Source of the DNA: Tribonema minus
Lineage: Eukaryota; Sar; Xanthophyceae; Tribonematales; Tribonemataceae
Length of the DNA stretch: 64,000 nt
Reading direction: 5' to 3'
Assembly: GCA_017506865.1 (NCBI GenBank)
Contig: JAFCMP010000007.1
Span: 186,001-250,000 of the forward strand
The position numbers and the translations under genes are program-made. Shown piece after piece: positions 1-64,000 of the stretch. Below the pieces are notes generated by a model. It made no database searches. It was given only the letters and a program-made list of their open reading frames with translations, and was not told where the DNA came from. Position 1 is the stretch's first letter, and each line of letters starts with the position of its first letter.

Positions 1-302
1 GCTATGCACACTGTATTGATTGTGCTGTCACCTCATGCGGTAACAGCAGTTGCTTATGCTTATGCTCTGCAAAGTCAGGCCTCCTTCACACACACACACA
101 CACACACACCAGGCCTCCTTCACACACAAAAAAAAACCGGTTCAAAAAACGTAACTGCCTAAAAACGAAAAAAACATGAATGTGCTCTGCTTGTCTCCAG
201 GACACAAAACACCGTGCTGAGCTACCGTGCTGAGCTGGGCGGCGAGCTCTGCGGCTCATAGGTTGCTGCTGTCTGCGCACAGACACTGACCCGATAGGAG
301 CA
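1..302. other. Upstream region with CA microsatellite
   Basis: No coding sequence is recognised here. There is a (CA)n microsatellite at about 90-108 followed by a near-duplicate of its flank (the string 'aggcctccttcacacaca' occurs twice). The stretch presumably holds the 5' flank of the CFAP97-like gene that starts at 303. No convincing core-promoter element could be assigned. Confidence 0.5.
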
Positions 303-2339
303 ATGGATCGGGCAAGGCGCGCGATGCCCGTTGGCAACAGGGAATGTAATGAGCGCTACGTGCAGCGAGCTCTGGCTCTGCACAAGTCTCAGCTGGAGCA
401 TGTGCGGAGCGTTGTGGTGAGCAAGCAGCCGAGCACTTCATCGCGCCATGAGGCGACTCTCAATGCAAAGAAGAGGGAGATGCTGGTGAGCGCCTGGCCT
501 GCTGACACGTTGAAGTTGCGTATATCATCATGTAGTAGAAAGCGTGCACAAGATCAACAGGAGCATACGTGATGTGTACAAGGTGGTGCAGCATGGGGCT
601 TCCGCTCAAATGTCAAGCGGGAAGCAAATAAAGTACCTTTCGTAGAACAGTGCAAATGCATGCCTGCTTGTCTGGAATGCAACGCATGAAAGGCCAGGTG
701 GCACAAGCACTTTTTTCATGTCAAGGCAAGTTTGATGCTTCAGCAGCACGGGTGGCGTAAAATACACCATAAATTGCGTGCCCTGGCAGTTTTTGCGCAC
801 AGACTGGCGACAGCCATTCTTTGACACATTCTCCTCTGAGAAAATTTAGAATGGAGGGTAGCATAGTACTTTTTATTAATTCTCGCTCAGGGCGCGAAAA
901 AGCCCAGATGATTGGCATCTAGTTGTAAAGAATCTACATGTCGTATGACAGTCTGAAAGTGTCGTAACGACAACCACTCAAACGCCGCCGCCGCCAAATG
1001 GCATCTCGGGGTCCTCCCCTACGTCCTCCTCCATGTGCCCCCCCCCCATAGTACTACCAAGTCCCACCCATTCAAGTATTGGCTAGAGGAATTTAGGAGC
1101 AGTAAGAGCTTTGAGCTCCGTCGTATGAACTGATGAATGAATACTGCTGTTCAATTTAGTAGAGAACGTCACCAGGATGTTCTTTTTTTAAGCTGTCGCA
1201 GTGACAATTTTGTTGTGCGCATACTAGAGCCTTGCTGCAGTGACAATCTTGTTGTCATGCGCATACAAGCGCCGTATTGAGCTGTGTGCTATCCCCACAC
1301 ATGCCCTGACCTGCAGGTATCAACTTTCCTGTCTGTGATCCTTGGCTCATGCACTGCCTGCTTGAAGCTTCATAATGAGGCCTGGAAGCATTCATATGGC
1401 AGCCATCCACTCGTTGTTTCGACGTTGTCCATTTCATCACATGGCAGCGGCATACAGTCGTGACTTTGAAGCGAAAGGCCTGGTCCAATTTTTGTTATAA
1501 CCGACAAGTGCACGACAGGTCCCAATAATAGCCCAAATCTGCCTTGCAATAATGAATACTCTGCCCGATGCTTGCTGGAAATCACAGTGAGGTGAACTCC
1601 GACCCACATTAACGCTGCAATAATTGCACGCCGCTAAAACCCTCATCAATGGTACAATAACTACCCTAACCCTAACCCTAATCCCAATCCTGACCCTGCT
1701 GCACGCAGCTGGCTCGCAACACCCTCATTGAGGCAGAGAATTTGCACCTCCTCCGAAGCATCACGCACATCTGGACGGAACGAGGGGTTGAGGGGCAGCC
1801 GCAGCCAGGCACGCACAAGCCGCCGCGCAGCATCAACTGCGTGCTGCGGCGGAAGGAGCTGGAGCGAATCTCCAAGGCCAATCAGCTGCTGCACGTGAGG
1901 CTCAACACAATCAAGCCGGTGTTGAACTTCAAGAAGGTGGGGAGGGGGGCCCGCACCGCGTGCGCGCGCGAACTTGAAGATGCGCACACGTTAAGTTGAG
2001 CTCGCGCCACTAGTGTGCGCGCTTGCGTTACTGTAGGTGCGTTGTTTCGACAAGGCACATCGCAGCTACAACTGAGCCTCTGTTGAAGCAGCATGAAATT
2101 GCTGCGCCATCGAGTAACTTCAAGTTCTGGGTGTGATTTTACCCCCATCGCATACCAAGGCGCAAAGGGACCACATGTGAGCAACCTGCTGTTGGTGCCC
2201 ACCCCTGCCCTCAGCCTGCCCCGTCCTCTTCCCTTCCTCCTCGCCCCCACCCCCCGCAACAGGTGCGCAGCGACGCTGAGCGGAATGCCATCGACATGCA
2301 GCGCATGCGCACCGTGCGCCCGCCGCGACAGCACTGCCC

Positions 2340-2378
<39 letters not shown>

Positions 2379-3036
2379 CGCGAGCACATGCGCCGGCGCG
2401 CAGCGCTGCAGCACCGCTCCCGCCGGCTGCCCTGGCAACTTCAAGCGGCCGTCGACGGGCGTGGCACGTCACTCTCACGTGGGGCGCATCCGTGCACGCA
2501 GCAGCGCTCCGGCGCAGGGCCTGGATGGCTGCGAACCCCCAGCTGTGGGGGGTGCTGAGGGGGATGGTAGGTATACCAGCGGCTGCGACGGGGGTCATGG
2601 TCTTGACAGCGACGGTTGCGACGACAAACGGGGGTGGAGCAGCGGCGATGCTAGCAGCAGTGGTAATGGCGGCGGCGGCAGGCGCGAATCGGAGCACTGT
2701 GACGGCGCTGCGGAGGTTGAGCGCTGCGATGCGGTGCCTGGTGCGCAGCAACGCTCCGATGCGTCGCCACTTCAAGAAGTTGAAGTTGCTATTGCAGCAA
2801 CGGGCCTTGAGGGGCCTTTTTCAGAGCTACAAGTCTCGGTCAACGCCTCCATTGATGGGGAAGTACAGAGTGGTGTTGTTAGTGAACGGAGTCCACAAAA
2901 TGGGGGGGTGGTGGGCGGCGGCGGCGCGGAGAGCGGTGCAGGGTACAGTAGCCATAATGATGAGTCAGAGTCACAGGGGGATGTCGGGTACGACCAGGAA
3001 GAGTTTGAAGAGGGTCAGGCAGATACTGAACAGTAG
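303..3036 (+). CDS. CFAP97/Hemingway-like axonemal protein (3 exons)
   Basis: Proposed exons are 303-485, 1709-1936 and 2263-3036. All junctions are phase 0 GT-AG and give about 394 aa. Residues about 15-140 resemble the CFAP97 (KIAA1430/Hemingway) domain: a helical N-terminal segment with HKSQLEHVRSVV, then EAENLHLLRSI and the hallmark-like RRKELERISKANQLL block followed by KPVLNF. The family is linked to motile cilia and flagella, so a flagellated cell is likely (inference). The last exon has a (CAG)n tract encoding about 12 Gln at 2338-2376. It then becomes low-complexity Gly/Ser and ends in an acidic tail (EEFEEGQADTEQ). Intron 1 is 1.2 kb and contains a dispersed repeat (about 865-1042) and a telomere-like tract ending just before the exon 2 acceptor. 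Family assignment rests on pattern resemblance only. The third exon is confidently open but poorly conserved in character. Confidence 0.6.
865..1042 (-). repeat. Dispersed repeat, copy A (inverted copy at 43025-43205)
   Basis: The reverse complement of this stretch matches about 43025-43205 closely, by eye well over 80 percent. Shared blocks include the string around 'gggcgcgaaaaagcccagat' and the block reading MEEDxGEDPEMPFGGGGV followed by a stop. It lies in intron 1 of the CFAP97-like gene. It could be the 3' end of a transposable element or of a duplicated gene. No terminal repeats or target-site duplications were recognised. Confidence 0.6.
1663..1682. repeat. Interstitial telomere-like (CCCTAA)n
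   Basis: About three units of CCCTAA lie 26 bp upstream of the exon 2 acceptor of the CFAP97-like gene. They add C/T-rich sequence to the polypyrimidine region. Confidence 0.85.
2338..2376 (+). repeat. CAG trinucleotide repeat (polyQ)
   Basis: About 13 CAG units read as polyglutamine in the last exon of the CFAP97-like gene. The flanks are in the same open frame. Confidence 0.9.
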
Positions 3037-4151
3037 CCCCCGGTCCAGGTTTAGGTTGAGTTCAACAGGAGCAATCTTCGACTTGTTGGCATCATCGAAC
3101 GTCTCCACTTATTGCTGCTGCTTGCACGCCCTGGTCCAATCTTGAAACTTCTACATTGTTGAAGCACTACCTAACTGCACGAAGCTGCATGAGTCTGAGC
3201 TATTCTAGGGTGATAGTTAGGGTTACGGCTAGGGTTAGCCTAATCCTAGCCCTAACCCTGAGCCCATCCCCGCCTGCAATCCGGCCTCTTTTGACTTCTA
3301 CATAGAACGCCCAAGTGCTCACCGCCATGCGCCAGCATGAGGTCAACAGCTGCTGAGCACTGGTGCAGTGCGGCGCCATCAGTGTATTGAAGTTGGAAGT
3401 CATGGCACCAGGGCTGCACCTTCGCTCCACCTTCGGCCTGACTGACCAAGACTGCCATATCCTATACGCGATGATAATGCGCCTGGGCATGAGTTTTTGC
3501 ATTTGAGCTTGTGGCACACCTATCTGGCGTTGAGCCGTGTGTTGCTTACCTGCAACTTTGTACTTCATGATCTGAAGCTTCTCCAGAGGTTGCCACCGGC
3601 ACAGGTCACCTTGTCCATCATCAGTAGCGTAATCAATGCGCGACCAATTGGCAGATAGCCACTCATCGTAACGCGAGCACACCAGGGGTTTGAGACAAGA
3701 CTCAAAGACCATGACTGCGTCTCAGAGCCCAGTCTTCCATTCCGTCACAAAAAGGTGATCAATCAGACACAACCTTTCTGCACTCGCGCTCGTGCATAGC
3801 ATAGCACATCTCAGGCCCCAGTGGTACCAGGTACCTGACCCAAGCCATGGTCATTCTTGCTGTGTTGATTAAACATTGCAATGCGCGCCTACTGCAGAAT
3901 GCTGGAGGTCATGATCATTGCAGCTGCGTACACAACATGGCGGGCAAGCACCGTGTAGCAAGGACGTCATGCTGTGATCAGAACATCAGAACGTGCACAG
4001 CAGGACTGATGCACGCATGGACTGCGCACACAGGCCATGCAAAGAAGCAGAGGAGATATCGAGGCACCAATACACACTTATGTTTGTATAAGGTATTCAT
4101 AAGCAGAGCTTGCGTGAATCTGGAGCCACTGAAGCCTATGTAATTTGTGTC
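3037..4151. other. Convergent intergenic region with a possible coding fragment
   Basis: This lies between the CFAP97-like stop and the end of the ankyrin gene. It contains imperfect TTAGGG/CCCTAA tracts at 3206-3259. On the minus strand an open frame from 3712 reads into a GTAAGC donor-like site near 3550, with content such as RYDEWLSANWSRIDYA. A second open piece at about 3458-3325 (PWCHDFQLQYTDG, ending at a GTGAGC-like site) might follow it. I do not recognise these and could not close a gene model, so they may be fragments of a short or broken gene. Confidence 0.3.
3206..3259. repeat. Degenerate telomere-like tract, both orientations
   Basis: TTAGGG-type units switch to CCCTAA-type units around 3236-3240, forming a small inverted arrangement of degenerate telomeric repeats. 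Confidence 0.75.
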
Positions 4152-5438
4152 TCAAGAGTCGTCATCCGAGTCACCTGACTCACTAGCGCCTGATGAGTCA
4201 TCCTCTGAGTCACCTGACTCACCAGCAGAGTCATCGTCGCGCTCCCCCGGCGCCAGCCAAACGCCCCAGACCGCGGCTGCTTCCCTGCAGAGCTCCTCGT
4301 CCCAGGGGCACCCGTTAGCGCGCGCCCACCGAAACACCTCCACGTGCCCGCGCCGCGCCGCAGCGCTGCACACATCCTCGTCCCAGGGGCAGCCGTTGGC
4401 GCGCATCCACTGGAGCATCTTGAGGTGCCCGCCCTCTGCAGCCTGCGTGCACGTGTCCTCGTCCCACCCGCAGCCGGCGGCGTGCGCCCACTGCAGCACG
4501 GCGAGATGCCCGTGCCGCGCGGCGGCCTCGCACGTCCCCTCGTCCCAGGGGCACCCGTTGGCGCGCGCCCATTGGAGCAGCTCCAGGTGCCCTCCGTGGG
4601 CAGCACAACTGCAAGTGCGGTCGTCCCAGGGGCACCCGTTGGCTTGTGCCCACTGCAGCACTGCGAGGTGCCCGTACTCTGCGGCGCCGTAGCTGGTTTG
4701 CACGTCCCAGGGGCACCCTTGGTCACGCAGGAATCGCAGCGTGAGCAGGTTCCCGTTGCGCGCTGCCTGGCTGCAAGCTTCCTCGTCCCATGGACAGCCG
4801 CTGGTGCGTAGCAAGGCCAGCATGGTAATGTTGCCTCTTGCTGCAGCTGCCGCAAATGTGGAGGCGTGCAGGGGGCAGCCGGCGGTGCAAAGCCACCGCA
4901 GCATGTCTAGATACCCGCCTGCAGCGGCTTCACGGCCAGTGCGCCAGCACCACGGGCACCCTTGTGCACGTGCCCAGCGAAGCACCGCTAGGTGCCCGCC
5001 CCTCGCCGCACTGCTGCACGTGGACTCGTCCCAGGCACAGCCGTGCTGTCGCAGCCACTGCAGTACATGCAAGTGCCCCGCCGCAGCAGCTTTCTCGCAG
5101 TCAGGTGGTCCCAGCGGCACAGGGTATTCGTCCTGGAGCAATTGTGCGCCGACCAGGTTGCCGTGGCGCAAGCAAGAACTTAGACCCGTGCGAGGCGACA
5201 GTCCATTGCAAACCGCCCACCGAACGAGCACGACAGATACCGTGGCATGCGCAACCACGGTCTGATGCTTCCGTGGGGCCTCGTAGAGCTCGTCTGTGGC
5301 GTGCAAGAAAGTTGAGCACGTACTACGAAGCATTAGGGTGGGCGGCACGAAGGCCAAGATGTTCCGAGCCAGGACTGGCACGAGCATCGGGTGCTCAGAA
5401 ATCACCCTAGGCCTCTTCGACCTTCCTGCTTCTTCCAT
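4152..5438 (-). CDS. Ankyrin-repeat protein of the 'NGCPWDE' type
   Basis: Intronless, 428 aa. Residues about 15-50 look F-box-like (VLARNILAFVPPTLMLRSTC). From about residue 95 there are roughly ten degenerate ankyrin-type repeats, each carrying a GCPWDE-like turn after a helix such as GHLAVLQWARA. The C-terminus is an acidic Ser/Asp/Glu tail. This repeat flavour is common in giant-virus and stramenopile/haptophyte genomes, where such proteins are thought to be protein-binding adaptors, often with F-boxes in ubiquitin ligases (family knowledge; partner unknown). The lack of introns contrasts with its intron-dense neighbours, which could mean retroposition or viral/horizontal origin (inference). 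The start at 5438 gives a full F-box-like N-terminus. The gene is head to head with the TLS1-like gene, 120 bp apart. Confidence 0.8.
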   Translation of the reverse strand: MEEAGRSKRPRVISEHPMLVPVLARNILAFVPPTLMLRSTCSTFLHATDELYEAPRKHQTVVAHATVSVVLVRWAVCNGLSPRTGLSSCLRHGNLVGAQLLQDEYPVPLGPPDCEKAAAAGHLHVLQWLRQHGCAWDESTCSSAARGGHLAVLRWARAQGCPWCWRTGREAAAGGYLDMLRWLCTAGCPLHASTFAAAAARGNITMLALLRTSGCPWDEEACSQAARNGNLLTLRFLRDQGCPWDVQTSYGAAEYGHLAVLQWAQANGCPWDDRTCSCAAHGGHLELLQWARANGCPWDEGTCEAAARHGHLAVLQWAHAAGCGWDEDTCTQAAEGGHLKMLQWMRANGCPWDEDVCSAAARRGHVEVFRWARANGCPWDEELCREAAAVWGVWLAPGERDDDSAGESGDSEDDSSGASESGDSDDDS

Positions 5439-5558
5439 TGCCCTACCTCTCTCCCTCTTTTCTCTTTCTCTCGTTCACATAATTATTTATAAAATTAAGA
5501 GAGTTCAAGTCGCAACTTGAACTTCTTACAACTTGAACTTCACCAGTAATTGAAAAAA
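5439..5558. promoter_or_regulatory. Putative bidirectional promoter, ankyrin gene / TLS1
   Basis: Only 120 bp separate the two divergent start codons. The segment is C/T-rich near the ankyrin start, then A/T-rich ('aattatttataaaattaa' around 5480-5497). It ends in three AACTTCAA/TTGAAGTT-type motifs just before the TLS1 ATG. Promoter function is inferred from position. Confidence 0.5.
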
Positions 5559-8500
5559 ATGTCCAGCGAAGGCGGAGTGGAGGTCCCTGCAGGCGCAGAA
5601 GATGTCCCTGTGCGCTTCAAAAAGAAGAAGGCAGCCGCCAGGAAGGGCGTGATCCGGAGAGCACCAGGTGACAAAATCACATCGAAGTGGATTTTCGAAG
5701 TGCCCGTCATCCGTTGAGCAGATGCGCTAGCTGCTGTTCTTTGCTATTGTATACTGAAAAGTGGACTTACTGCATTGGCTATGCCTGCGCTGCACCTTTG
5801 TGTCAGGTGCACATTTAGCATCGGCAGGAGTAAGTAGGTGCACAGCAAGCTTCGACAGGAAGCTATGCACTTGTGAATTCAACTTGCAAGCGGCTATTGC
5901 ATGTTTCAACACGTGAGAGTTGACTCGAGTTGCTGCAGATGGTTCGAGGGACAGCAATGGCGATGATGAAAACTCCGTCTCGCAGGCATCGCTGACAAAT
6001 CCGTAGCATGAGAAGCAGCGATTATCTCGGTGTGCGTGTGTATTGGGCTGTGCTCACCGGTCAATGGCCAGGTGTGCGTGCCGTTCAAGACCTGGCTGTC
6101 AGCAGCTTGCTCACATACCTGACCTTAGGAGCAACTGCTACCTCTGCCGCTGTGGCAGTTGCAAAAAAGCTTGGGAACTCACCTGGGGGCAATGCGCGTC
6201 AGCTGTCAGCGTTTCCTCGCTTCTCCAGCCGCAACCGTTTGGGGCATTCCCTTTGGCCACAATGACACTGACATAAGAAGAATTTTATCACGCTGCGCAT
6301 CGATGTGCCACCTCATCAGCAGGGGTTTTCGACAAATTCATGTATTTTTTAGCTGGTGCTCAGCAACTTCCAACGAAGCTTATGCAGTTCTAGCACCATC
6401 TTTGAGGACAAAGAAGGAGTTTGCTGCTGAAAAGAGCACCTGCAACAAACTTTGACAACACAGTTGAACCCACGTAAGCCGCGCTGGTTTTGTGAATGCA
6501 TAGATGGCTGCTGATGCCACCCTCAAAGCCCAGCGGACAGCCGCTCATTGTGCCCGCGCATTGCTTTCTTTACGGCTCACCTATGCCCCCCCCCTACTGC
6601 AGCACCTCCTGCTACTCAATACCCCAGCAGTTAATCTAGAAGTTCATCTTCACAAGCCATCTTTGCAGGGGGCGAGCGGCGCTTTGCCTGTGCCCCCGCC
6701 CGCGCGCTAGCACCTGCTGCTCCACAACTGCCAGCCAATTATCTTTCTTCACATGCCATCTTCGCAGGGGGCGCAAGCGATGCTTCGCCTGTGCTCCCCC
6801 CCCACTGTAGCACCTCCTGCTACATACTCAACAGCCAGCAGCTATATCTACCTTCACAGGCCATCTCCCTGCTACACAGCAGCCAGCAACTAATCCAAAA
6901 CTGCACATGCCATCTCCGCAGGGGGCGCCAGCGACGGCGAAGCGGACGGCGACGACGGCAGCGCCTCTGTGACAGTGCTCGCCGATCTGCGGGAGGAGCA
7001 GGAGGCGAGACGGCGCGCGCGCGGTCGCGGCACCGCCTCCGTCATCGTCTCTAATAAGCCCAAACAAGAGGCAAATCCGCTGGTGATACGGGGCGCGGGG
7101 GTGGACAATGAGGGGGCGCCCGAGGGGGGGGGCGCTCCCACGGGGGCGAGCGGCGTGGGGGGTCAGTCCCTCCTGCAGATGATCGACAGCCAGTTCAAGA
7201 GCGGGGGGGAGGCGGCGGGGGGGGGCATGCCCCACGAGAAGCTGATGGAGTCGTACATCGAGGAGAAACTGGGGCTGAAGGCGGGGGGGGAGGCGGAGGC
7301 TGGGGGGGGAAGAAGCTGACGGAGGAGGACGCGCTGTATGTTATACCGGATGAGATGAAGCGCACGGTGCATGAGGCAAAGGCCATGTTCGGCACGTTCA
7401 AGGCTGATGACCTGGATGGGGAGATTGGGCAGGGGGCACAGGTGAGGGGGGTCATTGCAGCCGTTGGCATTTGCGCATACGTGTTATGTGGTGTGTTTTG
7501 TTCATGTGTGATATTACTATTGTAGGTGTAGGGCATGTGATAGGACATTGCCAGCGGCGTGCACACCCGGAGGTTTGGTGGAAATGGCACACATGGATGC
7601 TGGTCGCAGAGGACCGGCAGGGGGGGGTGTAGGGGGTTGAGCAATGTCACACCTTGCTCAGCCTGTGCGACCTTGAGGGGTATTTAAACTAAGTAAAATC
7701 AATGAGAGTCTGCAGGACTTCAGGTAACCCTAACCCTTACCCTAACCCTAACCCTAACCGTAACCCTAAGGGGCTCTCTCGCCTTGAGCACACATAAAGT
7801 ACTGTCCATCACTATCACTCAACAGTGAAGCCATATTCTTTGCTTGAAGCACACCACACCCAAGGATGTACTGCATGCACCAATTTCGAAGCAAGCGCGT
7901 TCAATTGCCACTTTTTGGTAAGAAGTCATATGCTTGATACCTGACTGATGCATAGCATTGCGAGCACCGCATCTGTAAGGGGCGTAAGCAGAACTTGATC
8001 ACGTTGGGCCTTGTGTGGCTGCAATAGAGTCAGAGCGCCCCTATCTGCAGCCCTCTTCATGGCATGCGCTTGGCGAGTCATGATTCGTCGTGATTCACAA
8101 GTCAACTTCAAGTTCAAGAGTGGTGGACAGTTCTTACGGAAGGCAGGTGACGCTATACGGGGAAGGCATTCAGCCTCCCAATTAAGGCCGGTCGAGCACT
8201 AGCTATGCCACTTCAGGATCCATGAACAACGGTTGAACCCTGGTCCCACAGTAGATCAGTATTTGCGCCCTCGAAAACAAAGTTTCACTGAGGTTCAGAC
8301 GGGGCGCTGTCACTGCAAGAGTGGCACAACTTGTCGGCTGTGCAAAAGCTGCAGGCGCAGAGACTCAGTATTGCAAGCACGTACAGTGCAGTGCAAGACG
8401 GGGCAGCGGCAATGTAGCTCAACGGCTTCGACATCACCAACCCGGCCATGGATGGCAACTGCGTCTATAGCGCGTTGAGTCAGCGCACGTGGCTAGCACG

Positions 8501-9856
8501 AATCGTCGGACACTGACGTGCACCAATGCAACGCTGAAGCGTACAGCATTGTTGTACTAATTGGCGTTATATTGGTGCCTGACCAATGGTGTAAACGATG
8601 AGGTGAACAACATTGTTCCACACCATCTGGTGTAACGGTGAAGCGTGCGGCATTGTCGTATGCCAATGTTGTTCTACACCAGTGTTGTACGTCAATGTAC
8701 GCTTCATGCGTGCTGTGCACCTTGTTGCGGCAATTCACGATAGTATGCCAGCCGCGTGCACTGACTCATTCCGCTATAAAAGCAGTTGCCGTCCATAGCA
8801 GGGTTGGTGATGTGAAACCCGCTGAGCTGCATTGCAGCTGCCGAGTCTCGCACAGCTCTGTACGCACCCACATCATTGAGCCTCTCCGCCTGCAGCTCGT
8901 TTTGCACAGCCGGTAAGTTGTGCCCACTCTTGCAGAGGCAGCGCCCGACACCCTCTCTGTTGGGCGCAGCAGGCGACGGTATGTATGTACGTACGCGTGA
9001 GTGGTTTGATGAGCCGCCTGCCGCTCAATGTTAGGGTTAGGGTTAGGGTTAGTTTATTGAGAGCCTGTGGTGTGGCGTAGACACACTGAAACTTCAACTT
9101 CACCATGATACTCACTTACTCTCGTGGGCAGCGGAATAAAGCCTGCGCGTGCTCATGGCAAGGTCAATGTCATACTGCTGCTTGCGATGACTGGCGACAG
9201 TGCTGCGTGCTGGTCCGGAGTGTCATACTTCAACTTGAAGTAATGCAGCAGTACCTCGGGGCACCAGCGCGCTGTTGATAGCATAACACCAGCGACGGCG
9301 CAGAGCGCTCAGCAACGCCGCGCGCACCGCCATCATGACGACACCACTTGCGATACATCGGGCTCAGGCGGCGCATCACCTCAACATTTGCGGCAAACTG
9401 TGCCATTTGCGTTCGCCCGGCAGCTGCTGCCAAACTCCAGCAGCATGGTACGTGCCTCGCTAGATCAAATGCCAGATCTCTAGACGGCGCAAAACGCGCA
9501 CAGCAGCAGCAGTTGCACTATAATCTACAGCAATCACAGCAGCAACTGCATCTGATGGCACAGCAGCGGCAACAGCAGCTCACGCGCGCAAGTCAAACAG
9601 ACGGCTGTTGTGCCACGCGTTACAAGTCGCGTACCGAAGTACAGACCATCACGACAGCCCACTTCACCTACTTTGCCTGAAGCTGCGCGCTGATGTGAGC
9701 GCGATGCTGAGCGCTGCTGCACCCGCGACATCACCGCTCCGCTCGCAGATCGCATGGAACACGGGCATCGCGGAAGTCGACCTTCCCATTGACGTCAAGA
9801 TGCGCAACATCGAGGCGACAAAGGCGGCGCGCGCGGCGTTCATCGCGCGCACGCGG

Positions 9857-9887
<31 letters not shown>

Positions 9888-10204
9888 CGGCGCGCGGCGA
9901 CGAGGCCGCGGAGGCCCCCAGCGAACTGATCGGCAGTTTCACCGCCAACTACTCGCACCACTCCAAGGAATACGCGGCGAAAATGCGCGAGCGCGAAATG
10001 GCGCGGCAAAAAGAGATGGCCGTTGCTGCGGGGGGGCCCGCTGCGGCGGTGGTGATGGCGCCGACGGCAGCGGGGGTGGGGGAGGGGGCGGGGGGCGACA
10101 GGGGGAAGGAGGGGGGGGGGCAGGGGGGCAATCGGAGAACGAAAGACTTCAGCAACGACGACAAGGTGTACGAGAGGTTCAAAAAGCGTACACGCCGATT
10201 TTGA
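5559..10204 (+). CDS. TLS1/C9orf78 (HCA59)-like spliceosomal protein
   Basis: Assembled exons are 5559-5667, 5939-about 6002, about 6922-7441 and 9749-10204. The first exon encodes a basic stretch (RFKKKKAAARKGV). The third has the conserved LREEQEARRRARGRG block, an MESYIEEKLGLK motif and TEEDALYVIPDEMKR. The last has GIAEVDLPIDVKMRNIEATKAA and ends in DDKVYERFKKRTRRF, a good match to the C9orf78/TLS1 C-terminus. In other eukaryotes this protein joins late spliceosomes and influences 3' splice-site choice and heterochromatin (family knowledge). The exon 2/3 junction is not certain: an acceptor at 6921 does not close in frame with the GTAGCA donor at 6003, whereas an AG at 6931 does. Exon 3 also needs a frame change at a G run (7302-7309). 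The last intron (2.3 kb) holds OTU-like fragments and telomeric repeats. The last exon has a poly-Gly tract at about 9860-9890. Confidence 0.75.
6575..6921 (+). repeat. Ghost acceptor array before TLS1 exon 3
   Basis: Tandem copies of the intron end plus the first bases of the exon ('gccatctttgcagggggcg') end at about 6668 and 6768 ahead of the real junction at 6921/6922. The unit includes a C-run and 'cacctcctgctac'. Each copy retains the terminal AG. Confidence 0.8.
7302..7309 (+). other. Homopolymer G run breaking the TLS1 frame
   Basis: The frame coding ...GLKAGGEAEAGG hits a TGA after this run of eight G. The frame that continues with family-like KLTEEDALYVIPDEM is offset by one base. 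A sequencing or assembly indel in this run, or in the similar run at 7283-7290, is the simplest reading. A real pseudogene is less likely because both flanks are conserved. Confidence 0.6.
7724..7770. repeat. Interstitial telomere-like (CCCTAA)n
   Basis: Seven or so CCCTAA units, some with one substitution, lie in the last intron of the TLS1-like gene. Confidence 0.85.
8309..8940. repeat. Inverted repeat carrying OTU-like fragments
   Basis: Arms at about 8309-8500 (+) and 8755-8940 (read on -) are similar to each other and separated by about 250 bp. Each arm encodes a recognisable piece: one reads ITNPAMDGNCVYSALSQ, the other ITNPAMDGNCFYSGMSQC. The DGNC(F/V)YS string resembles the catalytic Asp/Cys motif of OTU-type cysteine proteases. 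Frames are short and interrupted, so these look like gene or transposon relics in the TLS1 intron. The centre also has inverted similarity ('gaagcgtac' and 'gtacgcttc'). Confidence 0.5.
9031..9052. repeat. Interstitial telomere-like (TTAGGG)n
   Basis: Three and a half TTAGGG units in the last TLS1 intron, in the orientation opposite to the tract at 7724-7770. Confidence 0.85.
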
Positions 10205-11623
10205 GAGAGCTGTGCTGTGCGGTGTAAATACAGGCGCTAGAGGTACTCGGCGACGGTGGCTTGACTCAGAGCCATCAGAGCCATTGCTCTATCCTTTCTG
10301 TACGCACTATTCCTTTCTGCATGCGGACTCTGCGCATTCGGGTTTGATTGGATGTCAAATTTATCTATATCTGGAGAATGTCATTGGCAGCAGTCGCCGC
10401 GTGCATCGCGAAGGTGCAATATATCATGCTAGAGCTCTACGATCTTTTGATTCGGTTTTCATGTTACATATGCTCAACAAGCGGGCGGGCAGCGTGCATG
10501 CAGTCTTGCAAACTCCATGGTTGAGCGTTGCTGCGTTGAGCGCATCACTGCCACCACTGCCACTTTCTGTTGAGACTTGCTGCAAGCACATCAGTGAGCG
10601 TTGTTGCGAGCATGTTGATGAGCATTGTAGCCTCGCTTTGATGCTCAGCGGGTGATCACCAGCTTGCATCTCTGAGAAGTAGCCATCAAGCGGGCATTAC
10701 TTGGAGTTGTTGTGTGTTGCTGGCTGCAATATGCGTATTGACAGCCGCAATGCATCATGTGGCAACTGAGCAGGTGGCATGTAGTGCGCACGCAATCGCC
10801 AGAAATGCACATTGCTCGTCATGATTACACTGCACTGGCAAGTGATCTTGTGTAATGGCCTACATGAGGTTGGGTCATCCTGCAGGGCTCTGTTGGTCAT
10901 CCATCGCACAAGTTGTGGAGTTGTTTGTTTGAGGCATTAGCATGCATTGAAGTTGACAATGGACTGGGCTCTGCATCACAATCATATGTGACTGAATAGT
11001 GGGCAAAATTGATGCAGTCAATCTCTGATGGGACAAGTCACAGGACATGCAGAAGCAAGCACTTCATGAGAGTTGGCGCAACTGTTGAGGCATGCTGAAT
11101 GGCATCTTTCTTCAGCAAAGGTGCTACATTGCAGCTGTTGGCCAACACCCTGCTTGTGAGGAAGCGCAGATGAGAACTGCAGACACGTATTCATGCATGC
11201 ACAAGCATGTCATGAAAATGAGTGTTTGGACATAATGATGACAGTAGTAAATGTGTTGCACACAACAACAACTGGCCAGCAACTCACAACGCGGCAGAAG
11301 GGCACAGTTCAAAGCACAGGTACACCTGAGCAAAGCGCATGGCTCATGACCTAGACTCTAAACTCAGACTCTGGACGCCTGAAACAGGCAAGCAGCAGGG
11401 CAACGGGGGGCCATGAGCACATGCGCACACACAACTGGCTGCAAGACTGTCGTTCATTAGCAGGGCTGCCAACGCGCACCGCCACCGCCGCCACCACCAC
11501 CACCACTGCAGCACCGGCGCACCGCGCGCCGCCGCCCCCCCGCAGAGGGGCGGCCGACGCGGCGGCGGCGCTGCGCAGCAGTGCTCAGCAGCGGTGACGG
11601 CGCCGCCGCCGCCGCAGCAATGC
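10205..11623. other. Convergent intergenic region TLS1 / eL15
   Basis: This is 1.4 kb between two convergent stop codons. A 'tgtaaataca' string shortly after the TLS1 stop (about 10222) might belong to its polyadenylation signal. The short open frames here have no recognisable domains and poor coding character. No RNA gene or repeat was recognised apart from low-complexity GCC-rich sequence next to the eL15 stop. Confidence 0.5.
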
Positions 11624-14600
11624 TCAGCGGTAGCGGCGCAGCGACAGCGTGTTGCGCTTCTTCCAGGCGGCGGAGTGGGAGCCGCCGATGATGTTGTTGG
11701 CGCGGTGGCCCTTCTTGCGCAGGCCGCGCGAGGTGCGGCCGGCGCTGGTGAGGCCGCGGCACTCGCGGTGCTTCATGACGGGCTTGGCGATCCAGTTGAT
11801 GCGCGAGTCGTTGCGGATGGCCTTGTGCTGGGGGTCCACCAGGATGACCTGGGGAGGTGGGGGGGGGGGGGGGGGAGGGGGGTCATTAGGGGTGTGGGGG
11901 GTGGGGGTTGATCGCATTAGTGGCTTCAACGTGAATTGTCACTATGAAAGCGAAGCAAATAATAATTGGCCTTGTGCTGGGGTCCACCAGCATGACCTGT
12001 GAGAGGGGGGGGGGGGGGGGAGGGGGGGGGGTTCAGTGCGTAAGAGGCTTCGACAAGAACTTCCACTTCAAGAGGGGGGTCATTGAAGAAGCTTCGATGT
12101 AAGCTTTCGCTTCAAGAGAGACGTGTTGCAAAGGCAAAGACTGAGCTTTGCAACAGTGCAGTTGGCCTTGTCCACCACGATGACCTGGGGGGGGGGGGAT
12201 GGGGAGGGGGACATGAGGGGTCATCTCGTAATATGTATACATCGCGGCCTGGTTCACCCAGTACGAAAGTGGTCATTTGGCCTCGGCAAAGCGTTCCATC
12301 TTGGTACTCCAGAAAAGCATACATCACAGTCAAAGTCACTCACCTCGTAATACTTGTACGTTGCGTCCTGGTTGACCCAGTACGAGTTGAGCACGCATGT
12401 CGCTGCGCAATTGGCGCCCGCAAGCTAATAATTTGTAAACATGTTCATGTGATGCAAACACAAAAAAGACCATTCGGCGTTGGAATACTTCGAAGTATGT
12501 AATCATGCATTATGCGACTGTAGATGCTCACCTCGTAATACTTGTACGTCGCGTCCTGGTTCACCCAGTAGGAGTTGAGCACGCGCATGTTGGCGCACTT
12601 GGCACCCGCACGCTCCTCAGCCACGGACCGCAGAGAGCGCACAAACTTTAACTGCGTGATACCCTGGTTCTTGGGCTTTCCGTACACAATGCCCTTGTAG
12701 TTGGGGCGCTTGCGGCCACCGCGGCGGACCGCCACGCGGAACACCGAGTACCCCTGCAATTCATGAATGTGAATTCACAGCGGTGAAAGGGAGAGGACCA
12801 TTAGTGAGTGGAAGAAGCGTGAAATGGGGCTGCGGCGGACCGCCATGCGGAACACGGAGTACCCCTGCAATTCATGAATGTGAATTCACAGCGGTGAAAG
12901 GGGGAGATTGTTCGTCATTTCAAGAAGGAATGTGCATGGAGCAAGACAGTTGACCGCGGCGACCGCCACGCGGAACACGGAGTAGTAGTTACCGCTGCAA
13001 TTCATAGATGTGAATTCACGGTGGTGAAAAAGGAGAGGTGAACCACTAATGAGTGGAAAATGTGTGAAATGGGACCGCGGCAGACCGCCTTGCGGACCAC
13101 AGAATACACCTGAAATTCATAAATGTGGCGTTACAGAGGTGAAACAGGGTAGGTTGTTAAAATGCATGTGGAACAGGACAGGTCGACCATAAATGAATGA
13201 ACGACTTTGAGCTGGGGACAGTGTAATGCTGTGTCAGAGTATATGTGATGTTGAAGCGGGCATGCATGCGGCCAACAACCGGGCCGCCACATTCACGTTC
13301 ATTCAGCGCACCCCTGTTCATGATCGTGAAGCTAAGCATAAATGATCAGGCAGGTAAATGATAAACTCATCACCACGCATGGTAGAGCTCTGCTCTGGTA
13401 GAGGTCTTATCAGAGATACGACAGTCAACAGAGTCAGGATCACAATGAAACATGTAAACGCAGAGCATTGTGGTCGTGATGGCTGTGCGTCGTAAGTTTG
13501 TTTCATCATTAACATCACGTGACTGCTGCGTGATCCACTACTTGCCGCTCTTGTTAAAGAAAATGACCACGGTCAGCAGCTGGCACGACAAACATTGTCG
13601 TAATGAGGGTGGTAAAGTTTTCCATCATTAGGCCGCGTAGCTTGGGAAATGCCTGCCCTGAGCAACATGCAGATGCGCCTTTTTGCCGTGTGTGAAGGCC
13701 ATTGTTGCCTTGTCAGCAGCAAATCACCTTCTCAGGCCGTCTATGGAAGGGATCAATACCGCCTTGAAAACAATCAGGCGGCCGCCGCTACGGGCCTGCA
13801 CTTTTCAGACATCAGCAGTTCTGAGCCTTGTTGTGTTCCAAGGGCCCTTGCCTCATCGTGTCACTTTTTTTGGTCCATATAAAAGCGTACTCAATTGTGA
13901 CAACAAAATGTCTCGAGTGTGCTAGTGAAACTAGCAAAGTATGTCGCCACATCGGTACTAGCAGCTGCATAGCGAGCCACATCAACATTTCACCCATTAC
14001 ACCAAAGGCTCGCATTCATGCAGAGGCCACGTCCGATTGTGCTGCATTGTGACTGCCCTCGGATTTTGCGACTGCTAGGTGCGCATTGCTGCCATCGCTG
14101 CCATCACGTGCTGAACGATGTTGGCATGGCTTCCCGCAGGCCTGCTCGCGTGCAATGTGCTTGCTTGATTGCTGACATAAATGCCCACTACATCATAAGA
14201 CCAGGTCTGACTATGACCAGTCAATGCTGCACAGCAGCTGCTTTTCATGGGTCATAAGGTTGCTGGACAAACAAAAGGCGACTGATCGTGCATGCATATA
14301 CGAAAATCATCCACATTGCCTCATTCATGTTGCGCGTGCAGAGGTGCACAGCCCGGTGGGACACTGCATACAACCAGATGATGACTTCTGGTGTGCGACC
14401 CGAGCTGCTTCATGAGCTCTGATGACTCGCCACTTGCTGAGCACTGAGAAGCAGTTGCTCACTGAGCACCACGCACCCATCATATATGCTTACAGCGCGC
14501 TCAACACGCATGTTCATGCGTTTTGACGTGCCTGATGGTAGTATTGTGCATCTGGCGCCGTGTATAGGTGCTGTGCCCAATGGCTGGCTTCGACTGGGCA

Positions 14601-15195
14601 GCACTAGTTCGTGTCAAGGCCAGCTGCCAAAAATCAACATCCTGCAACTAGTTTGTTGCCATGTTGAGCTGGCTCAAGTGAAAAAAACAAACTGGCTAAT
14701 GCAGGCAGTTGAGTCGAAAGCTTGGCGAGCCTGCGCAGTCGCTTGACTCTGCAGGCTTTTACAGTTTTGCTTATCACTGGGAGGTGCCTGACACTTCTCA
14801 TGACAAAGCTGGAGATTGCCAACCGCACGTCAATTTCTTTGACGACATTGAATGTGATTTCTTGGCGTGAGAGCAGGAGCCTGCTGTCTACTATTAAAAA
14901 GGGCGCCTATTGCTGATGCTCGCCAGGGCGCCATCACGCACAAACGTGCGCATGAGTGTAGTCGCTGCTGCGACAGTGCTTGCTGCTCGGCATTGCCGAA
15001 GCCATTATGGATGGCGTCACTCACCTGCTTGGCCTTGTAGCCGAGGCGGTGCGCCTTGTCCGTGCGTGTGGGCTTGGTGCACTTGTACACCTTGGGCAGC
15101 TGCCTGTACTCCCAAGCGCGCACGCGCAGCAGGAAGCGGAGCACATCGCTCTGCTTCTTGCGCCACAGCTCCTCCATATACTTGTAGGCACCCAT
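11624..15195 (-). CDS. RPL15: 60S ribosomal protein eL15 (3 exons)
   Basis: Exons on the minus strand are 15195-15025, 12753-12532 and 11848-11624, all phase 0. They give 205 aa, versus about 204 in the family. Exon 1 begins [21 protein letters not shown]. Exon 2 carries [12 protein letters not shown] and [17 protein letters not shown]. Exon 3 carries [13 protein letters not shown] and ends [13 protein letters not shown]. All are classic eL15 blocks, so the protein should sit in the large ribosomal subunit near the peptidyl-transferase region (family knowledge). Intron 1 is about 2.3 kb and intron 2 about 680 bp. Both contain degraded copies of the exon ends. The start codon is 109 bp from the divergent start of the plastid membrane protein. 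Confidence 0.95.
11965..12420 (-). repeat. Ghost junctions in eL15 intron 2
   Basis: Copies of the exon 3 acceptor end (centred near 11990 and 12180, matching 'ttgtccaccacgatgacctg') and of the exon 2 donor end (near 12225-12260 and 12345-12415, matching 'cctcgtaatacttgtacg') sit between the real junctions. G-runs follow the acceptor copies, as at the real site. Confidence 0.85.
12720..13160 (-). repeat. Ghost acceptor array, eL15 exon 2
   Basis: The real exon 2 start plus its intron flank (matching 'gaacaccgagtacccctgca') is followed by three decaying copies at about 12830-12900, 12950-13025 and 13070-13145. All include the 'aattcatgaatgtgaattcac' type palindromic flank, in part. Confidence 0.9.
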
Positions 15196-15304
15196 GATCG
15201 CCAGCCCCGCTTACAGCCCACACAGTGAGAGGTCAACGCCATCAGATCGAACTACAACTTTGAAGTTGTTCGTGCAAAAAAAAGAAAAGAAGGGGCGAAT
15301 CGCA
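15196..15304. promoter_or_regulatory. Putative bidirectional promoter, eL15 / plastid membrane protein
   Basis: Only 109 bp separate the two divergent ATGs. The segment contains 'caactttgaagttgttc' at about 15254-15270 and an A/G-rich run near 15276-15292. Shared promoter use is inferred from geometry only. Confidence 0.5.
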
Positions 15305-18300
15305 ATGCGGACGACCGCGCTGACACTGCTGCTGACCGTCGGCCTGCTTCCAGCTCTTGGATTCTCCGCATTCTGGCAGCCACGCGTCAAAGGTCTGCGT
15401 GCAACTCGACGTCAGCGGCATCACGAAGGATACGATCTTCGACCTAACTCCGCGATCCAATGTAAGCGGTATCTGCCCACTCCTGCGACCCCCTGACTGT
15501 CTTATGAATGTTTTTCGCGCATGCCTTACATGATTCGTTGCGGTGGAACATGCTGATACGGCTGGATCGGATGCATGTGCTGGTGTGTGTACATTCATAA
15601 AACTTGGAGATTTTTTTGCTGAACCCGCGCTTCTGCTTTTGATGCACCATTGCGAGGTCACAGCAGCCGCGGATCCTAATTTATGCATCTTCAATAAGAT
15701 AGCATTGCTATCAGGAGGCGGTGCAGCATCTGTGGACACGCCAATGAACAGCAAAGCCGTCAAGATAGGCTGGGCCAGCTCCTGGGGAGTTCTGTCCGTG
15801 CTGGCCATATTTGCAAATGCCGCACGACGGCTGGGCCCTGTGGCGATTGAGCCACTGCAGATGAGTGATGTGAGTTTGCAAGGCTTAATAATCGTCTGTC
15901 AGACATATCAGCACAAGTCTCAGTGCCTGCGCTTGTGCGAGCTGCAACTCCTCATGAAGTGAATGACTTCACCGCCCCTACTTGTTTGCAGCGAGGTATT
16001 ACATCAACATGCTAGTTCTAAGAACCTCCAAGGCTCATTGCGCAGGACTTGGGCATCTAGAGCAGACCCCGAGCATTACGAACATGGCCTTACGCTGTAT
16101 TAAAGGGTACAGGCATCCCATTACACCATTATGCCAATATGCAATCGGCTTGACCAGTTCAGTGAGGTGCCACTGTAACGCCCGGGCTGCCTTGCAAAGC
16201 CATGAAAATCTTGAAGTTTACAAACAAACAACGCATTTGAGCCGGTGTATTCGTCACACTCCGTAGCTTCGCTGTACCAGCGTTCCTGATCTGTCCTGTG
16301 TGCTGCTCGCATCATTTCTTGTTGCCACGCAGAAAGGTGGCCTGACAACGGTGCAGTGGGTCTGCTATGCGGGGTGCACTGCTCTTATTGGTAAGTTCTG
16401 GCAATATACTATCCCGTGGTTGAAGTCATGGTTGCAGCGTCAAGCGCAAGAATATGGTTTAGCGCATAAAACACACTTCAGGTTGCAGCGTTTTGTTCTT
16501 GACGGCAGTACTGTGAAAGGTCGTGATCACACTTATGAGTGTCCTGGCTGCACAAAATCAGGTTAAGTGTAAGAAAAAGGGTTAAATCAACATCAAGCGA
16601 CGGCTGCCGGCGGCTCGCATTGCCTGCCTGCTGATGCGCACTTGCTGCTCGTGCATGCATGCGTATTCCTGCAGGTTTCTTGTGAGGGGACCGCCTTTAC
16701 CGGCAGTGGACATCGATGATCACTGACATGATCACAACATGATCACACTCATGATGACATGCATGATCACATTCGTGAATTTGCGTGCTGTGACTCCACC
16801 TGGTTGCTGCGTACCTGCGCTGGCAGGCTACATGAAGGGCGAGCGCGCCATCCGCCGCAAGTTCAGCCGACACGTGGTGCAGAGGGCGCTCACTCTCGAC
16901 CAGGTGCGTATGGCATGTAAAATTTCCTCAAACTTCATGACTTGAAGTTGATGCATCCTTCTCTTTGGCTGGCACTTCAAGTGGCGGTGTTGGTCTAGAC
17001 GTGATGCTATACTGTGATGAGCCGAAGCGGACACAGTACATCTCAATGAGAAGAGCACTGACAGTGATGGTGGCTACCAGCGTGATCCGAGCATTCATGG
17101 GTGACAAGCCCGGGCCGGCGGGCCCGACCTGTGGTATTTGGTCTGTGCTGGCGCTTCGGTCCTGATGAAGTACCTCAGCCTTGGTCAACCCCATGCGTTT
17201 TTTACAAGATGTATCAATTGTCAAGTGTAGCACGCAACAGCTTGAAACATGCAAAAAAGTACTCTGATATCTTTTGCTGACACATGGGGGGGGGGGTCAC
17301 GATATAAGAGCAGGTCGTTTCCGCCAGCCTCACCGCTCTTATACTCTGATTGCTCCTACATTATCCTTGGGCTTGAGTAGGGTCAGCGCAAACCTTAGGC
17401 TAACCGTAACCTTGGCTATAGGGCCAGAGAAAAACATTATGATGTCTGTTTCCAATACTGTTTGAAACTGTTTGTGCTGTTTTCTGCAACCAGGGCGAAG
17501 CTACGCCATTGCGCGTGCTACTGGCGGGCCCCTACAGCATGGGGCTGTTCCGTGCCAACCGCAGGCGCAAGGCCTCCAGCTGGGGAATGCTGGTGGCAGC
17601 AGTGGGCATCATCAAGGTATGTATGTATACACGTTGTTCACTTGTGCCTACGTAGGGCGCGAAAAGCTGTAATGAGCTTGAAAAGAGCAACAACAAGCTT
17701 GTCAGCAGTGGGCATCATCAAGGTGTTCATCTTGTTCACTTTTGCTTACGTAGGGTGCGAAAAGTAAAAAGGCGTGTGAATTGAGCAACATACTGAAGGT
17801 TTTTTTAGCAGAAGTCTCCAAAATGAATGTTTTTATACTTCAATAAGCCAGCTTGCCAGCAGCGCCGATACCTTGACACGAAATGCATAAATGCTTGTTG
17901 AATGACATCTAGAATCATAAGCTAACCGGCATTGCCAAAGGGGAAGTGTTTTTTGATATGGCATTCTTGCAACTGTTAAAGCTTGGGCTATGGCCTGTGG
18001 GTTTGTTTCTGTGTGAGCCTGTAGTACATCAGCAGTTTGACATGCTGGCAGAGACAGTTAACGGCAATGCTGTATCTGCAACAACCATGCTTGTTTGCGC
18101 TTTTGAGTACAATACACTTTTGCCACATGGCGCTTGAGTGCATGCACCCAAAACGTAGTAGGTGGCAGCAAGGGAAAGCTCTCTTGTCTTTGTCTTTTGG
18201 GAGTTTGATCGAATGTAGGCAATGCTTCCATTTTTCCATCAGTGTTGGCAGCTTGAAGCGCCTGCAGCCTTGAGTGGTCTGTACAGCAGTGGTCTTGCCA

Positions 18301-19285
18301 AGTATGGCGTGTCAGATCTGTACTAAAGCACCATTCATCAGAGTAGCATGTTGATACTTCAACTGTATTGTTTGGCGTGAAGCGGCATCCAGTTCTTTGT
18401 GTTCAATGCTCAGACCTGTACTGTATCGTGCAGGCCTGCTGTACACGATGTGCTCCACACGCTCCACAACGCTCAGCGCCGCCGTACTCGATGACACTTC
18501 AACTTCAAGTTGTGACACTGACGCACCGCTGCGTACCCCCCAATGCGTGCCCCTTGCTGCATTGCGCGCGCGTACTGTCACGCACAGGTCATCAAGAAAA
18601 TGCCATATCCGTGGCGCAGCATAGTGGATGCGGGTGTGCTGGCAGGCCTGTGCTGGGGCGGCGGAGCCGTGGCGTACTACTGGGTTCGGTCCTGGTCTGG
18701 CATAAACCCAGGAGTTGACCCGCAGATGCCCAAACGCAGCGAGGTCAGACCTGATCCTCACTGTAATGCTAACCCGCGATCGTTCACATGTGCCTAACCC
18801 TAACCCTGATTGTAACAACAACCCTCATCGTCCACATGTGCGGTAGTGTAGCTTGCTGCCAAACGCAGCGAGGTCAGTCCTAACCCTAACACCAATGCTC
18901 TCCGCAACCCTACATCTCAGCCTCACCCTGGCATGATGTTGTGCCAGGCCATACTATGAACATGGCATCTGCATGTTAGAGCGTATTGTGGTCGAACAAC
19001 GGCGATGTGAAAGGCAGGTTGCGGCGGGCGCTGCGTTGACTACTTCAGAAGCCTGAAGATGTGGATATGTGAAAAGATCAGACAGAGGCAGAAGCTGACA
19101 AAAGCAGATCACGCTTGTAGTGGGCGCATGAGTTGACATGAAGGAGCTCAGTGGCCACTATGCTTTTGTTCTGCAAGCAGTGACAACACATTGTTGTTTG
19201 CGTACTTTTGTGAAGGTGTTGCTCACTTTTTTGAGCACTTGGCTGTGTGTTTTCTCATCCTCCACAGGCTGCCGCCACAGAGTGA
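15305..19285 (+). CDS. Multi-pass membrane protein, probably plastid-targeted
   Basis: Exons 15305-15461, 15667-15869, 16333-16390, 16827-16903, 17494-17616 and 18588-18743 join in frame (phases 1,0,1,0,0). A tiny final exon 19268-19285 (AATE, stop) is possible. The model gives about 263 aa. The N-terminus is a signal peptide (LTLLLTVGLLPALG) followed by FSAFWQP and an Arg/His-rich stretch, as in bipartite plastid presequences of complex-plastid algae. Further on come hydrophobic segments (GWASSWGVLSVLAIFANAA; TVQWVCYAGCTALIGY; SSWGMLVAAVGIIKVIKKM; DAGVLAGLCWGGGAVAYYW) separated by basic loops (ERAIRRKFSRHVVQRA; GLFRANRRRK). I do not recognise the family. Targeting is an inference from the N-terminus. 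The 3' end is uncertain: reading through the last donor gives an alternative stop at 18797. Confidence 0.65.
17580..17770 (+). repeat. Ghost donor copy, membrane-protein exon 5
   Basis: The exon 5 end plus intron start ('cagtgggcatcatcaaggt' and 'gttcacttgtgcctacgtag') is repeated once, about 105 bp downstream (17705-17765). Confidence 0.85.
18725..18885 (+). repeat. Ghost donor copy, membrane-protein exon 6
   Basis: The string 'gcccaaacgcagcgaggtca' at the exon 6 donor recurs nearly identically near 18858-18877 ('tgccaaacgcagcgaggtca'), followed each time by short telomere-like CCTAACCC sequence. The repeat supports a real donor at 18743. Confidence 0.75.
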
Positions 19286-20909
19286 ATGCGCAGCACCGCC
19301 ACCTGGCCTTGGCCACTATCGCGTCCATGTGCGGACAGTGGCGGCTGCCTTTGCAGCAGCGCTCCATCATTGTCATCAGTGTTTTGTTACATGCGTCAAG
19401 AACCACAGGCAGCAGTAAGCTTAGTGTAGTGTCAGAGTACATGTGTGTCATTCACATAGGTGCCAGAGCAAGAGCCCACAACATCGGCACCAAATGCACC
19501 AAGTGGTGACGATCAGCTCTTGAAGTGCGCGCTGCTTCTTGAAGTAGTTGATTGGGCGAGTGTGTTCTGACAAGTGCTTCCACGGGCGGCCAATAAAGAT
19601 TTCAGTTTGCTGACAGGTGATGCTGACAAGTGATGTTGTGAGAGTGAGGGACGGTTTTTCATGTTCGCATGCAGCACTCATGTTTCGGCCTTAGACACGT
19701 GACACGCTTGCTATGACCAGTCAGTACTGCATTGTGTAGAAATGTTCAGGCTTGATGACTGGTAGGTTTGTATTGGCCTGCGCCCCCCATCTCACACACT
19801 CATTTATTTTTTAAAATATTGCTGCATCTGACTATGATGAGTTGTGAACGGATGCGTGACTTGAGAGCCTGAGTCACTCACTCTCACCATCATGGTAAGG
19901 TTTGAGTTTGGACCTGCCATTTTTTCCATACTCAGTCACACTGCCTGCGCTATCTGCATTATGAACCCTCAGTCACAAGTAGGCCTGAAGTACTGACTGC
20001 GTCTGAACCGATGAGCACAACCTGGTATTGTCGCTGGAATGGTAGGCTTGCAGCGATCAATCAAGATTATTTGACAGGAGCACCAGACATTTCATGGCAG
20101 TTGCATTACTGCTGCTGTAGCAAGATACTACTTCCGAAGTAGTACCAGAGAGTAGTGCAACCTGCACCATCCTGGCCCATCTGAAATGTTGTGTGTTGTA
20201 TACAAAAAAGATGCAGTCGAAGAAAATTGCGACACAGCAAATCCTCGTTGATGCTGTCAGTGGCAGCCTACAAGATGTTGATCATACCACCGACTATTTT
20301 AAACAACAGTCGTGTGTACGTAATGCACAACAAAGGCAGCAGCAGCTGCAGCCTAGTCAACATAATCTTGCATTGCAGCGCTGATGCAGAAACCGGAGTT
20401 GTTTACCTGCTGGATTGCCCAGCTTGCGTCGGCACCAATTTTTGGTGGAAACGCATGAAAAACAAATTCCGCCAACAACGTGTGACATCAGACACAGGCT
20501 TTACAGTGCAAGGAACGTGTTTTCTTCGATATGTTTTTTTGTACATTTGTCGTGGCATCGGTGGCATGTCGCGTGGTGTGTTGCGTATCACTGTGTGTCC
20601 TACTCCATGCGAATCTGTGGCGGGTATGCTCTGTACAACAGAGGCGGTGCATACATCGGATATACAAGTCGCTGCACGTGTGTCCCGGCAGCAGCACATC
20701 GGAGCACCCAGCTGATGAAGCTTTGCTTGAAGGCAGCACTGCTCAGCAGGCGTGCTGTTTAATGCAACAGCGCTCAGCTACAGTGCTGCAGTGCTCAACA
20801 CAGCGCTGCAGCACTGACTCAGCGCTGCAGAATATGGCTTCACCAATCACCACGAATCACAGCCTTCAGCTGAAGCACACTGATGCAGCGCTGAATGGGA
20901 TTGCAACAC
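19286..20909. other. Convergent intergenic region, membrane protein / cystatin
   Basis: No confident gene. Around 20395-20430 a frame reads ETGVVYLLDCPAC, and about 200 bp later another frame reads YALYNRGGAYIGYTSR. Both are reminiscent of GIY-YIG-type segments in Penelope-like retroelements, but the frames differ and no reverse transcriptase is visible. Short 'gcgctcag' and 'cagtgctgcagtgctcaac' repeats occur near 20770-20830. Confidence 0.35.
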
Positions 20910-22602
20910 TTAGCAAGGCCTGGATTCATTCTTGGTCAGCTCCATCTGGTGCTTCCAAGGGACGTCGTACACGACGAGGTCATGGATGAAGCACTGCTCA
21001 GCAAGGGGGAAGACAGGGGCAGCGCAGGGGGCATGCTGGTGAGGGCAGGACCACCTTTTAGGCACGTGCTTCTGGAAAGCATGAATGGTTTGCATGGCAC
21101 CACACATGCAGACCAAATGCCTCAGACTGACTGTCAGTGTGTACCGCGAACCAAGCTCGGTACTGACGCATGTGCTGTTCAGCGCATTCGCAAAAACCTG
21201 GTCACGCAGGCTTTGCGCTTTCGCACGGCATGTGGCAAGTAGGCAGGCTGGCATGAAATTAATCTTTTCTAATCATCAATAGTAAGAGCTTGCAGGCAGC
21301 CTGGCGTGACATTATCGATTCAGATGAACAACAGCAAGTGCTACGTCACATTGCATTCAGAAAACATACCCCGCCATCCCTCTCAACAAACACATGCAAG
21401 CTCAAGATGCTGATCCTACAGTCTGAAACGTCATGGCAGTGGCATACAAGCCCCATTATTTGCACAAGATGCTGGTGACCCTGACGATTGGTCCAAGCTT
21501 TGCATTGAAGCGGGGCATAAGGAGAGTCACTCATTGCACTTGCCTGGCCATCATCCGTGCGGCGCTTCAATTCAATGGCGTAGTTCATGCCAGACACCAC
21601 TGCGTGCAGAGATAGGTGGCAGCAGTACAGTGGTGCGGTAAAAACGACAGGCGGTGATGAATTTGCGGCCGACAGCAATTCATAAGAAGCAGCATGCAAA
21701 ATTTTCGCATTGAATTGCACAGATACTTGCAATCAGCACCGGCGCCTGCTGTACACGGATTTGCAACAGGGTCAGTGACACATGAGTGCAAATGTGGAAT
21801 GACTAGATCAACAATGCAGCACTGCTGTTGGCATTTTGCACAATGACGATGGTGGATTCATTAATGATTCGCATTGGCGCTTCGCCCTTCCTCGATGTCT
21901 CTATGCTGACAAGAGTTCATGTTGCGTGATGCAGCACTGGCATCAAGTTATGGCGCGTTACGAGGCTGATCACTTGTAGTTAAGCCACCGCACGGTTGTG
22001 CCATGTTGATTAAGCGTCAGTTGTGTAGCACGGCAGCAATGCAATTTCACAGACAGCAGCAGTGGGTGAGCTGCCAGCACAACATGAACTGCAAATAAGG
22101 AAACCTCAGAGATCTGGCTACACGTGTCAGGCGCGCTTCGACAACGAAACATTGATGTAGAGAAATGACGGGCAGCTTCAGATAATGTCTGAGAGTAAGC
22201 ACCTGGTCAGCAAGCATGATCCTGAAGTATGTAGAGACATGCAGGAGTTCACCCACAGGGTACACACGTGGGTTCAATCGCACCTTGAGACTTGACGCTG
22301 ACGACGGAGATGTTGTCGCTCTCGCTAACTCCATTGGACTCCTCCAGCTTCTTGATGGCAAACTGCACAGCGGACTCCTTTTCAGCGCTGTTCTCGTTCG
22401 TGACATCTGTCCATCCGCCCACCATCGTCTGCAACCCTCGAAGGTGCTGCTCGTGCTCTTGCTGCACTTGCGCCTGCTGCTGCTCGTGCGTTTGACAGGA
22501 GCCCAGGCAAGCGAGTGCCAGGACTACGAGAAAGAGCAGGAGCAGAGAGAGCTTAGGGAGTACCGGCAACTGTGTTCGCTGCATTCGGTGCGGATGTCTC
22601 AA
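20910..22602 (-). CDS. Secreted cystatin (cysteine-protease inhibitor)
   Basis: Exons on the minus strand are 22602-22284, 21599-21544 and 20993-20910, giving 152 aa. Residues about 16-36 are a strong signal peptide (LSLLLLFLVVLALACLG). All three cystatin contact elements are present: the N-terminal Gly pair (MVGGWTDV, 62-63), the first hairpin QVVSG (106-110, built across the exon 1/2 junction) and the second hairpin Pro-Trp (VPW, 136-138). FAIKKLEES matches the family helix. The product should tightly inhibit papain-like proteases outside the cell or in the endomembrane system (family knowledge). Exon 2 is only 56 nt and ends at a GC donor (CAG|GCAAGT). Intron 1 is about 685 bp and intron 2 about 550 bp. 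Four Cys residues occur in the precursor; disulfide pairing is unknown. Confidence 0.88.
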
Positions 22603-23741
22603 TGTTCCGACAGGATAGGAGGCAGAGGCTCAGCAATACGGTACTTCAAGTTGTAGTTTGCTGGGCTGGGCTGTGTGCTCTTGTGCATACACGACTCATG
22701 ACCATGTACCACACACGGAAGAGACTGACTTCTGATCACAGGGGCATGCGCGAACTTCAGCGCGAACTTCAAGCTGAGTGTAGTGGGGGTGATGGTGGGC
22801 GAGTGAGCGAGCGGAGCAATGATGCAACTGAGCATGCTTTTGGTAGCACCACTCTGCTACTGCAACATCAAGCATGGCGCACAAGATGGGTGAACCGCAA
22901 CAAGCATCATTTGCATCTTGTACGTCTTTGAAACACAATGAATTGTTCATTATTACTGTTGCACACCAGTGACTATTGTGGCGTGGCTGCGGGTACTGTG
23001 CAAGGCAGCAGCTAAGCTTCAGTCAGGTTTAACCCTATCAGTGAACTTCTAAGTGACACACGGTGGGACAGGCCCATCTTCAAACAACATTGAAGCACTC
23101 AACTCCTTGACTTAAAGGTGTGGGAGAAGCCACACATACGCACATGCCCATACCTGTCCTTGAAAGTCAACACATATCCCCCGGCCTTTGCTCTTTCCCA
23201 GCTCTTCTACTTGAAGTTGTGATGCCTACGTATCCCAGGATGCCCCAGGCTCCCCTGTTTAGGAAGGTTGTTAAACACACTGTGTACACACATGACCCTC
23301 TGTCCTGGCAGATCTGCGACGCATTGAAGATGGCTCCGCTCTGCGCCCCCCTGCGTCAAGCCCCTGCCGATGACCTGTATCAAACCCCCGCCCCCCCCCC
23401 CCCCACATTTTGTAGGTGCCTTTGAGCACTCTGGGCGTAGACTCCAATCTGGTTTTTTTTTACCTCTTCAGCCCCCCCCCCCCCCCCCGCCCCCCTCCCC
23501 CCCCCCCCCCCACCCCCCACTCACCCATCCGCGACCTACATGGGTGCCCACTTGCTCAAGTACGTAGGCACATGAATGGGTGAGCAAGGGGTATGTGTGA
23601 GAGCAGCAGCCTGGGGCAGCGCTCAGCACATCACGCCCCCTCCGCCTTGGCCTCGAACCGCGCAGCGATGGCGGACGCCCCCCCCTCGCGCCCCCCCCAC
23701 CTTCCCCCTACAACGCCTCCCTACAGCCCTCCAGTAACACT
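22603..23741. other. Intergenic region with poly-C tract
   Basis: This lies between the cystatin start and the NDR kinase stop, both on the minus strand. It contains long C runs at 23391-23404 and 23471-23512 (a C-rich block with few interruptions). No gene was recognised. The promoter of the cystatin gene should lie near 22603-22800, but no element was identified. Confidence 0.5.
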
Positions 23742-29045
<5,304 letters not shown>

Positions 29046-29298
29046 GTTCTGGTTTCTCTCCTCCTACTGTTGCCGCTTGCACCGAGCAAACTAGTGCCAC
29101 TGACACAAGCTGGATGTCTATTGTGTGTGGGATAGAGCTGAAATCACAATTGCTTATCGCTGAATGTAGTGAGTGGATAGAGGCAGCCAGCAATTAAAGC
29201 GGGACTACAGTTATTATGCCAGGAGCTCGGCGTTACCCGGTGACTCGCCGAGTCTTGAAGTTTAAAGTTGAGGTTTCGAGCTCAGATCCATCCACACA
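29046..29298. promoter_or_regulatory. Putative bidirectional promoter, NDR kinase / POP4
   Basis: 253 bp lie between divergent start codons. The POP4 side contains 'cttgaagtttaaagttgagg' at about 29253-29273, a variant of the recurrent TTGAAGTT motif. Function is inferred from position. Confidence 0.45.
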
Positions 29299-30707
29299 AT
29301 GTCAGCCGATAAGAAGCAGCAGCAGCAGCAGCAGCTGCGGAGGGACCTCGATGCAGTTTTCAAAAAGCGAGACAAGCAGCAGCCCGGCGATGGATCCGGC
29401 AAGGGCAGAAAGCGAGCCAGGTTCGAGCTGGAGCGTACTAGCATAGTCAAGGCTGCGGCGCCGGTCGATGCTGGCTGGAAGACCGCAACAGCAGCAACAA
29501 CACCAGCAACGCCTCTACACGCAGGAACGTCAGCAGCACTTCTGGGCAGCGCATCGCAGGCAGACGCTGTCGCCTACGCACAACTACCGCTCAGGACTCT
29601 GTCTCTACCCAGGGCGTTTGTTGCTGAAGCGGGGGAGGTGGTCAGGGATGCAGCTTCAAGGTGAGCAATTTTGCTCCACGCAGGGGATTTCCAATGCACC
29701 CCGAAGTGTAGTTCGCCACACACGCTCGGCTTGTTGACAACTACCCCCCCCACAATGACGCAAAGCCTAACACACTTGACTACACCTAGCATCATCAGGT
29801 GCTTGTGAGCCCCCTTGCTCATACCTGGACCCCAGCTTGTTCTTTTTGTCCAGGCAACCGCTTGGCACTGCTGTTGCAGTACCCAGTGACGCACAAACCG
29901 ATCTGTCCAACTTGTTGCATCATTAGTGCGACGTTGTTTCCTTTGCCCTCTGCGCAGAGAGAGAGTTGCATACACTTTTGCATCTATGCGCCTACGTGCA
30001 TCAACACCAAAGCCTGCGCGCATCGCGTGCACCCGCTCAGAGTGGAGGACATGATGCGCGCCATGCTGCACGCCAAGGGCGAGCGCGCGGCCAGCCTCAT
30101 CCTGAGAACCAAGTACAAGGACAAGGCGATACAGCTGGCGAGCTCCTTCAACCAGGCGCTGGCCAACTCTGCGGACGCGCGCGTGAAGCGCGAGCTGCGC
30201 CGCGCCGCGCGCAGCGACGGCCTCAGCAGCAGGCAGCTGCGGCGGCGCGGACTCGGCGGCATCGCGCGCGGAGACGCAAAGGGCGGGAAGCACGGCGCTC
30301 TGAACTTCAAGTCGCTGCTGGCGCTGCACGACATGTGGAAGGCGTACGCGGCGCGCGCGCTCGCGGCGGGGCCCCCCAAGGGGGCTGGCAAGAAGGCGCT
30401 GAGAAAGTTCTTGCTGAGCGCTGACCTGCAGGGGTCGTACCTGCACGTAGAGAAGAGCCGCACCTCGTCGCTCGTGGGCCAGACGGGCATCGTGGTGGAG
30501 GAGACCGACGCTGCGTTCGCGCTCATGGGGACGGACGACAGGGTGCGGCTGGTGCCGAAGGACGGCGCAGTGTTCGCGCTTGGGGTTGCGGGCGCCAGGG
30601 TGACGCTCTTTGGGGCGCAGATTGTGGGGCGGCAGCGTGCGAAGATGCCTGCGGCGCAGGGCGCCAAGGCTGGCGGCGGGCCCGTGCTGCGCACCACTGC
30701 TCTGTAA
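29299..30707 (+). CDS. POP4: RNase P/MRP protein subunit POP4 (Rpp29)
   Basis: Exons 29299-29660 and 30041-30707 (phase 2 junction) give 342 aa. The N-terminal part is a low-complexity extension (seven consecutive Gln, Ala/Thr-rich linker) longer than in the about 220 aa human protein. The core includes FKSLLALHDMWKAYA and, at about 248-325, the Sm-like Rpp29 barrel (DLQGSYLHVEKSRTSSLVG, GIVVEETDAAF, RVRLVPKDGAVF, LFGAQIVGRQR). The product should bind RNase P/MRP RNA and support tRNA 5' processing and rRNA processing in the nucleus and nucleolus (family knowledge). The first ATG after the divergent promoter was chosen. 'TAAATAAA' overlapping the stop might contribute to 3' end formation. Confidence 0.9.
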
Positions 30708-32254
30708 ATAAACTCTGCACTTTGAAGGTGACACGCATGAAGGACAGGAAGTCCATCTGCCCTGTCCAGTGCTGCTCGTCTGTGGGTATCGGCCAGCTCT
30801 TCAATTGAGAGTTATGCATGTGCGTGTGGAGGGCGCCGTTGAGCACTCGCTGAAATGTGCATGCATGGCCCTTGCGATCACCACAGCAGGAAGCTCAAGT
30901 ACCAGCATCGGTACATACACGGCAGCGTTTATTGTATCGTAGGTAAGCACTGCTGATGAGGACACCACAGTGAGCGCAGGTTTTGTGTCCATGTGACATC
31001 TGTTTCTCACCACAACAAAGATGCAGTTTGGTTGTATGCGGTGCGGAGCCCTCAAGGTGAAGTATGCATCATCCCATACCATTGTGGCACACGATTCTTA
31101 CAGGGCTGGAATCAGATTGCAAAAACTAGCGCTAAATAATGCCCCCTACACAGTGCTGGCAACGGATGTAAATGAGAATGTGGCAGCCAATTTTGTCAAG
31201 CACGCGTCTGTTCCTGAGGACTGTACGTCCACAACTCTCGCTTTGCAAGGTCAATTGTGCACAGCAGTCTGTTTGCAGGTTGTAGCACTCGAGTTCTCAT
31301 TGGAAGCCGCTGAAACCCACAAGTGAGGCTGACATGTTCCGCAGGTGATATGTCAGTGCTTGAACTTTCAAATGAAGACGCATGCTTTCTTCTGAGAATC
31401 AAACTTGAAGTTCAGATGTTCATTTCCTGTTTGAAGTAGACCATGAAGACAAATGCAGTAGCGTGATGTGTGATAGAGTGGACGTTCAAGCACCAGGATG
31501 ATGTTGGTGTTGTTGAAAATGGATTGCTTTATAGAGAAGTCCTGCCACTGAGAGAAGTGGCTCCGTGTCATCAAAGCTTCAAAGCTTATTTTGCTGTGAG
31601 TGTTTTTTTATGCGTTACTCCATGCGCACTGACAGCTGGCCACTCATACGCGCTTCGTGCACGACCATCTTGACCAACAGCGTGGCTGAGCGTATCATCT
31701 TATCAGCGGTGCCGGTGTCGCAAGGGAGCATGCCGCACCACTATTCTGCTGGCTTGCCGAAGCACGCAAGGCCAGCAGGGTCCAGTCGAAATCTGCCGAT
31801 TGAGCCGCCATGCATGCTAGCACCACGGCAAAATCAGATATCTTGTCTGGATTCTCTGCTCTGTCTAGGTACATCCACAGTGATCGATGACCACCCAGCC
31901 CCCGCCATGCGTGCACGAGAAACACGATTTTGGTGATCGGCGTTTACTTTACCACACGCGCAGCGCCAACGGCACTCCCGGCTGCCGACCATGCCACCAT
32001 AGCTAGGAAACCTACCGCTGTTGGGCGATTGACGGTGTACAGCTGCCAAGCCACTGCACGCTGATCACACGAGGGTCGTCACGAGAGGTTCAACCCTGGA
32101 GGCGGGAGAGGTTGAAAATTTTGAAATCACAGTGGCAGTTTCAAAAGTTCCTCATCAGTTGGACGACTGCGTTGCGTGCGTGCCGCCACTCTCTCTCGCT
32201 CGCTGCAGCATCACAGACTCTCTGAGGCAACCCTGACCTCTACGATCAGCAACC
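30708..32254. other. Intergenic region POP4 / expansin
   Basis: 1.5 kb between two plus-strand genes. Several short open frames exist, but none shows a recognisable domain or splice-supported continuation. A C/T-rich block with 'ctctctctcgctcgct' lies at about 32189-32205, shortly before the expansin ATG, and could be part of its promoter. Confidence 0.5.
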
Positions 32255-33689
32255 ATGATGCGTCCTGCGGCGGTGATGGCGGCCCTGCTGGCATCGGGAT
32301 CGGCATACACTTGTGAGAAGCAAACACACCAAAACTTTCTGCTGCTGCTGACGAACGGCGCTCGAGCACTGGAGGAGCCATGCAATGCTGTGCAATCGCG
32401 CTTGATGCAAAATCTCTACATGCATTGGTGTATACTTGTTGATAAGTGGATCCGTAAGCAGAGCTTCTTTACCAACCGACGCAGGAGAGGTTGTTGTGCA
32501 CCCTCCGCAGCCACCGTGCGATGAACTAGAAATGCGGACACCAGCTCGTTATTGACTTGCTGCATGTCATTGCAGTCAGCGAGCTGTGGCCATGATCGAA
32601 GTTCTCGTTGCTCGCGATCCAAGATGGCATGTGACAGGATGCGTGTTGCCTGATGTGGATGCTCTGACACCACTACTCTGCGCTGCTTGCCTGATGTGAT
32701 CTTGACCTCCAGACAATGGAGATGCCACCTACTACGGGGGAGCAGGAGAGGGTGGGGCGTGCTCACAGAAGTTCAAGCCCCCGGGCTACAAAACCGTGGC
32801 CATGAACCACCTGCAGTTCAACGAGGGCTGGGCGTGTGGCACCTGCATTCAGGGCTGCATCTTCAAGCCCAACAATGTCCAGGAGTGCTTCACAGCGGTG
32901 AGCGTCCCGCCATTACGCACCATTCGACTGCTCATGTCCTGCTGGCGCTGTTGTGAAACTGCTCCTGCTGCCGCTGCCGCTGCTGCTGCATCGCATGTGT
33001 TTCGCCGACCGCTGCTGCCACTGACCTGCACTCCCGCCCGATCCTCTCCGCAACCACAGATCGTGGACAACGAGTGCCCGGAGTGCGCCAACCAAGCCGT
33101 CGACATGGGCTGGTCCGGCGACGGCCGCTACAAAGTAGGCTGGAACATCATCCCCTGCCCCCCCGCGGAGCCCAAACTCTGGACGGTGGGCAGCAACCCC
33201 TGGTACATCAAGTTGAAGATAGAGCTGGTGGGCCCCGTGAAGAGCGTGCGCATCAACGGCGTCGCCGCGACGCACACCGCCGACAACTTTTGGGTCGTGT
33301 ACGACTCCGTCGGCATGCTCGCCTGCGGCCCCACCGTCACCTTCACCCTCGCCAGCGGCGCCACGCTGACGCGCTGCATGCCCGCCGCCGCCATCGGCGG
33401 CACGTGCCCCAGCGGCGGCAAGGCCTGCAGCGGCACCGCCACCGCCACCACCAAACCAACGTCACCACCAGCAAGCACCACCGGCGTCGCCGGCGCGCGC
33501 TGCGAGAACGGCCTGCTGAACTCCGGCGGGCGCGCGTGCTGCCCCAAGGCGTGCGGGCGCTGCGGCGGCGACGGCTGCGCGGCGCTGAGCGGCGGCGCGC
33601 ACGACTGCTGCGCGGGCGACGTCCTCAAGTACTCGCCGCGCGGCTGCAAGAACAACGCCGCGCCGTGCACCGTGTACGCCTCCGGCTGA
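32255..33689 (+). CDS. Expansin-like secreted protein with Cys-rich tail
   Basis: Exons 32255-32312, 32713-32897 and 33060-33689 (phases 1,0) give 290 aa. Residues 1-18 are a signal peptide. The mature protein opens with NGDATYYGGAGEGGACS, the typical start of the expansin/GH45-like double-psi barrel, followed by ACGTCIQGC and a downstream DMGWSGDGRYKVGW segment. The second, CBM63-like beta-sandwich region follows (WYIKLKIELVGPVKSVRING, DNFWVVYD). The last about 65 residues, after a Thr/Pro/Ser linker, form a Cys-rich module with CCPKACGRCGGDGC and DCCAGD, a pattern seen in secreted proteins of several protists. Expansins loosen cellulose networks without hydrolysis (family knowledge). Whether this alga has cellulosic scales or walls, or uses it on food or prey walls, is not shown by the sequence. 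Confidence 0.88.
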
Positions 33690-35348
33690 GCCGTGCGGAC
33701 TCGCACGCTGAGCGCTGGGGGGGGGGGGGAAGGAGGGCGCACCATGGCTGACCCCCCCCCTGACTGCTGGCGGCGAAGGCGGTGGCCGACGGCGGTGGCG
33801 TCAGCGGCGGCGGTAGAAATGGCGGCGGTGATGGCGGAAATGGCGGCGGTGATGGCGGAAATGGCGGCGGCGGTGGCGGCTGCTGCTGCTGCTACGGCAG
33901 CAACGGCAGCGCCGGCGCGTGTGAGCATTGTAGCCTCTTGTGCTTCACCATCACTTGCGCGCAGCGCAGCACGCTGCTGCTTAGAGGAGGGGGGGAGGTA
34001 TAGGATGTGAGACTTTTACGGGCCTTTTGCCTGTCTGGTATGACATCGTTCTGTTCCCTGCATGCGTCGACTCGATGACCCCGGATGGGTCACTTCAACT
34101 ACCTACAAGTGTCTGTTACTTCAACTCCTATACAGCTTGAGCTCTGAGCGCGCCATGGCCTTCAGTCCGGCAGCCTCTGACCACACGTTAGAATTCTCGC
34201 TGCTGCTGAGGTTGAGCGTTGTGGCCCGTGCCTTGTGCACGGACCCTGTCGCACCCTCAGAAAGAGAGCACCGAGGCTCATGTGGTCCTACACCTCGTTA
34301 TGTATGTATGGAAATCTGGGCGGCGAGCCTTCGCACGCGCCCATGAGATGTGCCACGTGCACGGACATTGGACCTCGTGTCCCGGTCGATACAAAATGTG
34401 CAGTTTTACAAGACAATTGGGAACTTCCCGCGCTTACGACGGAATGAGCACATTTTTTGCACCATGTCCATGTCAAGATTGTTCGTCGCTGCGACTTGTG
34501 CCCTGCTGTCATCTCTGCTGCCTGTGTGTCCAGCGCCATGAGACGTTTTTCTGCCTATGCATGTGTGCTATGGTGAGTCAGCTGCCTCTGCCACACAAGT
34601 GCTGGCGCTGCGCTGCACACTAGGGGACTGCTGCCATTATCAACGACATGCCCACAGTTTGCATGCCCATGAGCCACATAGCCATTCATGCGTCATTGGC
34701 ACGTTTATGATCGATGCGCCTGCCAAGGAAACGACGAGAGTCTCAAAGAGACATGCAATGTGGCTGGTGTCGTGTGCCATACTGTGTATTACCTCAAAGT
34801 AGTAATCTCACGTTGTGGGTCCTGCCCCACAGGCAGCAGCTGCATGCATTTGATTTAGCAATATCTCATCATGGGCGCTTTGACAACAACCGCGCAATGA
34901 ACTTTGTGTGAAGGCTCAATGGCTCTACTTGGGTGGGCTGTGCACTGCAATTCTACCGGGGTGGCTGAGCACTGCAGCGGCAGCAGAAGTGCCGTCGCAC
35001 ACAACGCACAGGAGTAACGTAGACCAAAGGCACAGAGCGAGCGTCGCCCACTACGCAGCACCTGCAGCCGCTCGTTCATACTCAGATGAATGAGCGCCAC
35101 AGCCAACTTGAAGTTGACCTCATGTGCCAAGTGCTGCCTCTCTGTGCTTTATAATTGGTGATGATGGCGCAAGGGGCGCCGTCCCCCCTGTGCCTACGCC
35201 GCTGCTGTACTTATCCCCCTGACCCTCTGTACAGTGCCCCCCCCCCCCCTCCCTTCTCAGGGGACAGGCCAGGCCAGCAGCGAGCGTCGGCGCACGCAAT
35301 GCAACTTCAACTTCAGCTGCCACCGACCGCGCGCGCACCGCACCGCCG
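33690..35348. other. Convergent intergenic region with GGC-rich minisatellite
   Basis: A minisatellite of about 21 bp ('ggcggcggtgatggcggaaat', in part) occurs at 33815-33880, and a G run at 33719-33729. No gene with recognisable domains was found. A C run at 35237-35250 lies near the SLC35B1 stop, with 'gcaacttcaacttcagctgc' at about 35300. Confidence 0.5.
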
Positions 35349-38300
35349 TCAATTGAGCTTCTTCGTCGCAGCGCCGTTTGCGCCGCCGGCTGCCCCTGTG
35401 CCGTTGTGGGTGATTTCAACGTCTGCCGCGCGCTTGGAGCGTCCCCTCAGCGCCCTCTCCAGCGGCTGGTACATGAGGCCCGCAAATACGCTGACGATAC
35501 CTACCCATTGCCACCACTCCACGGGGTGCGCAAAGAGCGCGACGGACAGCAGGATGCTGAAGAACTTGCGCGTGATCGTAACCGTCACATTGACCAAAGA
35601 GCCCTGCGCGCGTGCAGCGAGGCGTGGCATGGGGACTAGCTTTAGATGGGTGATATGGCGAATGGTGATTGCGTTGATTGCGTCCAGCCCAACGATTGCG
35701 TTTGACAAGGTGTTAAAAAATGTGCACACGAAGGGGGGCAGTTGCATGAAGACAAGGCTCCCATCTGAGTTAAAGGGAGCGAGCTCAAAGGTGATGCCAG
35801 GCTACGCAACATCACGACAAGCCCAATGACTGCTGCAAAGACCGGTGTACATCCCTCTACAAAGGTGCAAGAAGAGCATATACCGACCTCAATGCCATTG
35901 GAGCACCACATCACAAGAAGAACTCTGTTCAGTGTGACACCAAATCTCTCCAACGCACATGCTGCATGACAGTCTTAAAAGCTAAAATCCAATGTGGCAC
36001 TGACTGAGCAGTGGCTCGTGACTTTGGTGGCTCGCTGTGTGTCGTGAAGTCGAAGCAGGTCTTTGCTGACAACCATGCAAATGAGAAGGCAGGGACTTGT
36101 GTACTTCACTACTACTTTTGCACTACGACTTTCTACTCTGTTGCGGATGATTATCTTGCACTTGAAGTACACTCAGTGGCAGCAGCTGCCGGAGCAGTGC
36201 TGCGAGCTGGGTGCGATAGCTGTGATCACACCGCACGCACAAGGCATGTAGTGTTTCACCACAAGAAAAACAATGTCGTCGACTACATTATGTATACAAA
36301 GATCGTGGTCGAAGTCGCGTCGTCTCTCACCCATTCTTTGATGATCCAAAAGATGAACACCTGCAACACACACGCAGCAGCAGGCGAGCGCAAATGGCGC
36401 CAAGCAGACAAATAAGGCGAGTCAGTTGTCTGAAACTTGGCAATCAGCTTCACATGCAAGAGTCACATGGCGGTCAGCTCTGGCAGAGCGCGCAAACAGC
36501 CATGGATATGCCTGTCAGCTCAATGGCAGAACGGAACCGCCATGCGCGCACTTGACGGCAGAAGGGTACTACATATGCCATGCTTTGAGTCATGGAGCAT
36601 GCAGATGGGAAGGATGTCTATGCCTTGTTGAGCATCATCAGTGCGCAACTGAATGCAACTGCGTGTATCCAGCGCAGTGACCTGTGCACATGAATTCCAC
36701 TTCCACGTATGAGTCACTCGTCCTTTGTTTTCACAGTGGTACACGCAAGTCATCTGCCATACATGTGTACACCTCCGCACATACAGTGCATCACTCAAGC
36801 AGGGGATCAGTTTTAACCAACAGGTGTGGTGGCATCACAAGAGTGAAAGTAGCCAATTACATCGTCTCCAGATATTCACCAAGACCTTGTCTGTGAAACT
36901 CAAACGAAGGCACTGGAGCAGAGTTACACTTGGTGCACCAGGCTCCTTCACAAGAACCAAACCCGCACGCAAGCTGCGCGCGGCAGATCTTCATGTGCTC
37001 ACCTTCAAACCGCATGCTACCCGCATGCGTATACCTACCAAATCTCTGCAACTTCATACCTGCCCCGCCTGTGACTTATACCTACCCTGCTTATACCCAA
37101 CCTACCCCAACTGCATTTTATACCGCGCTTGCACCTGCTGGTTCATACCTACCCTGCCTGCAACTTCATACCTACCCTGCCTGCGCCTCTCTCACCTGCC
37201 CCGTCGCTGCGCACAAGCTGAAAGCCAGCAAGTCCGGCAGGACGGCCGGGAACTGCGCGCAGAACTTGACCGCCAGAAGAAGTTCGCTGTTGGCCCCCAA
37301 AACCCCCACCCCCCCCAGAAGCAGCAGCAGGTGAAAGCCCACCGCGGCCTCGTTGACCCGGTACATCATGTAGAAGCTCGATAGACTGCGCGCAAGGGCA
37401 GGCAGCGCGGGAAGTTGTGGCGTTGTTGTGGATTGTGAGCACAATGTTGAGGTTGGTGCTGTCAATGGTGACACACCATTACGAGAGTGGAGTGAAGGAG
37501 ACGAAGGCAGCGATGCTCGCCATAAGAGTGATGGGTGCTGTTGACGACTGTGCCGTTGCTGTGACTGCAACACGACTATCACTTGTGTCACAGTCGCCTA
37601 CGGGCGTGCATCTGACACCGATAGTAACAAAGCAGCAGGCTGCGTTGAGCAGATACAAGGTGTGCATAGAACAGTCATACATACATACATACATACATAA
37701 ATATGTTCAGTTACACGGCCGTGCCACGTTGTTTAGTGCCCATGACGATATTGGGCAAACCACATGTTGCTCATGAGTTTTCCAGTGATGGTTCAGCACG
37801 CAGAGAACCTCTAAGTGGTGGTTAAGTACAGATTAAAGTGACAACAAGCATGAGAGCACCATCTGTATACACTGACAGTTGCATAATGGCACATACGTAG
37901 GTAGCGGAATGCATGTTCTCATGGCGTGCGCTAGCTTTCTTTGGACCCCCCCCTCCCCTTCCCCCCCCCCCCCCCCACCCCGGTTGCGCTGGCATTGTGG
38001 CCAAAGGGGCTTGTGCATCATCGACAAGACGTTCACGCATTTTGACACAGCCAGCTTGTGTGAACCATGATGATAATAGGATGTAGTGATAGCTGTTGCA
38101 TTACCGCAGGTGATCATAGACTATCATTTCATGATGTAATAGTGGTGGCTGTTGTGAGCGCAGACAGACCCTGCTTTCATCATCATGCAAGTGTGCATAT
38201 TGCTGATCACTTGCAGGTGTTGACAACAACCTCTAGCCTCCACCATGACGCACTGTTGGCAAACGCATGCCAAGCATACCTGCCATCATGGGACCTTTAA

Positions 38301-40252
38301 CAAAATGATTCCTCAAGCACAAGGGCCTAATGATACTTCGATAGCTCAACCTGCATGCTTTACATTGGGAAACACGTGTAGCATCGAGCATACCAGCATA
38401 TGCGGAAATCTGAGAGCTAGTCCACAGGGTGCCCCACTTCGCAAGCCACAGTAGTGCCATGTGGCACACCATTTGTGAATGGTACACCACCCACAACATA
38501 CTTCACCACACAGGGCATGCAGCAGACCGTACATACATACCTCGGATGCGTCTTGTTGATGAGATCCTGTGAACCCATCCAGCATCAAGTTCACCAGCAC
38601 CAGCACCATATACATGACACATGATATACTTCGGAACACAGGATATGATATGCAGCAAACCGTACGTACATACCTCGGGTGCGTCTTGTTGATGAGATCG
38701 TGCTGCGCGTAGGTGAACCCATCCAGCATCAAGTTCACAACATACTTCACCACACAGGTATGCAGCACACCATACATACATACCTCGGGTGCGTCTTGTT
38801 GATGAGGTCCTGCTGGTCATTAGTGAACCCATCCAACATCAAGTTCACCAGCACCAGCACCATATACATGATACATGATATACTTCGGAACACAGGATAT
38901 GATATGCGGCAAACCGTACATACATACCTCGGGTGCATGTTGTTGATGAGATCGTGCTGCGCGTTGGTGAACCCATCCAAAATCAAGTTCACAACATACT
39001 TCAACACACAGGGTATGCAGCACACCGTACATACATACCTCGGGTGCGTCTTGTTGATGAGGTCCTGCTGAGCGTTGGTGAACCCATCCAACATCAGGTT
39101 CACCAGCACCAGCCCCAGTCCCAGCGCCTCCATCAGCGCCCCCCTCTCCACCTCCGCATGCTTCCCGTGCCCCCCGCCCCCCGGCTTGTAGGAGAACAGC
39201 GCAACCCCCGCAGTGATGAGGCCCACAGAGAGGTACTCTGCGCGCGTGTACCGCTTGCCGCTCACTAGAAACCCCATCACCATCACCGGAACCAGCTTGC
39301 AGGACTTGGCCAGCAGCAGCAGGGGGTAGTTGATGTACGCCAGGGAAGCGTCTGTGGAGCGTGCGTGGGGGGGGGAGGGGGCACGGCAGTGCTCAGCTGT
39401 CAGTGAAAATAAGCGGCGCTGGGGTGCATGGTAGCAGCAGGGGTGGCGATTGTAGAGGGAGAGAGGAATGTGTCCTGACCGCCATGTGCGGCGGTGCGCA
39501 GCAAGGTACTGGCTTCAACAGCTGCTGCGCTGTACTGCGGTGTGCGCGTGCGCGCCGGCCAGCAAGACAATGCGATACATCAACTCTTGTTCTAGTTGAC
39601 TTGCGGCAGTGACGCCGTCTGAGGCAGCAGGAGGAGTAAAGCACACAATGGCCATATACACATCCAGGGAAGCAGCTCTGCGCTGTGGGTTATCAAAATG
39701 TGCCAGAGTCACCAATACCCGGTACAAACTGAAATATGTAGCAGGAAACAAGCATCACACTTTGCAGACGACTGCTTTTTCTATGCTGAACAGGATTATC
39801 CACGGCTCAGGTAGGTGTTGTGAGTCAAAGGGCGCTTCCGCTGACATATATTATGTAACTCATACAACGGCGCTTGAGGAGAAACGTCCACAGCGTACTT
39901 CAAAATATACAGGTGCAGTCACAGTTCTAACACAGCACAAGCGACACGTGGCGTTGTCAAGTCACTCACAGCCAAAGGGGCTCGCCAGCGTGTTCGACAG
40001 GGCGGGCTTCCAGAAGTGGGAGAGCGGCGGTCTAGTGGGCTGGCTCATTGCTTTGACCATGGCGAAGCCCGTGATGAACGCCGCCACTGTCATCAACAAG
40101 TTGAGGAAGAATGGGTAATCCCATTTGCCTATGCTTCCATCTGCTGCTTCGTACTTGACGCTGGTGATTCGCTCCTGGAGATACCCCCAGTAGAGGAAGC
40201 TGCCGTAGATGCCGCTGACCGCAAAAGTCAGTTTCAGGCGAGGCGACACCAT
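35349..40252 (-). CDS. SLC35B1: SLC35B1-like nucleotide-sugar transporter of the ER
   Basis: Exons on the minus strand are 40252-39970, 39351-39039, 37385-37196, 36360-36331 and 35603-35349 (phases 1,2,0,0), giving 356 aa. Features in order: an N-terminal TM with GSFLYWGYLQERI; SLAYINYPLLLLAKSCKLVPV and GKRYTRAEYLSVGLITAGV (the conserved SLC35B core); NLMLDGFTNAQQD; SSFYMMYRVN; the 10-codon microexon FIFWIIKEW; then NVTVTITRKFFSILLSVALF and WWQWVGIVSVFAGL. The protein ends in KKLN, a C-terminal dilysine (KKXX) ER-retrieval signal. SLC35B1 relatives exchange UDP-sugars or ATP/ADP across the ER membrane (family knowledge), and the substrate here cannot be read from sequence. Intron 2 contains a striking ghost donor array. 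Confidence 0.93.
37020..37195 (-). repeat. Minisatellite in SLC35B1 intron 3
   Basis: The intron downstream of exon 3 begins with imperfect repeats built from 'ttcatacctaccctgcctgc' and shorter variants, directly abutting the donor at 37195. Confidence 0.8.
38520..39110 (-). repeat. Ghost donor array, SLC35B1 exon 2 (four copies)
   Basis: The last 30-70 bp of exon 2 plus the donor (read on plus as 'acatacctcgggtgcgtctt' then 'gttgatgag') recur at about 38534, 38669, 38781 and 38925, ahead of the real donor at 39038. Two intron spacer types alternate ('acaggatatgatatgc' and 'acacaggtatgcagcacac'), so the array also has an about 250 bp higher-order period. All copies keep the AG|GTATGT donor. 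Confidence 0.95.
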
Positions 40253-41226
40253 AGACGCGATGATGGGGTGGGCCCTTTCCCTGCTGAGTTAGAATGCGCG
40301 TGAGAGAAGGCCTGTGCTATCGTTGCGTTCTGCGTCGCCCGCCTTTCGTCAACGCTTCTACAGTCAGAACCGCAGCCGATACGGTCGATCGCAGAAAGTT
40401 ACAGCTCCGTACAAGTGGAGGCCTCAGCAAGTTTCAGTTACGCAACTTCAAGTTACGGAACTTCAACTTTACGTAGTGTGTTGCACGAACTTTTTTTTTT
40501 TTTACGAGTAGTCGAGTATGTTGCGCGCCTGTTTTGGTGCGGTGTATCGTCAACAACGGCTGTGGCCTCGGGCCTACTATAGTAGCACTGTACGCGTGTT
40601 TCATGAGGTGCAATGCAGTCTCGGCTATGTTTGCGGCCATGCACAGGCTACATAGCTTTCAGGGCCCCGTGATACCTGAAGCTTTGGCGATCAGGGGCAA
40701 GGCGCTGTACAATTCTGTTCCGCCGTGCGCATATGTCATGCATCAACCAACTTTGAATGCATCTGGCGCTGGCACTGGTGGCGGTCGGACCCGGTCATCG
40801 CTCTGCAGATCAACATGACACCGTGTGACGACCAGACCTGGACATTTTCTGACATGACCAACTTCTCGTTCCTGTCACTACCATCAAGCTACAAGTGCCT
40901 GTGACATCTGTTGGTTGCCGCTGTGCCTCAAAGTCTAAATGTGAGGGTTCTAGTCCACATCAAGTTAGCACCACGGTCCATCGCGACTTGAGATAGCAGC
41001 ATGCTTGCGGCAGTTTTGATGGATGAAATGATTGATCAACCGCTGTTGATCAACCGCTGTTGATCCACAACTGGTATGAAAATGTTTGATCTTTCCACGA
41101 TTCTGGGAATGAATTGGAAGTCTCTGAGATCTTTCCTCGTTCATCCTGACAGCTCATGAAGTCGAGACAACAAGGGCAGGCATCTCTCACTCAGCACTAC
41201 AGTACTAAACCTACAGCGATCTCACC
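40253..41226. promoter_or_regulatory. Divergent 5' region, SLC35B1 / vWA protein
   Basis: 974 bp between divergent start codons. It contains 'caacttcaagttacggaact' at about 40443-40462, a T run at 40492-40503, and a direct repeat 'tgatcaaccgctgttgatc' near 41034-41065. No gene was recognised. Confidence 0.45.
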
Positions 41227-42027
41227 ATGGGCAACACGTGCACGAGCGAATCATCCGCGCGAGGCTGGCAGCTGCCTCCTGCTCCTGCACCCGCGACCGA
41301 GTTTGTCAATGCGAAAGGCAGCGACGTTCCTAAGCAGTACGCGCTGGCAGCGAGGGCCAACCCCGACCTCATACACACCATGGCCGACACAAGCACGGAA
41401 CTGAGCGACCTCAAGAAAGAAGCGCTAGCCCGGCAGTACGTGCTGATCGTCGACAAGTCCACCTCAATGGGCTGGGGCGATGGCGCCGGCAAAACCAGGT
41501 GGGACTCGGCCAGGGCTGCGGTGGAGACGATGGTGCTGACCATCTTCGAGCACGACATCGACCACACAGTGCCTCTGTATTTCTTCGACAGGAATGTAGA
41601 TTTCGTGGGAGAGCTCACCAGCGCATCTCAGGTGCAACAAGCTTTTCGTGAGTATAGCCCAGGCGGGAGTACGAACCTGGATGCCGCTCTTCTTGAGGCT
41701 CTCGGCACCTATGCTGGCACCAAGCGTCCTAATTACGAGCTTGTCCCGGGTACAACATTCATTGTGCTGCTAGACGGAGGTGCTGATGACGAGAGTGCGG
41801 TGCTGCGGACAATACGTCACTTTGCTGATCCCGCCAACGGCTACATCGCCAATCACACTCAGATAGCGATTTCGCTTGTGCAGATAGGAGATGATGATGT
41901 AGCAGAAAGGTTCTTGAAGACGCTCGACAACACTGTTGACCCCGATATTTGCGATACCAAAAAGGATGATATCCTGTATCAGGCTGGTGGGATCGACAAA
42001 ATGTTGTACGATGCCATCTTCGACTGA
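41227..42027 (+). CDS. vWA-domain protein, probably N-myristoylated
   Basis: Intronless, 266 aa. It starts MGNTCTS, a good N-myristoylation signal (Gly2, Ser/Thr at position 6) with a neighbouring Cys5 that could be palmitoylated, so membrane attachment is likely (inference). From about residue 75 it has a von Willebrand factor A fold: VLIVDKSTSM carries the MIDAS DxSxS, followed by a Thr in GGSTNLDAALLEAL and an Asp in IVLLDGGADDE. The rest fits the bacterial/phage-like single-domain vWA proteins involved in stress responses. No partner domain is present, and function beyond metal-dependent protein binding cannot be stated. Like the ankyrin gene it lacks introns. It is divergent from SLC35B1 and convergent with the IMPDH homologue. 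Confidence 0.85.
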   Translation: MGNTCTSESSARGWQLPPAPAPATEFVNAKGSDVPKQYALAARANPDLIHTMADTSTELSDLKKEALARQYVLIVDKSTSMGWGDGAGKTRWDSARAAVETMVLTIFEHDIDHTVPLYFFDRNVDFVGELTSASQVQQAFREYSPGGSTNLDAALLEALGTYAGTKRPNYELVPGTTFIVLLDGGADDESAVLRTIRHFADPANGYIANHTQIAISLVQIGDDDVAERFLKTLDNTVDPDICDTKKDDILYQAGGIDKMLYDAIFD

Positions 42028-44152
42028 GTGCCAGCTGGCCAGTAAATAGATTCTCCGCCCTCGCACAAGGCGGCAGGCAGCGCTGAGCAGCAGCACTGCT
42101 CGCGGCCTAGAGGGTCGTGCTCCCGCCAAGTGGAAGCAGAAACACACTTCATGTGCACAGCAGGCAAAATGTTTATTACACAGGCTTGCGTGATTAATAA
42201 TCACTGATTATGACCAGTTCTCTTGTGTCCAGTTCAAACGCTTCGGTGAGCACGTGGTGATTGTGGGGTGAAAGTCACGATATCAATGGACTGCCAAGCC
42301 ATCCATTGTTCAGGTGCATCTGCGTTCCTGTTCAATGACTCGGACTTTTGGCGGAGGAACATGCGCTTGTCCACCCTGGCAAATGCACCCGCTGTTAAAA
42401 GTGCTTGCAGCTGGCAAGCAGCATTGTCTTTTGCTTGCGTGCCATGTTTGCCAAGCTGCGCGTCATTGTTTCACGTTCTGCAGCGAGGTGCACAGTCTGC
42501 CCGACAAAAAAATTACATGTAACATCTGGTTTGAGGCATGCACAATGAGGTACTTCGAATTTGCCTAGTCCATCACATGTGTCTAGATCTTCATTCACCT
42601 ATATTGCACAGACATGCGCATCCAGACTCCGCTGCTGCGACATGACACCCATCGAAGGCCGCACGCATGCACAGTCAAGCATATTTCTGATAGCCAAATT
42701 GGAACGGGAGGCATACAGCTGAAGGTGTTTGCACCTGTCCTAGAAGCCTTTCCTTGCAAGGTCAATGGACGCATTGCAATGCTTGTTTTTTTTTTGTACG
42801 CATCCACAGCCTGAGGGTGCGTCGTTGCATATGCAGCACAAGTATGTAGGTCTCAGCATGCGCACTCTTGTCATACTGTACTTTGCAACGCCTGCTATGA
42901 CCCGTCAGCCAAACGATCTGCATGTGTACCAGGGACAGGGCTGAAGTGACGATCAAGATGTACAGTACCTACGCGCCTACTAGTAGTACTCTGGCCGTGT
43001 CATGACACACATGGCAGAATCCAGGGCTGGGGGGCACATGGAGGAGGACGCAGGGGAGGATCCCGAGATGCCATTTGGCGGCGGCGGCGTTTGAGTGGTT
43101 GTCGTTGAGACACTTTCAGAAGTCACACGACATGCAGATTCCGTACAGCAGCATCAAGTTAGACCATCATCTGGGCTTTTTCGCGCCCTGAGCGAGAATT
43201 TCAAATATAAAGTACATACAGATGGACGAAACTTCAAAACAGGTCTTTGGGTTTTGTCACTTCCCATGAACGAGCACGCCAGGTGTTGTCCACCTTCACC
43301 TCTCCTGCTGGTCGGTATGAGTGCCAAGTGTAGCATTACTGAAGCGGTGCAATTGTGCGCGTTCGACAACGCGCAGTACTCAGTCTTGCACTTCTCATGC
43401 CCTGAAGCAAGTGAGTAAAGTACACAACACATCCGTGACAGAGCAGATGATGACAATGAAGGCGTCGGCAGCAACCGCCAATGATGTGTGATTAAAGTGC
43501 GGCGCGGTGCAACCCACCACACAAAAAACACCCCGTCCTCCACCCCCACAATCTCATCTATGCCCCTGCTTCTGCCCTTTCTGTAAGCGCATGCGGAGGC
43601 AACCGCGACAGCACCAGACAGACTTTCCACATGTGTGGAACAGTGCACAAGTCTGCAGCCCAAAACGACCACCAGCTATAACGGTCTACTCGAGGCTCAA
43701 AACACACCTCCAGTTGCCTGCGACTGCAGCGTCCGCCTGCTGCGTACGAGCGACGCGAGCGCGTGGCTCTGATGACCACCACACCACGTGTCACGCAGCA
43801 GCCGCAGCGCGCAGCGCACAGTGACGTTGCCGCCTGCGCCCACATGCACCCCTCGAGCGAGCTGCGCTGCGGCGGCTGCAGCCTGGCAGCGCCACACCGC
43901 CACACACGTCTGCAGCGTGCGCAGCTGCGGGTGAGCCGTGTGTCGTGCGTCACAGCACAGCGCAGGGCCCGCAGCGGCATCCTGCACGCGCGGCACCACT
44001 CCTGCGGAGCGGCAGCGCGTCGAGCAACTGCAGCAGCAGCAGTGCAAGCGAGGCAACGCGCACAGCCCACGTGCGTGTGTGCGTCCGAGAGGCCTCTCAT
44101 CAGCGCTGCGCGCAGCAACAGGCGGGCAGGGCGCGCGCGTGCGGACGCCTGC
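42028..44152. other. Convergent intergenic region with dispersed repeat
   Basis: 2.1 kb between convergent genes. It carries copy B of a dispersed repeat (43025-43205). The remainder has only short open frames without domains. A GC-rich, CAG/GCA-rich block at 43720-44150 lies beyond the IMPDH stop and gives long but compositionally biased open frames on both strands, which I treat as spurious. Confidence 0.5.
43025..43205 (+). repeat. Dispersed repeat, copy B (inverted copy at 865-1042)
   Basis: This reads MEEDAGEDPEMPFGGGGV then TGA (about 43038-43094), followed by a conserved 3' flank containing 'gggctttttcgcgccctgag'. The reading frame and stop are shared with the other copy, which differs mainly by point changes. 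Confidence 0.6.
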
Positions 44153-47100
44153 CTAGGCGTACAGCTTGCGCGTGTACGAGTGCAGGTCGTGAACGCCGCC
44201 CTCCTTCTGCGCGCTGGCGGAGCGGATCTCAAAGCGCACGCGGCCGTCGCGCACGTCGGCGTGGCACGCGCTGAGCGCTGACACGCCCAGGTCCTGGTAG
44301 CCGTGCCGCACGGACTGCACCATGTAGGGCATGAACCTGCAGATGGGGGGGGGGGGATCGGTGAGGTGAGAGTGCCATTGGTATAGGCGGCAGATGGCAG
44401 GAAAGGAGAGGGGGGGGGATATGTGGGGTGAGAGTGACGTTGGTAGAGGTGGAGCGCGTGCAGTGAGGCACGCGTGAGCAACTACTAGTGGTCTGTAGTA
44501 CTAGTAGTGATGCAATCTGAACGCAAACACGCGTCATTGTGATGCTTGCCGACAAGGGGTATGTAGTGTCCCTGCCGCACCGATGGCGGAGCTAATTGAT
44601 TGAAATGTCGTACTTCGAAGTGCGACTTCGGCAGCAGGGCCACTGGAACATGCCAGGCGCGCCGCAATACCAAGTACTACCTCTGCCGCATGCACGAGTG
44701 CACTTGCAGAGTTCAAGTGAGTGCGCCATGTGGCGCAACAGCCGCCCCCCTGCGCTCAGCAGCCGCAACGGTTTGACTCGTGCGTCAACATTGCCGCGCC
44801 GCTCGCGCCGCACGCAAAACACTTACTTGAAGTGGCACGGCTATTCAGCTGGACTGCCAGTTAGACTGCACAGATGCGCCACTGCCCTGCACTATGTAGC
44901 TCACAACACTGTTGTAGGAGTAGAAGATATGGCGCAGCATTACTGTCCGCTGACTATTCATCCAGGAAGCGGCCTACTTCTGCAACTCCCGCTCACAATA
45001 CTACTGATTGTTTGTGCATTTGAAAAACACGTTTTAGGAGTTCATCCTGACCTGTGCAGGGAACCTCGGTCCACAACGAGGCCGCTGACGCCGCTAGCCG
45101 TGTAGGCAGTGCTCATACTGCCCCCGGGAGCATCGCTGCGCTGCTGCGCCTGATACGAGGTGGTGGCCTGGTAGTGCTTTAACCGCACGCCGTCCTGCAA
45201 TTAGGGGGGTTGTGGGTCCCAGAAGTGAGCGTATCGTGGGCTTTTGTCGACAACAGTACTTGCAGAATGCTCTATGCGCATGTGAACGGTTGCCACAAAT
45301 GTAATAAGCGCATGCCTTGATATGGTGCTCCTCGCACCGTTGTCACTTGGTGCAGTCAATGGCGTCCTCACCAACGCAGCAGCACACGAGGATAGGTGGT
45401 TACTGACAGCGCACACCTTAATGGGCCATATTGATGCATACAAAAAGGCACATGAACTGCATGTACATCAATGATCCTCAATCACTGCATTCCGTCTTCC
45501 GGCGTAGACGACTTTAATGGTCTGTCGGCTGCAACCACTCAGTGTCCACATGTACTTTGAATTCTGAAGTATTGTATCCCACGCGGGGCTGTGGAAGTTA
45601 TCATCTCAAAGGTCGTCTATGAAAGATCTCTGATGACAGATCTCTAATCAATACTCTTTTAATTAAAACTTATTTGAATACTACCCAAGGATTAAGCATA
45701 CGAGCTCTTGCGTCCTGACAGCACTTAGCCTAACCTAACCCTACCCCTGAGCACGCGCCACATACTGGGCACCCAAAACTTCATTTCCCAACCGGCACAG
45801 TACATCACCCACATGTGCTTGCGAACACGCTTTTGCGTCCTGACAGCGCCGGATGCAAACGCACAAAACCTGAGCACTCATTCATTACCCAAAACTTCAA
45901 TGCCCAACTTGAAGTACGCACCTGGTAGAAGTACGCCCCCGGCGCCTCCTCTGTCGCCGCAAGCATGCCCCCCATCATGACGACGCTGGCGCCCAGCGAT
46001 AGCGCCTTGGTCGCACAGCCCGTGTTCATGATGCCACCGTCGGCAATGACAGGCACGCCGCGCTCCGCAGCGAGCTTGCTGACGTAGTACACGGCGCTGA
46101 TCTGAGCTCTGCCCACCGCTCGGACCTGCAGTGTAGGTAGGTATGGTGTGTGGAATCACGCAGTGGGGTGGGGGGTGGGGGGTGGGGGCAATGAGGGATA
46201 AACTTCAAGTTTGGGATGAGGACTGCTCGACATTGATAGGGGTACGTGAATAACAACAGAAACGAGGTAATGATGCAAAACATGAAGTAGTTTTGGGTGG
46301 CACGAAGAGGCACTTGCAGCCACAACGGGTGCGGCCATCTCGCATGCTGAGCAGCTGACACGCTGCCAGGTAGGTATGTGTTAACATATGCATCTTTGTA
46401 CATGAAGACTCTGCAGTGATTTAGGCAAGCACGTGCACCAAATTATAAGAAGGTTCTTCGGCATGACAACAACAGTACGCGCACCATCAAAAGGAGGTGT
46501 CTGCACCTGCTGAGCAGTTGACACCCTGCCAGGTATGCACGCATGTGCTGCACCAATAATCGTACGCATAGGGTGCCTAACTAGCATCTAACATGCACTT
46601 GGTGTATGCGAACACCGTGCAGTAAGACAGGTGAGCATGTGCACAACAACGTGAAGGAGGTCACCCAGTAGATTTGGCGACAACAGCATGTAGCCCTAAC
46701 CCTAACCCTAACCATTCGCTACAAACAGTAAAGCACACACGGTAACTAAAATTGTCTTCACCTGCTGCGTAGTTGACACGCTGCCAGCCCCCATGCCCAC
46801 CCTGAGGGCGTCTGCTCCCGCATCGAGCAGCACACGCGCCTGCGCGCACGTTACCACGTTGCCCGCCACCACCTCCACCTCCGGGTGCTTCCGCTTTACG
46901 TATTTGATTTGCTCCACCTGATGAGGGTGTTTGGGGGGTTGAAGGGGGGGGGGGGTTCAGTGCCTGCATGTCAAGTGCAGGGGTCTGTGGCTTGTTTGAG
47001 GCGAGCACATATGAGCACCTTACATGTGTAAAGGGCTCACTACCATATCTGGTGCCGCTGAGCGTGCATGTGTGTGATGTGGGATGTGTTTGTGTTGTGT

Positions 47101-49749
47101 GAGCCAACAACTTCAACTTCAATACAGAGCACGTCACACGGCGCTCAGCGCACGTCACCTGAGCGGAGGTGGAGCCGTTGCGCTTCAACAACTTCAACTT
47201 CAATACAGCGCACACAGCGCTCAACGCTCCCAAAACTTCAACTTCAGCACAGATCACGTCGCCGCAGCGCTCAAGTCAGTTCATGTTACCTGAGCTGAGG
47301 TGGAGTCGTTTTTTGCAGGCACATTGAGCTGCAAACAGTTTTCACGGTCCACCACTTGTGAACCACCACACTACATTGCTCAAAGTGCCGTCACTTCAGC
47401 ACACTTCACCTCACATGCACACACTTCAACTTCAACGTCAGCGCAGCAGGTTGCCGCAGCGGGCTCAACGCACGTCACCTGAGCGGAGGTGGAGCCGTTT
47501 CGCTCGTCTATCACCAGCACATCAACGCCGGCAGCAGCCAGCGCGTCAAATCTATCCAACAAATTTAACTTCAACTTCAATACAGCGTCACACAGCGCTC
47601 AACGCTCGTTACCTGAGCGGACGTTGAGCCGTTTCGCTCATCTATCACCAGCACGTCAACGCCGGCAGCGGCGAGCGCGTCAATGCGCGCCCTGTCCTCA
47701 ACACACGCCAGTACCGCCGCGCCGCAGCGCAGCGTGTTGGATTCAGCGTCCTTGGTGGAGTAGGGGAAGTCACGTGACTTCAACAAGTCTGTGCGCGTGG
47801 TGAGGGAGACCAGGTTGCCGGCATCGTCGACCTGGAAGGGGGGCAAATGATGAAAAGGGGGGCGTACAATGAGCCAAGTTGGCAATGTCCTGGCTTCCCT
47901 GATTTCAGTGTGCTTGTCTCTAATGGTGGGAACGGAGCGCGCAGGATGTTTGCGATTGGTGTGTCAGTTAGCGCAGTCGCTCCGATGTCATAGCACTGCC
48001 ATCATTGGCACAGGATCGAATGACGGTGGCGTTGTGTGCAAGACAGATCGGGCAGCTTGGCAGTTCGCTAGCGCAATTGCGTGTGGAAGTACGACGACAC
48101 AGGGCCTCCGTTCACACAGGTCGAAAACACTACGCACTCGTGACTAATCGAAGGTAAGCAGTGCTAGGTAGCGTCACCCCTATTATGAAACATGAAGCCT
48201 GTGCATGCATGCTGAATCTGGGGAGAGCGAGAACGCTCGTACTCTACAAAAGCAGTGCGTGGGCAGATTTATCGTTTGATGTGATGAGATGTAATGATTC
48301 ATTACTGAATGACGCTTGCAATGGGAAATACAAGATATGCCACTCTATTCGGACAGCTTTTTATTGGAAATAGGTGGGCTGTTGGTGCAACCCCAGGTCT
48401 GGGATTTTTGTTCATGCTGGACCAAACTGCAGCACTTTCGCATTCGCCACTGCAGTACCGCTGCAATGAACTCACATAATGCGTACCCAAATAAGCGGTG
48501 GCTCATGGACCTCAAATGGGCACTCTGGCATAGATTAAGGGGTATGCATTGACTGCTGCTTGCGTGTCTGGAATGTCGTACATGTTTGGCGCAGATGTGT
48601 TGCTGACTGTAACATGCACTTGCTTCGAAAAGCAATTGCAGCCATTGGTCCTGCAAGAATTGTGATCCGGCAGGTAATAATCTCACTGGTGCGAAAGGCA
48701 CGAACGAATTTCGGTTTGTCACAGAGTTGCACGTTGGCGCGGTTCTGCTGACGCATAGGCCTTAGTGCTCCTGGTGTGGCAACAAAACAGCAGCACGTGC
48801 CTGCCAGCACATCACGCTCAGCAGCGACGAAACATGCATGCTGCGCACTCCTGCTCACTTACGATCGGCAGGTAGCCCTTCTTGCACTCCTTGAGCAGGT
48901 TCTGCGCCGCCTCCAGCGATATGCCCTTGCTGCCCACAATGAGGCTGTCCGCGGGCGTCATGTACGTGCTGAGCGATGCTGTCCTGTCCTCCACCAGGTC
49001 CGTGTCCCGCTTAGTGATGAGTCCCACCAGCCGTGACCCCATCTTTCCGTCCTCCGTTATCGGCACCCCCGAGATGTTGCGCTCGGCTTTTAGCGCGTCG
49101 AGCGCTGACACCAGCGCGTCGGGGCTCATCACGGCGGGCTCCGTGATGAAGCCGTTCTCGTAGGACTTGACCTTCTTGACGAGGCCCACTTGCTGCTCCA
49201 CGGAGCAGTGGCAGTGGATGAAGCCGATGCAGCCCTCGAGGGCCATGGCGATGGCCATCTTGGACTCCGTGACGGTGTCCATGGGGCTGGAGGCGAAGGG
49301 GAAGGCGAGCTTGATGTTGCGGGTGAGCCGCGTATTGAGTTCCACCTGCGCATGGCGACAGATTCCACAGCGGCGGCAGCACGAGAATTTAGAGTGCTGT
49401 GGTGCAACCTCGTACAATAAGGTTGAGTCTCCACAAGCGAGAGCTGAGAATGTTTGCAAAGCTCAGTGCTGCTGCTGCAGAGGCTTATGTGCATGGGCGG
49501 GTGCCTCGAAATGCGTGGGAAACATCGATTTCAACCTGGTTGAAGTGCAATTGAGATGCCTTTTTTGCTGACCTGCTCGACGCCGAAGTCAATCTGTCCA
49601 GGTAGTGCGATCATGTCGTCGAATGTAAATCCTCTCGAGCCAGGAGTGCCGAACACCTCTTCCGCGCTGTAGCCGTCTACCAAGTCGGCCTCGGTCACCG
49701 AGACGCCGCCGTGAGAGTACTCTTGGGGTGCCATTGTTGCCGGTGCCAC
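44153..49749 (-). CDS. IMP dehydrogenase homologue lacking catalytic residues
   Basis: Exons on the minus strand are 49749-49573, 49345-48863, 47831-47613, 46917-46762, 46125-45922, 45194-45052 and 44336-44153, closing in frame at 521 aa (typical IMPDH about 514). The fold is fully represented: [24 protein letters not shown], two CBS motifs (about 115-240), [21 protein letters not shown], and the C-terminal [11 protein letters not shown] and [16 protein letters not shown]. The invariant catalytic Cys of the GSxCxT loop is Ser341 (codon [10 protein letters not shown]). The flap does not contain the Arg-Tyr dyad expected before GVSG (here [11 protein letters not shown]), and the NAD-site DSS is DER. 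Normal IMPDH makes XMP from IMP. This copy is probably inactive as such and may be regulatory or a filament partner (inference). It is divergent from the MFS gene. Confidence 0.9.
46330..46560 (-). repeat. Ghost donor copies, IMPDH-homologue exon 4
   Basis: Two degraded copies of the exon 4 end (real: 'cacctgctgcgtagttgaca', 46759 on) lie at about 46340-46370 ('gctgagcagctgacacgctg') and 46500-46535 ('cacctgctgagcagttgaca'). Both keep the TCA Ser codon of the altered active-site loop. Confidence 0.75.
46691..46712. repeat. Interstitial telomere-like (CCCTAA)n
   Basis: Three and a half CCCTAA units in intron 4 of the IMPDH homologue. Confidence 0.85.
47095..47660 (-). repeat. Ghost donor array, IMPDH-homologue exon 3
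   Basis: The real exon 3 end (matching 'acctgagcggacgttgagcc') is followed by copies at about 47475-47545 (about 80 bp, near identical), 47288-47315 and 47155-47190. Between them are at least five 'caacttcaacttcaatacag'-type strings. The copies keep the CTCAG|GT junction. Confidence 0.9.
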
Positions 49750-50025
49750 TGATGCTATTGCGCGCTGGTGCAGCGCGTGTAGATTCGGATGTGCTGACCT
49801 TGCGTCCTGGTATCAGATGTACTGCAGACTCAGGTGAATCAGCTGTGTGGTTGGTGAGCTTCAAGGCTTCAAGCCCCAAAGCTCAAAGTTCAAGTGTGTG
49901 TTGAGCTTCGCAGTTCGAGCTTCGCAGTTGACGATCGCTGTGCGATGAGGGCGGCGGTGACCTAGCGGTGTGTGGCTCGGGAGGTGTCTCGGAGGGCAGC
50001 GGGTGCCCGGAAACACGGATCAACC
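49750..50025. promoter_or_regulatory. Putative bidirectional promoter, IMPDH homologue / MFS
   Basis: 276 bp between divergent starts. It contains the direct repeats 'gcttcaaggcttcaag' and 'agcttcgcagttcgagcttc' at about 49858-49926. An in-frame upstream ATG at 49972 exists for the MFS gene, but the ATG at 50026 has better context (CAACCATGGG). Promoter function is positional inference. Confidence 0.45.
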
Positions 50026-53000
50026 ATGGGAGGTGGGCTAGACGGAGCGCTCACCCCCACAAATGCTAGCAATACTACTCGCTCCATCATGGACTTGACC
50101 ACCCCTCCTCGCGCCAACCGGCACACTGTGGACGTGGATAGAAGCCTCAAGCAATCGTCCTTCGTCGTTTTCCTGTATCTATTGAGCGTGGGAGTCATGG
50201 TGAGTTGTGCTTTGCTGCTGATTTTCAAGCAGAATCGTATCACACACCATGGTACGCTGCAAGAATAAAGTGGCATGTTATTATTTGTAGGGAGTTTCAC
50301 ACCCGCACTGGCTTCAGCCTTGAATAAAGCTTCACAGTGACAGCACGTGCGAGAGACGAGAGACGTCGTGATATACTGTTGTTTGGGGGAGCTGACTGAC
50401 GTCAGTTGCGGCTGCACAGCTCATTGCACCATCACACCAAGTACTGCACTATTTACATCCCACCCTTCAGCTGGTACATGTGAGTTCTGAATTGCAAACC
50501 TGGAGTTGAAGGTGTTGCAGAGAGCTGCGAACGTCAATCATCAACGATGTACATCGGGGCAAGCACGCGCCTATCGACGACATCAACAGCTCCTGCATGA
50601 GGCTATGGCTTTGATGTTAAGCAGCGCTCAATACCAGACGATTGCAGGCATGTCAATGCTGCCGTTGACCTAGTTATCAGCCGCAGCAGCTCAGCTGTGT
50701 CAGGTGCCAAGTTATTACGCATGATGGGTGACGGTACACTTCAGTCTGTTGAGCAGACTACGGTCCCGCCGTTGGTTGGGTTGAGGTAGCACCCGCACAC
50801 TTTAATTGCAAGTCGTTGCAGCCAGGATCGACTTTCACAGACCTGATCGGTGCAGAGGTTGGACATGGAGCGAGGAAAGCAAGCACGCAAAGCGCAAAGA
50901 GCAATTGCTGCACATTTCTGGGCCTGTTGCGGCTGACGAGACCTTTTCTCCAGGAAATTCAAGGCAAAGAATGCGCTTTGGCGCTCAATTTGTAGAGTCA
51001 GCACTTTTGTACCAGGATTCAACAAAGCAAAGCTGGGATGACGCTGCTTCATGTTGTCAGCCTTGGTGGCATCATGGTGCGTTGGCCAAGTGAATAACTT
51101 CAAGTGGTATGGCCCGCACCCAGCCTAACCCTAACCCTAACCCTAACCTATCCTGATCTAGCACCAACACTGTTGCTGCGAGCTGCAACAGTGGCGGCTG
51201 CTCATCGGACGGTGCACACAAATCTGCCAACTTCATGCTGCTGATGCAAAAGTCGGAGGACCGCGCCGCCGCAAGTTGACGTTTCGTACTTCAAAGCTCA
51301 AGTGTTGACTCTCCGCTGCGCACTCACCCGCGCGCGCAGATCCCCATCTTCCCCACGCTGCTGATGCAGGAGTCGGAGGACCGCGCCGTCACAAATTCAT
51401 TTTTGCACTTCATTGGCACTTCAAACCTCGACCGTTGCCTCTTCGCTGCTGAATCATCCGTGCAGATCCCCATCTTCCCCACGCTGCTGATGCAAGAGTC
51501 GGAGGACCGCGCCGTCGCAAGTTCGTCTTTGCACCTCACTTGCACATCAAACCTCAAATGTTGACTCTCCCCAGCGCACTCATCCATGCACACAGATCCC
51601 CTTCTGCCCCACGCTGCTGATGCAACAATTGGAGGTCCGTGCCGTAGCAAGTTCACTAATTCTTTGTTGAAAGTTTAAATGTGGACTCTCCGCTGCGATC
51701 CCACGCGTGCAGATCCCCATCTTCCCCACGCTGCTGATGCAAGAGTCGGAAGACCGCGCAGTCGCGAGCGTGCAGAACGGCTACATGACAGTGGGCAAGT
51801 GCGCGCTGGAGTTCTTCGTCATGCCGGTCGTCGGCGCGTGCAGCGACCACGTAGGCCGCAAGCCGCTGCTGCTGTTCTCTGCGGCGGTGGCGCTGGCGGA
51901 GTATCTGGCCATGGCGGTGTCGCCGACGCTGCCGGTGATATTCGTCACGCGCGTGCTGGGCGGCATGACGAACGGCATCACCACCATGATTTTCGCCGCC
52001 ATCAGCGACGTGAGCAAGAAGTCCGACGAGGCCAACGTCGCGAATGTGAGTACTGCGTAGTACACCTCGTGGACTGTGTATTCTGTGATGGTCATCACCA
52101 TCATGACGTTTTCGCCGCCATCAGCGACGTGAGCAAGAAGTCCAACGAGGCCAACGTCGCCATATGAGTACAGTGTAGTACACCTTGTGGACTATGTGTA
52201 CTCTGTGAGCTTGCCGGTCATCAACGATGTGGTTGAGAGGTCTCACATACAAGGCCAACGTCGCAAATGTGAGTACAGCGCAGTACACCTCGTGGACTGC
52301 CTGACGACCAAGGTCGTTTTGTAGCAATCAGGTATGCACTTAACAAGGAAGTTCAACGAGGCAGGTCCAAAGTGCAACGAGCGGCCGTCGCGGCCGTCGC
52401 GAATGTCAGTACCGCAAACTGATTCAATATCGTGTCAACGCTCTGGTGACCATTCTGCTTGCAACGAACTGCATGACTCCAAGAAAACCCAGGCAGCAAT
52501 GACGCGACTATGATAATAGTGATCCCTACCCCTAACCCTACGTGGCCTGCGCTGCTGTGCACTGTCATAATTCAACAGGCCCCATGATTTCGATGCGTTG
52601 TCATGAGCGCAAGTATCGCAGCCCACTACATTAATCTTAATGCGATGCGGTACGTATCGTACATCACACCACAACAGCCATGACGTCTGAGGCGAAATCA
52701 TTTGAGTCTGCCAGTGCGACGACTGCTTGCGCACCGATTCGCAACGCTCGTCGAGGAGGCTAATGAGCTGGTTTTGCTTGAGTCATATCATGCACTGTCC
52801 TTTACAGTGCCTCTAGATTCGGTATGTGTGTGTCTGGTCAACCAGTTTGTATCCCCTGATATGTCTAGGCCTGAGCACTGTCCCTGGGGTTAGGGTTGGT
52901 GGTAGGGCTGGGACCAGGCTGAGGAGTAGGTTTACACAAGCACCACTGTAATGCTCCGGTTCAACAGCCTGCCGCACAACCATGTAACACTCACGCCGTT

Positions 53001-56000
53001 TATGCTCTCTTGCGCCGTTAATGGTCTCTTTTGCAGAACATGGGGCTGGTAGGTGCTGCATTTGGCGTGGCGTTCATCATCGGGCCGCTGGTGAGTGCTC
53101 GCCTGGCTTGAAGTTGGCACTTGAAGTAGGACATCACGTGTGTGTGTGCGCACATTGCATGACAGACACGACAGCTGATGGACTACATAATTATGTGGCA
53201 TCAAAATGTCGTAGGATGGAAGTAGTAGGCTATTTACTACCAACAACATGCCTGACTGATGGTTGGTTGACACAAGTGTGCTTGAAGGTCTACATGAACG
53301 GAAACTAAGCCCAATCGATTGACAATTTTCACTTTTTGGCCACCCTAGGCACAGCAAAAGAGTACAGCACGGAGGCTTCCCACGTGGTCCCCCACCGTAG
53401 TACTAGCTCCGCTCAAGAGGGCTTAACTTCAGCGATCGGACGAGAGCTGGTGCTGTCACCATGATATGGCCGTACCCACATGCAAGGTGGTTGCAGCAAA
53501 TGTGGCCCTCCTTGTGCACAGTGTGTGGGGGGAACCAGATGCTATGCTAGTGGCACAGTCACACATGCTCGTCAGGCAGGCGCGGCGGCCTTGGCGTGTT
53601 CAACTCTCATTTGCCAATTGTCATTTTGCTGATGGCTTGCAGGAGTTCAACTTCTATGTGCCGCATCCGCGCCCCGTGCTGCTGGTGGCGTCCGACAAGC
53701 CAATCTGGTGCTTGTCAGCGCAATGCGTCACTCGAAGTCTCTCATTCGCTCACGCAATCACCCACGCACTCATACGCCATGCGCGCACGAGTCATTGTGA
53801 ATGACTCCATAACTCACTTACATGCCAGGTCGTCAGCGCGCTCGGCATGCGGCGCTGCTGACTCACTCAATCACACACTTACTCACTCACTCACTCACCT
53901 GCTGCGCATCGCCGCGCCAGGTTGGCTGCAGTCATTGCATGATCCACTACTCGCTGCCGTGTTGGGGCATCGGCGGTGCTCATTGACTCAATCACTCATT
54001 ACTCACTCACTCACTCACTCACGCACATGCCAGGTCGGCGGCGGTCTTGCCATGAATTAATCCTTGCTATCATGCTGGGCGTCGGCGGCGCAGATTGACC
54101 CAATCACTCACTCACTTACTCACTCACGCGCATGCCAGGTCGGCGGCGGTTTCGGCATGATCCACTACTCGCTGCCGTGTTGGGCTTCGGCAGTGCTGAG
54201 TGACTCAATCACTCACTCACTTACTCACTCACGCGCACGGCAGGTCGGCGGCGGTCTCGGCATGATCCATTACTCGCTGCCATGCTGGGCATCAGCAATG
54301 CTCATGGCGGCGGACGTAGTGTTCCTGCACTATGTGTGGCAGGAAACGCTGCCGACAGAACAGCGCACCAGCTTTGACATCAAGAACGCCAGCCCGCTGC
54401 CCGCGCTGCGCATATTCGTAGAGGCGAGTACAGGCTGTGCTGATGGGTACCATTGTACTCGAGAGTCTGACTCGTATTCTGAATGATTCTCTATGTGAAG
54501 TCTGTTGTTAGAGTACATGACATGTACGATGGGGGCTTTGACATCAAGAATGACAGCCCGCTGCCCGCGCTGCGCATTCGTAGAGGCGAGTATGAGCCGT
54601 GCTGCCGGGTACTACTATAATGAAAACGAATCAAAAGATCGTAGAGCTATATACTCTAGAACGAGACTCGCATCTTGAAATACTCTCTATGTAGAGTCTG
54701 GTGTTGGAGTACTACATGCACTATGGGGGCTTTGACATCAAGCGCGCAAGTTCGCTGCCTGCGCTGCGCATACTTGTAGAGGCGAGTGTGGCATCGCGCA
54801 TACTGCTCCGTGCGTACATTGCTAGTTTGATGCATACTTCAATGTACCATAGTCTTATAAATAGTATTATTACTCTGCATATACAGCACAATGTGCACAA
54901 TGTGGCCTATTTTCAAGAAGCAGGTGGAACATGCAACATATTTCAAGTGACATGCTAGACATGCTTAAAAGGCTCACTTTTTGAGTATACACATATGAAG
55001 CATGAGTGCGAACATATTGCGAGCACAGGCAAGGAACAGCAGATACACAAGTCCATGAGCTTGTTTGCTTTGAAGTGGACTGCACTGCCACATGCACAGC
55101 GACTTGCAGTTGAAGCTGAAACATGCAATATTTTGAACAAGCTGTCGCGACACTGCGTGCGGTTGTGGTTCAAGTTGCAATTGTCAATTGTGAACATGGG
55201 GCGTGCGGCATTGTGTGCCCAACTGCGTGCGTCACATGTCACTGTATTGCTTAGCAGAATGGTGCCGGACTGGCCTTTCTGGATCTGTTTTCGATGCCTG
55301 CAGAAACGCTCACAGTATGCGTGATTGACAAGCCGCTTCAGTGAACTCAATCATGACTGCACCGTTGCTCGTGTTGTTGAGCAGAAGCCAAATCTGGCCA
55401 GCTTACTGCCGGCGGTCATTTTCATCTACATGGCGTCTGGCAGCGTATTTACGTGGTGAGTGCATACGTACATACGGTATACGTACCCCATTGCGTTGAC
55501 GTAGAGCATCAGCAGTGATGATGCAGAACCCTGTTCATAAAAGTCTTGGGTTCTCAAAGGGGGTGGTGTCGTGGGGGGCTTGAATGCGTGTGCGTCAACC
55601 GACTATCAGGGGTACTTCTAAGGAGTGTATGGATTCTGGATGTTGCCAGCAGGGACTCTCTTCATGCCTGTGCAGGGATCCGCATGTCTGCAGTCATGGA
55701 GTGCGCTTGTGATAAGAACTCACTGCGTCTCGTGCGTTGTGATTTTAAGCTCTGTTGAGGCCCCATGCAGTTGCGCAAAAGCTGCAGCACCCACGTCTCC
55801 GCTGTTCACCACCCATGCGCAACTTCAAATTGAAGTTAGACCTGCCAGTTTTACGTACCCATTTGTCAGCCACCGCCTGTGGTTGTACTCAAGCACACGC
55901 CTGTTCCTACGCGCTTGGCGTCAACTTCAAATTGAGGTTAAACTTGACAGTTATGTACTCATTGTAAGCCACCAGCTGTGGTTGCACTCAAGCACACGCC

Positions 56001-58066
56001 TGTTCCCATGCGCACGGCGTCGCAGGTTTATTTTCGTGGATTTTCGTTTCGGTTGGAAAGCTGAGGACATTGGGGTGTACTTGGCGTGCGTGGGCCTCGC
56101 TATTGCGTTCACGCAGGGGTACCTCATGCGCCACCTAGTACCCAAGGTGGGTTGAAGTTGAACTAGATGTTGAACTTGCTATCGCGTTCACGCAGGGGTA
56201 CCCCATGCGCCACCTTGTACCCAAGGTGAGTGGAAGTTGAACTAGATGCTGAATTTGATGCCGCGCTGTGCTCAAGCACTCGTGGCAGTGTGTACTGAGA
56301 AATGAATTGTCTTCAGACTGATGGCACTTCTATGCTGCAGTGAGATGATGAACTTTGGCCGGACATGCTGTATTGTGCCCGAAAGGGTGTGCGATGGCAT
56401 GCAATGAAGCAATAAGGCACGCTTCACATATTGCTGAGGTATCGCATGCACTATTTGGCCTGCAAAGTGCTATGCGACCCTTGACCTGCGTCATGCACAT
56501 GAGCCAATTGCAGTCGCCTGGCTTTCATGCCACTTCTGCAGCGTGGGATTATCGCAACTGTGCCTATGACGTGCTTGAGGCATGGTCAGCACACCACACA
56601 TGCACGCTAGCATGTACATGAACAACCTTGCTCACATTTCTGGCGCGAACACGACATGCGCCTTCCTCGCAATTTTGGTCCTGTCTACTTCTCAGGTGAT
56701 GACCGAGGAAACAGGCTACGGTAGTGGGATGGTGTACATACGTATGCCAACGGCACTGCATACTTCTGCAGACTTGCTATTAGTTTTTCCAATCATGGTA
56801 GTACTACGCTGCTGACCTGCTGCCAACATGTACCCGCTATACCTGCAGGTGGTGAGTGAGGAACAGGCGACGGTGGTGGGATTTGGCCTACGCGCCATCG
56901 CATACACGGGCTACGCGCTCAGCAGCAAGCCCTGGATGCTATACGCACTCATCATGGTGGACGCCATGGGCAGCATCAGCGACCCGTGCCTGAGCGCTGC
57001 CTTGGTGGCGCGAGTCGACGCGCACGAAGTGGGGGCGCTGCAGGGGGTGAGCATCCGCTGCTGCTGACGTGGCAACGTTGGGAGTGTGAGCACGTCTGCG
57101 CAATGTGTGTCAGCGGGCCCATGAGCGTATTCACTGTTAGTTGACGTCCGTAAATGAGGAAGTTCGCGCATTTTCTCAGCGTCCCATGCCTGATGAAGGG
57201 GGGGGGGGGCTGCAGGGGTGAGGATTTGTAAGCGACTTCGTTTGCTTGTCTGCTGCCGTCGTGCCAGTGCGTGAACCACAAAGCACTCTTCAAAGAAAAA
57301 CATGCATCACGCATATAAAATGGGCCTTGCAGGGCCTGAGCGTTCGATCAGGGGCGCTGCAGGGGTGAGCAATTGCCTAACCCTAACCCTAACCCTAATT
57401 ACCTAACCTTAAGCTTCGTTCGCTCATCGATTGTTGTTGTGCCAATGCGTGGATCACGAGCACCTCTATATGACATGCATAATGCGTTTAAAACCAGAGC
57501 TGCGGGGAGTGAGGGTTTGCTATCAGTCTGTGAGGCAGTGCATTTGTATTTTTCAACAGTCTCGGCGCGGCAGCAGTCAGCGCTAATGTCCTTCACAAGC
57601 CTGGGTGCTACCTACCTCACCTGCAGTGCCCTGCTGTAGAAACCATCTGATCTCGAAGCCTGTTTCCGGGCCACACTCACCCCCCTGTGCCTCATCTGCC
57701 CATGGCTGCGCACATGAATTGCTTTTACAGACAAGAAACATGCTTTTTTCTGACATGCAATTCCCGCAGGCGGCGGCAAGCGTGAAGACTGTCATGCAGG
57801 GCATCGGCTCCTTCATCTTCAGCAGCCTGCTGGCGAGGTTCATAGGGCAGGGGGGCGCCCCCCCTTTGCTAAATGGCAGGTTGCCCGGGGGGCACTGGCT
57901 GCTGGCCTCAGTGCTCAGCGTGATTGCCATGGTGGCAGCGCGCCGCAGCTTCGCGCGCCATCACAAAGCAAGAGGCGCAGTTTCGGACATGGATGCTGCG
58001 GAAGCGCGTGAGCGCGGCGGGAGTCACCCCGAGATGGTCGAGCTGCTGCACATGCCCCCGCAATGA
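50026..58066 (+). CDS. Major facilitator superfamily transporter (8 exons)
   Basis: Exons are 50026-50199, 51713-52045, 53037-53090, 54244-54423, 55385-55455, 56026-56146, 56849-57046 and 57770-58066. The model gives 475 aa, with the phase always closing. TM1 is SSFVVFLYLLSVGVM. The MFS signature GACSDHVGRKPLL sits between TM2 and TM3. RVLGGMTNG, GAAFGVAFIIGPLVGGGLG, LPAVIFIYMASGSVF, EDIGVYLACVGLAIAFTQG, a second-half ALSSKPWMLYALIMV, and VGALQGAAASVKTVMQGIG follow. The topology and motifs fit the TetA/HIAT1 (MFSD14)-like branch of H+-coupled or solute carriers. Substrate is unknown. Exon 4 ends at a GC donor (GAG|GCGAGT). Introns total about 6.6 kb and are the richest in ghost junctions in the window. 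Confidence 0.9.
50280..51712 (+). other. MFS intron 1 with telomeric tract and ghost acceptors
   Basis: This long intron contains a telomere-like tract at 51124-51149. It ends in four ghost copies of the exon 2 start (matching 'gatccccatcttccccacgc' and 'tgctgatgcaagagtcggag') at about 51238-51280, 51340-51395, 51463-51520 and 51594-51650, period about 120 bp. Three keep the CAG acceptor. Confidence 0.9.
52060..52415 (+). repeat. Ghost donor array, MFS exon 2
   Basis: Copies of the exon 2 end ('agcgacgtgagcaagaagtc' followed by 'cgaggccaacgtcg' and donor) occur at about 52105-52170, 52240-52275 and, decayed, 52350-52410. Each is followed by 'gtgagtac...gtagtacacc'-like intron sequence. Confidence 0.9.
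53900..54243 (+). repeat. Ghost acceptor array, MFS exon 4, with TCAC microsatellite
   Basis: Three copies of the exon 4 start (matching 'caggtcggcggcggtctcgg' and 'catgatccactactcgctgc') precede the real acceptor at about 53930, 54032 and 54138. They are separated by (TCAC)n runs that stand in for the polypyrimidine tract. Confidence 0.9.
54424..54800 (+). repeat. Ghost donor array, MFS exon 4
   Basis: Two copies of the exon end ('ggctttgacatcaagaatga' and 'ctgcccgcgctgcgcattcg' then 'tagaggcgagt') lie at about 54530-54595 and 54728-54790. Both retain the unusual GC donor (GAG|GCGAGT). Confidence 0.9.
56147..56240 (+). repeat. Ghost donor copy, MFS exon 6
   Basis: The exon 6 end plus donor ('gcgttcacgcaggggtacct' and 'catgcgccacctagtacccaa' in part) is copied at about 56178-56230 with only a few changes. 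Confidence 0.9.
56690..56760 (+). repeat. Ghost acceptor copy, MFS exon 7
   Basis: 'tctcaggtgatgaccgagga' followed by 'aacaggctacggtagtggg' at about 56692-56732 is a decayed copy of the real exon 7 start at 56849. Confidence 0.8.
57180..57410 (+). repeat. Ghost donor copies, MFS exon 7, and telomeric tract
   Basis: 'gctgcaggggtgag' occurs at about 57208-57224 and 57356-57370, copying the exon 7 donor (57041-57050). The second copy is followed by a (CCCTAA)n tract at 57376-57400. Confidence 0.8.
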
Positions 58067-59938
58067 CAGCGGTTACTTTGAGCTGTTTTTGTCACTTTGT
58101 TGTTGTTGTGTGTGTCACGACTCTGTTTGTCGCTGCGCGGTGCCTGCGTGCGTGTGAGTGCTGTGCGTGCGTATGGTCCTAGATAATGGCCGTTGCGGTT
58201 CTAGACTATCAGCGCAGGGTAGCAGGAGCTGCATGCGTCTGCACAGTGGAAGTTCTGCAAGCGTTGCTGTTGAGCATCTGAGGATGCCAGGTCAACTTCA
58301 ACAACAACTTTGACTCAATAGGCCGACTTGCAGCGCAACGCAAGTATATGTACTTTGAATAAATGCCCGCGAACAGTATGGGCGCAAACGAAGTCATGGG
58401 CTATCGAAGAAAAAATGTTGCAGTGCTTAGGAAGCCCCAAACCGACACTTGGAATTGAAGTTGAGATTCGGATGTTTGGCGCGCATACTTGAGTGCTCAA
58501 AACACCAATAAAGACTGCCTACGCCAGGCCTTGATGACTTGCGCAATGCGCTTACGGCATGCACAGGTGAGACCTACAGCAAATGTTTGCGACACAGCAC
58601 TGTCAAAGCGGAATCATGGTGCAGTACTGTACAAATGAGAGTCTATATATACTGCTCGTTAGCACCGAGAGGTGCGGCAGCACTCGCGGTGGCGCTGATG
58701 GTGGCGAGGGTGCATCAGGCAGCAAGGGGATGGGAGATGCTGGCTGTGAGCAGGAGCTGCGGAGTCGCGTGTGGTGAGGATACGGCTTTGGGCAGCAGCA
58801 GGGGATATTGGAACATGGGGATACGGATAGCATCAGGGCACACTGTAGATCGTTTGCTTGAACACGCAAGAAAGAGAACCTCGGCCAGGCACGTCAGCGG
58901 CGTGCTTAGGCAAGGAATCGAGGACCGGGCGCCTCTGGCCCAAATGTATACTAGAGGCATAACCGCGGTCCTCCGGCGTTTTCGCTCAAGAGATGGAGAC
59001 ATCGGCTACGATAGGTGTGGCTCAGACTGGGTGCCGCTGTGTCTGCCCCCCATGAGTCTAGTACAAGCCTGCAACGCAGGGCTCTAAGGGCCCGTCCGAT
59101 TTTAGTTTTTTGCATTCTTATCCAACGCATCAAGCCCACCTTGGGGCTGCTATAAATACAAGATCATAAGTACAAATGACAAGTTTACTAGTCCATTTAC
59201 CTTCACAATCGTCTTCCACATTGTGCTTACAACTCGCAAGGCATTTGTTCATTGTGTGCCACATTACACCACTGCATTTGTTGATAGTTCAACATGCACT
59301 GCATTACTCCCAAGCTAGCCAGCCAGCTTGTGGCATGTGCCCGTGTCGGATGCAAATTCATACTCACATTGACAACCCCCTTGGTCTATCGACTTGTCAC
59401 TGTGACAGAGTGTGCCAACAAGACAAGTGTGTGCCAAGTTCGAACTCAGCTGATTATTGATGGTTCAGCATGCATCACATTACTCCCGCGCTCGCCTGAG
59501 CTTGCAGCTTGTACTGTTCTCAAGGTTGGATGTCGTTGGCCGGTGCAACCTCCACCAACATGCACAGTGTCAGAGTGCAGCAACAACCATCGCAAGTATG
59601 CACACCACTCTCGACAACAGTCACACAGCGGGCACAAGCGGTGTAAATACCCGCGGTGCATCTGCACTCGGCAGCCAGGGCGCGCTTGCTGAATATAACA
59701 GTTGCCATTATAGCTGACATAGAATGTGCTGCCGAAATCGCAGCCGCAACGACACCCACTTACAGGCCCCCGACAGTCCCTCGAAAACGGGGGGCAGCGC
59801 ATCGGGCGGGGCTAGCAGCGGCTGCTGCTTGTAGGCATTCCACAACTCTACAGATTCCTTGTTGAATGGATCAATCATATGGCACTGCCGCGGCCGCTGG
59901 CGCGCAGTGTCGGCGGCGGCAGTTTGCCACCCACTTGG
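58067..59938. other. Convergent intergenic region after MFS
   Basis: 1.9 kb. A 182-codon open frame at 58539-59087 (+) has no recognisable domain, no splice support and a competing minus-strand frame, so I do not call it a gene. A tandem pair at about 59230-59330 and 59440-59520 ('ttgatagttcaacatgcact' against 'ttgatggttcagcatgcatc') is a short local duplication. Confidence 0.4.
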
Positions 59939-61043
59939 CTAAATGTCCTGATCAGGTGCAATGTCTCTTAGGCGCTCTCTCTTCGCTGAGCTCTCATTAA
60001 CTGTACCCTGCCCCCCGTCAAAGTGTAAAGTCACCGAACCCCCCCTGCCCCCTGCCTCCTGCTCAAAGAACCCCCTCCCCCCACCCGCCCCCCCGCCCCT
60101 GCGCTCTCTGCCTTGGTATGGTAGATCTTGACTGGGCACCACTCACGCTGCAATGAGTCTGTATTGTCTAGGAAGGCGAACGCTCCCGCTGCGCTGTTAC
60201 CGCAGCACCAGCTGCAACCGCCGCCGGGAAAACAAATCACACACACTAAGCTCAGCCCGAGCCATTCTGGCATCACCACATTCCATCGCCGCTGTTACTT
60301 GCCCCCTCCCCCCCCTGCCCCCCCTCCCCCCCATATGGTACTGACCCCCCCACCCCACCCCCCCCCCCGTTCTGCACCTTTACCTGACCCCCCCCCCAAA
60401 GCTGCATCTCACCAATACCCGTGTGCAAGAATGGCGCCACGCTCTGTACGCATGAGGAACGTGACCCCTTTCTCTTCGTCTAGTGCCACATAGCAGCGCG
60501 CAGCCGTAGGGCTCAAGCTGACCTTTCCACCTCTAAACCTCACACTGGGGTTGCCTGAGCGCTGACCTCTGGCCGTCATCCCGCCGTTGCAGCAGAGGAG
60601 CGCCACCTAGCGATCACAAGCCATTGCCGGTGGTTGCAGCACCAGGTGCCTCTCACTGCGTCGGCGCAGCCCACCAGGTACTGCCACTCAGTCCCTGCGG
60701 CAGCCGCTGTAGAGCCGTGCCGCACTCTCACGGCGCCACTGCTGCACAGCCGCATCAACCCGCCTAGCGAGTCCTGCGTCCTGTGCTGCCGCCGCCGCTG
60801 CCGCCGCCGCTGCCGCCGCCGCTGCCGCCACCGCTGCTGCTGCGGCGCACTGCTGCTTCTCCGTGCAACACTAGTCTCGTGCTGCGCACTTGACAACCGA
60901 AACAGCTCTCGGACCTCATCCCGCGCCGCCGCCGCCGCCAGGGAACAAGCGTCCGCGCCGCCGCTGCTGCCGCCGCTGTGTGCAGCAGCCCTCTGCCACT
61001 GCTGCAGCAGCAATCTCCAGGACCTCATGACCACTGCCGCCAT
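59939..61043 (-). CDS. Unresolved gene, minus strand
   Basis: Three open blocks look partly coding. The first (from 61043) starts MAAVVMRSWRLLLQQWQ, contains an Arg/Gln-rich repeat from a GCC/GCT array, and reads to GTEWQYLVGCADAV with a GTGAGA donor. The second (about 60560-60442) reads ARCYVALDEEKGVTFLMRTERGA and meets a GTGAGA donor. The third (about 60147-59939) reads EWCPVKIYHTKAE, then, after a G-run frame change, SVTLHFDGGQGTVNESSAKR and ends RDIAPDQDI. I could not close one frame through all of them, and long C/G runs (60300-60400, 60040-60100) may hide indels. The family was not recognised. The first block begins only about 36 bp after the PSP1 stop, which is suspicious. Confidence 0.25.
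60040..60410. repeat. C-run-rich block
   Basis: Repeated runs of 6-9 C broken by single bases at about 60041-60100 and 60302-60400. These are G4-forming on the opposite strand and prone to sequencing indels. Confidence 0.7.
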
Positions 61044-61079
61044 GCACCCGCCCCCTCCCGCAGGCGCTGATGAGCCTCA

Positions 61080-62806
61080 TCAGGCATTAACGCCATCCGC
61101 TGCATCCGCCGCAGCCGCGGCGTTCATCGCCTGGAGCTCCTGCGCCAGCGCCGACGTCGTCATCTCGACGGGCCGCAACTGCTCCTGCTGCTGCTGCTGC
61201 TGCGGCGGCGGCGCGGCGTTGGCATTGCCGTGGAGCCCTGCGCCCGGCATGGGCATGGCGGCATGGCCAGGGTCCACTTGTTGCATCCTGCATGCGGCAC
61301 AGGTTAGAGTTAGGGTTAGGGGTGAGGGCTAGGGTAAGGGGCACATGAGCGCTAGGTTTCTCATCAACTGCATCACTGTGCTCTAGCCGTCGCAGGTGCC
61401 TGGCCAGTGCTGTGTATCAGTCTGATGGTGACGATTAGGGTTAGAGTTCAGCATTGCGCTGCACCTCACGATGCCACAAGTCTGGGCGCAAGTCTGCACT
61501 GCACATGACAACACACCTCACGGCGTAATGACGCGATACGATGACACTTTCGGCCAGGCTTTCAGCCCAAGACGCCGCCACCACTCCTGACCATAACGCC
61601 GCATTTTTGCGCGACTCATGAGTGCACAGGATGTGCACAAGCTCCCTTGTTGAGTGCTGTCTGAACTGAAGTAAGTCATAGGGCAGTGATGCAATGTTTC
61701 AGCAGGCATCGCTGAGGCATAGCACGGCAACTGCGCGGTCGCCTCGGTTCACCAAATTCACGTCATACAGAGCGCAAGCACATCTCAAATGCTGCGCAGA
61801 GCGCTGTTGCTGCGCATCGTGTGACATGTGCAAGCAGGTGACTCTCCTTGAGCGCTCTGTAGTTGCAGAGCGTATAAAGCGCAGATAGCACCCAGTTGAG
61901 CACTGTTCCGACTGCTCCTCTTGGCGGCTGCGTCTCGAATGGCATTGCTGAGCGCCGTGCCATTGTGCCACCGCGCACAGCAACTACTGCGTGTCTCATG
62001 AAACGCAACCAGGTTCCTCACCATATGCGCTTCTCGTACAGCGTCAACAAGTCACGCCCGAGCTTACCAACTTCAACTGCATCTTTTAAAGCGCAACCAG
62101 GTGACTCACCACATGCGCGTACAGCGCAAAGAGGTCACGCAAAAGCTCCCTGTTGAGCACTATGACTGCTCCATTTGGCAACTTTGTTTCAGTTGGCATC
62201 GCTGTGGCATCGGAACGCTACTGCGCCATAGCCCCAGCTCACTCACCGCAACTGCGTCTCGTAGAGTGCAACCAGGTGACTCGCCATATGCGCGTCTCAT
62301 AGAAAGCAAACAGGTCGACAACGAGCTCCCTGTTGAGCACTATGTATTATGCCTGCTCCACTTGGCGACTACGTTTCGCTTGGCATCGCTGTTGCATAGA
62401 GTCGCAACTGCGCCGCCGCCACAGCTCGCCAACTTCAACTGCGTCTAGTGCAACCAGGTGTCTGACCATATGCGCGACTTGAAGAGCGCAAGCAGGCAGC
62501 GCCCCACCTCATCAACTTCAACTGCATCTTGTTGAGCGCAAACCAGGTGACTCACCATATGCGCGTCTTGTAGAGCGCAAACAGGTCGCGCACGAGCTCC
62601 CTGAAGTCGATGCGCCCATCCGCCTGGAAGTAGAAGGTGAGCTTGTGCCTGTCGTACTGAAACTCCGCATCCATGACCTCCATGGGCAGGCCGCGCTGCA
62701 CCACCTTGGCGCGGCAGACCGCTAGGACCCTCTCCTCGTCGGCCATCTTCTCCTGCACAGCCGCCGCCGCAATGCGCGTGACAGAGCGGAAGAGTGGAAT
62801 GCGCAC
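61080..62806 (-). CDS. PSP1-domain protein, 3' part
   Basis: Minus-strand exons are about 62752-62556 (open to an ATG at 62806) and 61287-61080, joined in phase 2. The domain is well conserved: AVCRAKVVQRGLPMEVMDAEF, YDRHKLTFYFQADGRIDFR and ELVRDLFALYKTRIWMQQVD, typical of the PSP1 C-terminal domain (bacterial RicT/YaaT, trypanosomatid RBP38-type partners, fungal Psp1). The tail is Gln/Ala-rich and ends DGVNA. In other organisms PSP1 proteins act in RNA- or sporulation-related complexes (family knowledge). The domain normally has more sequence upstream. A ghost copy of the acceptor at about 62865-62915 argues that 62752 is an internal exon start, so the 5' part probably lies beyond 62920 or outside the window. 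Confidence 0.75.
61303..61340. repeat. Degenerate telomere-like tract
   Basis: TTAGGG-type units with substitutions lie just upstream (on minus) of the acceptor of the last PSP1 exon, supplying the pyrimidine-rich intron end. Confidence 0.8.
61770..62600 (-). repeat. Ghost donor array, PSP1 exon
   Basis: At least four decaying copies of the exon end plus donor (real: 'aaccaggtgactcaccatat' then 'gcgcgtcttgtagagcgcaa') occur at about 62010-62050, 62090-62150, 62258-62335 and 62450-62500. A fainter one sits at about 61780-61860. Spacer segments with 'ccctgttgagcactatg' and 'cttggcatcgctg' repeat with them. Confidence 0.9.
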
Positions 62807-64000
62807 AGCAAGATGTCAGCATTTGACACAAAAGTGAATTCATGGGATGAGGTGCCAGTGGTGCCACTGACTCTCCTCGTCCGCCGTCTTCCCGTGCGCC
62901 GCCACCGCCAAACGACAAGATGATTTGAGATGCACACTATAAAACGTAAAAATCAGGTCAACTGCCACCTGCACAAAAGAAGTGGATCGCTGCGACACAG
63001 CACAGAATGGAGCAACCGTATGAGATCTGCATCGCCTGCTAGAGCACTGACAGCATGTGGTGCCAGTGTGCTCTAGATAATTGTCCGTTCGCGAGCATCT
63101 GCTGCTGCGTACGCTGTTTCGATGCCTGTGCGGCAGTGGTGTGACTGTTTAGCGCGCATCCATACTTCAACTTCAACTGCAAGTTTAGGTTTCGTGTCTG
63201 TCAAAGCGTCCAGGGACTGACACAGTGCTATGCAACAGGGCAGCAGCAGTCCTTTCTATTGTGGTTGTGAGGTTTGGCAGTGTCAGTCCGCCGCAATATC
63301 TGGTTGAGATCTATCAAACGGGTCAAGAATGAGTCACACAACTAAAAGACCGTCAGCCAATGCTTTAAGAAAAATTCAATCGCATCTTGTATCCTCAGCC
63401 TGTAGACAGCGTGGCTAATACTGCATTTCCCCAGACCAGTTCCTGTGCATGCACGTAGATGCAGCGCACGCAATTCGCAAGCTTCAAATCTACACTTCAT
63501 ATCCCTGAGCTATGAGCCAAGACCCCGATTTAAACGGAAGTTGCCAAGGTGCCAAGGCACCCCGGACACCATCACAACTTGCTGTCAGCGCTGAGCACTG
63601 CCCACTTGCGATTGAAGTTGCGTTCTGGCTACCCTTCGATGGCTTCGTGACAAGGTTTCATAAAGTGAGGATTATGTGCCTCCATCCACAACAGATGGAT
63701 GCCTGACAACTGCTCAGCAATTCCCTCACCTGCATCCCTACTTGAGCGCGCACTTCGTTGCCTTATTGTCACCAACCTGGGCGCTGTCCGCTGCGTCCAC
63801 CAAAACACCAACTTCAACACTGACTTCAACAAAAGCCGACATTGTGTTGTACATGCATGCCCCCGTCACTCAAAGTGCTGAAATTCTTGCAAAAAACGAT
63901 GCAACAGCGCTTCCACTTCTCAGCATGCATATGCCTGGCGACCCTTCCGCTCCCCCGCCACTGCTGCCGCCACCACACCCTGCAACAGCCGCCATCCGCA
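62807..64000. other. Right end: intron or 5' region of PSP1 gene
   Basis: It holds the ghost acceptor copy at about 62865-62915 and motifs such as 'acttcaacttcaactgcaag' at about 63165-63184. No further PSP1 exon or other gene was recognised up to the window end. Confidence 0.45.

Follow-up and report, generated by a model that had tools for sequence, protein, structure and literature searches.

Introns of Tribonema minus contain tandem copies of adjoining exon ends, in arrays associated with splice junctions

The stretch of Tribonema minus DNA analysed here (the window; 64,000 nucleotides on contig C7 of a 158 Mb assembly in 554 contigs) carries several genes that had been named in a preliminary description made from the sequence. 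Pfam matches at the claimed positions confirmed the protein kinase, eL15, IMPDH, the UAA transporter (a family that we take to be the SLC35B1 family), the MFS protein and PSP1. For the exon called TLS1, the forward frames of positions 5501 to 8500 (all three) gave no Pfam match, and this name is that of the preliminary description only. A 5S was also found in the window. One light-harvesting protein best matches fucoxanthin chlorophyll a/c proteins and another matches LHCI, ACPI and CAC chains; ACPI and CAC are cryptophyte names. These matches to chlorophyll a/c types make a red-plastid alga the probable source.

The window is rich in direct repeats, with 43 rows from TRF and 54 self-BLAST alignments with a spacing below 3 kb. 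The preliminary description had reported at least eight genes in which an intron holds copies of the adjacent exon end together with its splice site, and we saw such copies in seven of the named ones (NDR, eL15, MFS, IMPDH, SLC35B1/UAA, PSP1 and TLS1). These arrays are as follows, with the basis of each in brackets; the common rule is a single alignment threshold described below the list.

6577..6934, forward strand: TLS1-called exon, acceptor-side copies upstream (self-alignment, sequence read)
11818..12224, reverse strand: eL15 last exon, two acceptor copies upstream, first exon base 11848 (self-alignment, sequence read, common rule)
12221..12614, reverse strand: eL15 middle exon, two donor copies downstream, first intron base 12531 (self-alignment, sequence read, common rule)
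12718..13158, reverse strand: eL15 middle exon, three acceptor copies upstream, first exon base 12753 (self-alignment, sequence read, common rule, Pfam PF00827)
24577..24910, reverse strand: NDR kinase, three donor copies, first intron base 24884 (self-alignment, sequence read, common rule)
25227..25847, reverse strand: NDR kinase, a single intron that holds both two donor copies, with first intron base 25799, and an acceptor copy, with first exon base 25254 (self-alignment, sequence read, common rule; paralogue compared)
26405..26628, reverse strand: NDR kinase, one donor copy, first intron base 26572, telomere-like filler between copies (self-alignment, sequence read, common rule)
26745..27127, reverse strand: NDR kinase, three acceptor copies, first exon base 26791 (self-alignment, sequence read, common rule)
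27434..27650, reverse strand: NDR kinase, one donor copy, first intron base 27575 (TRF, self-alignment, sequence read, common rule)
38483..39117, reverse strand: SLC35B1/UAA transporter, array on the donor side with the real donor near 39037; reading by eye gives about four copies, all with a GGTATGTA-type donor (TRF, self-alignment, sequence read, Pfam PF08449)
46340..46790, reverse strand: IMPDH, donor copies (two, both weak) over an approximate extent, first intron base 46761 (sequence read, common rule)
47104..47730, reverse strand: IMPDH, three donor copies, first intron base 47612 (self-alignment, sequence read, common rule, Pfam PF00478)
51197..51768, forward strand: MFS, four acceptor copies, first exon base 51713 (TRF, self-alignment, sequence read, common rule)
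51976..52299, forward strand: MFS, three donor copies, first intron base 52046 (TRF, self-alignment, sequence read, common rule)
61828..62603, reverse strand: donor-side array downstream of the PSP1 exon, real donor near 62555 (self-alignment, Pfam, sequence read)

The common rule was applied to NDR, eL15, IMPDH and MFS (18 junctions): a query of 60 exon and 20 intron bases was aligned locally with 1 kb of the intron side, and a score of at least 20 was required. Copies adjoin 13/18 junctions, 30 copies in total, and the same queries matched on the opposite side at 1/18 junctions and at 2/828 random 1-kb places. Since four genes yield this many under one rule, the earlier estimate of about 40 copies in eight genes is plausible, and its side rule, with acceptor copies upstream of the exon and donor copies downstream, is borne out. 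Copies occur at 6/7 of the NDR kinase junctions tested. In this gene an intron repeats the preceding exon end with its own GTGAG, and upstream of the following exon lie three decaying copies of that exon's start, with acceptors. The three eL15 junctions tested have three acceptor, two donor and two acceptor copies, respectively, and for IMPDH the common rule found no copies at 4/6 junctions.

Protein continuity suggests that the innermost sites are those used in splicing. For example, eL15 spliced at its inner sites aligns over its full length to plant eL15 and is gap-free at the inner junctions. In the genes outside the window, homology points to one long intron bounded by the inner sites. 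The real sites give the shortest exon and the longest intron in every gene read. This choice is what pairing of sites across the exon would be expected to select.

We then determined whether similar copies are found in other genes of the assembly. Exon positions were taken from family searches with kinases, CCT chaperonins, proteasome subunits and DEAD helicases, and 25 loci from the first three families were fetched, these being part of the family matches with several exons on one contig. Their 57 neighbouring exon pairs gave 45 introns with a GT-AG pair that keeps both frame and profile position (45/57); ten pairs were skipped because of a profile gap and two had no site pair. Two of the 45 introns (scores 3.2) were left out, so that 43 were kept. 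The gene set is not fully blind, as copy-like overlapping matches had been noticed before fetching in CCT loci C5, C51 and C135, of which C51 yielded no intron. In these CCT, proteasome and kinase genes outside the window, 22/43 introns contain such copies, hereafter ghosts: 60 ghosts overall, with donor ghosts in 15/43 introns and acceptor ghosts in 11/43. Swapped introns gave 8/3408 pairs with a match, other introns of the same gene 1/204, and shuffled introns no self-hits. A longer exon query raised the count to 66 ghosts, which lie in 32 junction arrays. No ghost reached the threshold in the remaining 21/43 introns, and this counts against the explanation that we favour below.

Longer introns hold more ghosts (Spearman 0.60, p 2e-5, 43 introns): ghosts were found in 0/10 introns below 360 bp, 6/10 of 360-600 bp, 5/11 of 600-900 bp and 11/12 of at least 900 bp. 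Such a correlation is as expected if ghosts make introns grow, but longer introns also offer more room for them.

Among 31 arrays examined in these genes, 12 lie on the donor side, 14 on the acceptor side, one touches both and four are inside introns; of the last, two start no more than 4 bases from the donor, and the end of another coincides with the acceptor. On the exon side, ghosts reach 13 to 90 bases, the upper value being the limit set by the query, and copies within an array often have a common exon-side edge, e.g., five at -68 to -74 in L032. Mean identity to the corresponding exon part is.87, and an indel separates ghost from exon in 53/66 cases. Identity at codon positions 1, 2 and 3 is.893,.888 and.829, as expected for a conserved exon compared with a drifting copy. 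Tandem exon duplication (mutually exclusive exons), in which a whole exon is copied with both sites and the frame is kept, was rejected on the basis of the one-sided copies in 26/31 arrays (one is both-sided) and the indels in 53/66 ghosts. Introner elements were rejected because only one between-gene match (E<=1e-4) was found among the 43 introns.

We also considered an assembly or sequencing artefact, to which we give next to no credence: most copies are 5-30% diverged from the exon and carry indels, a pattern unlike that of collapsed or stuttered reads, and arrays recur in 20/20 randomly placed loci on 10 contigs (see below). Rogers-type intron gain, by which each intron is created through tandem duplication of an AGGT-holding exon piece, has tandem duplication and exon-like intron sequence in common with our observations, according to the passages available from PMC4974935 and PMC2891723. 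However, of the crossed copies that belong to this model, the downstream exon start was found at the intron 5' end in 0/43 introns (control 0.0018) and the upstream exon end at the 3' end in 1/43 (control 0), compared with same-side copies in 10/43 and 11/43. We therefore regard this origin as highly improbable.

The splice dinucleotide is kept in 52/66 ghosts outside the window, and in 52/55 where the alignment covers the site. The earlier statement that AG or GT is usually kept thus holds outside the window, with GT present in 27/34 donor ghosts and AG in 25/32 acceptor ghosts (27/30 and 25/25 where the site is aligned). Many ghost donors also look usable as decoys, as had been proposed: by hand-set weights, 19/29 score no lower than the 10th percentile for real donors. 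Selection could in principle keep ghost sites because they serve as decoys or in alternative or recursive splicing. In its favour, GT at 27/30 and AG at 25/25 covered sites are somewhat above the surrounding identity of ~.82-.87, and 19/29 ghost donors fall within the real-donor range under those weights. This is suggestive only if uncovered sites are ignored; when these are counted as lost, the values (27/34 and 25/32) are about the drift expectation. The frequent indels, and the third codon positions that differ most, are likewise those of a drifting copy. Ghost spacing also differs between NDR paralogues, and we consider maintenance by selection very unlikely.

These paralogues bear on the age of the copies as well. 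NDR paralogues were found on contigs C147, C23, C435 and C174. The one on C147 matches the window gene at 81-92% identity in exons, and the exon-3 donor ghosts lie at +110 and +239 in the window gene and at +183 in the paralogue. The two genes differ at 26 intron columns. Here, the nearer of the window ghosts matches its own gene in 21 and the paralogue in 3, and its duplication therefore postdates the split of the two genes. Dating of the other two is weak: the second window ghost agrees with its own gene in 10 columns, with the paralogue in 6 and with neither in 10, and the ghost of the paralogue agrees with its own gene in 13, with the window gene in 9 and with neither in 4. Swap-type controls were clean in 16/18 cases. 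Homologous contigs C90 and C179 (3.3 kb, 96.6% identical), compared with a view to polymorphic arrays, contained no array, and their gaps of at least 8 bases were limited to one 19-base gap and one end gap.

The repeats (CCCTAA)n and (AACTTC)n are both over-represented in the window, and stand out to the eye in NDR, in IMPDH and in the NDR paralogue. As a mark of the duplication breakpoint, both the telomere-like and the AACTTC-type filler were rejected, since at the edges of the 66 ghosts neither is significantly enriched (4 occurrences compared with 2.4 expected, p 0.22; 8 compared with 4.7 expected, p 0.08).

The preliminary description had also stated that copies decay with distance from the real exon. 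This was not upheld, with 48 pairs for and 32 against, and seven arrays for, five against and one tied. Its broader proposal, that introns grow by tandem duplication across splice junctions, is partly supported: the copies are real, side-specific, tied to junctions, widespread and correlated with intron length (Spearman 0.60), but simple decay is not supported.

For a survey that avoids gene choice and hand-set borders, we used random loci, namely 20 segments of 10 kb at round positions on 10 contigs named by chance in a pattern search. Arrays were detected in 20/20 of these loci and in none of the Markov shuffles. Together with the ghosts in 22/43 introns elsewhere, this confirms the genome-wide spread that had been suggested. 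The array detector found 0/20 planted duplications of 45-75 bp and 6-7/20 of 90 bp (TRF finds shorter arrays), and all array counts therefore concern spacings of at least ~90 bp. The preliminary description gave periods of about 70-150 bp. Junction arrays listed by TRF in the window have periods of ~79 to 254 bp, and the median smallest spacing in the random loci is 168 bp, as measured with the detector that misses shorter periods. A minimum unit of 90 bp (nucleosome-like) was considered, there being none below 90 bp among 86 arrays, and was rejected given the planted control; because shorter units are missed, the spacing is unreadable as a nucleosome signature.

To assess the relationship between arrays and exon borders, we classified the edges of the 86 arrays in the random loci as coding or noncoding by codon usage (cross-validated AUC.964) rather than by mapped transcripts. 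Exactly one edge is coding in 52 arrays, none in 28 and both in 6. For unit-sized pieces with at most 90 coding bases placed at random, the corresponding fractions are.249,.709 and.042 (p 3e-12). Other thresholds agree (one coding edge in 52/86 vs.366, and in 41/86 vs.132). Of the 52 one-edge arrays, 31 read as donor-side and 21 as acceptor-side. Thus, the check that had been put forward, that repeats be commoner at junctions than at random positions, came out in favour (52/86 with one coding edge vs 25%). The same comparison led us to reject ordinary minisatellites or satellites placed independently of gene borders. The 28/86 arrays without a coding edge and the 6/86 with two count against a junction bias; in those without, the classifier may have overlooked a junction, or the array may be genuinely noncoding.

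In the genes outside the window, 27/31 arrays straddle a junction, although one of these (L041) is doubtful, being mostly an exonic self-match. Part of this excess could arise from tolerance only, that is, from an even duplication rate in which duplications inside exons are purged and, introns being short, the survivors touch a junction without any favoured site. Under even placement, the expected number of straddling arrays is 10.1 with present intron lengths, 16.6 with arrays collapsed and 21.6 with a fixed 250-bp intron (p 0.018), compared with the 27 observed. Thus, for a 250-bp ancestral intron this null comes close (21.6/31), and it is also in keeping with introns without ghosts often being short (0/10 with ghosts below 360 bp) and with the 28/86 random-locus arrays that have no coding edge. 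On the other hand, 10.1 and 16.6 fall well short of 27, and with up to 90 coding bases tolerated the null gives one coding edge in 25% of random-locus arrays compared with 60% observed, and in 23% of the most recent arrays compared with 70%. Among arrays with a best identity of at least 85%, 14/20 have one coding edge, compared with.23 expected (p 1e-5). Because these youngest arrays show the excess most, longer visibility of conserved exon parts is not its whole cause. Overall, tolerance accounts for part of the junction excess and not all of it, and as the full explanation we find it unlikely.

The explanation that we favour, and consider probably correct, is recurrent tandem duplication across exon-intron borders, tolerated through splicing at the innermost sites and more frequent at exon edges than would follow from tolerance alone. 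It has to account for arrays that are side-specific, tied to junctions, spread through the genome and retentive of splice sites, and whose ghost number correlates with intron length. A unit straddling the border (exon end plus splice site and neighbouring intron sequence; within the detectable range, mostly ~100-250 bp) would be duplicated in tandem, repeatedly. A copy in the intron would have no effect on the protein provided that splicing continues to use the innermost donor and innermost acceptor, and such duplications would pass selection because the mRNA made from these sites is unchanged. The copy would then turn into intron sequence and drift, and repeated events would build arrays and lengthen introns. 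Exon definition may be what lets the cell ignore the outer copies; two modes of splice-site recognition are described in the part of PMC3488318 available to us. Slippage, microhomology repair or unequal exchange could make the copies, and borders may be favoured for duplication itself, beyond tolerance. Within this explanation, intron growth is well supported; the targeting of borders is supported. Borders could be mutational hot spots in this lineage, at which transcription, splicing or chromatin drives short tandem duplications at a much higher rate than at other places, and the resulting splicing-linked or chromatin-linked intron growth would be passed by exon-defining splicing. We regard this last idea as possible but tentative.

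A named model of intron gain by tandem duplication exists, and the passages available describe several relatives of the arrays reported here. As in Rogers-type gain, local tandem duplication leaves exon-like intron sequence and an unchanged protein; in that model, however, a new intron arises from AGGT inside an exon, whereas here an existing intron receives same-side copies. An intron of potato RdRp originated by duplication across one intron-exon boundary (PMC4974935); the duplicated unit here also holds exon sequence, intron sequence and a splice site (27/31 arrays straddle, L041 being doubtful). The potato case, as described there, is a single event in a single gene that produced an additional intron with a cryptic donor, in contrast to multi-copy arrays on donor and acceptor sides in many genes. 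Drosophila cases of tandem-duplication intron gain are discussed in PMC2891723. Two fission-yeast cases resemble ours in that introns are built of several tandem copies of nearby exon sequence (PMC3629103), but, in the passages seen, they involve two genes and 24-bp exonic units with a cryptic site (size from PMC4974935), and no existing junction is straddled. GC-rich avian introns are likewise largely filled with tandem repeats; these are short, G-rich, G-quadruplex-capable motifs, and exon-end copying is not stated in the passages available (PMC6792250). Introner elements of Amoebophrya share large-scale intron change and repeats at exon borders, yet are described as families common to different genes (PMC7789003), unlike the single between-gene match among our 43 introns. 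In the full-text literature accessible to us, which includes few subscription journals and was seen in part, we found no description of repeated same-side exon-end copies as a feature of a whole genome. Its precedents are individual instances in which an intron was gained by tandem duplication.

The arrays matter for the biology of this alga in several ways. Transposons and general drift are the usual explanation for intron lengthening. In this genome, much of the added intron sequence can be traced directly to the neighbouring exon border, and the arrays form a dated record of growth events for each intron. They also provide naturally occurring decoy splice sites, which the cell has to pass over, and hence a test of exon versus intron definition in an alga, as well as a chance to ask whether DNA is preferentially duplicated at splice junctions.

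The window NDR gene, a protein kinase gene on the (-) strand with junction copies at most of the splice junctions tested, has relatives on other contigs of the same genome, located by sequence match:
C147, 9319-12639: NDR kinase relative
C23, 474172: NDR kinase relative
C435, 13961: NDR kinase relative
C174, 61638: NDR kinase relative
Compared with the window gene, all of them have similar exons and dissimilar introns. Among 43 introns kept from loci elsewhere in the genome, a single between-gene match was detected, in which 86 bases are shared at 78% identity by the intron at 1555 of locus L021 and that at 337 of locus L029, at an equal distance from the donor in both. Two further loci, L050 and L051, lie on homologous contigs (C90 and C179; 3.3 kb at 96.6% identity), which by sequence could be either haplotypes or a recent duplication.

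Two motifs are over-represented across the whole window, mostly in noncoding DNA: the telomere-like hexamer CCCTAA, with 24 occurrences where 4.7 are expected, and AACTTCAA, a motif of the AACTTC type, with 34 where 1.2 are expected. The edges of 66 ghosts (decaying copies of an exon end and its splice site within the adjoining intron) showed no significant enrichment of telomere-like hexamers or the AACTTC-type motif. Long C runs lie directly upstream of many acceptors (e.g., 12200 and 25300), and CCCCCCCC is the most frequent 8-mer across the 43 introns.

Other features of the window are:
53359-53477, (-) strand: 5S rRNA gene, the sole Rfam match in the whole window at the gathering threshold
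about 30411-30635 (within 28503-33500), (+) strand: ribonuclease P/MRP p29 domain, by domain match
32706-33686, (+) strand: open frame of 327 codons, expansin-like in appearance
4220-5169, (-) strand: 81-base in-frame repeat inside open frame 4155-5474, from repeat listing and self-alignment
The last appeared ankyrin-like, judged by eye only. Since this repeat is in frame, the open frame probably encodes a repeat protein rather than representing a junction array (tandem copies straddling an exon-intron border).
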